Shown: piece by piece, positions 1 through 34,510 of the stretch | Numbering within the stretch: position 1 is the stretch's first letter | Layout: the number at the start of each line of letters is the position of its first letter | DNA from: Bacillota bacterium | Lineage (GTDB): Bacteria; Bacillota; UBA4882; UBA10575 | Reading direction: 5' to 3' | NCBI GenBank assembly: GCA_012839115.1 | Contig: DUNX01000049.1 | Coordinates: forward strand, 1-34,510 | Length of the DNA stretch: 34,510 nucleotides | Made by a program: the position numbers and the translations under genes | Notes under the pieces: generated by a model | What the model was told of the DNA's origin: nothing | Seen by the model: only the letters and a program-made list of their open reading frames with translations | The model's database searches: none

Positions 1-72
1 CAGTTTGCCGGAGAAGGACAAAGACCCCTCGGAAGAAGCAGACATCCACCCGCACCCCGTTTCGTAATTATT

Positions 73-98
73 TATAACTTGCCTGCGCGGCAGTTATA
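73..98. other. Small inverted repeat (hairpin) of unknown role
   Basis: The arms are TATAACT and AGTTATA, extended inward by TGCC/GGC with one bulged T, around a short GC-rich loop. It lies outside any gene, about 180 bases beyond the end of the porin gene. No long T-run follows, so a terminator role is not clear. I see no gene in bases 1-221. Confidence 0.3.
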
Positions 99-221
99 TA
101 TTATTCTCGGTGTTCCCCCGTTTTCCTCCTTTTCCGGAGAGGACCCGGTAAAAACGCTCCGTAAAAACAGCATCTAGAAACCGGGAAAGGAATAATCAAT
201 AATATACCTAACAAGAACAAA

Positions 222-254
222 AAAAGACCTCCCGCGCATCGCAGGAGGTCTTTT
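222..254 (-). terminator. Rho-independent terminator of the porin gene
   Basis: An 11-bp perfect stem (AAAAGACCTCC with GGAGGTCTTTT) encloses an 11-base loop. Read on the minus strand it ends in a run of about eight T. It starts about 20 bases after the minus-strand stop codon at 276, as expected for an intrinsic terminator of that gene. Confidence 0.85.
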
Positions 255-275
255 GGTTTTTCCGTCTCTGGCGGT

Positions 276-1457
276 TTACCAGAAGCCGATCTCGACGATG
301 AAGCCGAAGCTACCGTCGGTCCGGTAGAAGGCGGTCAGGGTCGGGCCGGCTTCGTATTTCCCGTAAACCTCGATGATGCTGGCCTCGGCGGCCTTAGCTT
401 TCACTACATTCGAATCTGGATCATCATAGCCGTCGAACTTGTCGTTGCCAGCGAACGCCCAGTTCCGGTAGTTGAGGCCAACGCGGTAGGTATCGTTGAG
501 CTTGTAGGAACCGTCGAGCCAGTATCTGAAGTCGTCGTTGGTATCCTGCAGGAGACGGAGTTTAATCTGATGAATACCGTCAATGGTCAGAGCGGAGTTG
601 ATGTGCTGTTTGATATTGAAGGGTGTTCCGGTGTAGGTCTCTATCCAGGTGGCACGCCAATAGGCAGTGTAATCGTTCTTGGAAGAATAGTCGGCTTGCA
701 ACCGGATCCTGTCGGTAATATCGAAGTCGGTGGCGATGACAAAGTATCCTTCGCCAACCTTGTGTATATAGCTAGCATCTGTCATTTCCGCCTGGTAGCC
801 AAGGCCGACAGTGCCGGGGCCAACATTGAATTGGGCGAAACCGCCGACTAATTCAAACGGGCTTCCATCGGACAGTTGCTCCAAGCCAATAACGGCAACA
901 GCCTTTCCGAGATCCCCTAAGGGAACTTCGACGGTCAACTGTTTGGCCAACTCATTACCGCAGCGGTAGATGTGGGGCTCACCGTCTTTAGCAAAACGCC
1001 GGGCGATGTTCAACTGCAACAGTTCTTCACTGGCGATACCCATTACGACTTCGCGGCCTTTGGCGTCAAAGGTGAACTTGGCAAAGCCGGGGTCGTAGAC
1101 AATATAGAAGTTGGCAACCGGCGAAACGAATTGATGCTTATGACGCCCTGTATCACCACCGTCATAATCATTCCAGTCGTCATCCAATCCGTAATAGTCA
1201 ATCTGGAAGACGACACCGGCTGTGACGTCATCTCTCGGCGAGACTTCTTTGGTGAACCGGGCATTGAACCAACGGTATTGACCAAAGAAAGCACCTTTGG
1301 AGAAAGTACCATCAGCAAAAGTGCCAGTCCATCCCGGATGAGACAGATACCCAGCCGACATTTGCCCGCTAATGCTGGATGTGATCTGGGCCATGGCCAC
1401 GGCGGCCAGGGACAGGGTAAGTACCAAAGCTAAAAGAACAGACAATAATTTTTTCAT
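276..1457 (-). CDS. Putative outer-membrane beta-barrel protein (porin-like)
   Basis: 393 residues. The first 23 form a clear signal peptide (two Lys, a Leu/Ala-rich core, cleavage after AMA). The rest has many alternating aromatic/hydrophobic stretches with short polar turns, no internal membrane helix and no SLH domain. It ends in ...EIGFW, an aromatic C-terminus like that of outer-membrane barrels recognised by BamA. The start is supported by AGGGAGGG about 10 bases upstream, and a terminator follows the stop. It is transcribed away from an AraC-type regulator and the sugar-transport locus, so passage of saccharides across an outer membrane is a fair guess, but no family could be named from sequence alone. 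It could instead be a structural surface protein. Its presence, with the secretin in the same window, argues for a two-membrane envelope. Confidence 0.65.
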   Translation of the reverse strand: MKKLLSVLLALVLTLSLAAVAMAQITSSISGQMSAGYLSHPGWTGTFADGTFSKGAFFGQYRWFNARFTKEVSPRDDVTAGVVFQIDYYGLDDDWNDYDGGDTGRHKHQFVSPVANFYIVYDPGFAKFTFDAKGREVVMGIASEELLQLNIARRFAKDGEPHIYRCGNELAKQLTVEVPLGDLGKAVAVIGLEQLSDGSPFELVGGFAQFNVGPGTVGLGYQAEMTDASYIHKVGEGYFVIATDFDITDRIRLQADYSSKNDYTAYWRATWIETYTGTPFNIKQHINSALTIDGIHQIKLRLLQDTNDDFRYWLDGSYKLNDTYRVGLNYRNWAFAGNDKFDGYDDPDSNVVKAKAAEASIIEVYGKYEAGPTLTAFYRTDGSFGFIVEIGFW

Positions 1458-1504
1458 TTAAAAATAACCCTCCCTAAAATTTCTTGAAATAGTGAAGCTC
1501 TTAT

Positions 1505-1524
1505 ACGGTAAAATCAATTACCGT
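1505..1524. promoter_or_regulatory. 7-bp perfect dyad in porin leader
   Basis: ACGGTAA, six bases, then TTACCGT. It lies 48-67 bases upstream of the porin start codon, so it could be an operator or a hairpin in the porin mRNA leader. No regulator can be assigned from the sequence. Confidence 0.35.
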
Positions 1525-1635
1525 GCCCGCAAACGACTTGCCATGTTCCGTCATTTTGCGGCGCGGCAACCATCTTTCCTGCTTGGCATTCCCCCTTTCA
1601 AAAAATTCTCCTGTGTGGCACAGGTAAAGTTGGAC

Positions 1636-1656
1636 ATAAACCATCACATGGTTTAT
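1636..1656. promoter_or_regulatory. 9-bp perfect dyad, candidate operator
   Basis: ATAAACCAT, three bases, then ATGGTTTAT: a 21-base near-palindrome typical in size for a dimeric regulator site. It lies downstream of the candidate porin extended -10 element, where a bound protein would block transcription. A hairpin role in the leader RNA is the alternative. Confidence 0.4.
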
Positions 1657-1717
1657 TATTCTAGTTTGCCCGGAAAAATCCTTTCTTTCTTTTGCTAAAC
1701 GCAGAAAAATAATTACA

Positions 1718-1726
1718 ATTATAGCA
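1718..1726 (-). promoter_or_regulatory. Candidate extended -10 promoter element for the porin gene
   Basis: On the minus strand the sequence reads TGCTATAAT, an exact extended -10 motif (TGnTATAAT). No good -35 hexamer sits 17 bases upstream, which extended -10 promoters tolerate. If used, the porin mRNA would have a leader of about 250 bases containing both dyads. Confidence 0.4.
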
Positions 1727-2007
1727 AATGACAAAATACACAGAATCGCCAAAAAAATAGGAGAAGGCGTCAGACTGGGAACTAGCGGTATTTTTCTTTT
1801 CCCGGATACGGCCCGGTCTCCTGTTGAAAAATATTTCCACGGAAATAGGAGAAATTAAAAGAGGAAATAAGCGACAACCGGTCGAATCCTTTAAAGCAAG
1901 GAACAAAATGGTGAATAATCCGTCACCTGTCAATAACCGTGTTGGTTGGATGATATTTATGGTTATTATGTTATTATATATTATATAATAATAATAAATG
2001 AAGTTTT

Positions 2008-2967
2008 TTGCAAGGCAAATGTTACAATTTTATGCCCGGGAGAGATGGGGGTAATTGGTTGGCAAGGACAAACAGGGGAGCGGAAGCCGTGCGCGCGCAT
2101 ATCCAGTATCTACGGGATGCAGGATTGCCGGTCTTTGCCGGGAAAACCACTGGTACGGAGAACCGGCCGGTCCACCGGCATCAAGGGCTCTTCGAATTAC
2201 TGGCGGTCTTCGCCGGGGCCTGCCGCCTTGTGGCCGGCGGTGGCGAGTACTTTATAAAAAAAGGGGACGTCTTGGTGATTAAGGCCGGCCTTGACCACGG
2301 GATCGAGGATGCCTGCCAATTAAAAGCCGGCAGTCTCCATTATAAAATAGGGACCATCGCCGGGTGGATACAGGAATTACCGGAACCGCCCGGCTCTTGG
2401 CGGTTTTTTGCCGAAGGGTCGTTCGCAGGGGAAAATTTCGAATTCCGGGAAGGCTTTCATTTGCCTTCTTCCGGGTTGCAATACCTTGAATGGCTGGTTG
2501 ACCGGATTATTGCCGAAGGCGAAAAAATGGACCGGGCCTCCTTGGCCAGGCGAAAGGCGTACTTTTTGTCTTTGGCCGCTTTTATTGCCGGGCAGGAAAA
2601 CCGCCTGGACCTTAATGCGGCTGTCCGGACCCGCGCCGGGGATCTGCAACTGCGGGAGGTTGTCAAATACATAACAGAACATTATGCAGAACCGATTAAA
2701 GTAAGTCAACTGGCGGAGATGACCTACCTTTCCCCCAGGCATTTTACAAGGATCTTCAAAGATTATTTTCAAACAACCCCGATGAACTATATCACCAATT
2801 GCCGGCTGCAACGGGCCCGGCTTTTGCTGGCGGGGAAAGACTATTCCATCACCCAGGTGGCTAACGAATGCGGCTTTTCCGACAGCAACTATTTTGCCAG
2901 GCAGTTCAAGAAAGCTTTTGGGGTTTCTCCCTCGGAATACCGGGCCGGGTTGCGAAAACGGCGTTAA
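2008..2967 (+). CDS. AraC-family transcriptional regulator with N-terminal cupin sensor
   Basis: Up to 319 residues. Residues about 45-110 look like the AraC-type cupin sensor (HRHQGLFELL followed by GDVLVIKAG). Residues 216-319 are the two-helix-turn-helix AraC DNA-binding domain, including the family signature near VANECGFSDSNYFARQFKK. The start is uncertain. The ATG at 2008 gives the longest frame, but a TTG at 2059 and a GTG at 2089 have better-placed purine-rich sites (GGGGAG eight bases before the GTG) and would still keep the whole cupin. It sits between a porin and a carbohydrate-import operon, so it most likely senses a sugar signal and controls one or both. It is the only transcription factor in the window. 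The stop is 229 bases before the transporter genes, so they may have their own promoter. Confidence 0.93.
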   Translation: MQGKCYNFMPGRDGGNWLARTNRGAEAVRAHIQYLRDAGLPVFAGKTTGTENRPVHRHQGLFELLAVFAGACRLVAGGGEYFIKKGDVLVIKAGLDHGIEDACQLKAGSLHYKIGTIAGWIQELPEPPGSWRFFAEGSFAGENFEFREGFHLPSSGLQYLEWLVDRIIAEGEKMDRASLARRKAYFLSLAAFIAGQENRLDLNAAVRTRAGDLQLREVVKYITEHYAEPIKVSQLAEMTYLSPRHFTRIFKDYFQTTPMNYITNCRLQRARLLLAGKDYSITQVANECGFSDSNYFARQFKKAFGVSPSEYRAGLRKRR

Positions 2968-3117
2968 CCTGTGATTGAAGGATATAAAGACACTTTTCCG
3001 CCGGAAAATCATGTCGGATTCGTTATGGTTATGAGGAAATACCTGTATTATAATATTCATTGTTGCAGAAAAGCTGCAGGAGAAAAAAGAAAAAGTTTCA
3101 GGGCGGAAGAAACTCCA

Positions 3118-3142
3118 ATGCGCACGCGCAATGCGCACGCGC
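3118..3142. repeat. Tandem direct repeat ATGCGCACGCGC, candidate operator
   Basis: Two exact 12-base copies (3118-3129 and 3131-3142) separated by one A, giving a 13-base period of alternating purine-pyrimidine character. They lie 70-95 bases upstream of the large SBP gene, in a gap between the AraC gene and the operon it may control. AraC-family proteins bind direct repeats, so this is a plausible site, although the period is shorter than usual. The rest of the gap 2968-3211 shows no gene. Confidence 0.35.
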
Positions 3143-3211
3143 GTAAACAAATTGGAGAATAAGAAATTAGCAATACAGATTTGATAAGTTAAGACCATGA
3201 GGGGGATGAGG

Positions 3212-6139
3212 ATGAAGAGGTTTTTACAAATATTACTTGTGGTGGTTTTCTTTTCCGTATTTATCTTCCCGTGGAGCACAAATATGCAATTGCAGGCGGA
3301 GGCTTCCGATTCCCCCCACTCCGAACTGGTGGAAAGATTGGAAGCCGTAGCTATCGGCAGCCGGGGAGATGATTATTTCGCATACCAGGCACAGTATGAA
3401 GGGTTTCCCAAGCCGGCGCGGGAGATTAAGATCGAGGTGGCCAACTTTAGCCGCGCCAGCCATGGCGTAGAGGTTTTGCAGGATTTTGCCGGCCGTCCCG
3501 GGCGGGCGGTAAAAACTAGTGAAGAAGGGTTTATTGAGTGGAAAGTAAATGTAGACACCCCCGGGCTTTACCAGATTAAGATCGAGTACTACCCGGTCGA
3601 AGGCAGGGGGGCCAGTATTGAGCGGGAGTTGTGGCTCAACGGCGAACTGCCCTTCTTTGAAGCCAGTCAGTTGATTATTAAGAGGGTCTGGACCGATGGC
3701 GGCCAGGTACGGCGGGACAACCGGGATAACGATATCCGGCCCGGGCAGGTGGAGACACCTTTCTGGCGGGAACTTTATTTGGCTGACTATAATACGGGTT
3801 ACTACCCCGAACCATTTCATTTCTATTTCCACGCCGGAGAAAACACCCTCCGTTTTACGGCGGTAAAAGAACCGTTGGTCATCGGCAGCATCACGCTTTG
3901 CCAGAAAAAAGCGGTTCCAACTTATGACGAATATCTCCGGGACCATTTGGCCAAGGGGCGCCGGCCGGTCGAAGGTCAATTCATAAAGGTCCAGGGGGAG
4001 TCGGCCCAATTCCGGTCGGAACCGACCCTTTATGCGATTAATGACCGAACTTCACCGACCACCGAGCCTTACCACCATTCCAAAATTCGCCTTAACGCCA
4101 TTGGCGGGTACCGCTGGAACCTTCCCGGCCAGTGGATTAAGTGGCGTTTTGAGGTGCCGGAGAGCGGGCTTTACAAGATCGTTTTCAAGGCCCGCCAAAA
4201 CTCGGTGCGGGGGTCCTATTGCAACCGGCGGCTCTTAATCAACGGTGAGGTTCCGTTTTTGGAAACCGATAATCTTGAGTTTAGATACAACAACAATTGG
4301 AATAATTATACAATTACGACCGCTGAGGGCGAACCCTGCCTCTTCTATTTGGAAAAGGGCGAAAACGAACTGCATATGGAGGTCACCCTGGGGCGCCTGG
4401 CGGATCTCCTCCGGGCGGTCGAGGACACCATCTTCCAGTTGAACAGGGCCTACCGGAAGATCCTGATGGTAACCTCGGCCAATCCTGATCCCTACCGTGA
4501 CTACCAATTGGATAAATTGATGCCGGATGTGATTGCGCTTTTAGGCAAGCAGGGGGCATTCCTCGATGCGCTGGCCGCGCAACTCCGGGACTACACCGGC
4601 GAACGGGGGACCCAGACAGCCATCCTTACGCAGATGGCCTACCAGTTAAGGGATATGGCCGATAAACCCTATACCATCCACCGGCGGATGAACTCCTTTA
4701 AAGAGAATATCGGCGCTCTCGGCGCCTGGCTCCGGGAGATGAAAGTCCAGCCCATAGATATAGATTACTTTGTTGTCGCCGCGCCCGAACAGAAAATCCC
4801 CCGGGCGGACGCGGGCTTTTTCGGAAAAATGTGGCATGAATTCCGAGGCATGATTGCCTCTTTCTTCGAAGATTACCAGTCCATCGGCGATGTTCATGGG
4901 GGTGAAGCCGTACGGGTCTGGGCGGTAACCGGGCGTGACCAGGCGCAGCTTCTCAAACAAATGATTGACGATACTTTCACCGCACAAACCGGGATCCCGG
5001 TAAATCTCCAGTATATCCAGCAACAGGTCTTGATGCCTGCGGTGGTGGCCGGGCGGGGCCCGGACGTGGCTTCGAATCTTTACCGGAACGACCCGATCAA
5101 TTACGCCATCCGTAACGCGGTGGTGGATCTTACCGAATTCCCCGATTTTTCCGGGGTGGAAAAGCGTTTCCATCCCAGCGCTATCCAACCGTTCCGTTTT
5201 GAAGGCGGTGTTTATGCTCTGCCGGATAACCAAACCTTCCCGGTGCTTTTTTACCGCAGCGATATTCTGGAGGAATTGGGAATTGATGTCCCGGAAACCT
5301 GGGATGACCTTTACCACATCCTGCCGGTTCTCCAAAAAAACCATCTGGAGTTTGGCATCCCCATCTCCGTCCAGTTGCAGGCGGACCCGTATGGTGGTCC
5401 GGAATTAGCCATGCAGTCATATGCTATTTTCCTGTTCCAATGGGGCGGAGAGCTCTACCGTGGGAACGGGATCGCCAGTGCCCTCGATTCTGAAGAGGCG
5501 ATTGGGGCCTTCCGCTTCTGGACCGAATTGTTCCTCAACTACGGCCTCCCGGTATGGTATAACTTCGCCAACCGGTTCCGCATCGGCGAGATGCCACTGG
5601 CTGTACAGGATTACCAGACCTATAACCAGTTAATTGTCTTTGCCCCGGAGATCAGGGGGTTGTGGGGGTTCGCCCCGGTACCCGGGGTCCGGCGCCCCGA
5701 CGGTTCCATCGATCGTTCCGTGGGCTCCAGCGCCATGGCGTCGATGATGATTAAAGCGACCAAAGATAAAGAGGCTTCTTGGGAGTTCTTGAAATGGTGG
5801 ACGAGTGCGGAGACCCAGGAACGGTTTGGCCGGGAGATGGAGACCCTGCTCGGCGCGGCCGCCCGCCACCCGACCGCCAATATGGAGGCGGTTTCCAGCC
5901 TGCCGTGGCCGCTCAAGGATTATAAGGCCCTCATGGACCAGTGGCAATGGGTTAAGGGAATTCAGGAAGTCCCGGGTGGTTATTTCACACCCCGGCATAT
6001 TACCAACGCCTTACGGAAAGTTATTTACCAAAAAGAAGACCCCCGGGAGACCTTGTTGGATTATGTTATTACCATCAATGATGAGTTAACCAGCAAACGC
6101 CTGGAATTCGGCCTTGAAACCCTGGAGGACAGAGAATAA
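3212..6139 (+). CDS. Large extracellular solute-binding protein with carbohydrate-binding-like N-terminal domains
   Basis: 975 residues from the ATG at 3212, which has AGGGGG six bases upstream. Two upstream in-frame ATGs (3197, 3206) lack a well-placed site. A signal peptide ends near residue 31 (AEA). Residues about 45-225 and 245-395 look like two beta-rich modules of the galactose-binding/CBM kind. Each has a phrase of the type 'W(K/R)..V..(P/T)GLY(Q/K)I' and an 'NGE(L/V)PF' motif, suggesting an internal duplication. A helical stretch (about 396-520) follows, then a family 1 sugar SBP domain (about 565-960) with GRGPDVA, FRFEGGVYALPDNQTF and EASWEFLKWWTSAETQERFG. Usual SBPs are 400-450 residues. 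There is no lipobox cysteine. Two permease genes follow directly, so it is probably the binding protein of that importer. The domain reading is by eye; the SBP part is sure. Confidence 0.9.
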   Translation: MKRFLQILLVVVFFSVFIFPWSTNMQLQAEASDSPHSELVERLEAVAIGSRGDDYFAYQAQYEGFPKPAREIKIEVANFSRASHGVEVLQDFAGRPGRAVKTSEEGFIEWKVNVDTPGLYQIKIEYYPVEGRGASIERELWLNGELPFFEASQLIIKRVWTDGGQVRRDNRDNDIRPGQVETPFWRELYLADYNTGYYPEPFHFYFHAGENTLRFTAVKEPLVIGSITLCQKKAVPTYDEYLRDHLAKGRRPVEGQFIKVQGESAQFRSEPTLYAINDRTSPTTEPYHHSKIRLNAIGGYRWNLPGQWIKWRFEVPESGLYKIVFKARQNSVRGSYCNRRLLINGEVPFLETDNLEFRYNNNWNNYTITTAEGEPCLFYLEKGENELHMEVTLGRLADLLRAVEDTIFQLNRAYRKILMVTSANPDPYRDYQLDKLMPDVIALLGKQGAFLDALAAQLRDYTGERGTQTAILTQMAYQLRDMADKPYTIHRRMNSFKENIGALGAWLREMKVQPIDIDYFVVAAPEQKIPRADAGFFGKMWHEFRGMIASFFEDYQSIGDVHGGEAVRVWAVTGRDQAQLLKQMIDDTFTAQTGIPVNLQYIQQQVLMPAVVAGRGPDVASNLYRNDPINYAIRNAVVDLTEFPDFSGVEKRFHPSAIQPFRFEGGVYALPDNQTFPVLFYRSDILEELGIDVPETWDDLYHILPVLQKNHLEFGIPISVQLQADPYGGPELAMQSYAIFLFQWGGELYRGNGIASALDSEEAIGAFRFWTELFLNYGLPVWYNFANRFRIGEMPLAVQDYQTYNQLIVFAPEIRGLWGFAPVPGVRRPDGSIDRSVGSSAMASMMIKATKDKEASWEFLKWWTSAETQERFGREMETLLGAAARHPTANMEAVSSLPWPLKDYKALMDQWQWVKGIQEVPGGYFTPRHITNALRKVIYQKEDPRETLLDYVITINDELTSKRLEFGLETLEDRE

Positions 6140-6162
6140 GAGAGAGGAGTGGGAGAATTAAG

Positions 6163-7128
6163 ATGCCGTCGCAACCCATGCAAACCTCGCTTTCCATGCC
6201 ATACAAGAGAAAACTGGCCGAGCGGGGTAGATTAGGAAGATTACTTGCGGAGATTAAGAAGAATAAGGTTTCCTATTTGTTCCTGGCCCCGTACGCCATC
6301 ATCTTTTTGTTTTTTACCGTCCTACCGGTTTTGATCTCCATTGGGTTCAGTTTCACCTATTATAATATCCTGGAACCACCCCAATGGATCGGTTGGCGCA
6401 ATTACATCAACCTGTTTTTGGCGGATGAGGTATTTCTCATCTCAATCAAAAACACCTTTTTGCTGGCGGCGATCACCGGCAGCCTGGGCTATTTTGCTTC
6501 TTTCTTCTTTGCCTGGCTGATCAATGAATTACCGCGGCGGATTAGGCCCCTTTTTGTCCTGGTCTTTTATGCCCCGGCTTTGGCCGGGTACGCTGTTGCC
6601 CAAATCTGGGGCATCCTCTTCAGTGGGGATGCCTACGGCTGGATGAACGGGTTTTTGATGAAGATTGGCTTCATCAGAGAGCCGATTTACTGGCTGACCG
6701 ACCCCAACTACATGCTGCCTGTCTTGCTCGTGGTCGTATTATGGATGAGCCTGAGCCATGGCTTTCTGGCTTTCGTCGCCGGCCTGCAGACTGTTGACCG
6801 CAGCCTCTACGAGGCCGGCTATACCGACGGGATCAGAAACCGCTGGCAGGAGCTTTGGTATATTACCCTCCCGTCAATGCGGCCACAGCTAATGTTTGGC
6901 GCGGTGATGTCGATTACGTCCTCCTTTGCCATCCATGATGCTTTGGTCCCGTTGGTCGGTTTTCCCAGTACGGACTATGCGGCTCATACCGTTGTCTCCC
7001 ATCTTGTCGACTACGGTACCTTCCGGTTTGAAATGGGATACGCCTCGGCCATTGCCACCGTGTTGTTCCTGGTAATGGTCGGGACCAACAAGATTGTCCA
7101 AAGATTGTTGAGAAAAGTGGGGCAGTGA
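6163..7128 (+). CDS. Sugar ABC transporter permease, MalF/UgpA type
   Basis: 321 residues with six predicted membrane helices; the first starts near residue 38 (YLFLAPYAIIFLFF). The EAA loop that docks on the ATPase is at residues 217-236 (EAGYTDGIRNRW... ending in TLP), with a Gly-for-Ala change at its third position. The start ATG has a GGGAG site seven bases upstream. It begins 23 bases after the large SBP gene and ends four bases before the partner permease, so all three are surely one operon. It forms a heterodimeric inner-membrane channel with the next gene. No ATPase is encoded nearby; MsmX/UgpC-like ATPases shared between sugar importers are commonly encoded elsewhere in related genomes. 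Confidence 0.95.
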   Translation: MPSQPMQTSLSMPYKRKLAERGRLGRLLAEIKKNKVSYLFLAPYAIIFLFFTVLPVLISIGFSFTYYNILEPPQWIGWRNYINLFLADEVFLISIKNTFLLAAITGSLGYFASFFFAWLINELPRRIRPLFVLVFYAPALAGYAVAQIWGILFSGDAYGWMNGFLMKIGFIREPIYWLTDPNYMLPVLLVVVLWMSLSHGFLAFVAGLQTVDRSLYEAGYTDGIRNRWQELWYITLPSMRPQLMFGAVMSITSSFAIHDALVPLVGFPSTDYAAHTVVSHLVDYGTFRFEMGYASAIATVLFLVMVGTNKIVQRLLRKVGQ

Positions 7129-7132
7129 GAAC

Positions 7133-7999
7133 ATGAAGATACTAAGACCAAGTAATCTCAGTCGTTCGGTTGGCGGGGACCTCCTCAACCTGTTTTTCCT
7201 GGTTTTGTGTGGTTTCCTGATGGCTTTGCCTTTGCTTTATACGATTTTCCAAGCATTGAAACCGCTGGACGAGATCTTTATCTTTCCACCCCGGTTTTAT
7301 GTGCGCAACCCGACACTGGATAACTTTGTGCAGCTCCTGGTAATGATGGGGGAATCGTGGGTGCCGTTTTCCCGTTATTTCTTTAACACCATCTTTGTCA
7401 CTGTTGCCGGTACCTTCGGCCATGTCATCATTGCGTCCATGGCCGCGTTCGTCCTTTCGAAGCATAAGTTTCCCGGACGAAACCTCTTCTTTAGCGTTGT
7501 CATTCTGGCTTTGATGTTTTCCTATCATGTCACCCAAATCCCCAACTATTTAATTATGGCCCGGATCAATTGGGTCGATACTTACCTGGCGCTCATCGTC
7601 CCCTACTTCTCGTATCCGCTGGGGTTGTTCCTGATGAAACAGTTTATGGAACAGATCCCCGACTCGCTGCTGGAGTCGGCCAGAATTGACGGGGCCGGCG
7701 AATTCAGGATTTTTTGGCAGATCGTAATGCCGTCGGTCAAACCAGCCTGGTTAACCCTGATTATCTTTATCTTCCAGCAACTCTGGACGATGCAAGGGGG
7801 AGTCTACATTTACAGTGAGCAACTGAAGACCCTCTCTTATGCCTTTAGCCAGATTCTCATAGGCGGGGCCATCACCATTGCCCGGGCAGGGGTAAGCGGA
7901 GCCGTAGGCTTGCTAATGATGATCCCCCCGATTGTGCTCTTTATTATTACCCAGAGCAATATTATGGAAACCATGGCCACTTCAGGTATTAAGGAGTAA
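7133..7999 (+). CDS. Carbohydrate ABC transporter permease, MalG/UgpE type
   Basis: 288 residues, six predicted membrane helices. A canonical EAA loop lies at residues 181-200 (ESARIDGAGEF... ending in VMP). The N-terminal phrase 'LPLLYTIFQALKPLDEIF' is typical of MalG-type subunits. It starts four bases after the MalF-like gene and is followed 12 bases later by the NHL-repeat gene. Its ribosome binding site is weak, so it is probably translated by coupling to the upstream gene. Role: second half of the inner-membrane channel served by the large SBP. Confidence 0.95.
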   Translation: MKILRPSNLSRSVGGDLLNLFFLVLCGFLMALPLLYTIFQALKPLDEIFIFPPRFYVRNPTLDNFVQLLVMMGESWVPFSRYFFNTIFVTVAGTFGHVIIASMAAFVLSKHKFPGRNLFFSVVILALMFSYHVTQIPNYLIMARINWVDTYLALIVPYFSYPLGLFLMKQFMEQIPDSLLESARIDGAGEFRIFWQIVMPSVKPAWLTLIIFIFQQLWTMQGGVYIYSEQLKTLSYAFSQILIGGAITIARAGVSGAVGLLMMIPPIVLFIITQSNIMETMATSGIKE

Positions 8000-8011
8000 G
8001 GGGGTAGGAGT

Positions 8012-9544
8012 GTGAACGCCAAATTAATCCATTGTTTAGTGCTGGCGCTGATTATTGCCGGTTGCTTCGCCTGCCTGCCGCCGGCAGTCCAGGCGCGGCT
8101 ACCCTACCATAGTTACACGTATGATTATTGGGGTGATGTCGTCTATTCCCCCGCCGCTTACCTGCCAAACCGTATAATTACCGGGGAAGACCTGGGGATT
8201 GGGGACTTGAGAACCCCTACGGATATTTTTATCGGTAAGGACGGTAAAATCTATATCCTTGATGCGGGGAACGGGCGGATTGTTGTCACCAATGACCGTT
8301 GGGAACTGGTCCGGGTGATCGACGGGTTTGAGAACAACGGCGTCCCCGACGGGTTTAACAACCCCAGCGGGATCTTTGTGACGGAAGAAGGCCATATTTA
8401 CGTGGCCGACACCGACAACAACCGTTTGGTGGAATTGGACCCGGCCGGGAATTTTCTCCGGGAGATCGGCCCGCCGGAATCCGATATCATCCAAGAGAGT
8501 TTTATTTATCAACCGACCAAACTGGTGGTAGACCGCGCGGGGCGGATTTATGTGGTGGCGCGTCATATGAACCAGGGTTTAATTGAACTGACACCGGACG
8601 GTCTTTTCCGCAGTTATATGGGGGCCACCCGGGTTGCCTGGAATCCGGTGGATTATTTCTGGAAAATGATCGCCACCCGGGAGCAACGGGAAAGGATGGC
8701 CCTCTTTGTCCCAACCGAATACAATAACCTCTGTATTGATGAGGAAGGTTTTATCTACGTAACCACCAGCGCTTTGAATGAGTGGGATATCCAACGGGCG
8801 ATTGGCGCCAGAAGCGAAGATGACCGTTATGCGCCGGTGCGCCGTTTGAACCTGATGGGTGATGATATTTTGCGTCGCCGGGGGTATTTCCCGCCGGTTG
8901 GGGATATCTTAATCGCCCGGAAAGGCTCGGTGCGCGGCCCGTCAATGCTGGTGGATGTGGCTGTTGATGACGAGTTCAGGATTTACAGTGTCCTGGACCG
9001 GCGCCGCGGCCGGATCTTCACGTATGACAGTGAAGGCAACCTCCTGTACATCTTCGGCGCCATCGGCGAGCGCTTCGGCAACTTCCGGAACCCGGTGGCC
9101 TTCGATTATCTTGGCGATAATATACTGGTCCTGGATTATGAGGCCGGTACGGTGACCGAGTTCGCAGTCACCGCCTATGGCCGGTTGATCCGGGAAGCGG
9201 TCCGCCTGCATTTTATCGGAAAGTATAATGAAGCGGCCGCGTGCTGGGAAGAAGTCCTGCTTCAGAACGCCAATTTTGAAATGGCCTATGTGGGAATTGG
9301 CCGTGCTCTTTTGCGGCAGGAAAAATATGAAGAGGCGCTGAAAAACTTTAAATTGGGCAACCACCGTAAATACTACTCCCGGGCCTTTTATTATCACCGG
9401 CGGGAAGTGATCGGCAGGAATTTCGGGCTGATCGTCGGGGTCCTGGTCGCCTTCGTACTTGCGCTTTATGTTATCGGTAGAGTACGGGAGAAAGGCCGGA
9501 AAAGCGCCTACGGGGAGTACCAAAGCGAGGTTGAAGAGATATGA
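8012..9544 (+). CDS. NHL-repeat protein with TPR segment and C-terminal membrane anchor
   Basis: 510 residues from a GTG start with GGGGGTAGGAG just upstream. The N-terminus is a signal sequence; it contains IAGC, a possible lipobox at Cys18, and also a signal peptidase I-like site (VQA). Residues about 60-200 and 305-390 carry NHL-type beta-propeller repeats (for example GKIYILDAGNGRIVV, GHIYVADTDNNRLVEL). Residues about 395-465 form TPR-like helices (GKYNEAAACWEEVL, EKYEEALKNF). A membrane helix at about 473-491 and a short charged tail end the protein. Propeller and TPR would therefore face outside the inner membrane. Its stop overlaps the start of the YIP1 gene (ATGA), so the two are translationally coupled. 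Function unknown; a scaffold or sugar-sensing role beside the importers is only inference. Confidence 0.88.
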   Translation: MNAKLIHCLVLALIIAGCFACLPPAVQARLPYHSYTYDYWGDVVYSPAAYLPNRIITGEDLGIGDLRTPTDIFIGKDGKIYILDAGNGRIVVTNDRWELVRVIDGFENNGVPDGFNNPSGIFVTEEGHIYVADTDNNRLVELDPAGNFLREIGPPESDIIQESFIYQPTKLVVDRAGRIYVVARHMNQGLIELTPDGLFRSYMGATRVAWNPVDYFWKMIATREQRERMALFVPTEYNNLCIDEEGFIYVTTSALNEWDIQRAIGARSEDDRYAPVRRLNLMGDDILRRRGYFPPVGDILIARKGSVRGPSMLVDVAVDDEFRIYSVLDRRRGRIFTYDSEGNLLYIFGAIGERFGNFRNPVAFDYLGDNILVLDYEAGTVTEFAVTAYGRLIREAVRLHFIGKYNEAAACWEEVLLQNANFEMAYVGIGRALLRQEKYEEALKNFKLGNHRKYYSRAFYYHRREVIGRNFGLIVGVLVAFVLALYVIGRVREKGRKSAYGEYQSEVEEI

Positions 9545-10164
9545 AATACCTGGACAGCCTGAAGTTTTCGCTTTACGCAATTTTTCACCCCTTCAAGGGT
9601 TTCTGGGACCTGAAACACGAGAAAAGAGGGAGCATCTCGGCGGCCTTGACCTTTCTTGTGCTGCTGATTGTCACCTATATTTTGCGGCGGCAATACACGG
9701 GTTTTATTTTCAACGAGAATGACCCGAAAGAGCTGAATGTTTTCATTGAGATCATCAGTGTCCTCCTGCCCTTTTTCCTCTGGACCACAGCCAATTGGGC
9801 TATAACCACTTTGATGGAAGGGGAAGGAAGCTACAGGGATATCGTGATCGCCACCGCCTATGCCTTGGTCCCGCTCATCCTTATTAACCTCCCGTTGATC
9901 CCCTTCAGCAGGATCATTAATATGGAGGAGGGGGCCTTTTATTTCTTCTTTACCTCTGTTTCCGTGCTTTGGAGCGGGGTCCTGATCCTGGCGGGGTTAT
10001 CGGTCACCCACCAATACACCATGGGGAAGTCTGTCTTTACCAGCCTCCTGTCAGTGGTGGGAATGGGTTTGATGATCTTTATTGGCTTATTGGTTTTCAG
10101 CCTGTTACAGCAGATGATTAGTTTTGTCTATACAATATACCGGGAAATTGCATTTCGACTTTAA
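9541..10164 (+). CDS. YIP1-family five-helix membrane protein
   Basis: 207 residues. Five hydrophobic segments lie at about 30-50, 68-90, 100-125, 131-154 and 165-198, the pattern of bacterial YIP1-domain proteins. A soluble N-terminus carries 'FHPFKGFWDLKHEKRGS', which resembles the family's usual opening. It overlaps the NHL-TPR gene by four bases and ends 18 bases before the DUF5696 gene. The three are therefore co-transcribed and probably act together at the inner membrane. No catalytic motif is visible. The biochemical role of bacterial YIP1 proteins beside sugar importers is not known to me. Confidence 0.85.
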   Translation: MKYLDSLKFSLYAIFHPFKGFWDLKHEKRGSISAALTFLVLLIVTYILRRQYTGFIFNENDPKELNVFIEIISVLLPFFLWTTANWAITTLMEGEGSYRDIVIATAYALVPLILINLPLIPFSRIINMEEGAFYFFFTSVSVLWSGVLILAGLSVTHQYTMGKSVFTSLLSVVGMGLMIFIGLLVFSLLQQMISFVYTIYREIAFRL

Positions 10165-10182
10165 AGGAAGGGGATCACACTG

Positions 10183-12801
10183 ATGAAAACCCGATCTTTT
10201 ATGGTGATTGCCTTTATAATTGTCTTGGTGGCCGGCGCCGGAGGTCTTCTCTTCCGCCCTGCCACTGACATCGCTGCGGAAGAGGGTTTGCCGGCGCCTG
10301 CCGCCGGCGGAGAAACGCCCGCCGGCAATTCGCCGGTAACAGGGGGCGCGCCACCGGTTTTGGACGCCCTGGAAAAGGTGGCGGAGAATGAATTTCTCGC
10401 CCTCTATTTCTCGGAAAAAACCACCGAAGTGGCGGTACTGAAGAAAAAAACCGGTGAAATATGGTACAGCAACCCTCCCGGCCGGGCAGCGGATCCGGTG
10501 GCCGTGGGGATTAACAAAACCAAACTGGGATCGCAATTGAGCATTACTTTCTACACCCCGCACGCCCACAGAAGGACGATGGATAACGCCAGCGAGAGTA
10601 TTGAGTACGGGCAATTTGAAGCCGAGAAGCTGGCAAACGGGGTAAAAGTTACTTATACCATTGGCAAAAAAGAAGAAGTCTATATTATCCCGGAAAAAAT
10701 CACCGGCGAACGCTTTGATCAGGTTTCGGAGAAGATTAGCTCCTCGCAACAAAGGAACTTGCAACGGCGCTATATCAAAATTGACCTGAATGAAGTGGAG
10801 GACCGCAGGGAAAGGCAGAAACTCGTGAGTGAGCACCCGGCATTGCGCCGGCATGACGTGGTCTATGTCCTGCGGCCGAATTTGAGCCTCTTTGTCCTGC
10901 GTCAACTGGACGAGATTTTTGTGGAGGCCGGGTATACGCTGGAAGAAGTCAACGAAGACCACAGGGAAAACGAAGTGCCCGAGAAGGAAGTACCCAAGGA
11001 TGTTTTTACAATTCCGCTTTATTACACCTTGGACGGGGAGAACCTCATGGTGACCATACCCAGTAATGAAGTGGTCTATCATTCTTCCTACCCGTTGACT
11101 GAGATTAAAGTCCTGGAGTTCTTTGGCGCCGCCGGGCCCGGGACCGAGGGGTATGTTTTCGTTCCCGACGGGTCCGGGGCCCTAATCCATCTGAATAACG
11201 GAAAAACCCGGCACCGTGCATATTACGGCCCCGTTTACGGGCGGGATTACGCCCGGCAATACACGGAGATTTTTGAGGAACGCGAACAGGTTTATCTCCC
11301 GGTCTACGGCATGAAACAGGGTGACCAGGCCTTTTTTGCCATTATTGAAAAGGGTGACGCCCTGGCTACGATCATTGCTGATGTCGCCGGCAGGATCCAT
11401 TCTTATAATACGGTCTGCGCGGAATTCAGCTCCGTTGCCCACGGCACGATTGACCTGACCACACTGGCCGGGAATAACGTGATCAAGGTATACCAGAGGC
11501 GGATTACGCAAGGGGATTTCCAGATCCGTTATGCCTTTTTGAGCGGGGAGAAAGCGGATTATGTGGGCATGGCCGAGTATTACCGGGATTATTTGCTCAA
11601 GAAAGGCGTTTTAAAAACCGAGCGTACCGCCGGTGCAGTACCGTTCTACCTTGAAATGGTGGGCGGAATTGACAAGATCAAACCGTTCCTCGGGGTTCCG
11701 GCCCGCCGGATTGAGGCGTTGACCACTTTCAGCGAAGCCAGAGAGGTGGTTGACAGCCTGCTGGCGTCGGATGTTACCAACCTTAAGCTGCGTTATACCG
11801 GGTGGTTTAACGGCGGGCTCCGCCAAGGTTTGCCGAGTAGTATTAATATTTTAAATGAACTCGGCGGACGGGCCGGCTTCACCCGGCTGGCCAGATATTT
11901 AGAAGCGAACAATGTGGAATTCTACCCATCCGTTACCTTTGAATACGCCAAAAAAGCCGGGATCTTGAGGGGCTTTAACACGCGGACCGCCGCCTCCCGT
12001 TTTATCAACCAGGATGTCGGTGTCTTGTATGATATCAACTTCGCAACCTATCAGGAAGACAAGGAAAAACGGGCGCAATACATGGTCTGTCCTTCCCGGA
12101 TCGGGCGGTATGTAGACCGTTTTTTGCGCCGGTACCGGTCTTTGGATGTTAAAGGTCTTTCTTTGACCACCATGGGACAGGATTTGAACGCCAATTACCG
12201 GGAGAAACGGCTGGTCGACCGGGCCCAGGCCCAGCAGTATATCGGGGGAGAACTGGCGAAGATGACCGGTTCCGGATACCGGTTGCTGGCCGAAGGGGTT
12301 AACGTCTACGCCCTGGCCCATACAGCGCATATCCTCAATATGCCGCTGGATTCCAACCACTACCTGATTACCGACGAAGGTATCCCCTTCTACCAGATCG
12401 TCACCTGCGGGCATGTTGATTATGCCGGGGAACCGGTTAATCTCGCCGGTGATCCGCGGCGGGCGTTTTTGAAAACCATCGAAACCGGTGGCGGTCTTTA
12501 TTTCACCTGGATTTACCGGGATAACTCCCTGATTAAAGAGACCGATTACGACTACCTGTATTCGGTAGAATATAAAAAGTGGTTCGATCAGGCGGTGGCA
12601 TTTTACCGCGAAGCCCAGGAAGTACTGGGGGATATACGGGGGCAACGCATTATTGACCACCGGCGGTTGGCCGATAATGTCTATAAAGTAACCTTTGAAA
12701 AGGGGAAAACCATCATGGTTAACTACAACCGGGAACCGGTTACTGTGGAAGGAATAAGACTGGCGGCTGAAAGTTATCATGTGTTACGGGAGGGCAGGTG
12801 A
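10183..12801 (+). CDS. DUF5696 protein, probable exported glycosidase-like enzyme
   Basis: 872 residues with a signal sequence or N-terminal anchor (about 7-24) followed by a Pro/Ala/Gly-rich linker to about residue 55. The beta-rich N-terminal half (about 60-400, with 'FFGAAGPGTEGYVFVPDGSGALIH') and an alpha/beta C-terminal half (about 480-800) match my memory of DUF5696 proteins, which are found beside sugar ABC transporters in Paenibacillus-like genomes and look like glycoside hydrolases of TIM-barrel type. Acidic residues suited to catalysis occur (e.g. near FEYAKKAG and TDEGIPFYQIV), but I cannot assign catalytic ones. The start ATG has AAGGAAGGGG upstream. It ends in TGA at 12799, just before the next permease. 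Substrate unknown; a polysaccharide or its oligosaccharides is inference from context. Confidence 0.85.
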   Translation: MKTRSFMVIAFIIVLVAGAGGLLFRPATDIAAEEGLPAPAAGGETPAGNSPVTGGAPPVLDALEKVAENEFLALYFSEKTTEVAVLKKKTGEIWYSNPPGRAADPVAVGINKTKLGSQLSITFYTPHAHRRTMDNASESIEYGQFEAEKLANGVKVTYTIGKKEEVYIIPEKITGERFDQVSEKISSSQQRNLQRRYIKIDLNEVEDRRERQKLVSEHPALRRHDVVYVLRPNLSLFVLRQLDEIFVEAGYTLEEVNEDHRENEVPEKEVPKDVFTIPLYYTLDGENLMVTIPSNEVVYHSSYPLTEIKVLEFFGAAGPGTEGYVFVPDGSGALIHLNNGKTRHRAYYGPVYGRDYARQYTEIFEEREQVYLPVYGMKQGDQAFFAIIEKGDALATIIADVAGRIHSYNTVCAEFSSVAHGTIDLTTLAGNNVIKVYQRRITQGDFQIRYAFLSGEKADYVGMAEYYRDYLLKKGVLKTERTAGAVPFYLEMVGGIDKIKPFLGVPARRIEALTTFSEAREVVDSLLASDVTNLKLRYTGWFNGGLRQGLPSSINILNELGGRAGFTRLARYLEANNVEFYPSVTFEYAKKAGILRGFNTRTAASRFINQDVGVLYDINFATYQEDKEKRAQYMVCPSRIGRYVDRFLRRYRSLDVKGLSLTTMGQDLNANYREKRLVDRAQAQQYIGGELAKMTGSGYRLLAEGVNVYALAHTAHILNMPLDSNHYLITDEGIPFYQIVTCGHVDYAGEPVNLAGDPRRAFLKTIETGGGLYFTWIYRDNSLIKETDYDYLYSVEYKKWFDQAVAFYREAQEVLGDIRGQRIIDHRRLADNVYKVTFEKGKTIMVNYNREPVTVEGIRLAAESYHVLREGR

Positions 12802-12806
12802 GACCG

Positions 12807-13793
12807 ATGAAATTTAATTTCCAAGATTTCCTGCTAAAGGTGAAGAAGGGGCTTGGCGACCTAAAACTGAAGCTGAACTTCGGCGGCAAAGAAACAACAA
12901 CGCATATAGCCATGGAAAAGAGGAGAGCGATTGCGGGTTATGTTTTTATCTCCCCGTTTTTACTCGGGCTGATCTTCTTTTTCCTCTACCCGTTTCTGCA
13001 ATCAGTAATCTTTAGTTTTAACAGCATCCAAATTGGTACCCAGGGCTACGAAATGACCGGGGTCGGGTTTGGCAATTACCACCGGGCCTTTATGGTGCAC
13101 CCGACTTTCCGCCGGGTTTTGGTGGAATCGATCATCCAAATGATCACCGACGTACCGCTCATCATCATCTTTAGCTTTTTTGCAGCCAATTTGATTAACC
13201 AGAAATTCCGGGGGCGGGCGGTGGCAAGGGCCATCTTCTTCCTCCCCGTCATCCTGACTTCCGGAATTATCCTGGCGGTTGAGAATAACGATTTGCTTCT
13301 GGGGATTATGTCCGGCGCTATCCAGCCGGATACCGCGGCCGGCGCGGTCCGCGCTTTGGAACTACGTACCCTGTTGCTCGAGACCAGGCTGCACCCGCGG
13401 TTTGTCGGGTATATTATCGATGCGGTCGACCGTTTATATGAGATCGTTAAGGCTTCAGGGGTCCAGATTTTAATCTTCCTCGCCGGTTTACAGACCATCT
13501 CCCCGTCCCTCTATGAAGCCTCGACCATGGAGGGGGCAACCGGGTGGGAGAACTTCTGGAAGATCACATTCCCGATGATTAGCCCTTTGATCTTGGTGAA
13601 CACAGTCTACACCGTAATTTACTCGTTCACCAACCCCAACAACCCGGTAATGGAGATCATCAAGAACACGGCTTTTGCCGAGTCAAGGTTTGGCTTCAGT
13701 TCCGCCATTGCCTGGGTGTATTTCCTGGTTATTTTAGGGATCCTGGGCATCCTGATTGGGGTCATCTCCAGGTGGGTCTTTTATCATGACTAG
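12807..13793 (+). CDS. Second sugar ABC permease, MalF/LacF type
   Basis: 328 residues, six predicted membrane helices, EAA loop at residues 237-256 (EASTMEGATGWENF...). I chose the ATG at 12807, which has AGGTGAG four bases upstream and begins just after the DUF5696 stop. The GTG at 12798 overlaps that stop and is too close to its purine run. Compared with usual MalF-like proteins it has an extra amphipathic stretch between the helices (about residues 165-215), rich in Arg/Leu/Glu. Together with the next gene it forms a second importer. Six SBPs lie downstream and probably feed it. Confidence 0.94.
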   Translation: MKFNFQDFLLKVKKGLGDLKLKLNFGGKETTTHIAMEKRRAIAGYVFISPFLLGLIFFFLYPFLQSVIFSFNSIQIGTQGYEMTGVGFGNYHRAFMVHPTFRRVLVESIIQMITDVPLIIIFSFFAANLINQKFRGRAVARAIFFLPVILTSGIILAVENNDLLLGIMSGAIQPDTAAGAVRALELRTLLLETRLHPRFVGYIIDAVDRLYEIVKASGVQILIFLAGLQTISPSLYEASTMEGATGWENFWKITFPMISPLILVNTVYTVIYSFTNPNNPVMEIIKNTAFAESRFGFSSAIAWVYFLVILGILGILIGVISRWVFYHD

Positions 13794-13859
13794 ACGGCGG
13801 AGAAAAAATTTTGTGCGGGCATGCGTGATTATTCATGGAAGAGTTAAAGAGGTGAGAAG

Positions 13860-14858
13860 ATGAAGGCCTTATCCTTAGAAAAAGCAGGACAGGCGATTGA
13901 GACCAAAGAACAGCGGGCAAACTGGCGGCATTCCGTTTTTTTCCAGGCCAAAAAGTTTTTATGGGTGACTGTACGCACCATTTTAGTGGCAGGGATCTGT
14001 TTTTTGATCCTCTACCCCCTTGCCGCCAAGCTATCCGTCTCCGTCATGGCCGAGCGTGACCTCTATGATATTACCGTTTGCTATGTTCCCAAACATTTCA
14101 CTTGGGAAAACTACCAGGTTGTCTGGAAACACATGGGTTTTCCCGGGACCTTTTTCAACTCGCTTTGGCTGTCGTTGCTCACCGGTGTTCTCCAGATTAT
14201 CTCTTGTACGCTGGTGGGTTACGGGTTTGCCAGGTTTAACTTTCCCTTTAAGAAATTGCTCTTTGGGATGGTCCTCGTGATGCTGGTCGTTCCACCGCAG
14301 ACGATCATGGTCCCGATGTTTTTACGTTTCCGCTTTTTTGATATTTTTGGGGTTATAAAACTGATCAGCGGAAATACAATTAACCTGATCGATACGTTTT
14401 GGCCGTTCGTTCTGACCTCGCTTACCGGCACCGGCCTCCGGAACGGGCTGTATATTTATATGATGCGGCAGTTTTTCCGGGGGGCGCCCAAGGAGCTTGA
14501 AGAATCGGCTTATGTGGACGGGGCCGGCCCTTATAAAACTTTTTACTATATCATGTTACCCATTGCCATCCCGATGATGGTTACGATCTTTTTATTCTCC
14601 TTTGTTTGGCAGTGGACTGATACCTTTTACACCACCCTTTTCTTGGAAAGGATGGCGACCCTGCCGACAGTCCTTTCCTCTTTAGCCGTATCCATTAATT
14701 ATCAAGAATTTGGCCCGATGGCGACGATGAGCCCGGCGTATGCTTCCATGCTTAACAACACCGGCAGTGTTCTGGTAATCCTGCCGTTGATCATTATCTA
14801 CCTCATCGCCCAGCGGTACTTCGTGGAGAGTATCGAAAGGTCGGGGATTATCGGTTAA
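13860..14858 (+). CDS. Second carbohydrate ABC permease, MalG type
   Basis: 332 residues, six predicted membrane helices, canonical EAA loop at residues 215-234 (ESAYVDGAGPYKTF... ending in MLP). A cytoplasmic N-terminus of about 35 residues is longer than usual. GAGGTGAGA just upstream supports the ATG. It follows its partner permease by 66 bases and is followed after 155 bases by the first of six SBP genes. It completes the second importer of the locus, again without an ATPase gene. Confidence 0.95.
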   Translation: MKALSLEKAGQAIETKEQRANWRHSVFFQAKKFLWVTVRTILVAGICFLILYPLAAKLSVSVMAERDLYDITVCYVPKHFTWENYQVVWKHMGFPGTFFNSLWLSLLTGVLQIISCTLVGYGFARFNFPFKKLLFGMVLVMLVVPPQTIMVPMFLRFRFFDIFGVIKLISGNTINLIDTFWPFVLTSLTGTGLRNGLYIYMMRQFFRGAPKELEESAYVDGAGPYKTFYYIMLPIAIPMMVTIFLFSFVWQWTDTFYTTLFLERMATLPTVLSSLAVSINYQEFGPMATMSPAYASMLNNTGSVLVILPLIIIYLIAQRYFVESIERSGIIG

Positions 14859-15013
14859 AGTGGCAACCGGGAGGAAATGGTGGGCGGATGGAGAATATAC
14901 TATATTAAGAATCGATTATGAAAATGTAACAAAAAAGTAAAATCGAGTTTAGTTCTACGGTTAAGGGGACAAATCAAAAATTAAAAAAAAGGCAAAAGGA
15001 GGCATGGTTCAGC

Positions 15014-16342
15014 ATGCAAAAAAGGAGCAAAGTTTTCCTGATCATCACCGGTGGTTTGCTTCTGCTGGCACTGGTGGCCTGCGCAGTCACAGTCGGCGGT
15101 AAGGAAAAGTACAATTTTGGCGGGCGGACGATTACTTACTCTGCCTGGTGGGAATTGCGCCCGGACCCCGGGGCTTCCGTGGAGATGGAGCGGCAAGCCC
15201 GGCGGGTAGCTGAGGTGGAAAAGAAATATAATGTAAAGATCAATTATGTCAATATCCCCTGGGGGGAGTACCTGGCCAGATATATTACAACGGTGATGGC
15301 CGGCGACAGCATGGGTGATATTGTCAATGTCGAGGCCAACTGGTTCTACCCAACGCTGCTGTTGAATAATTTCTGTACAAACCTGAGCGAATTAGGGGTA
15401 TTTGATTTCACCGCTGAGAAATTCCAGCGGGAAACGGTGGAATTTGGTACATACCGCGGCGGTGTCTATGCGTACGATGTGGGCCGGCTCTATCCCCGGG
15501 GAGTTCTTTATTGGAATAAGAGCATGTTTGCCCGGGAAGGCCTGCCCGATCTATATGAACTTTTCTTCAACTATAAGTGGACCTGGGAGAAAATGCTTGA
15601 ATTTGCAAAAGCGTTGACTAAAGATATTGACGGCGACGGTATTATTGACCAGTGGGGGATCGGCGGCGCCGCCCAACGGCTGGAACGGGCTTTTGTCATT
15701 TCCAACAACGCCCATTATATTGATGTCTCCGATAAGGATAACCCCAAATTTGCCCTGACCCACCCCAATGCCATCGAGGCACTCCAGGCGCACCAGGATT
15801 TCATCCTCAAGCACCAGGTAGTATCGATGACACCGGAGGGGGCGCCTTGGGATTACAATGTTCAGAGCTTTATTGAGGGTAAGCTCGGGATGCTGGTCGG
15901 GCAAATATGGAAGATCGACCAGATAAAAGAGGACATGAAAGACGAATACGGGATCGTTTTATTCCCGATGGGCCCGAAGGCCAAAGAGTACGCCTCCGAA
16001 TTGACCGGCCATTTGGTGAGGACTATGCCGATAACAGTGAAGAACCCCAAAGAAGTGGCGATTGTGGAGGATGCCATCACCGAACCGCACCCGGACGAAG
16101 ACCCCGACGATTGGCGGGAATACTACGAATTGCGGGTGACCGACGAGGAGTCGATCGCAACGGTAGAGTTGCTCTGGGATAAACAGCTCAGCGTCTTTAA
16201 TCTCCAGTGGGCTTTCGGAATCGACGATGTTTTCTATACCATCGAGCATGAGGTAATGACCGGGAATAAAGCGCCCACTGCGGCCGTGGAAGAGTATGCG
16301 CAGGAAGCCCAGATGCGGATTAATGACTCGTTGCGGTTTTAA
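15014..16342 (+). CDS. Extracellular solute-binding protein, array copy 1 (lipoprotein)
   Basis: 442 residues. The signal peptide ends in LVAC, a good lipobox with Cys22-23 as the lipid-modified residue; it is the only copy in the array with one. The mature protein is a family 1 sugar SBP. A DIDGDGIID loop at residue 204 resembles the calcium-binding loop of alginate and related SBPs, and the C-terminus has the array-wide signature EAQMRINDSL. AGGAGG at 14997-15002 lies 11 bases before the ATG; an ATG at 15004 is too close to it. It belongs to sequence group A with copies 2 and 3 (WWELRPDPG near the N-terminus, acidic stretch HPDEDPDDWREYYE near the C-terminus). It likely serves the permease pair just upstream. 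Confidence 0.95.
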   Translation: MQKRSKVFLIITGGLLLLALVACAVTVGGKEKYNFGGRTITYSAWWELRPDPGASVEMERQARRVAEVEKKYNVKINYVNIPWGEYLARYITTVMAGDSMGDIVNVEANWFYPTLLLNNFCTNLSELGVFDFTAEKFQRETVEFGTYRGGVYAYDVGRLYPRGVLYWNKSMFAREGLPDLYELFFNYKWTWEKMLEFAKALTKDIDGDGIIDQWGIGGAAQRLERAFVISNNAHYIDVSDKDNPKFALTHPNAIEALQAHQDFILKHQVVSMTPEGAPWDYNVQSFIEGKLGMLVGQIWKIDQIKEDMKDEYGIVLFPMGPKAKEYASELTGHLVRTMPITVKNPKEVAIVEDAITEPHPDEDPDDWREYYELRVTDEESIATVELLWDKQLSVFNLQWAFGIDDVFYTIEHEVMTGNKAPTAAVEEYAQEAQMRINDSLRF

Positions 16343-16359
16343 TTCAAGTTCGTAGAAGG

Positions 16360-16401
16360 TTCGCCCAGTTTCCCCCGGTTTTCAGGGGGAAACTGGGCGA
16401 A
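16360..16401. other. Very strong hairpin between SBP copies 1 and 2
   Basis: A 17-bp perfect stem (TTCGCCCAGTTTCCCCC with its complement) and an 8-base loop. No T-run follows on the plus strand, and the next gene starts within about 12-21 bases, so it is not a classical terminator. It resembles the mRNA-stabilising or partial-termination hairpins found after binding-protein genes, as between malE and malF. Confidence 0.8.
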
Positions 16402-16412
16402 AATGAAAGGGG

Positions 16413-17753
16413 ATGGTCGTCATTACGAAACAGCGAAAATCCTTCATTACCTGCCTGGGATTGACGGCGGCTCTGTTGGTCCTGGCCCTGGCCGGCGCAG
16501 TTGCCGGCAGCAAGGAGAAATATGATTTTGGCGGCCGGACGGTTACATATTCCGCCTGGTGGGAATTGCGCCCGCAGCCCGGTGCTTCGGTAGAGATGGA
16601 CCGGCAGATCCGGCGGGTGACCGAGGTGGAAAAGAAATACAACGTAAAGATTGATTACGCAAATATCCCCTGGGGGGAATACCTGGCCCGGTATATCACG
16701 ACGGTGATGGCCGGGGACAGCATGGCCGACATCGCCTGTGTTGAAGTCAACTGGTTTTACCCCACACTGCTGTTGAATAATTTCTGCCTTCCCATCTCCT
16801 CACTGGGTGTCTTTGATTTTAATGACGAAAAATTCCAACGCGAAACCGTCACCTTTGGTGAGTACAACGGAGAAATTTATTGCTACGAAATCGGTAATGT
16901 ATACCCCCGGGGTGTGGTCTTTTTCAACAAGACCATGTTTGCGCGGGAAGGCATCACCGACATGTACGACGTCTTCTTTAACTATGAGTGGACCTGGGAT
17001 AAGATGCTGGAATACGCCAAAAAATTGACCAGGGATACCGACGGCGACGGTATTATTGACCAGTGGGGCCTCGGCGGCGGGACCGGCCGGGTTTGGCGGG
17101 GCTTTATCATCTCCAACGGCGCCAATTTTATTGATATTTCCGACAAAAGCAAGCCCCGTTTTGCCTTGGGCGACCCCAACGCCATCGCGGCTCTCCAGGC
17201 CTACCAGGATTTCACCCTCAAACACCAGGTAATCCTGGTTCCGCCGGAGGGCGCGCCGTGGGATTATGCAATCGAGGCTTTTATCGAAGGAAAAGTAGGG
17301 ATGCTTGTCGGGCAGATCTACAAGCTCCACAGCTTGAAAACAAAAATGCAAGATGAATACGGCGCAGTTTTATTCCCGATGGGCACCAGCATGAAGGAGT
17401 ATACATCGGAGCTTACCGGTCATTTTGTAAAAGTGATGCCAATCACCATAAAAAACCCCAAAGAAGTGGCGATAGTGGAAGATGCCATGACCGAACCGCA
17501 TCCGGATGAAGACCCCGACGACTGGCGGGAGTATTACGAGATGCGGATGACCGATGAAGAGTCCATCGAGACGGTGAAGATGATCTGGGATAAACAACTC
17601 AGTGTCTTTAATCTCCAATCGGCCTTTGATGTCATGGATATCTTCTATACCTTGGAATGGGAACTCCAGACCGGCGCCAAAACCCCGCAGGCGGCGGTGG
17701 AAGAGTATGCCCAGGAAGCGCAGATGCGGATTAATGATTCGCTAATCTTCTAA
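16413..17753 (+). CDS. Extracellular solute-binding protein, array copy 2 (mosaic)
   Basis: 446 residues from the ATG at 16413, but AAAGGGG abuts that codon directly. An ATT at 16422 would have a normal nine-base spacing and gives an N-terminus that aligns better with copies 1 and 4, so the true start may be non-standard. The signal peptide has no lipobox and probably ends near AGA/VAG. Calcium-loop-like DTDGDGIID begins at residue 208. The ends of the protein match group A (copies 1 and 3). The middle, from about 16919 to 17210 (REGITD, TGRVWRGFIISNG, LQAYQDF), matches copy 4 of group B, suggesting gene conversion. It probably delivers a related ligand to the same permeases as copy 1. Confidence 0.94.
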   Translation: MVVITKQRKSFITCLGLTAALLVLALAGAVAGSKEKYDFGGRTVTYSAWWELRPQPGASVEMDRQIRRVTEVEKKYNVKIDYANIPWGEYLARYITTVMAGDSMADIACVEVNWFYPTLLLNNFCLPISSLGVFDFNDEKFQRETVTFGEYNGEIYCYEIGNVYPRGVVFFNKTMFAREGITDMYDVFFNYEWTWDKMLEYAKKLTRDTDGDGIIDQWGLGGGTGRVWRGFIISNGANFIDISDKSKPRFALGDPNAIAALQAYQDFTLKHQVILVPPEGAPWDYAIEAFIEGKVGMLVGQIYKLHSLKTKMQDEYGAVLFPMGTSMKEYTSELTGHFVKVMPITIKNPKEVAIVEDAMTEPHPDEDPDDWREYYEMRMTDEESIETVKMIWDKQLSVFNLQSAFDVMDIFYTLEWELQTGAKTPQAAVEEYAQEAQMRINDSLIF

Positions 17754-17870
17754 TAACATGCAAAGCAGGATTGCGGGTTCGCCGGGCTATGGGGTTCTTT
17801 TTTCAGCTGGCTAAAAGCATGACTACGGCAAGATAGAATAATATAAAAAAAGGGGGGGTCAGTAAGGGAA

Positions 17871-19196
17871 ATGAAAAATTGGTTTCGTGTAATTGTTATT
17901 GGCGGATTGGTTCTGCTCATATTGGCGGTTACCATTACGGCCGGGGGAAAAGAGGAGAAACATAATTTTGGCGGGCGGACAATTACTTACTCCGCCTGGT
18001 GGGATTTGCGCCCGGATCCCGGGGTTTCCCTGGAGATGGAGCGGAAGGCCCGGCGGGCTGCTGAGGTGGAAAAGAAATATAACGTAAAGATCGATTACGT
18101 CAATATCCCCTGGGGGGAATACCTGGGCAGGTACATCACGACCGTCATGGCCGGCGACCGCATAGCGGATATCGCCATTGTGGAGGCTGAATGGTTTTAT
18201 CCCACGCTTTTGATGAACAATTTCTGTACAAACTTGAGCGATTTAGGGGTATTTGATTTTACCACTGAAAAATTTGAACCGGTTACGGTAAATCTCGGCA
18301 CTTACCGCGGAAAGGTCTACGCTTATGAAACCGGCCGGCTCTACCCCCGGGGCGTCCTTTTCTGGAACAAGAGTATGTTCGCCCGGGAAGGCCTGCCCGA
18401 TTTATATGAGACATTCTTTAACTATGGGTGGACCTGGGACAAAATGCTCGAATTTGCAAAAGCATTGACAAAAGACACCGACGGAGACGGTGTAATTGAC
18501 CAGTGGGGGATTGGTGGTACCGCCCAAAGGCTGGAACGGGGTTTTGTCATCTCCAACAACGCTCATTATATAGATATCTCCGATTTTGACAATCCAAAAT
18601 TCGGCCTGACCCACGCCAATGCCATCGATGCGCTCCAGGCGCACCAGGACTTTATCCTCAAGCACCAGGTGGTATTGATGCCGCCGGAGGGGGCGCCTTG
18701 GGATTACAACGTTCATAGCTTTATCGAAGGCAAACTCGGGATGCTGGTCGGGCAGTTTTGGAAGATCAACGACTATATGAAAGGGAACATGCAGGACGAA
18801 TACGGGATCGTTTTATTCCCGATGGGACCGAAAGCGAAGGAGTATACCTCTGAATTGACGGGACACAATTTCAAGACTATGCCGGTATCGGTGAAGAACC
18901 CCAAAGAAGTGGCGATTGTGGAGGATGCCATGACCGAACCGTTCCCGGATGAAGGCCCCGACGACTGGCGGGACTACTACGAATTAATGGTCACCGACGA
19001 AGAGTCGATCAAGACTGTCGAGATGATCTGGGAGAAACAGCTGGGTGTCGTTAATCTCCAATGGGCATTCGGGATCAACGATATCTTCTACACCCTCGAG
19101 TGGGAGGTAATGACCGGGAATAAAACGCCCACGGCCGCTGTGGAAGAGTTTGCACAGGAAGCCCAGATGCGGATTAATGACGCCTTGTCATTCTAA
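17871..19196 (+). CDS. Extracellular solute-binding protein, array copy 3
   Basis: 441 residues. The signal sequence lacks a cysteine; cleavage is possible near ITA. Group A sequence: WWDLRPDPG near the N-terminus, DTDGDGVID loop at residue 202, acidic PFPDEGPDDWRDYYE near the C-terminus, and the EAQMRINDAL signature. It is closest to copy 1 by eye (AQRLERGFVISNNAHYID against AQRLERAFVISNNAHYID). The gap from copy 2 is 117 bases with only weak secondary structure and a run of seven G at 17852-17858. AAGGG lies close before the ATG. Confidence 0.94.
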   Translation: MKNWFRVIVIGGLVLLILAVTITAGGKEEKHNFGGRTITYSAWWDLRPDPGVSLEMERKARRAAEVEKKYNVKIDYVNIPWGEYLGRYITTVMAGDRIADIAIVEAEWFYPTLLMNNFCTNLSDLGVFDFTTEKFEPVTVNLGTYRGKVYAYETGRLYPRGVLFWNKSMFAREGLPDLYETFFNYGWTWDKMLEFAKALTKDTDGDGVIDQWGIGGTAQRLERGFVISNNAHYIDISDFDNPKFGLTHANAIDALQAHQDFILKHQVVLMPPEGAPWDYNVHSFIEGKLGMLVGQFWKINDYMKGNMQDEYGIVLFPMGPKAKEYTSELTGHNFKTMPVSVKNPKEVAIVEDAMTEPFPDEGPDDWRDYYELMVTDEESIKTVEMIWEKQLGVVNLQWAFGINDIFYTLEWEVMTGNKTPTAAVEEFAQEAQMRINDALSF

Positions 19197-19252
19197 GTTT
19201 CCATATGTTCGCCCTTAAAAAATATATATAAAATAAATGAGGAGGGATTGCT

Positions 19253-20599
19253 ATGCAAAGAAAACGGAAGCTCTTTTTACTCACCCTGATTGTGCTGATC
19301 TTTATTATGCTGGTGGCCGCCGTTGTGGCCAGCGGGAAAGCGAAGAAGTACAATTTTGGCGGCCGGACAATTACTTGGGCAACCTGGTGGGAAGAGGCTA
19401 AACCGGTGGCTGGGAGGTCGGAACGGGAGGATCTGCGGCTAAAGCGGGAGGTTGAGGTCGGGAAGAAGTACAATGTGAAATTTGATTATCTAACTGTTCC
19501 CTGGGGAGAGTTTATGGCCAAATATATAACCACCGTGATGGCAGGGGATGCCATGGCCGAGATCGTCAGTGTCCAGACCGACTGGTTCTACCCGACGCTG
19601 CTCTTGAATAATTTCTGTATGAACCTGAGTGAGCTGGGTGTCTTTGACTTTAAGGCCCCCAAATTCCAGAAAGAAACCATAGACTTTGCCACCCTGGACG
19701 GATCGGTCTACGGGTACGAGATTGGAAGGATCGAGCCCAGAGGGGTAATCTTCTTTAACAAGACCATGTTCGAGCGGGAAGGGATCACCGACATCTACGA
19801 TACGGTTTTCAACTACAAATGGACCTGGAATAAAATGCTGGAAGTCGCCAAAAAACTGACCAGGGATACCGATGGCGACGGGGTCATCGACCAGTGGGGA
19901 CTCGCCGGCGCGACCGGCCGGGTCTGGCGGGGCTTTATTATCTCCAATGGTGGTAATTTCATCGATATTTCCGATAAGTGGCACCCCCGGTTCAGCCTGG
20001 GCGACCCGGCTGCTCTTGAAGCCCTCCAGGCCTATCAGGACTTTATCTTAAAAGAAAGAGTTATCATGATCTCACCGGAAGGTTCGCCATGGGACTATCC
20101 GGTCCAGGCTTTCCTCGACGGGAAAGTGGGCATGCTTGTCGCGCAGATGTGGAATATTGATAAAATGCGTGACAACATGAGCGACGAGTACGGGGTCATC
20201 CTGTTCCCCATGGGACCGCGGATGAAAGAATACACCTCCGAAGCCACTCTGCACCACTTCAAGGTCTTCCCGGTCACGGTCAAGAACCCGAAAGAAGTGG
20301 CGATTGTGGAAAACGAGATGACCGAGCCCTACAAAGTCGGCGGCGAGTTGCTGTTTATGGAAGAAAAGAACGAAGAATGGCTGGAAATGCGGGTGACCGA
20401 CGATGAGTCGATCCAGATCGTCCAGATGATCTGGGATAAACAGAACAGCATCTTCAATCTGCAGGAAGCCTTTGGGGTCATGGATATCTTCTACACAATC
20501 GACGACGAACTCCAGAAAGGGAACAGCACGCCGCAAGCGGCGGTAGAAGAGTACGCCCAAGAAGCCCAAATGCGGATTAACGATTCCTTGATGCTTTAA
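19253..20599 (+). CDS. Extracellular solute-binding protein, array copy 4
   Basis: 448 residues, no lipobox cysteine, cleavage possible near VVA. First copy of group B: WWEEAKPVAG then RSEREDLRL near the N-terminus, GRIEPRGVIFFNK, DTDGDGVID loop at residue 205, and YKVGGELLFMEEKNEEWLE in place of the acidic stretch of group A. The GAGGAGGG site six to seven bases before the ATG is the best in the array. The gap from copy 3 is only 56 AT-rich bases. A 284-base structured gap follows. Its middle third is shared with the mosaic copy 2. Confidence 0.95.
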   Translation: MQRKRKLFLLTLIVLIFIMLVAAVVASGKAKKYNFGGRTITWATWWEEAKPVAGRSEREDLRLKREVEVGKKYNVKFDYLTVPWGEFMAKYITTVMAGDAMAEIVSVQTDWFYPTLLLNNFCMNLSELGVFDFKAPKFQKETIDFATLDGSVYGYEIGRIEPRGVIFFNKTMFEREGITDIYDTVFNYKWTWNKMLEVAKKLTRDTDGDGVIDQWGLAGATGRVWRGFIISNGGNFIDISDKWHPRFSLGDPAALEALQAYQDFILKERVIMISPEGSPWDYPVQAFLDGKVGMLVAQMWNIDKMRDNMSDEYGVILFPMGPRMKEYTSEATLHHFKVFPVTVKNPKEVAIVENEMTEPYKVGGELLFMEEKNEEWLEMRVTDDESIQIVQMIWDKQNSIFNLQEAFGVMDIFYTIDDELQKGNSTPQAAVEEYAQEAQMRINDSLML

Positions 20600-20669
20600 T
20601 CGCCGGTTACATGCAGCGATCGATCTCGCAACCTGTTTTGTAACCCTGGTAATCTGTTTCCTTTGTGAT

Positions 20670-20703
20670 GGCCGGAAGAGCGGAGCTAGACGCTCTTCCG
20701 GCC
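20670..20703. other. 13-bp perfect hairpin, gap 4/5
   Basis: GGCCGGAAGAGCG and its exact complement around an 8-base loop. No T-run follows, so it is more likely a stabilising or processing element than a full terminator. The counterpart at 22297-22332 has a different stem sequence but the same geometry. Confidence 0.8.
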
Positions 20704-20707
20704 CTTA

Positions 20708-20777
20708 GGCGCCGGGTTTGCCCTGACTTTGCTCGTCCACGCCGTCTTTCGCGTGACGCATTCGCAAGCCCGGCGCC
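20708..20777. other. Long-range hairpin 2, gap 4/5
   Basis: The 14-base arms at 20708-20721 and 20764-20777 pair with one G-U wobble and enclose about 42 bases. The counterpart in the next gap (22340-22349 with 22398-22407) pairs perfectly over 10 bp, with the wobble replaced by an A-T pair. Confidence 0.65.
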
Positions 20778-20883
20778 GGTATTTTCCAGACCGTTCCCGG
20801 AGAAGGATCCGTTTCCACTATGCCGGTCATTGCCTGCAGAGGGCCGGCTTATGGGAAGGCAGAGAGAAAAAGGGGGGTTACAC

Positions 20884-22224
20884 TTGAAGAAAAACAAGTT
20901 GTTCCTGGTGATTTTAGCGGGATTAATCTTTGTTATCCTGGCGGTTGCCGTGGCCGCCGGCGGGAAAGAGAAGAAACATGATTTTGGCGGCCGGACCATT
21001 ACTTATGCGACCTGGTGGGAATATAAACCGCAGGCAGGCCGGTCGGAACGGGAGGATCTGCGGCTGCAGAGGGAAGCGGAGGTCGGGAAGAAGTATAATG
21101 TAAAAATTGATTACCTGAATGTTCCCTGGGGAGAGTTTATGGCCAAATATATCACCACCGTGATGGCAGGGGATGCCATGGCCGACATCGTCAGTGTCCA
21201 GGTTTGTTGGTTCTATCCGACACTACTGATGAATAATTGCTGTCTCTCCCTATCCTCTTTGGGCGTTTTTGATTTTGACGCGCCCAAGTTCCAAAGGGAG
21301 AGTATAGAATTTGCCACCCTGGACGGGGAGGTCTACGGCTACGAGACTGGGAGGATCGAGCCCAGAGGGGTGATCTTCTTTAATAAATCCATGTTTGAAC
21401 GGGAAGGACTCCCCAATTTGTATGAGATTTTCTTCAATTACAAGTGGACCTGGGATAAGATGCTCGAGTTTGCCAAGAAAGTAACGAAAGATACCGACGG
21501 CGACGGGATTGTTGACCAATGGGGGATTGGCGGCGCTACCGGCCGGCTTTGGGGCGGTTTCGTTTTCTCCAATGATGCCCATTTTGTCGATATCTCCGAT
21601 AAGTGGAATCCCCGGTTCAGTATGGGCGATCCTAATACCCTTGAAGCCCTCCAAGCTTTTCAGGATTTTGCCATAAAACACGAGGTTATGCTGGTTAAAC
21701 CGGAAGGCGCCCCATATGACTACCCGGTTCAGGCCTTCCTCGACGGGAAATTGGGGATGCTTTGCGCTCAAGTTTGGAACCTTGACAAGATGCGGGACAA
21801 CATGAACGATGAGTACGGGATAGTTTTATTCCCCATGGGACCACAGATGAAGGAATATACAGCGGAGGCTACCGGCCACCACATCCGGACCTTCCCGGTG
21901 ACCGTCAAGAACCCGGAACAGGTGGCCATCGTGGAAGATGCCTTGACCGAACCTTATGAGCTCGACGGAGAACTGGCGATTATAGAGGAGAAAAATGAAG
22001 AATGGTTGGAAATGCGGGTAACCGACGAAGAATCAATCCGGGTGGTCCAGATGATCTGGGACAAACAGTTGAGTGTCTTTAATTTGCAGGAAGCCTTTGG
22101 GATCATGGATATCTTCTATACCCTCGAGTGGGAGTTGGAACACGGGATCAAAACGCCACGGGCGGCGGTGGAAGAAGTTTCCCAGGAAGCCCAGATGCGG
22201 ATTAGTGATTTCTTGTTGCTTTAG
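20884..22224 (+). CDS. Extracellular solute-binding protein, array copy 5
   Basis: 446 residues from a TTG at 20884. This start is set by the site AAAGGGGGG just upstream and by near-identity of the following bases with copy 6, which starts at the matching TTG. The open frame reaches back to 20665 but that part is the structured gap. The signal sequence MKKNKLFLVILAGLIFVILA has no lipobox. Group B features: DTDGDGIVD loop at residue 203 and YELDGELAIIEEKNEEWLE. It has more cysteines than its relatives (VCW, NNCC, MLC). It ends in EAQMRISDFLLL, a slight change of the array signature. It arose with copy 6 by a tandem duplication that includes the gap. Confidence 0.94.
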   Translation: MKKNKLFLVILAGLIFVILAVAVAAGGKEKKHDFGGRTITYATWWEYKPQAGRSEREDLRLQREAEVGKKYNVKIDYLNVPWGEFMAKYITTVMAGDAMADIVSVQVCWFYPTLLMNNCCLSLSSLGVFDFDAPKFQRESIEFATLDGEVYGYETGRIEPRGVIFFNKSMFEREGLPNLYEIFFNYKWTWDKMLEFAKKVTKDTDGDGIVDQWGIGGATGRLWGGFVFSNDAHFVDISDKWNPRFSMGDPNTLEALQAFQDFAIKHEVMLVKPEGAPYDYPVQAFLDGKLGMLCAQVWNLDKMRDNMNDEYGIVLFPMGPQMKEYTAEATGHHIRTFPVTVKNPEQVAIVEDALTEPYELDGELAIIEEKNEEWLEMRVTDEESIRVVQMIWDKQLSVFNLQEAFGIMDIFYTLEWELEHGIKTPRAAVEEVSQEAQMRISDFLLL

Positions 22225-22518
22225 TCGCCGGTTACACCGTGTGGTCCCGGTAACCATCTCGTTAACCTGGTATCTCTGGTTTTTTGTCCCATTTAGCAGC
22301 AGGGAAAGCGGGGCAACGCGCTTTCCCTGCTGTCAAGTGCCGGGTTTGCCTTGTCTTTCCTCGTTCGCGCCATCTTTTTAGCGTGACGAAATTCCCAGCA
22401 AACCCGGGGCGGTATTTTCCGGACCGTTCCCGGAGAAGGAGCCATTTTCATGATACCGGTTATTACCTGCAGAGGACCGGAATAGGGGAAGGCACAGGAA
22501 AAAGGGGGAGGTTAAATT
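22225..22518 (+). repeat. Structured gap between SBP copies 5 and 6 (repeat unit 2)
   Basis: 294 bases, the second copy of the unit at 20600-20883. It keeps both hairpins (22297-22332 and 22340-22407), the GACCGTTCCCGGAGAAGGAGCC block and the final GGGGGAGG site of copy 6. Conservation of pairing despite changed stem bases suggests the RNA structure matters. Confidence 0.75.
22297..22332. other. 14-bp perfect hairpin, gap 5/6
   Basis: CAGCAGGGAAAGCG pairs with CGCTTTCCCTGCTG around an 8-base loop (22311-22318). Same loop length as the hairpins at 16360 and 20670. No T-run follows. Confidence 0.8.
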
Positions 22519-23862
22519 TTGAAGAAAAACAAGTTGTTCCTGGTGATTTTGGCAGGATTAATCTTTGTGATCCTGGCCGTTGCCATGGTGGCCGGCGGGA
22601 AAGAGAAGAAACATGATTTTGGCGGCCGGACCATTACTTATGCGACCTGGTGGGAATATAAACCGCAGGCAGGCCGGTCGGAACGGGAGGACCTGCGGCT
22701 GCAGAGGGAAGCGGAGGTCGGGAAGAAGTATAATGTAAAAATTGATTACCTGACTGTTCCCTGGGGCGAGTTTACGGCCAAATATATCACCACCGTAATG
22801 GCGGGGGATGCCATGGCCGACATTGCCAGCGTGCAGATTGACTGGTTCTATCCGACGCTGCTCCTGAATAATTTCTGTCTCAACCTTTCCTCGCTGAATG
22901 TCTTTGATTTCAGTGCCCCCAAGTTCCAAAGGGAGACCGTGGACTTTGCCGTCCTGGATGGAGATGTTTATGGCTACGAGATCGGGAGGATCGAGCCCAG
23001 GGGGGTAATTTTCTTTAATAAGACCTTGTTTGAGCGGGAAGGGCTGCCCAACCTGTATGAGGTCTTTTTCAATTATGAGTGGACCTGGGATAAGATGCTC
23101 GAGTTTGCCCAGAAAATAACGAAAGATACCGACGGCGACGGGATCATTGACCAATGGGGGATTGGCGGCGCTACCGGCAAGGTTTGGTGCGGTTTGCTCC
23201 TCTCCAATGACGCCCATTTTATTGATATCTCCGATAAAAGGAACCCCCGGTTCAGCATGGGCGACCCCAATGCCATTGAAGCCCTCCAGTTCTTCCAGGA
23301 TTTGGCCGTAAAATACAAGGTTATGCTGGTTAAACCGGACGGCGCCCCGTATGACTACCCGGTCCAGGCCTTCCTCGACGGGAAAATGGGGATGCTTTGC
23401 GCCCAGTTTTGGAATATCGATAAGATGCGGGACAACATGAACGATGAGTACGGGATAATCCTCTTCCCAATGGGGCCAAAGATGAAGGAGTATACGGCGG
23501 AGGCTTCCGGCCATCACCTCAAGACCTTCCCGGTAACCGTCAAGAACCCGGAACAGGTGGCCATGGTGGAAGATGCTTTGACCGAACCCTATAAAATCGG
23601 CGGCGAACTGCTGCTTATGGAAGAAAAGAACGAAGAATGGCTGGAAATGCGGGTGACCGACGAGGAGTCGATCCAGATGGCCCAGATGATCTGGGATAAA
23701 CAGCTGAGCGTCTTTAACTTCCAGGCCGCCTTCGGGATCATGGATATCTTCTACACCATCGAGTGGGAGTTGGAGCACGGGCACAATACACCCCGGGCGT
23801 CGGTGGAAGAGTATTCCCAGGAAGCCCAGATGCGGATTAATGACTATCTGTCCCCGTTATAA
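22519..23862 (+). CDS. Extracellular solute-binding protein, array copy 6
   Basis: 447 residues from a TTG start with GGGGGAGG seven bases upstream. The first roughly 75 codons are almost identical in DNA to copy 5, while later parts differ more (NNFCLNLSSLNVFDF, TGKVWCGLLLSND). No lipobox. DTDGDGIID loop at residue 203; YKIGGELLLMEEKNEEWLE; C-terminus EAQMRINDYLSPL. It is the last gene of the array, and a 420-base gap with no obvious terminator follows. It most likely binds a ligand related to that of copy 5 and passes it to the second permease pair. Confidence 0.95.
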   Translation: MKKNKLFLVILAGLIFVILAVAMVAGGKEKKHDFGGRTITYATWWEYKPQAGRSEREDLRLQREAEVGKKYNVKIDYLTVPWGEFTAKYITTVMAGDAMADIASVQIDWFYPTLLLNNFCLNLSSLNVFDFSAPKFQRETVDFAVLDGDVYGYEIGRIEPRGVIFFNKTLFEREGLPNLYEVFFNYEWTWDKMLEFAQKITKDTDGDGIIDQWGIGGATGKVWCGLLLSNDAHFIDISDKRNPRFSMGDPNAIEALQFFQDLAVKYKVMLVKPDGAPYDYPVQAFLDGKMGMLCAQFWNIDKMRDNMNDEYGIILFPMGPKMKEYTAEASGHHLKTFPVTVKNPEQVAMVEDALTEPYKIGGELLLMEEKNEEWLEMRVTDEESIQMAQMIWDKQLSVFNFQAAFGIMDIFYTIEWELEHGHNTPRASVEEYSQEAQMRINDYLSPL

Positions 23863-24282
23863 CTCTACCTGCCAGTGCTTGCAGGTCAAAGCGCTTATGT
23901 CTTACGCAGTCGCTTTATTGGTTAGTTCCGGGATGGATTTCCAAGATAGGTCCCGTAGATATGGATGAAATTCGTCAACCCGGTCGCGCGTGCGCGCGAA
24001 AGCGCTGCTGACCTGGTTATTAAAGGAAAGGCGGCTTTTGGCTGTCTTTTTCTTTCGCTTCCTGCCGCCGCGCTTTCCGGGGCAAACATGACAAGCCCCG
24101 GTTCCAGGAGTTGTCTCTTTACTTACCGGTGATCCGGGAACAAAAAGCCAAGAAAAGCGTTATTTTACCAGGAAGCTGGTGCAGGCTTTGTGACATTACG
24201 GATATTTCATGCAGAGCGTGCTAAAGAGAAGAAATAAACGCTCAAAGATAGACAAATACAGACAGGGGGAGGGTAAAACAGC
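23863..24282. other. Gap after the SBP array: hairpins and two operator-like motifs
   Basis: 420 bases without a gene. It contains a 6-bp hairpin (23867-23886), two copies of AAAGCGCT (23888-23895 and 23999-24006) in LacI/CcpA-like contexts, a GGCGGC/GCCGCC pairing (24030-24069), and a 7-bp hairpin CCGGGGC/GCCCCGG (24077-24101). No classical terminator with a T-run is visible on the plus strand. The promoter of the ABC-2 operon probably lies in the AT-richer last 120 bases. Confidence 0.5.
23888..24006. promoter_or_regulatory. Pair of LacI/CcpA-like operator motifs
   Basis: TCAAAGCGCTTATG and GCGAAAGCGCTGC share the core AAAGCGCT, the centre of catabolite-response (cre) and many LacI-family operators (ideal TGAAAGCGCTTTCA). 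Their centres are 111 bases apart, a distance that suits DNA looping. Both deviate from the ideal at several outer positions. Confidence 0.35.
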
Positions 24283-25146
24283 GTGAAAGCCATCTACCAC
24301 CGTGAACTGCAGGCCTATTTTTCTTCTCCGGCCGGTTACGTTTTTATCGGGTTTTTTCTCTTAATATCCGGTTTCTTTTTTGCCCTGACCAATTTACTCC
24401 CAGGCAATTCCGATTATATTGATACCCTTGGCAGCATCACCTTTATCTTTTTGATTGTGGTGCCGTTGTTGACCATGAAACTACTGGCTGAAGAGATGCG
24501 GCACAAGACCGACCAGTTGCTCCTGACCTCTCCGTTACGGATTGCCGATATTGTCGTCGGCAAATACCTGGCAGCGGTGACCGTCTTTCTTCTCACCCTA
24601 TTAATCACCGGCATCTATCCGGTAATTATGAATTTCTACGGCTATATTGCGGTCTGGGAGATTGTCGGGGGTTATATCGGCTTTTTCCTGTTGGGGGCCT
24701 GTTTTATCTCTGTCGGCCTCTTTATTTCCTCGTTAACCAACAACCAGGCGGTGGCGGCGGTGGCGACCTTTGCCACGCTCCTTTTCATCTGGATTATTGA
24801 CTGGGTGAAACAAGCCATCCCCACCAGCAAGGTTGCGGGGCTTGTTTTTGCCGGGCTACTGGTGGCCGGGGTAACAGCTTTGTTCTATCTCAATCTCCGG
24901 AATATTCTTGCCACCGGCTTGACCGGGCTGCTGGGGGTGGCGGTTGTTGTTGGCGTCTATATGGTTAACCCCCTTTTTTACCATGGCCTGACCATCAGGT
25001 TTCTCGACTGGTTTTCCCTGCTCCAACGGTTTCAGGGGTTTGCCATGGGTGTCCTCAGTCTCAGTTCTGTCTTTTACTACCTTAGTTTCTGCTTTGCCTT
25101 TATCTTTCTGACCATCCGGGTAATTGAGAAGAGAAGATGGAGCTGA
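24283..25146 (+). CDS. ABC-2 type transporter permease (GldF-like)
   Basis: 287 residues from a GTG with GGGGGAGGG about nine bases upstream. Six membrane helices. The opening 'IYHRELQAYFSSPAGYVFIG' is the standard N-terminus of ABC-2 permeases of the GldF/NosY group. 'LTMKLLAEEMRHKTDQLLLTSPL' after helix 2 is the coupling region that contacts the ATPase. In other genomes this gene is normally preceded by its ATPase gene; here none lies in the 420 bases upstream. It is followed by GldG-like and DUF4340 genes, so it is the permease of a Gld-type export or envelope module of unknown substrate. Confidence 0.93.
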   Translation: MKAIYHRELQAYFSSPAGYVFIGFFLLISGFFFALTNLLPGNSDYIDTLGSITFIFLIVVPLLTMKLLAEEMRHKTDQLLLTSPLRIADIVVGKYLAAVTVFLLTLLITGIYPVIMNFYGYIAVWEIVGGYIGFFLLGACFISVGLFISSLTNNQAVAAVATFATLLFIWIIDWVKQAIPTSKVAGLVFAGLLVAGVTALFYLNLRNILATGLTGLLGVAVVVGVYMVNPLFYHGLTIRFLDWFSLLQRFQGFAMGVLSLSSVFYYLSFCFAFIFLTIRVIEKRRWS

Positions 25147-25162
25147 AAAGGGGGGGAGAGGG

Positions 25163-26599
25163 ATGAAAAACTTGAAAATCTTGGCGTCTTTTCAAACAAA
25201 AAAGTTTAAGTATGGTGGACATGCCACCTTACTTACGGTGATTGTGGTTGTCTTGTTAATTGTTTTAAACCTCTTGGTCGAGCAGGTCCCTGTAAAGCTC
25301 GATCTTACGGAAAACCGCCTGTTTACCCTATCCGAGCAGACACTGCAGATCCTGGACCGGTTGGAACAGGATGTGGCCATCTACGGGGTGGCCGAGCCCG
25401 GGAAAGAAAACCGGATGGTGGATGAGGTGGCCAGGAGGTACAGCCGCCGTACACCGCGGGTTTCCGTGGAATACCTTGATCCTTACCGGCAACCGGCGTT
25501 TATCCGGCAGTTTGACCCGGAAGGGAAGGGGATCAACGAAGGCAGTTATATTGTGGCTAGCGGGGATAAATACCGGGTCATCGATAGATGGGAATTGTTT
25601 AATATCAATTACCAGAACCCGTTTCAACCGGAAGTAACCGGGTTGGTGGCGGAGGAGCGGTTCACCAGTGCGATCATGTATGTGACCGCGGAAAAAAATC
25701 CGAAGGTCTATGCATTGAAAGGCCACGGCGAAGAAGAACTCCCGCTTAACCTGCGGGAAAGACTGCGCCATGAAAATTATGAACTAAAAGAGTTGACCCT
25801 GGTGGGCAAGGAGAAGCTCCCGGAGGATCTGGATCTGTTATTGGTCTTTTCACCAAAAAGAGATTTAACCGTAGAAGAAGAAGAGAAAATCCGGGAATTT
25901 CTTGCTGCCGAAGGCCGCGCCCTTTTCATCCTCAACTGGTACGTGGCGGATTTGCCCACCTTCCAGTCGCTCCTACGGAGTTATGGCTTGAAACTGCAGC
26001 CGGCGGTGATTGTGGAGGGAGATGCCGACCGCCATGCGGGTAACCCGGTATGGCTACTGCCGGAAATGAAGGAGCACGAGATTTTAACACCCTTGGTCAA
26101 CGAGAGGATGCCGGTGCTCTTCCCGCTGGCGCAGGCCCTGGAAATTTTGGATGTCCGCCGGCGCTCACTGGAGTTCACACCCTTGTTGACCACCTCCGCC
26201 AAGGCATGGGGGAAGGTTGATCCCAACCCGGCCACTGCAGAAAAGGAACCGGGCGATCTGGATGGGCCCTTTACTGTGGCCATAGCCGTTGTTGACAAGG
26301 AATGGACCGAAGCCACCGGGGAACTGGAAACCCGGTTGGTGGTAACGGCCAACTCCCACTTCCTGGCCACACAATTCCTCATTCAGGTTCCGGGCAACCT
26401 TAACTTCATCATGAACTCTCTGAACTGGCTTTCCGACCGGGAAGACGTCATCTCCATCCGCCCGCGGAGCCTGATCCATCTCAGCCTCCGGATGAGTGGC
26501 TGGCAAAAACTGATTTACTCCGGGATCGTCGTCATCCTTATTCCCCTGTTGGCGCTGGGCGCCGGAGTTGTGGTCTGGTTAAGGAGGAGACATCTATGA
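25163..26599 (+). CDS. GldG-family ABC transporter auxiliary protein
   Basis: 478 residues from the ATG at 25163, which has GGGGGAG five bases upstream; an in-frame TTG at 25124 would overlap the permease. Membrane helices lie at about 19-39 and near the C-terminus (about 450-472), with a large extracytoplasmic domain between them. The phrases 'LDLTENRLFTLSEQT' and 'VYALKGHGEEELP' are hallmarks of the GldG / ABC-type uncharacterised transport domain. It is adjacent to the ABC-2 permease and overlaps the DUF4340 gene by ATGA, so the three proteins probably form one membrane complex. Confidence 0.93.
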   Translation: MKNLKILASFQTKKFKYGGHATLLTVIVVVLLIVLNLLVEQVPVKLDLTENRLFTLSEQTLQILDRLEQDVAIYGVAEPGKENRMVDEVARRYSRRTPRVSVEYLDPYRQPAFIRQFDPEGKGINEGSYIVASGDKYRVIDRWELFNINYQNPFQPEVTGLVAEERFTSAIMYVTAEKNPKVYALKGHGEEELPLNLRERLRHENYELKELTLVGKEKLPEDLDLLLVFSPKRDLTVEEEEKIREFLAAEGRALFILNWYVADLPTFQSLLRSYGLKLQPAVIVEGDADRHAGNPVWLLPEMKEHEILTPLVNERMPVLFPLAQALEILDVRRRSLEFTPLLTTSAKAWGKVDPNPATAEKEPGDLDGPFTVAIAVVDKEWTEATGELETRLVVTANSHFLATQFLIQVPGNLNFIMNSLNWLSDREDVISIRPRSLIHLSLRMSGWQKLIYSGIVVILIPLLALGAGVVVWLRRRHL

Positions 26600-28017
26600 G
26601 CAGATCCAAACTACTGCGGAGCCTTGTTTTTCCCCTGGTCTTGCTGGTAATGGCCGGCGGGATCTATTTTTACCTCCGGCACCGGCAGGGGGCGGGGGAA
26701 CCGGCAGTGGACGACGGCCGGATCGTTTTGAGCAGCCATGAGAAGAACGCGGTTCTCCGGATGGAGCTGGAGACAGCAGCCGGCCGGGTAGTTCTGGTCA
26801 AGAAGGACGGCCGGTGGCAAGTGGAGGAGCCTTACCCGGTTGCCCTCAATCAAGCCAGGGTCGATGATATTGCCTACAGTTTCAGCCGTCTCTTTGCCGA
26901 ACGGGTGGTGGAGGAAGAACCTGAAGACTTTGGCCTTTACGGCCTGGATGAACCCAGGGCAACAGCGCGTGCGGTTTTGGCGGACCAAAGCCAACTCGTC
27001 TTTTACCTTGGGGATAAAACCTCCGTTGGCGACTCCTATTATTTACAGGTGGCGGGTTCACCTGTGGTCTATACGGTCTGGCGGACCCACGGGGTCAACT
27101 TCCAGGCCGCCCTGGATGATCTGCGGGAACGGAGCCTTCCCCGGTTGAACCCGGAGGAGGTGGAGTATTTCCGCAGGAAATGGCCGGGTGCACCGGAGAT
27201 CGAGATCCGGAAAACACCCGAGCTCGCCGGGGATGAGGAAGAGACCGAATTCCGGCTCGGCCTTTGGCGGATGGATGCACCGTATGCCCGGCCCCAGTGG
27301 GTGGAGGGAAACGAATTTGCCAAGGTAATTCAAGACCTGCCTATGCTGCGGATCGACGAATTTGTCGATGACCACCCGGCCGACCTCTCCCGCTACGGAC
27401 TGGCCAACCCCAGGGGCGAGCTTTTGGTGCAGGGGGCGGAAAATACCTTACACCTGCTTTTTGGGGGGGAAAACAAAGACGGGCTGGTCTATTTTAAAAC
27501 CCCCGGCGCGGATAATGTCTACGCCATGAAAAAAAGCCGCCTTCCGGTTATGGAGATAAAGCCCTTCGCCCTGGTGGAAAAGTTTATTCTCCTGGCCTTC
27601 ATTGACCGGGTGGAGCAGGTTCTTATTGAGGACGGGCAAGAAGAGTACTCGCTCACCATCGAACGGATAGAAAAACCCGAGGCCAAGAGGGGAAAGGGCG
27701 AAGAAGAGGCAAGTGAAGCAGTTTACCGGGTGAACGGCAGGGAAACGGAGGAAGAGGCCTTCAAAAAGCTTTACCAGGAGGTCATCGGGTTAAGGGTCGA
27801 TGCGGAAAACGACCGGCAGCTGGTGGCTGGCGAACCCGGAATCCGGGTCAGTTTTGTCTTTGACACCAGCGACCGCCAGATGATCAGTTATGGCTTCCTT
27901 CCTTACGATAAAGATTTTTACGCGGTCACCCGCAACGGTACAGCCGACTTTCTCATCGCCAGAAGCCGGGTGGAAAAAATGCTGGCCGCTGTACGCGCCC
28001 ACGCCGGGGTGGAGTAA
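26596..28017 (+). CDS. DUF4340 membrane-anchored protein
   Basis: 473 residues, one N-terminal membrane helix (about 8-26), then two DUF4340-like repeats marked by 'FGLYGLDEPRATA' (about residue 113) and 'LSRYGLANPRGELLV' (about 265). The start ATG overlaps the stop of the GldG-like gene (ATGA), so expression is coupled. DUF4340 proteins usually accompany GldG-type ABC modules. The function is unknown; an outside-facing accessory role is inferred from topology. An acidic, Lys/Glu-rich insertion around residues 355-375 looks like a flexible linker. Confidence 0.92.
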   Translation: MSRSKLLRSLVFPLVLLVMAGGIYFYLRHRQGAGEPAVDDGRIVLSSHEKNAVLRMELETAAGRVVLVKKDGRWQVEEPYPVALNQARVDDIAYSFSRLFAERVVEEEPEDFGLYGLDEPRATARAVLADQSQLVFYLGDKTSVGDSYYLQVAGSPVVYTVWRTHGVNFQAALDDLRERSLPRLNPEEVEYFRRKWPGAPEIEIRKTPELAGDEEETEFRLGLWRMDAPYARPQWVEGNEFAKVIQDLPMLRIDEFVDDHPADLSRYGLANPRGELLVQGAENTLHLLFGGENKDGLVYFKTPGADNVYAMKKSRLPVMEIKPFALVEKFILLAFIDRVEQVLIEDGQEEYSLTIERIEKPEAKRGKGEEEASEAVYRVNGRETEEEAFKKLYQEVIGLRVDAENDRQLVAGEPGIRVSFVFDTSDRQMISYGFLPYDKDFYAVTRNGTADFLIARSRVEKMLAAVRAHAGVE

Positions 28018-28040
28018 TAGAACCGGAGGAAAAATAAGAA

Positions 28041-28063
28041 AGCGCCGGCAGCGTGCCGGCGCT
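28041..28063. terminator. Bidirectional terminator between convergent genes
   Basis: AGCGCCGGCA, GCG, TGCCGGCGCT: a 10-bp perfect stem with a 3-base loop. It lies 24 bases after the DUF4340 stop and about 64 bases past the stop of the convergent gene. The minus-strand reading is followed by a T-rich tail (TTCTTATTTTT). The plus-strand tail is poorer in T. Confidence 0.75.
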
Positions 28064-28126
28064 ATTCATATATATCGCATACCTTAAACCTAATCTCCAC
28101 CAACAACAGGAGAAACAAACGGCGGA

Positions 28127-28912
28127 TTATTTCTCTTGTCGCCGCTGCCGGGTACGGGAATAGCCGGTTAAAAGCACCGCTGCACCGGCCACGAAGACAG
28201 CGAGGAAGACCCAAAAGAATGGACCGGACCTTTCCTGGGGGAAATCGGCCGGTGAAAGAAACAGGTAGCGATGGGGATGATCCGGGGGCGGAGGGCCGTC
28301 CAGTTCCACCAGGCTGACCTGATCAAAGTAGGCGGCGCCGGCGGCCGGTGTATCGGCACGGCCAAGGCGTACCGCCACAGTCACTTCCTTCTGCCGGGAG
28401 TGGGTACGGAAGTTAATCTCCGTATAGAGCCAGATGGAATTCCCGGTAATGTCCGGGGAGTGATAAAAACCCGGTGCGATTAGGGAAAAATTGGCGCCGA
28501 TCCGGCCGGCCGGACCCACGTTCCGCGTTAAAATCCAACCGGAGAACCTGTAGTTGGTATTGGGTTTTACCCGGACCCGCTGGGCGAGCCAAACGTCATT
28601 CGGCTCCGGTGAAGTAATCTTTAGAGCGTACCGGCCACTGCAAAGGGCTTCGGAAGAGACCGCAATCCGGAAACCTTCCCGTTGGTAACTGGCGACCCAG
28701 CCTTTGGGGATCAGGTCCGGGCCCGCCTCCTCGAACCCGCCGTTAGTCAGAAGGTTTCCCCGGTTCCAGTCGAAAGGGTCGAAGGCCTCGTCACGGCGGG
28801 GGCTACCGGAGACAGCCGGTCCGGGAATGACCGTCGAGAGCAGGAAAGCAAAAAGTAAAACCCGCCGATACCGGTTTTTTCCCCCTTCATCCCATCTTTT
28901 CCTCATCAGCAT
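28127..28912 (-). CDS. Exported carbohydrate-binding-like protein with C-terminal membrane anchor
   Basis: 261 residues. The signal sequence lies at about 15-36. Residues about 52-208 look like a CBM4/9-type jelly-roll (LLTNGGFEEAG, then PKGWVASY, ALKITSPEPNDVWLAQRV and YFDQVSLVEL), a fold that binds polysaccharide chains. A membrane helix at about 235-253 and a basic tail (RTRQRRQEK) follow. The ATG at 28912 has AAAGGAG 11 bases upstream. A nearer ATG opens only a 4-codon frame. The gene lies 54 bases after the secretin gene on the same strand and may be in its operon. It could tether a glycan near the inner membrane or, if the C-terminus acts as a sorting signal, reach the surface. Confidence 0.82.
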   Translation of the reverse strand: MLMRKRWDEGGKNRYRRVLLFAFLLSTVIPGPAVSGSPRRDEAFDPFDWNRGNLLTNGGFEEAGPDLIPKGWVASYQREGFRIAVSSEALCSGRYALKITSPEPNDVWLAQRVRVKPNTNYRFSGWILTRNVGPAGRIGANFSLIAPGFYHSPDITGNSIWLYTEINFRTHSRQKEVTVAVRLGRADTPAAGAAYFDQVSLVELDGPPPPDHPHRYLFLSPADFPQERSGPFFWVFLAVFVAGAAVLLTGYSRTRQRRQEK

Positions 28913-28966
28913 ATCAGCATAATCTCCTTTACCGGACCGCCTCTACTGTCCATATTGCCTTTGCCG

Positions 28967-31321
28967 CTATGGTTCTGTTATTTGCTCCGGGTCCGTCCCG
29001 GACTCTGCCGTGGTTTCGGTTTCATCTGGAGCAACCTCTCCGGATTGGGAAAATTTCACATTTACCGTAACAGGGGCGGGCGTTTCCAGGCTGCCGCTAC
29101 CTGCTTCCGGGCTGGCATACTCACCGGAGAGCAGATACGGGGTTATGACAATGACAAATTCCGTCTCCTCTTTGTTGGTGGCCTTATACCGGAAAAGGGT
29201 GCCCAGGAGCGGGATATCACCCAAAAGAGGGATTTTATGCACGGTCTCGCTTTCCTGGGTCTGGATTAGCCCGCCGATAATGATGGGATCACCGTCCCGG
29301 ACCCGGACGGTGGCTTCCAGCGAGCGTTCGCTGGTGGCGGGGATCGGCGTCTCGTCGGAGCCGGTCAGAGAGTCAGGTGCACTCTCCGTGATCCGCGGGT
29401 TTATCTCCAAAGTAATCTCCCGGCTGGCGGAGACCCAGGGGAGGAGGTTGACCTGGATACCGACGATTACCTCAACCAGGCGGGTCTCCGTCTCCGTCTG
29501 CGTCCCGTCGCTCCCCGGGACAATGGTGGTTACAGCCACAGTCCGCGGGTAACGGGTGGTGACATTGAAATTGGCTTTATGACCGCTGAGCGTAGTGATT
29601 TGCGGATTGGCCCATAATTTTGCCTTGCCTTCCCGGACCATCGCTTCCAGCGAGGCCTTGGCCATCCGTGCCGCAGTGGAGCCGGGGAAGATGGTGTCGG
29701 TAACGACTAATTGTAAAGCCCCTTCTTTCCAACTGAGAGTCGTTTTATCGTCGGCGCTCCCCTCGCCGGCTTCGGTAAGCCCAAAATTAAAGGCGGATCT
29801 GTCACTGAGCTGTACCACGATGATCTCAAAGAGGATCAACGGGTTTTGCAGGTCAATTTCTTCTATATATTGACGGACCTGGCTGATTTGGATTGTCGAG
29901 CCGGTCACCACCAGGGCGTTGGCCTCTTTAACCACTATGATATCGGCCTTCGGGATCCGACTAGGCAGCAAGGTTGCGGCTGTTTCCGCCTTTAGGTGTT
30001 TTAAGCGGATCACCTCGGTGGCGACACGATTTTCCGGGCGGTCAATTTCCTGCAGGTATTCGGCGAATAACCCATGGACCTTATTGCCGGCGGTGACCAT
30101 CAACCCGTTTTGGTCCCGGAAAGGCAGGATATTACCCCGCGGGAAGTGGGGGGGAAGGTTTTCAATGACATACTCAACGGCCGTATATTGCAGTTGGTAA
30201 TAGCGGGACTCCAGCAAATCCCCGCTCTCCGGGCGCAGGTTAATGCCGTCACCGAAGACATAGGCTTTTTCTTTTTTTTGAAAGATATAAGGGGTGCCTT
30301 GCAAGAGGTAGGAAAAGGCCTCCTCAAGGGTGACGTTGTCTAAAAGTACACTATTAATCATATACATAACATTGCTGTAGATGATCAGGTTTTCCCCGGC
30401 CTTTTGGGCCAGTTCGCCCAGGACCTCGTTGAGCGGGGCGTTCTTAATCGCCAGGGAAAAGAGTTCGTTCTCTTCGTCGTAAAAGATTTTAACGTTGGGG
30501 TGCATTTGCGTCCTGTAGACATATAAATGGTCCGGCCGGCGGTCAAATAAAAAACCATGTGCCTCCAGGATGGTTGTGAGCGCCGTCAGGACCGGTAATT
30601 CTTTAAACTGGGCACTGACAGGCCCGCGGACATCGGCGCCGTACAAGATATTAACCCCTGCTTCTTTGGAAATCGCGTCCAAAACCAGGGTGATATCAAC
30701 GTTTTCCGCTTGTAGTGACAATAATCCGTTGGCGTAATCGATCTGCAACCCGCCGTCGCCGGCCCGTGCCGACAGCTTCTTGCGAAAACGGAAAATCTCT
30801 TTTTCCGCCTGGAGTTCATAGCCGGCGGAATCGGCCAAAAGCTGGAGCAAAGTGGGGAGATCAACGGAATAAAGGGATAAAGTCAAGGTTTCATAGGCGT
30901 CCGGGGGGTAAATGATGTTCTTTTTCGTAAGGGAGACAACCTCTTTTAACACATGATATAGGGGAGCGTTATTAATTGTAACGTCGAATAATTCCCCTTC
31001 CGTCTCGATCCGGATTAATTGGGCGGGATCCGGTGAGATAAAATAGATATTATCCCGGTGGTCGACAATGAGCCGGTATTCCTTGGCCAAGAGGGTCAGG
31101 ACCTCGCGGAAAGTCACCTGTTTTAGCTGGATGGTTACTCTTCCCTGGACAGAAGGTTCGACAAAAATATTGACCCCCTCTGCTTCAGCCAAAACCCGTA
31201 ACACATCATGAAGGTCGGCGTTTTTAAAATCCAGATCTCGTGGTACTTCAGCCCCAACCGCAGCGGGAAGAAGAGAGATGAGGAGGGAAAGAACAATTAA
31301 GTATCTTATCTTATGTAGCAC
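28967..31321 (-). CDS. Secretin of a type II secretion / type IV pilus system
   Basis: 784 residues from a GTG at 31321 with GAGGGAG nine bases upstream. The longer frame to 31435 adds an implausible Phe-rich leader. Signal peptide to about residue 24 (AVGA). Four STN/N0-like modules follow at roughly 28-95, 108-180, 192-270 and 283-360. Two N1-like modules come next (about 370-435 and 440-500), then the secretin barrel (about 510-725) with the typical GDPIIIGGLI, KIPLLGDIPLLGTLF and EFVIVITPYLL. The C-terminal tail of about 50 residues is acidic. Secretins form the outer-membrane gate for T2SS or T4P, so the cell should have an outer membrane. It is divergent from gspE/gspF homologues and probably works with them. 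Confidence 0.95.
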   Translation of the reverse strand: MLHKIRYLIVLSLLISLLPAAVGAEVPRDLDFKNADLHDVLRVLAEAEGVNIFVEPSVQGRVTIQLKQVTFREVLTLLAKEYRLIVDHRDNIYFISPDPAQLIRIETEGELFDVTINNAPLYHVLKEVVSLTKKNIIYPPDAYETLTLSLYSVDLPTLLQLLADSAGYELQAEKEIFRFRKKLSARAGDGGLQIDYANGLLSLQAENVDITLVLDAISKEAGVNILYGADVRGPVSAQFKELPVLTALTTILEAHGFLFDRRPDHLYVYRTQMHPNVKIFYDEENELFSLAIKNAPLNEVLGELAQKAGENLIIYSNVMYMINSVLLDNVTLEEAFSYLLQGTPYIFQKKEKAYVFGDGINLRPESGDLLESRYYQLQYTAVEYVIENLPPHFPRGNILPFRDQNGLMVTAGNKVHGLFAEYLQEIDRPENRVATEVIRLKHLKAETAATLLPSRIPKADIIVVKEANALVVTGSTIQISQVRQYIEEIDLQNPLILFEIIVVQLSDRSAFNFGLTEAGEGSADDKTTLSWKEGALQLVVTDTIFPGSTAARMAKASLEAMVREGKAKLWANPQITTLSGHKANFNVTTRYPRTVAVTTIVPGSDGTQTETETRLVEVIVGIQVNLLPWVSASREITLEINPRITESAPDSLTGSDETPIPATSERSLEATVRVRDGDPIIIGGLIQTQESETVHKIPLLGDIPLLGTLFRYKATNKEETEFVIVITPYLLSGEYASPEAGSGSLETPAPVTVNVKFSQSGEVAPDETETTAESGTDPEQITEP

Positions 31322-31655
31322 TTCATCCAGCTCCCTCACAGAATAGATTCGTTCCAACACAGGCCAGCTTAAAAGTGGTCGGATATGTGGATAAAAGAAA
31401 AAAAATAAAAAAATTCCAGCCATAATTATTATCATTCTTAAATTATTATTCTTCCAGGCGTCAATTTTTCCTGCTGGGCGAAGGAAATATTCTGGAGAGA
31501 ATTCATTGTTTTCCCGGCTTTCCTGGCCGGGGCGTCCAGTGTTCCGGAGGTTTCCCCGGCGCCAAAGAGGAAGTCTTCATCAACTGAGAAGAGCAGCAGG
31601 AATCAGCGGGCCGGTATAGAAAATAAATATTTACCGGAAAGGAGTATGTTAGCTT
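31322..31655. other. Divergent promoter region between secretin and GspE genes
   Basis: 334 bases with no gene on either strand. The part next to the secretin is AT-rich (31380-31460, A-runs) and probably holds its promoter. The GspE gene has GGAAAGGAG at 31636-31644. I could not pick clear -35/-10 pairs. Confidence 0.5.
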
Positions 31656-33353
31656 ATGACTATACCGGTATATTTGGGCGAATTATTACTGCGTAAAGAA
31701 TTAATTACTCCGGAACAACTCCACTATGCCCTGGCCAAACAGAACGAAACCGGTGAATTCCTCGGCGAAATTATGGTGCGGGAAGAGTTTCTCCCGGAAA
31801 AAGCGCTGAAACAGGCCCTGGCAGAACAGTTGGGCCTTCCTTTTGTGGAACCGGCCGGGATGGATCTGGCGCTGGAGCTGATTGAGAGTATCTCCCCGCA
31901 ACAGGCCCAGGAATACCGGGTGGTGCCGGTGGCAAAGAACCGCGAGGCAATCACTGTCGCCTGTGCCAATCCGATGGCCCTGTCCCTTCTGGACAAGCTG
32001 AAGCGAGAAACCGGCGTCACAATCAAACTGGCTGTAACTACCGAGGAACAGATCGACCGGGCTTTAGAAAAATATTACCACGAGCGGCTCCATAATGTCT
32101 CCGCGATCCTGGAAGACATTAGCGAGAAGGACCTGGCGCACCTGGCCATTGAATCCGGGGCGGAAATAACCGACTTGGATGCCGTCAGGAGTCTGGCCAA
32201 CGAAGCCCCCATTATCAGGCTGGTTAATTTCTTCCTTACCGAAGGAGTACGCCTGGGGGCCAGCGATATTCATTTGGAACCCTTCGAAAACGAGGTTAAG
32301 TTACGTTACAGGATTGACGGCGTCCTTTACGAAAGGACTCCTCCCCCCCGTAACCTCTATCCGGCGTTGATTTCCCGGATCAAGCTGATGGCCGGGATGG
32401 ACATCACCGAAAAACGGCTACCGCAGGACGGGCGGATCCGGCTGCGCTTGACAACTCAGGAACTGGACCTGCGGGTGGCAGTAGCCCCGACTTTACACGG
32501 GGAAGAGGTGGTAATCAGGATCCTCAACCGGCAGAGCCTTTTACTGGATCTGGACGAATTGGGGATGGAGGCCATCCTGGAGAGGTTTGAGAGCTTGATC
32601 AACCTTTCCAACGGTATGATCCTGGTCACCGGGCCTACCGGCAGTGGTAAAACCACCACGTTGTATGCGGTTTTATCCCGGCTGAACCGGCCTGAACGGA
32701 AAATTATCACCATTGAAGACCCGGTGGAATACGAGTTACCGGGGGTCAACCAGATCCCGGTCAGCCCGAAACTGAATTTTGGTTTTCCGCAGGCTTTGCG
32801 GACTATTGTCCGGCATGACCCCGATGTGATCCTGGTCGGGGAGATCCGGGACCTGGAGACAGCCGAGATGGCGGTCCAATCGGCTTTAACCGGGCATCTT
32901 GTTTTTTCCACCTTACATACGAACGATGCCGCCACAGCCTTTACCCGTCTGGTCGATATGAAAGTCGAAGAGTACCTGGTGGCTTCGACTGTCCGCGGTG
33001 TCCTTGCCCAGAGGCTGGTCCGGCGGATCTGTCCCTACTGCCGGGTGGAGTACCAGCCAACGCCAAAGGAAGAAAAAGTCCTGGCTATGTTGGCATCGCC
33101 ACCGTCAGTCCTTTATCACGGCGCCGGCTGTGAAAGGTGCAACAATATTGGTTATCGTGGTCAGATCGGCCTTTTTGAACTGCTGGTGACTTCGCCGGCC
33201 ATCGAGACCTTGGTGATGAAGAGGGCAAACAGCGCGCAGATCCGGGCCTGCGCCGTTGAGGAAGGCATGGAAACCCTGCGGGAAGACGGGTGGAAGAAGG
33301 TCCGTGCCGGTTTAACCACCATCGCCGAAGTGCTCCGGGTTACGCAGAATTAA
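31656..33353 (+). CDS. GspE/PilB-type secretion ATPase
   Basis: 565 residues. An N-terminal GspE/MshE-like domain (about 1-150) is followed by the ATPase core: Walker A GPTGSGKTT at residues 326-334, Asp box ITIEDPVEYE, Walker B ILVGEIRD, and a His box around FSTLHTND. A zinc-binding four-cysteine motif (C459, C462, C492, C495) is intact, as in GspE and PilB. It powers assembly of pseudopili or pili at the cytoplasmic face of the inner membrane. The ATG at 31656 has GGAAAGGAG 11 bases upstream. The GspF gene starts 13 bases after its stop. The system type (secretion or pilus) cannot be decided from this part alone. Confidence 0.96.
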   Translation: MTIPVYLGELLLRKELITPEQLHYALAKQNETGEFLGEIMVREEFLPEKALKQALAEQLGLPFVEPAGMDLALELIESISPQQAQEYRVVPVAKNREAITVACANPMALSLLDKLKRETGVTIKLAVTTEEQIDRALEKYYHERLHNVSAILEDISEKDLAHLAIESGAEITDLDAVRSLANEAPIIRLVNFFLTEGVRLGASDIHLEPFENEVKLRYRIDGVLYERTPPPRNLYPALISRIKLMAGMDITEKRLPQDGRIRLRLTTQELDLRVAVAPTLHGEEVVIRILNRQSLLLDLDELGMEAILERFESLINLSNGMILVTGPTGSGKTTTLYAVLSRLNRPERKIITIEDPVEYELPGVNQIPVSPKLNFGFPQALRTIVRHDPDVILVGEIRDLETAEMAVQSALTGHLVFSTLHTNDAATAFTRLVDMKVEEYLVASTVRGVLAQRLVRRICPYCRVEYQPTPKEEKVLAMLASPPSVLYHGAGCERCNNIGYRGQIGLFELLVTSPAIETLVMKRANSAQIRACAVEEGMETLREDGWKKVRAGLTTIAEVLRVTQN

Positions 33354-33365
33354 GAAGGTGATTTT

Positions 33366-34510
33366 TTGCGGTTTTTCTACAAAGCGGTGGATGCCGCCGG
33401 AACCGTCCGGAGCGGCTACCGGACCGGGGAGAACCGGGAATCCATTCTTCGCCTCCTTAAAGACGAGGGCCTTTACCCCCTCGAGGTAAAAGTCGCCCGC
33501 GGGAAGAGCTTTTCCTTCCGCCGCAGGGTGGGAAAGAAGGATTTGCTCGCTTTCACCCAGCAATTAAGCGGGCTGCTGGATTCCGGGGTGCAACTGAGCA
33601 AAGCAATGGAGATCATCACGCGGTTGCTTGAGAAGTCCGCCATCGGGCCGGTCGTCTTGGATATCCACCGCTTGGTGCAAGAGGGCGCCTCCTTCTCCCG
33701 GGCCCTGGAGACCCATAAGGAAGTCTTTAGTCCGCTCTATATCAACCTGGTCCGGGCGGGGGAAAACAGCGGCCTGCTTGCGCCGGTCCTGGATAAACTG
33801 GCCCGCTCTCTGGAAGATGAAATTAAGCTAAAAGCCGATGTTTTATCACAAGTTTTGTACCCTTCCCTGGTCACCGCGGTCAGTATGGTCGCCATCGTTG
33901 TTCTTCTCCGGTTTGTGGTCCCGAGGTTTGAGGGTTTTTTCCTCCGCTTCGGTGAGGAGTTGCCCCTGGTCACAAAAGTGGTCCTGGCGCTCAGCCGTGG
34001 ATTAACCCGCTACGGCCTGGTTCTCCTCGTTTTTCTCCTGGGCGCGGCGGTTGCCGGCTTACTGTACTTCCTCAGCGAACAGGGGAAGTTGACCTGGAGC
34101 CGGTGGGTGCTCCGCCTGCCTTTGCTGGGGCCCGTGGTTTTACACCTGAATATTGCCGGTTTTTGCCGGATGTTGGGGATGATGCTAAAAAGCGGGGTCG
34201 CGCTTTTGGATGGTTTGTCGTTGCTCAAGACCACTATCGGCAATAAGGTGCTGGCCGGGGTTATTGGCCAGGCCGAAACTGAGGTGCGCAAAGGGGGGAC
34301 CCTCGCCCGGTTTTTCGCCGGACAGGAAGATATCCCCTTTTTGGTTACACAAATGACCGGAGTGGGGGAAGAAGCCGGCAACCTCGATGATATGCTGGAA
34401 AAGATCGCCCGCTTCTATGAGCAGGATACCAGACGAAAGATCGACAATCTCATCTCGTTACTGGGACCGGTCTTAATCTTGTTCCTGACCGGGGTGGTTT
34501 TCTTGATTGC
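33366..34510 (+). CDS. GspF/PilC-type inner-membrane platform protein (partial)
   Basis: At least 381 residues; the frame is open to the window edge, so the C-terminus is missing. It starts at a TTG with AAGGTGAT just upstream. The N-terminus (RFFYKAVDAAGTVRSG) and 'LAFTQQLSGLLDSGVQL' are typical of the GspF/PilC family. Two T2SF domains are present (about 55-180 and 260 onward), each with its Gly/Glu-rich motif (VRAGENSGLL, TGVGEEAGNL). Membrane helices follow the first domain (about 163-183) and lie at about 215-237; a third begins at the edge. With the secretin and GspE it forms the core of a T2SS/T4P apparatus. Pseudopilin genes would be expected next. Confidence 0.94.
   Translation, partial: MRFFYKAVDAAGTVRSGYRTGENRESILRLLKDEGLYPLEVKVARGKSFSFRRRVGKKDLLAFTQQLSGLLDSGVQLSKAMEIITRLLEKSAIGPVVLDIHRLVQEGASFSRALETHKEVFSPLYINLVRAGENSGLLAPVLDKLARSLEDEIKLKADVLSQVLYPSLVTAVSMVAIVVLLRFVVPRFEGFFLRFGEELPLVTKVVLALSRGLTRYGLVLLVFLLGAAVAGLLYFLSEQGKLTWSRWVLRLPLLGPVVLHLNIAGFCRMLGMMLKSGVALLDGLSLLKTTIGNKVLAGVIGQAETEVRKGGTLARFFAGQEDIPFLVTQMTGVGEEAGNLDDMLEKIARFYEQDTRRKIDNLISLLGPVLILFLTGVVFLI

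Follow-up and report, generated by a model that had tools for sequence, protein, structure and literature searches.

A conserved NHL-TPR/YIP1/DUF5696 gene trio linked to CUT1-type importers in Bacillota

A stretch of 34,510 nucleotides from a Bacillota bacterium (hereafter the window) carries two sets of importer genes, and between them lie three coupled genes encoding an NHL-TPR protein, a YIP1 family protein and a DUF5696 protein. The operon is widespread in Bacillota yet unnamed, and the trio has no assigned function, which raises the question of what these proteins contribute to the importers beside them. A search of the literature retrieved no description of the system and no mention of DUF5696; it covered the open literature only and is not proof of absence. 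The reading favoured here, held at a probability of about 0.5, is that the conserved cluster serves CUT1-type import of polysaccharide-derived oligosaccharides, with the trio holding or presenting fragments and one ATPase shared between the permeases.

Organisation of the window locus

The genes lie on one strand in the order SBPL-PermA1-PermB1-(NHL-TPR)-YIP1-DUF5696-PermA2-PermB2, followed by six paralogous solute-binding proteins (SBPs) (Table 1). The parts and order set out in the original prediction were recovered at about the coordinates it gave: two permease pairs, the trio at 8012-12801, and seven SBPs, one large (980 aa) and six of ~445 aa. The predicted span of 3212-23862 is right at its end and shifts at its start, since SBPL begins at ATG 3197 and 3212 is an internal ATG. 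Gene overlaps and mostly short gaps are present as expected: genes overlap by 4 bp at 9541 and at 12798, and translational overlaps lie at both ends of the trio stretch. From SBPL onwards, successive intergenic gaps measure 23, 4, 12, -4, 18, -4 and 66 bp, and then 155, 70, 117 and 56 bp. SBP-5 probably starts at TTG 20884 rather than GTG 20665, as judged from the match to its paralogue, and this start leaves longer gaps of about 285 and 294 bp on its two sides. A single transcript likely reaches the end of the SBP array; a scan for terminator-like patterns gave counts near shuffled expectation (33 vs 26 ± 5.6), and the signal of a promoter scan was near shuffled background. The AraC-family gene upstream is the probable regulator of the operon, and an AraC-type gene is present in many related loci too.

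Table 1. Features of the window locus and the evidence for each.
Feature	Position	Strand	Evidence and remarks
AraC-family regulator (cupin/AraC_binding + HTH_18)	2008..2967	+	Pfam; 229 bp upstream of SBPL
SBPL: signal peptide, two CBM35/CBM6-like beta-sandwiches, helical arm, C-terminal SBP_bac_1	3197..6139	+	Pfam, AF2, Foldseek
PermA1, CUT1-type permease (UgpA-like)	6163..7128	+	Pfam/NCBIfam, EAA motif
PermB1, CUT1-type permease (UgpE-like)	7133..7999	+	Pfam/NCBIfam, EAA motif
NHL-TPR: signal peptide, NHL beta-propeller, TPR-like repeats, C-terminal TM helix, short basic tail	8012..9544	+	Pfam, PDB profiles, hydropathy
Polytopic membrane protein of the YIP1 family with about five TM segments	9541..10164	+	PF04893, hydropathy
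DUF5696 protein, GH129/GH101-like	10183..12801	+	PF18952, AF2, Foldseek
PermA2, CUT1-type permease	12798..13793	+	Pfam, EAA motif, synteny
PermB2, CUT1-type permease	13860..14858	+	Pfam, EAA motif, synteny
SBP-1 of array, possible lipobox LVAC	15014..16342	+	SBP_bac_1
SBP-2 of array	16413..17753	+	Pfam; orthologue with 87% identity in the sister species G100
SBP-3 of array	17871..19196	+	Pfam; 87% orthologue in G100
SBP-4 of array	19253..20599	+	Alignment; 88% orthologue in G100
SBP-5 of array (probable start)	20884..22224	+	Pfam; 94% orthologue in G100
SBP-6 of array	22519..23862	+	Pfam; 90% orthologue in G100

Import by the locus is well supported. The EAA coupling motif is kept in all four permeases, both pairs belong to the BPD_transp_1 family, and the SBP_bac_1 domain that marks carbohydrate-type SBPs was identified in SBPL and each small SBP tested. 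In SBPL this domain occupies aa 585-875, has 5YSB (Lin1841) as its best PDB match and shows 57% mean identity over 63 loci. The N-terminal half is modelled by AF2 at pLDDT 90, and its sandwiches resemble CBM35 2W1W (TMt 0.72) and CBM6 2CDP in Foldseek; Pfam returned no match to CBM families in SBPL. The CBM-like domains may bind glycans. The CBM35/CBM6 modules of plant-wall hydrolases share the beta-sandwich, whereas in SBPL it is joined to a solute-binding protein. An ATPase gene is absent from the locus, and the genome encodes one OB_MalK ATPase (374 aa, at C121); this single MalK/MsmX-type protein would power both permease pairs. A TOBE_2 ATPase at C141, whose neighbours are a GH10 gene and a permease of the iron/sulfate type, was rejected as not being of the expected MalK type.

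Recurrence of the trio across Bacillota

The arrangement recurs in more than 100 loci from many families across Bacillota, far from what chance would give. A neighbourhood search had been set beforehand as the check on whether the trio is usually unlinked to the permeases, and its outcome was the opposite: a permease pair lies 3' of DUF5696 in 126 of 127 loci. An adjacent NHL-TPR gene is present in 119/125 (the loci with enough flank, out of 136 DUF5696 loci), and SBPL is found upstream in 100/113. DUF5696, this YIP1 and SBPL are moreover common to the same 37 of 398 genomes, and both the trio-permease linkage and the genome co-occurrence span about 20 genera, so the proposed coupling of the trio to glycan importers is borne out. 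Some apparent gaps in the neighbourhoods are an artefact of the simple ORF caller, which picked antisense ORFs. SBPL matches in two genomes lacking DUF5696 (G101 and G149) were dismissed as counter-examples because they lie on contigs of 3.8 and 4.3 kb. Public genomes contain 582 or more stretches that encode a DUF5696 relative; one genome often has several copies, near differing plant-wall hydrolases. Weak DUF5696 matches in other genomes, ORFs of about 480-710 aa, were mostly amylase-like, branching-enzyme-like or other TIM-barrel proteins and were not counted as members.

The trio does lie between two importer sets, as predicted, but it is not coupled equally to both. SBPL-PermA1-PermB1 is absent beside 13 of 113 trio loci, and trio-only loci retain PermA2/PermB2/SBP1. 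In three genomes the trio has 7 or more copies and PermB1 has 3 strong ones; in such multi-copy cases the trio stays with PermA2/PermB2/SBP1, and SBPL/PermA1/PermB1 are fewer. Judged by synteny, PermA2/PermB2/SBP1 is the constant partner of the trio, and SBPL-PermA1-PermB1 is a second, separable block. Sequence conservation also separates constant from variable layers, mean identity being 64% for PermA1/B1 (63 loci), 49% for SBPL and 32% for SBP1. Mirror-tree correlations are high for every pair and so discriminate little.

Proteins of the trio

The NHL-TPR protein matches PF01436 (E 1e-16) and carries TPR-like repeats and two hydrophobic segments, the C-terminal TM helix being placed by hydropathy at aa 471-489. 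Profile comparison with the PDB matches it to NHL propellers and TPRs. The adjacent protein matches the YIP1 family (PF04893, E 6e-16, 59.2 bits vs a threshold of 28.6) and is polytopic by hydropathy. In 49 loci these two are fused into one protein, which supports contact between those two only.

The third protein matches PF18952 at E 5e-209 (696 bits vs a gathering threshold of 25.6). Its AF2 model (pLDDT 88.8) comprises an N-terminal hydrophobic segment, a low-confidence linker, a GH129/GH101-like beta-sandwich, a TIM barrel and a C-terminal beta domain, the last three forming the domain layout of GH129. The best PDB match in Foldseek is 5OPQ (E 9e-33), followed by 5WZN (E 2e-26). The full-length fold is thus like that of GH129 (NagBb), the GH129-like 3,6-anhydro-D-galactosidase DagB and GH101 relatives; profile similarity is weak but real, and an invariant Arg 24 residues ahead of the acid/base position is common to DUF5696 and GH129 relatives. 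In contrast to GH129 and DagB, DUF5696 has an inserted helical segment (aa 171-262), is about 12% identical, and conserves neither the nucleophile Asp nor the acid/base Glu. Position 663, corresponding to the NagBb nucleophile D435 and placed by inference from the beta-4 motif, is acidic in 88 of 137 members (D in 87) and is T663 in the window. Position 704, corresponding to the acid/base residues E478 of NagBb and E517 of DagB, is acidic in 68/137 (E in 36, D in 32) and is E704 in the window. Both are acidic in only 48 of the 137 members; two GH129-like relatives (L171 and L198) served solely for placing the catalytic positions. Because the mapped GH129 positions are not conserved, a plain glycoside hydrolase was dropped as the default reading. 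About a third of the members, acidic at both positions, may be enzymes, and the window copy is probably a glycan binder, not a hydrolase.

Possible working, alternatives and substrate

Under the favoured reading, a constant importer would consist of PermA1/PermB1 and SBPL with its two CBM-like sandwiches, and a variable importer of PermA2/PermB2 with LplA-type SBPs. Each of the six array SBPs here probably holds a different oligosaccharide, and the assignment of SBPs to permease pairs is putative. The membrane-anchored, extracytoplasmic NHL-TPR protein joined to YIP1 would act as a scaffold, with DUF5696 as a membrane-tethered or secreted glycan binder in the window copy. The trio would probably capture glycan fragments or present them to the PermA2/PermB2 importer, perhaps by direct contact with the permeases. 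A more ambitious version is tentative and less likely than not: a single uptake machine of a new type, in which the NHL-TPR/YIP1 scaffold bridges two unequal CUT1 importers, the ex-hydrolase DUF5696 and the CBM-bearing SBPL act in series, and long oligosaccharides are handed to exchangeable, substrate-specific SBPs.

The main competing view concerns DUF5696, which could be a working exo-glycosidase in a new family related to GH129, with catalytic residues unlike those of GH129, trimming oligosaccharides at the membrane just before import. The full-length fold is compatible with this, and a conserved site does exist: among the 137 members W541, R680 and N753 never vary, and the acidic residues D329, D355, D731 and E767 reach 94% conservation or more. 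The window copy also retains E704, and in DagB extra acidic residues beyond the usual pair are essential too (PMC5698469). However, a working glycoside hydrolase family would not be expected to vary at both canonical positions as this one does, and the neighbouring hydrolases already change with the substrate; activity is rather unlikely.

The trio might instead act as a sensor, relaying glycan or transporter occupancy to the AraC regulator, or as an assembly factor placing the two importers in the membrane. Propellers and TPRs are typical interaction domains, hydropathy gives NHL-TPR a short cytoplasmic tail, and AraC-type regulators lie nearby; yet neither this tail nor the YIP1 part has a known signalling domain, and the trio travels with the permeases, not with one type of regulator, so such a role is unlikely. 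It is quite improbable that two ordinary CUT1 importers are merely co-regulated and the trio is unrelated to them, serving for instance envelope maintenance. Although the loss of SBPL-PermA1-PermB1 from some trio loci and its lower copy number in some genomes would fit, the near-perfect linkage to permeases, the co-occurrence over many genera, the trio's translational overlaps on either side and the hydrolase-rich flanks argue against it. Should oligosaccharide importers prove to need the trio as an obligate accessory, three 'unknown' families would be explained together, loci for glycan import in Bacillota would have a marker, and a glycoside hydrolase fold may have become an uptake component.

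Among known systems, CUT1 importers of the LplA-LplB-YtcP/UgpAE type with shared MsmX resemble the locus in their SBPs, EAA permease pairs and distant MalK/MsmX-type ATPase; the locus differs in its two unequal permease pairs, CBM-like SBPL, six SBP paralogues and obligate trio. As in Gram-positive polysaccharide utilization loci, importer and regulator share one cluster, and many relatives include hydrolases, whereas the window cluster has none: Pfam recognised no glycoside hydrolase within 3197-23862. Neither a second permease pair nor an NHL-TPR/YIP1/DUF5696 trio is known to us from described loci of that kind. The suggestion that the machinery degrades a polysaccharide is unsupported at the window locus, given the lack of a canonical hydrolase and of a conserved catalytic pair in DUF5696, with Thr at the nucleophile position. 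The proposed import of a glycan stands, with oligosaccharides instead of polysaccharide as the expected substrate: the genome encodes Omp85, the organism is probably diderm, and the trio would then lie on the periplasmic side, where it should encounter oligosaccharides and not the intact polysaccharide. The operon probably takes up fragments of plant-type polysaccharides, and related loci often carry glycoside hydrolases of varying type (GH10, 26, 28, 30, 31, 38, 43) in their flanks. With no hydrolase gene at the window locus its own substrate is a guess, most likely xylan-type fragments, as favoured by the nine GH10 proteins encoded in the same genome.

Gene order and conservation of the module

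The cluster lies on contig C9 of a Bacillota draft genome (2.35 Mb, 148 contigs) and is a real, widespread variant of carbohydrate importer, apparently without prior description. The original prediction, a composite glycan-uptake locus in which two permease pairs and seven solute-binding proteins (SBPs) are coupled to a trio of NHL-TPR, YIP1 and DUF5696 proteins, was confirmed in its gene arrangement, with two start codons slightly adjusted. From the large SBP (SBPL) through PermB2, the intergenic gaps are 23, 4, 12, -4, 18, -4 and 66 bp.

Features of the importer cluster and its flanks
Feature	Position	Strand
Porin-like signal-peptide protein, 393 aa	276-1457	-
AraC regulator	2008-2967	+
SBPL	3197-6139	+
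PermA1, PermB1 permeases	between SBPL and NHL-TPR	+
NHL-TPR	8012-9544	+
YIP1	9541-10164	+
DUF5696	10183-12801	+
PermA2, PermB2 permeases	between DUF5696 and SBP array	+
Six ~445-aa SBPs	15014-23862	+
GldF-like ABC-2 permease, ABC_transp_aux, DUF4340	24283-28017	
CBM_4_9-like protein, 261 aa	28127-28912	-
PilQ-like secretin (minus strand), GspE/PilB-like ATPase, GspF-like protein	28967-34510	

The trio and the importers form a conserved module. A DUF5696 search of 398 genomes of the phylum yielded 56 fetched loci, to which 80 named loci from a public genome collection were joined; in that collection, relatives are encoded in at least 582 matched stretches, from taxa including Paenibacillus, Cohnella, Lachnospiraceae, Mahella, Lederbergia, Gracilibacillus and one Spirochaetaceae MAG. 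Among loci with enough flanking room, NHL-TPR adjoins DUF5696 in 119 of 125, a permease pair follows it in 126 of 127 and SBPL lies upstream in 100 of 113. All long NHL-TPR proteins (49/49) are NHL-TPR/YIP1 fusions. Strong matches to DUF5696 and to the window's YIP1 fall in an identical set of 37 of the 398 genomes, all 37 of which carry SBPL; two further SBPL matches come from contigs not long enough for a judgement. As the 37 genomes, though not fully independent of one another, span about 20 genera, the linkage is poorly explained by shared ancestry alone.

Constant and variable parts

In three multi-copy genomes (G060, G132, G160), YIP1 has at least seven copies and PermB1 three strong ones, and loci devoid of SBPL-PermA1-PermB1 retain NHL-TPR/YIP1-DUF5696-PermA2-PermB2-SBP. 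The trio therefore goes first with PermA2/PermB2 and its SBP. Across 63 complete loci, mean pairwise identity is 64% for both PermA1 and PermB1, 49% for SBPL (57% for its SBP domain alone), 50-51% for PermA2/B2, 47% for YIP1, 43% for NHL-TPR, 37% for DUF5696 and 32% for the small SBP; thus, the first importer stays constant and the small SBP varies.

The window's six small SBPs, an unusually high number for a single permease pair, have one-to-one orthologues in a sister species (87-94% identity where the comparison is complete) and resemble each other at 58-85%. This excess of orthologue over paralogue identity suggests that separate specificities are maintained.

Folds of the DUF5696 protein and SBPL

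Along its full length, the DUF5696 AF2 model (pLDDT 88.8) resembles DagB, a 3,6-anhydro-D-galactosidase (5OPQ; E 9e-33, TMt 0.70), and the GH129 enzyme NagBb (5WZN; E 2e-26, TMt 0.74), followed by GH101; a profile search recovers the same proteins. The reported catalytic residues are Asp486 and Glu517 in DagB and Asp435 in NagBb (PMC5698469). An Arg lies 24 residues ahead of Glu478 in the printed NagBb sequence, and the spacing recurs between Arg and Glu in DagB and between invariant R680 and position 704 in DUF5696. From fold, motif and spacing, we infer the mapping of GH129 positions onto DUF5696. Glu or Asp occupies position 704 in 68 of 137 members (Glu in the window), position 663, the beta-4 counterpart of Asp435, is acidic in 88 (Thr in the window), and both are acidic in 48. 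Most members, including the window's, probably do not rely on GH129-type catalysis. D329, D355, W541, R680, N707, N753 and E767 are almost invariant, and DUF5696 therefore has a conserved site of some kind. Separately, locus L171 encodes (418-3033, plus strand) a GH129-like protein of 871 aa that has an additional region at its N-terminus, an acidic beta-4 position and Val at the mapped acid/base position.

The N-terminal half of SBPL gave no Pfam match; its AF2 model (pLDDT 90) shows a helical arm and two beta-sandwiches, and its best domain-sized Foldseek matches include CBM35 (2W1W, TMt 0.72) and CBM6 (2CDP). The nearest profile match of the SBP domain is Lin1841 (5YSB).

Proposed mechanism, substrate and cellular setting

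Most likely, glycan fragments are caught by the SBPs and by DUF5696, which the NHL-TPR/YIP1 scaffold would keep near the membrane, and bound fragments would then pass to PermA2/PermB2; SBPL, which carries CBM-like domains, would feed PermA1/PermB1 in parallel or in series. Gene content, gene order, co-occurrence, fusion and folds are seen directly, whereas binding, contact and the sequence of steps are inferred. The transport core is CUT1, hence the cluster is not categorically new. EAA motifs are kept in all four permeases and the genome encodes a single OB_MalK ATPase, on another contig, making a shared ATPase likely.

Glycoside hydrolase domains are frequent in 94 ORFs downstream of related loci (GH10 13, GH30 7, GH26 6, GH43 5, GH38 5, others), with GH28 and GH31 added by paralogous loci. 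A constant core with changing enzymes is as expected for a general chassis serving several polysaccharides. No hydrolase lies in the window locus itself; nine GH10 proteins in its genome make xylan-type fragments the first guess for the substrate.

Omp85 is present in the genome, so the cell is probably diderm, with the trio facing the periplasm. Paenibacillus is monoderm and also carries the trio, whose task should therefore not need an outer membrane; a role at the inner membrane, on fragments, would suit either host type.

Two genes upstream of the operon, in this Omp85-bearing genome, the single-copy 393-aa protein ends in a porin-like C-terminus (...VEIGFW) and gave no Pfam or NCBIfam match. 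The overlapping genes for the ABC-2 permease, ABC_transp_aux and DUF4340 proteins, starting 420 bp past the last SBP, look like a separate transport set. The 261-aa protein combines a signal peptide with a hydrophobic segment at its C-terminus and matches CBM_4_9 weakly (E 5e-4). The secretin group belongs to either a type IV pilus or a type II secretion system. Elsewhere in the genome, locus L179 (G000:C141:29000-33000) encodes a GH10-like protein with an extra N-terminal domain, its gene adjoining those for a TOBE_2-containing ABC ATPase and a permease of the iron/sulfate type.

Follow-up and report, generated by a model that had tools for sequence, protein, structure and literature searches.

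A solute-binding protein with two N-terminal CBM6/35-type modules heads a conserved import operon in Bacillota

Described sugar receptors and the architecture of BIG

A single two-lobed domain is the usual picture of the receptor of an ABC sugar importer, and the family-1 solute-binding proteins (SBPs), among them the beta-1,2-glucooligosaccharide-binding protein Lin1841 (5ysb) and MalE, have the same fold as the C-terminal domain of the protein described here (BIG). Additional glycan-binding domains beside a glycan importer are found in a system that works in a comparable way, namely that of SusD, SusE and SusF, the surface glycan-binding proteins of Bacteroidota. There, the transport is TonB-dependent, whereas the transporter associated with BIG is of the ABC type, and the two types are unrelated. 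In Bacillus subtilis, YesO is the pectin-oligosaccharide SBP of a plant-polysaccharide ABC importer (PMC7596534); judged from its genomic context, BIG would be like YesO in role, and the excerpted description of YesO makes no mention of extra modules.

The window, i.e. the whole stretch of DNA that was analysed (34,510 nucleotides of contig DUNX01000049.1, assembly GCA_012839115.1, from a Bacillota bacterium), encodes BIG as a family-1 extracellular solute-binding protein of 980 aa when read from 3197, and of 975 aa when read from its likely start at 3212. The later start, which the sequence-only reading had used, is favoured because AGGGGG lies 6 bases 5' of the ATG at 3212 and none precedes 3197, and it is probably the true one. 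The observation that the protein has more than twice the usual length was likewise borne out: it is 2.2 times as long as the sibling SBPs in the window, five of which span 441-448 aa (the sixth ORF comprises 519 aa). Pfam recognises only the C-terminal part of BIG, by a match of SBP_bac_1 (PF01547) to residues 585-875 (E 2.3e-21, 77.5 bits versus a cut-off of 26 bits). In the AlphaFold2 model (residues 36-980, 76 aligned sequences; mean pLDDT 89.6, pTM 0.86) two modules, M1 and M2, are followed by a helical domain and the SBP domain:

3197-6139, + strand: BIG, solute-binding protein with N-terminal CBM6/35-type modules (ORF, SBP_bac_1, full-length relatives, model)
3212-3301, + strand: hydrophobic signal or anchor segment, without lipobox in the window copy (hydropathy)
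3419-3907, + strand: M1, CBM35-like beta module, residues 75-237, with the invariant W190 (profiles, model, conservation)
3968-4390, + strand: M2, CBM35-like beta module, residues 258-398, with W368 at the sugar-stacking Trp position (profiles, model, conservation)
4391-4876, + strand: helical domain between M2 and SBP, residues 399-560 (model secondary structure)
4907-6136, + strand: SBP domain with the family-1 sugar-binding fold, residues 571-980 (PF01547; Z to 5ysb)

The SBP domain is modelled in the two-lobed SBP fold, and a structure search with the whole model placed it nearest to oligosaccharide binders (Z 38.4 to 5ysb, with an rmsd of 2.7 over 371 aligned residues and 22 % identity). 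Like the genes of the family-1 sugar SBPs, the BIG gene adjoins two CUT1 permease genes. Unlike Lin1841 and MalE, BIG carries a 500-residue N-terminal extension, consisting of the two beta modules and the helical domain, and its relatives usually lack a lipobox: a lipobox-like pattern occurs in 11/79 of them, and the remaining relatives have a hydrophobic N-terminus that would serve as an anchor or as a signal to be cleaved off. The helical domain, the wide spread of the architecture and the position of BIG at the head of a conserved operon had all been overlooked in the sequence-only reading. In the limited collection of literature searched, papers on other transporters came up but none describing BIG, and the NCBI label in both plasmid records that encode it is 'extracellular solute-binding protein'.

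Homology and conservation of the two N-terminal modules

That the N-terminal half holds two related beta-rich modules, as had been proposed, agrees with the roughly 10-13 strands that each of them has in the AlphaFold2 model and with the homology between them. The phrases said to be shared are real (PGLYQI...NGELPF in M1, SGLYKI...NGEVPF in M2), but the alternative given as P/T should read P/S. The local alignment of M1 and M2 scored 91, where 1000 shuffles averaged 30 and never exceeded 59, and the profile-profile comparison (hhalign, 39 sequences each) gave a probability of 99.7 % with E 1.6e-26; on these alignments the modules are homologous and not similar by chance. The M2 profile matched the solved CBM35 domains 5x7g (E 1.3e-7, spanning positions 50-145 of 146), 3wnl (E 0.0012) and 2w47 (E 0.0055), and the matches of the M1 profile to solved structures were marginal (2vzp, E 0.015; 2w47, E 0.022), where we take 2w47 and 2vzp to be CBM35 domains.

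The Pfam CBM35 cut-off (PF16990) was passed by no module when the members were scanned singly (39 for M1 and 39 for M2). At E <=0.1, i.e. far below that cut-off, PF16990 was matched by 2/39 of the M2 members (best 0.0045) and 15/39 of the M1 members (best 0.0075); Golvesin_C and CBM6 matched the modules as weakly as CBM35 did, and the Pfam scan of the full-length window BIG returned no CBM match. The three kinds of weak match would fit one common galactose-binding-like superfamily. Since no module passes the CBM35 cut-off, an outright CBM35 label was rejected, and M1 and M2 are classified from their profiles as CBM6/35-type modules outside the named families. Homology (the M2-CBM35 profile match) and site residues (the aromatics described below) give good support to the earlier view of these modules as carbohydrate-binding-like, which the Pfam cut-off does not.

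The strand content and order of M1 and M2 in the model fit a beta-jelly-roll. Because the N-terminal half was searched only within the whole model, its fold assignment derives from predicted strands and sequence profiles: the whole-model search of the PDB gave SBP-fold rows only, which filled the lists, and what a viral structure library yielded were low-TM-score matches to tail proteins, several of them named as carbohydrate-binding.

The best match of M2, 5x7g, is CBM35-1 of the cycloisomaltooligosaccharide glucanotransferase of Paenibacillus sp. 598K, in which, according to the excerpted source, Trp507 is the canonical sugar-stacking residue and Trp515 belongs to a second site (PMC5408701). 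In the profile alignment, with a numbering offset of 19 that was deduced from the fit of both Trp residues, Trp507 aligns with W368 of M2 and Trp515 falls on a non-aromatic column. M2 therefore shares the aromatic Trp507 position with this domain, but differs from it in that Trp515 is not kept, in that it stays below the Pfam cut-off, and in that its fusion partner is an SBP and not an enzyme. W190 of M1 in turn falls on W368 in the M1-M2 profile alignment. Position 368 is W in 49, Y in 26 and F in 1 of the 76 relatives, and position 190 is W in all 76, so that the residue is aromatic throughout in both modules. Conserved aromatics are few, yet not unique to these two positions, as 7 of the 163 columns of M1 and 8 of the 141 columns of M2 have an aromatic residue in 75 or all of the 76 rows.

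With moderate confidence, we read BIG as a CUT1 receptor with a glycan-holding N-terminal arm that would hand sugar over to the adjacent permeases (P1 and P2, see below). The M1-M2 homology, the match of M2 to CBM35, the aromatic Trp position and the SBP fold closest to oligosaccharide binders all favour such an arm; the missed Pfam cut-off, the marginal M1 matches and the outcome of the whole-model and viral fold searches count against it. A further point against it is that M1 and M2 are conserved to nearly the same degree as the SBP domain, although the hydrolases encoded nearby vary widely, a pattern that might indicate contact with another protein instead of a substrate-tuned CBM. It is indeed conceivable, if rather unlikely, that the CBM-like modules bind the DUF5696 protein, the NHL/TPR protein or the permeases encoded downstream, and thereby assemble one membrane complex without binding sugar. 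The missed cut-off would suit such docking, as would three further residues of M1 (R163, D174 and N178) that are each invariant in 76/76, but docking as such does not need an aromatic residue at the stacking position of both modules in every relative.

Operon, DUF5696 partner and distribution

The gene order in the window is AraC, BIG, P1, P2, NHL/TPR, Yip1, DUF5696, P3, P4 and six small SBPs:

2008-2967, + strand: AraC-type regulator upstream of the operon (PF12833)
6163-7128, + strand: P1, CUT1-type permease (PF00528)
7133-7999, + strand: P2, CUT1-type permease (PF00528)
8012-9544, + strand: NHL-propeller/TPR protein, exported, membrane helix at the C-terminus near residues 465-483 (Pfam, hydropathy)
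9541-10164, + strand: Yip1-domain membrane protein with 5 predicted helices (PF04893)
10183-12801, + strand: DUF5696 protein, predicted GH129-like fold (PF18952, model, profile)
12798-13793, + strand: P3, CUT1-type permease of the second importer (PF00528)
13860-14858, + strand: P4, CUT1-type permease of the second importer (PF00528)
15014-23862, + strand: six tandem paralogous SBPs, at 15014, 16413, 17871, 19253, 20665 and 22519 (PF01547)

The two adjacent BPD_transp_1 permease genes that mark a CUT1 importer are thus present (6163-7128 and 7133-7999). Among the window ORFs scanned, ABC_tran gave no above-cut-off match, so that no importer ATPase gene was recognised in the operon; in the CUT1 class such a gene is optional in the operon and a shared ATPase encoded elsewhere is common, and at one locus (L154) a ugpC gene adjoins the operon copy. 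The six small SBPs that follow the second permease pair are 58-84 % identical pairwise, and a congener contig (L033) carries a similar array.

Elsewhere, the usual order is SBP-BIG-perm-perm-NHL/TPR-(Yip1)-DUF5696-perm-perm, usually with the BIG architecture at the head. The window's own proteins were compared by blastp to the 66 loci that extend 7 kb or further downstream of BIG (some of them close relatives and hence not independent; left out were the window, L064, L026, L027, L028, L033, and L105, where the BIG ORF went unrecognised). This recovered P1 in 62, P2 in 61, DUF5696 in 61, P4 in 58, P3 in 57, NHL in 56 and Yip1 in 39 of these loci. At L154 (18394-20553) the NHL/TPR-TM and Yip1 parts form a single fused gene, which suggests that the separate proteins may interact elsewhere. 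Both the conservation of these partners and the fusion are in line with a glycan-holding arm as part of an import machinery. The TPR and NHL folds are, at the same time, common interaction surfaces, a circumstance that would also suit docking. A divergent operon copy on L154 (24933-29353) adjoins genes for LLM-class flavin oxidoreductases, which hints that the substrate there may be an unusual one, for example of the sulfonate type.

Regulator genes lie beside many copies, e.g. the AraC gene in the window, a histidine kinase with a response regulator at L153, and a cluster resembling LacI-type regulators (not Pfam-checked) in 22 loci. BIG might therefore be pictured as a sensor that reports its ligand to regulators via the NHL/TPR-TM and Yip1 proteins, import being secondary. 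We consider this very improbable: the permease genes are kept as constantly as the rest of the operon, and the type of regulator varies between loci. A 13-base direct repeat upstream of BIG (at 3117 and 3130; window 3117-3142) was rejected as an AraC site, as it is absent in the congeners L064, L032 and L033, of which the first two are the same contig.

The model of the DUF5696 protein (pLDDT 89.7) matched six GH129 or GH129-like entries with Z 29.2-30.2 over 560-583 residues, the next rows having Z of about 20. NagBb (GH129, 5wzq) scored Z 30.2 with 568 aligned residues and an rmsd of 3.9, and DagB (GH129-like, 5opq) Z 29.8 with 583 aligned residues and an rmsd of 3.8. The protein is accordingly modelled with a GH129-like fold; identity to NagBb and DagB is about 15 %, the likeness residing in the fold and in the profile (match to 8rzg, E 1.8e-9). 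The catalytic Asp of GH129 is given in the source excerpt as Asp435 in NagBb and Asp486 in DagB (PMC5698469). Position 671 of the DUF5696 protein, which from its position alone we would guess to be the equivalent of DagB Asp486, is Asp in 50/55 aligned proteins and Asn in the window copy; the latter may therefore have lost hydrolysis, a point that counts against the glycan-holding reading. No paper under the name DUF5696 was found in the limited collection of literature searched.

Among 61 near genomes, full-length BIG relatives are encoded in G001, G004 (two), G009 and G049, and a contig-cut copy in G002. When 398 genomes drawn over the phylum were searched, 43 matched the N-terminal half at E <=1e-20, and 38 of these, from 16 families, did so strongly (E <1e-60). 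Strong DUF5696 matches (E <1e-140) occurred in 36 genomes, all within the 38 strong-BIG genomes, which leaves G129 and G178 without one (Fisher p 3e-49, not corrected for relatedness; weak matches, with E >1e-6, in nine further genomes were left out of the count). This near-obligate co-occurrence fits a concerted action of arm and enzyme-like partner, and also a physical contact between the two. Neither is served by the weaker, stand-alone N-terminal halves without SBP in the other five of the 43 genomes (G035, G081, G119, G152 and G181), near which no operon gene was recognised. Stand-alone proteins resembling M1, M2 and the helical domain lie at L147 (8178-9809), L148 (5154-6743), L149 (980-2584) and L150 (7128-8474), with no importer gene recognised nearby, and G035 encodes at least 13 SBPs that resemble the SBP domain of BIG.

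The scan of named genomes yielded at least 80 loci, with 271 candidates confirmed, and the carriers among the matches listed include Paenibacillus, Cohnella, Lederbergia, Gracilibacillus, Caldicoprobacter, Lachnospiraceae, Halanaerobiales and Limnochordia. A local fusion or misassembly was rejected as the origin of the architecture, given the strong relatives in 16 sampled families, in named isolates and in two finished plasmid records. Within the limited collection of literature searched, the recurring import system headed by BIG is apparently undescribed, and its return in distant relatives suggests a machine for the uptake of sugars of plant type.

Cell envelope, substrate and proposed mechanism

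The window genome encodes Omp85 (3 matches) and LpxC, and genes for a secretin and for a T2SS ATPase lie in the window itself; therefore the organism is probably diderm and BIG probably periplasmic. (The stretch with the secretin and the type II/IV secretion ATPase, 28967-33353, agrees with an outer membrane.) This bears directly on the sequence-only reading, in which the modules could grip a polymer (here taken as a polysaccharide, insoluble or polymeric, beyond the cell surface) while the SBP domain takes the released oligomers. The CBM35-type homology and the plant-polymer hydrolase genes beside some relatives speak for such a grip, and so does the fact that many carriers (Paenibacillus, Cohnella, Lederbergia) are monoderm, where BIG would face outward. 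In the window organism, however, polymers would be out of reach of a periplasmic protein, and the architecture is the same in both kinds of cell. Polymer gripping is thus unlikely in this organism, and we regard it as an improbable explanation; work near the membrane, for which contact with polymers is not needed, fits best with a periplasmic setting here and the same protein in monoderm genera, and the capture of imported oligosaccharides near the membrane fits better than gripping.

Neighbouring enzymes were considered as a guide to the substrate. GH43 and pectinesterase genes lie beside the BIG relative at L026, an arabinofuranosidase gene beside that at L029, and a GH43 gene adjoins the copy of a rumen Butyrivibrio; at seven further loci, GH10, GH115, GH95, GH26 with CBM35, GH3, GH53, GH2, GH38 and GH123 adjoin. 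Ten of the neighbour genes had been hand-picked for their CAZyme look, and 9/10 matched GH families (the one at L072 matched none). Such neighbours are in keeping with a glycan-related role of BIG, but the attempt to derive the substrate from them was rejected: because the GH families differ, no single polymer follows, and the mix would instead reflect related sugars or paralogues with differing specificity. Among the ORFs scanned in the window, there is no GH gene besides DUF5696.

Taken as a glycan-holding arm, the N-terminal half of BIG would consist of M1 and M2, both of the CBM6/35 type, and of a helical spacer that separates them from an ordinary oligosaccharide-binding SBP domain. The N-terminal signal or anchor would set the beginning of the polypeptide at the inner membrane, on the outward-facing side. 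There the Trp platforms of M1 and M2 could hold an oligosaccharide, or a longer glycan by its end, near the SBP domain, which would then close on the held sugar and deliver it to P1/P2. Trimming or recognition of the glycan chain could fall to the DUF5696 protein, and keeping the parts together at the membrane to the NHL/TPR-TM and Yip1 proteins; the second importer (P3/P4 with the small SBPs) could take up shorter products. In this mechanism the binding of sugar, its hand-over, the roles of the partners and the class of substrate are what we infer, in distinction to the architecture, the homologies of M1 with M2 and of M2 with CBM35, the conservation of the operon and the co-occurrence with DUF5696, which were observed. 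More tentatively, the whole operon could encode an undescribed membrane-bound machine for glycan capture and import across Bacillota, in which the CBM-armed receptor, two coupled importers, the GH129-like DUF5696 protein and an NHL/TPR-Yip1 scaffold act as one complex.

Compared with the usual picture of a single two-lobed receptor, BIG represents a large and conserved family with modules of a glycan-binding type inside the receptor itself, which nearly always travels with an enzyme-like DUF5696 partner. If the modules bind sugar, ABC importers would gain a glycan-holding arm of their own, and a testable role would follow for DUF5696 and for the Yip1 and NHL partners. The carriers include soil, rumen and uncultured bacteria, several of which have plant-polymer hydrolase genes beside the operon.

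Beyond the small SBP genes, at window positions 24283-28017, consecutive genes encode an ABC-2 permease, a protein with ABC_transp_aux (PF09822) and one with DUF4340, a layout which we take to be that of a gliding-type ABC exporter.

Follow-up and report, generated by a model that had tools for sequence, protein, structure and literature searches.

Multi-receptor sugar importers are already known. The HMO cluster of Bifidobacterium infantis contains six closely related family 1 solute-binding proteins (SBPs) with differing specificities on glycan arrays (PMC3057974). The alginate system has two receptors, AlgQ1 and AlgQ2, which share with Smon0123 an EF-hand-like loop whose acidic ligands are spaced 0-2-4-8; in Smon0123 and AlgQ2, this calcium loop lies far from the ligand and may contact the transporter (PMC5717064). 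In Paenibacillus sp. FPU-7, NagB1 and NagB2, SBPs that were assigned by prediction to a sugar transporter, have both been characterised and are reported to bind chitin di- and trisaccharides (PMC8233162). Shared ATPases that serve importers are likewise known, MsmX being an example (PMC7658222).

Here we describe six SBP genes, S1 to S6, in a Bacillota genome; "the window" is the whole stretch of 34,510 nucleotides that was analysed. As in the B. infantis cluster, six related family 1 SBPs are found in one transporter cluster. That cluster comprises several ABC transporters and glycosyl hydrolases, whereas here the six stand in a row after one permease pair, in a member of the Bacillota and in a DUF5696 locus. 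They also differ from NagB1/NagB2, of which there are two copies. The host lineage occurs in anaerobic digesters. In the literature searched, we found no paper naming DUF5696, and searches on multi-SBP importers returned mostly unrelated papers.

Six SBP genes at the end of a DUF5696 operon

All genes of the operon lie on the plus strand. The same-strand run opens with an AraC-family regulator with a cupin sensor domain (2008..2967; Pfam HTH_18, HTH_AraC and Cupin_2), followed by SBP980 (3197..6139), a 980-aa protein with a C-terminal SBP_bac_1 domain whose N-terminal ~550 residues (window 3197-4850) had no Pfam match. SBP980 precedes permease pair 1 in related loci and is its probable partner; both permeases of this pair (6163..7128 and 7133..7999) match BPD_transp_1. 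Next come an NHL-repeat/TPR protein (8012..9544) and a Yip1-domain membrane protein (9541..10164), both recognised by profile matches, the DUF5696 protein (10183..12801; PF18952, E 5e-209), and the second permease pair, consisting of the UgpA/MalF-like permA (12798..13793) and the UgpE/MalG-like permB (13860..14858). The run ends with S1-S6, directly after permA/permB. The original prediction had placed the receptors behind one permease pair; the array does follow permA/permB, but the operon has two pairs, at 6163-7999 and 12798-14858. The NHL/TPR and Yip1 genes, separate at window 8012-10164, form a single ~716-aa fusion in other families (L106:6050-8200 and L126:6576-8723), which suggests that the two proteins work jointly. 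Downstream of the array, at 24283-28017, are genes for an ABC-2 permease, a GldG-like protein and a DUF4340 protein, with no adjoining ATPase gene. Rfam at gathering thresholds found no known RNA across the window.

The six genes are complete, as predicted, and occupy 15014-23862 with products of 441-448 aa. S1 (15014..16342, 442 aa), the sole copy with a lipobox-like LVAC, is followed by S2 (16413..17753, 446 aa), S3 (17871..19196, 441 aa), S4 (19253..20599, 448 aa), S5 (20884..22224, 446 aa) and S6 (22519..23862, 447 aa), the last two read from TTG. The TTG of S5 at 20884 is preceded by a GGGGGG ribosome site, and the mechanically called S5 frame (20665-22224) extends too far at its upstream end. 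Every copy scores above the Pfam SBP_bac_1 cut-off (48-68 bits against 26) and also above that of SBP_bac_8, and the array is genetically linked to two BPD_transp_1 permeases, permA and permB directly upstream, in accordance with SBP_bac_1/CUT1-type importers. Any two copies in the window are 58-84% identical. Identities and a codon tree recover the two proposed groups as clades, S1-S3 and S4-S6, and the group-specific segment described near the C-terminus is real, lying near residue 360. Of the signatures said to be common to all copies, the DxDGDG columns are the same in 6/6, as is EAQMRI at the C-terminus, but the N of the latter signature is replaced by S in S5. Taken together, these resemblances go far beyond chance.

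Strong hairpins occur in three of the spacers on the plus strand: a 17-bp hairpin between S1 and S2 (16360..16401; -36.6 kcal/mol, z -6.2), two hairpins between S4 and S5 (20670..20776; z -5.8), and a homologous pair between S5 and S6 (22296..22408; z -5.9), with z scores from folding each spacer against shuffled sequences. The first hairpin of the S4-S5 spacer has a 13-bp stem that is conserved across copies and species: it recurs in the S5-S6 spacer and in related genomes, and four of its base pairs show compensatory changes. Because no T-run follows them, we rejected these structures as intrinsic terminators, and they are more likely to be stabilising or processing elements.

Predicted fold and a calcium-type loop

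AlphaFold models of S1 and S5 (pLDDT 86.5 and 88), together with Foldseek matches for both, give a two-lobed fold like that of maltose-binding protein (MBP); for the S1 model, VIA-align covered residues 36-442 with Z 27-31. The best PDB match, both by sequence (E 5e-24) and by Foldseek (S1, S5), is AbnE (6RJY), an arabino-oligosaccharide SBP of Geobacillus stearothermophilus. AbnE, which was solved with arabino-oligosaccharides, has the calcium-type loop DTNGDGKLDQWG in common with S1-S6, but is only ~20% identical to them. Fold and sequence point to S1-S6 as predicted oligosaccharide receptors.

Four aspartates, D204, D206, D208 and D212, are invariant in S1-S6, and their 0-2-4-8 spacing is that of an EF-hand-like calcium loop, making this a predicted calcium site. 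The DxDGDG motif matches the EF-hand-like loop of related SBPs and is therefore ruled out as a ligand or specificity signature. We also considered membership in the 7th cluster of EF-hand-like calcium SBPs (AlgQ1/2, Smon0123, FusA) and rejected it: the loop spacing agrees, but S1-S6 are ~50 kDa before signal cleavage against ~57 kDa. AlgQ1/AlgQ2 and Smon0123 are larger (Smon0123, 57 kDa) and are not among the significant PDB profile matches.

A stand-alone ATPase and a probable diderm host

The operon contains no ATPase gene. A stand-alone UgpC/MsmX-type ATPase, found by family search, is encoded on another contig of the genome (L144:2224-3345; it scores 492.8 bits with NF008653, whose cut-off is 432), and the permA/permB importer is probably energised by it. 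Three Omp85 matches elsewhere in the genome and a secretin gene make the host cell probably a diderm member of the Bacillota; the secretin lies on the minus strand within window 28967-34508, where T2SSE and T2SSF genes lie on the plus strand. S2-S6 lack a lipobox cysteine, whereas Paenibacillaceae orthologues had one in 15/15 checked. Because that cysteine is missing in a probably diderm cell, S2-S6 would be soluble periplasmic receptors.

Receptor duplication recurs in DUF5696 loci

The DUF5696 importer locus is widespread, recurring across many Bacillota families. The window operon matches its order of SBP980, permease pair, NHL, Yip1, DUF5696, permA and permB, one end of which carries a ~440-aa SBP. 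Loci of the Paenibacillaceae and other Bacillota (L031-L072, L104-L142) are alike in gene order and parts, but usually have one ~440-aa SBP. In the Paenibacillaceae, the gene order is identical, and the single SBP (~30% identity) lies upstream of SBP980. Our survey of other Bacillota genomes covered 39 DUF5696 stretches, each at most 20 kb long, in which some SBP sets may be incomplete. Two units recur in them, SBP980-permease-permease and permA-permB with a ~440-aa SBP. Most of the stretches have a single ~440-aa SBP, and the maximum seen was three paralogues.

Paralogous SBP sets were present in at least five of the 39 stretches, from three families, and receptor duplication in the DUF5696 locus is therefore recurrent. 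These are two SBPs of 58% identity (L126), two of 80% (L123), two of 74%, one on each side of the locus (L107), three of 57-71% (L136), and two tandem SBPs of 75-78%, one of them frameshifted (L128:1466-2705). Among the DUF5696 loci compared, six is the largest number of ~440-aa SBPs. The premise that one importer normally has one SBP thus fits this locus elsewhere, but sets of two or three are found in other families, and clusters of six SBPs have precedents such as that of B. infantis.

Glycoside hydrolases of families GH26, GH43, GH42, GH35, GH31 and GH3 adjoin related loci, pointing to plant polysaccharides as what those loci serve. No glycoside hydrolase adjoins the window locus. GH26 is absent from the host genome, and on that ground we rejected mannan as a substrate carried over from the related loci.

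The copies predate the species and recombine

The array occurs in 3/3 genomes of the genus, with 6 copies, 5 (one frameshifted) and ~4, and none was seen in the other family members examined. Full-length orthologues are 87-96% identical between species, against 58-84% between window paralogues, and the dN/dS check that had been proposed gave 0.086-0.194 for orthologues. The paralogues are therefore older than the species split, and each copy is under purifying selection. S5 is the best conserved between species (94-96%), nearly frozen while S6 is 84% identical to it. The two other genomes, G001 and G002, are drafts, in which copy number, both fusions described below and the frameshift could reflect assembly artefacts. 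The G001 copies, one of them S1-like and the others S4, S5 and S6, are spread over two contigs, and S4 is interrupted by a gap. Of the five copies in G002, only the first is frameshifted, by one base around the DGDG codons.

Several copies are mosaics. The first G001 copy is S1-like until ~codon 307 and S3-like after (max chi-square 101, 0/2000 permutations), and the first G002 copy is S1-like until ~codon 150-170 and S2-like after (max chi-square 57, 0/2000 permutations). Such S1/S3 and S1/S2 fusions would be the expected product of deletion by unequal crossing-over between neighbours, and the lower copy numbers in G001 and G002 fit fusions made in this way. Conversion between S5 and S6 was also detected (max chi-square 39-86, 0/2000 permutations each). 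In codons 30-104, dS between these paralogues within a species is 0.09, 0.25 and 0.22, against 0.30-0.53 between orthologues; from codon 105 to the end the relation is reversed, with 0.61-0.76 for paralogues against 0.13-0.39 for orthologues. The reversal at ~codon 104 is present in all three species, and segment trees agree. The first ~100 codons of S5/S6 are repeatedly homogenised, while the remainder is kept distinct. Wrong joins of paralogues in draft assemblies threaten the two fusions more than this S5/S6 pattern, which is common to three genomes.

One might go further and see the array as a recombining receptor library, in which unequal crossing-over and conversion at preferred points (~codon 104, ~150-170 near the first lobe crossing, and ~308) would join parts of different receptors and yield new in-frame combinations of half-pockets, always with an unchanged permease pair. 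A tendency to multiply receptors in this way would then be general to DUF5696 loci. We consider this speculative and distinctly unlikely.

Ligand diversification and its alternatives

Paralogue-specific residues do occur in predicted cleft loops. Residues 108-109 are fixed per paralogue across species (AN, VN, AE, TD, VC, ID), as is residue 399 (W, S, W, E, E, A), and position 225 is E in S1/S3 and W in the other copies. An hhalign alignment with an approximate MBP sequence paired N109 with MBP D65, but its fit at ~213-226 and 399 is doubtful, and we took it as no more than a lead. Paralogue variation was not significantly enriched in the cleft loops (Fisher p 0.11-1.0), which were set crudely from the model's secondary structure, without coordinates or ligands. 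The original prediction was right about a paralogous expansion beside a permease pair. The ligand diversification that it proposed is suggested by a few paralogue-fixed cleft residues, but not by the enrichment result. Judged from sequence and model, different copies likely have different ligands.

In our preferred reading, which we consider probable, S1-S6 are diversified receptors that all belong to a single ABC importer for oligosaccharides, of the CUT1 type, composed of permA/permB and a UgpC/MsmX-type ATPase, in a DUF5696 locus. All six would act as extracytoplasmic receptors that dock on the same permease pair. Repeated tandem duplication in the genus would have produced four to six receptors, and purifying selection would keep the copies distinct, so that a range of related oligosaccharides, which are probably fragments of plant polysaccharides, could be delivered to one permease pair. 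Unequal crossing-over would account for the fusions and the fewer copies, and gene conversion for the homogenised start of S5/S6.

The absence of significant cleft-loop enrichment would suit an array that mainly raises the amount of periplasmic receptor, with all copies binding the same oligosaccharide and their differences reflecting drift under selection for the fold. A copy number that varies from six to ~four between species and the homogenised N-terminal parts of S5/S6 agree with this account. It sits poorly, however, with paralogue-specific residues fixed in three species, including 108-109 and 399, with an S5 that is almost frozen while S6 is 84% like it, and with the distinctness of S5 and S6 past codon 105 despite repeated conversion nearby. 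The evidence disfavours simple dosage: the copies predate three species, purifying selection acts on each, and conversion has left S5 and S6 distinct over most of their length. We regard it as unlikely. Against our preferred reading, no glycoside hydrolase adjoins the window locus, one G002 copy is frameshifted, and purifying selection would be expected as well if the copies had one ligand in common and were expressed differently. Amount or timing might then be set by the hairpins in the spacers and by possible internal promoters, and the strong hairpins without T-runs at S1-S2, S4-S5 and S5-S6, with compensatory changes in the latter two, lend themselves to such a role. All genes nevertheless lie in one run on one strand, and hairpins alone need no receptor divergence, which leaves partition by expression quite improbable.

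With two permease pairs in the operon, the receptors might instead serve both of them, or other permeases of the cell, and not permA/permB alone. There is little chance of this, as SBP980 travels with pair 1, the two having even moved together in L132 and L139, and outside the Paenibacillaceae the ~440-aa SBP usually adjoins pair 2.

A real, well-kept and recombining array of six receptors sits in an apparently unstudied locus. If the six bind different oligosaccharides, the array would be a compact natural experiment on how many receptors can serve one permease pair, and three related genomes offer orthologues, fusions and conversion tracts for comparison. The array also draws attention to a conserved importer locus of the Bacillota, with its DUF5696, NHL and Yip1 proteins and two permease pairs.
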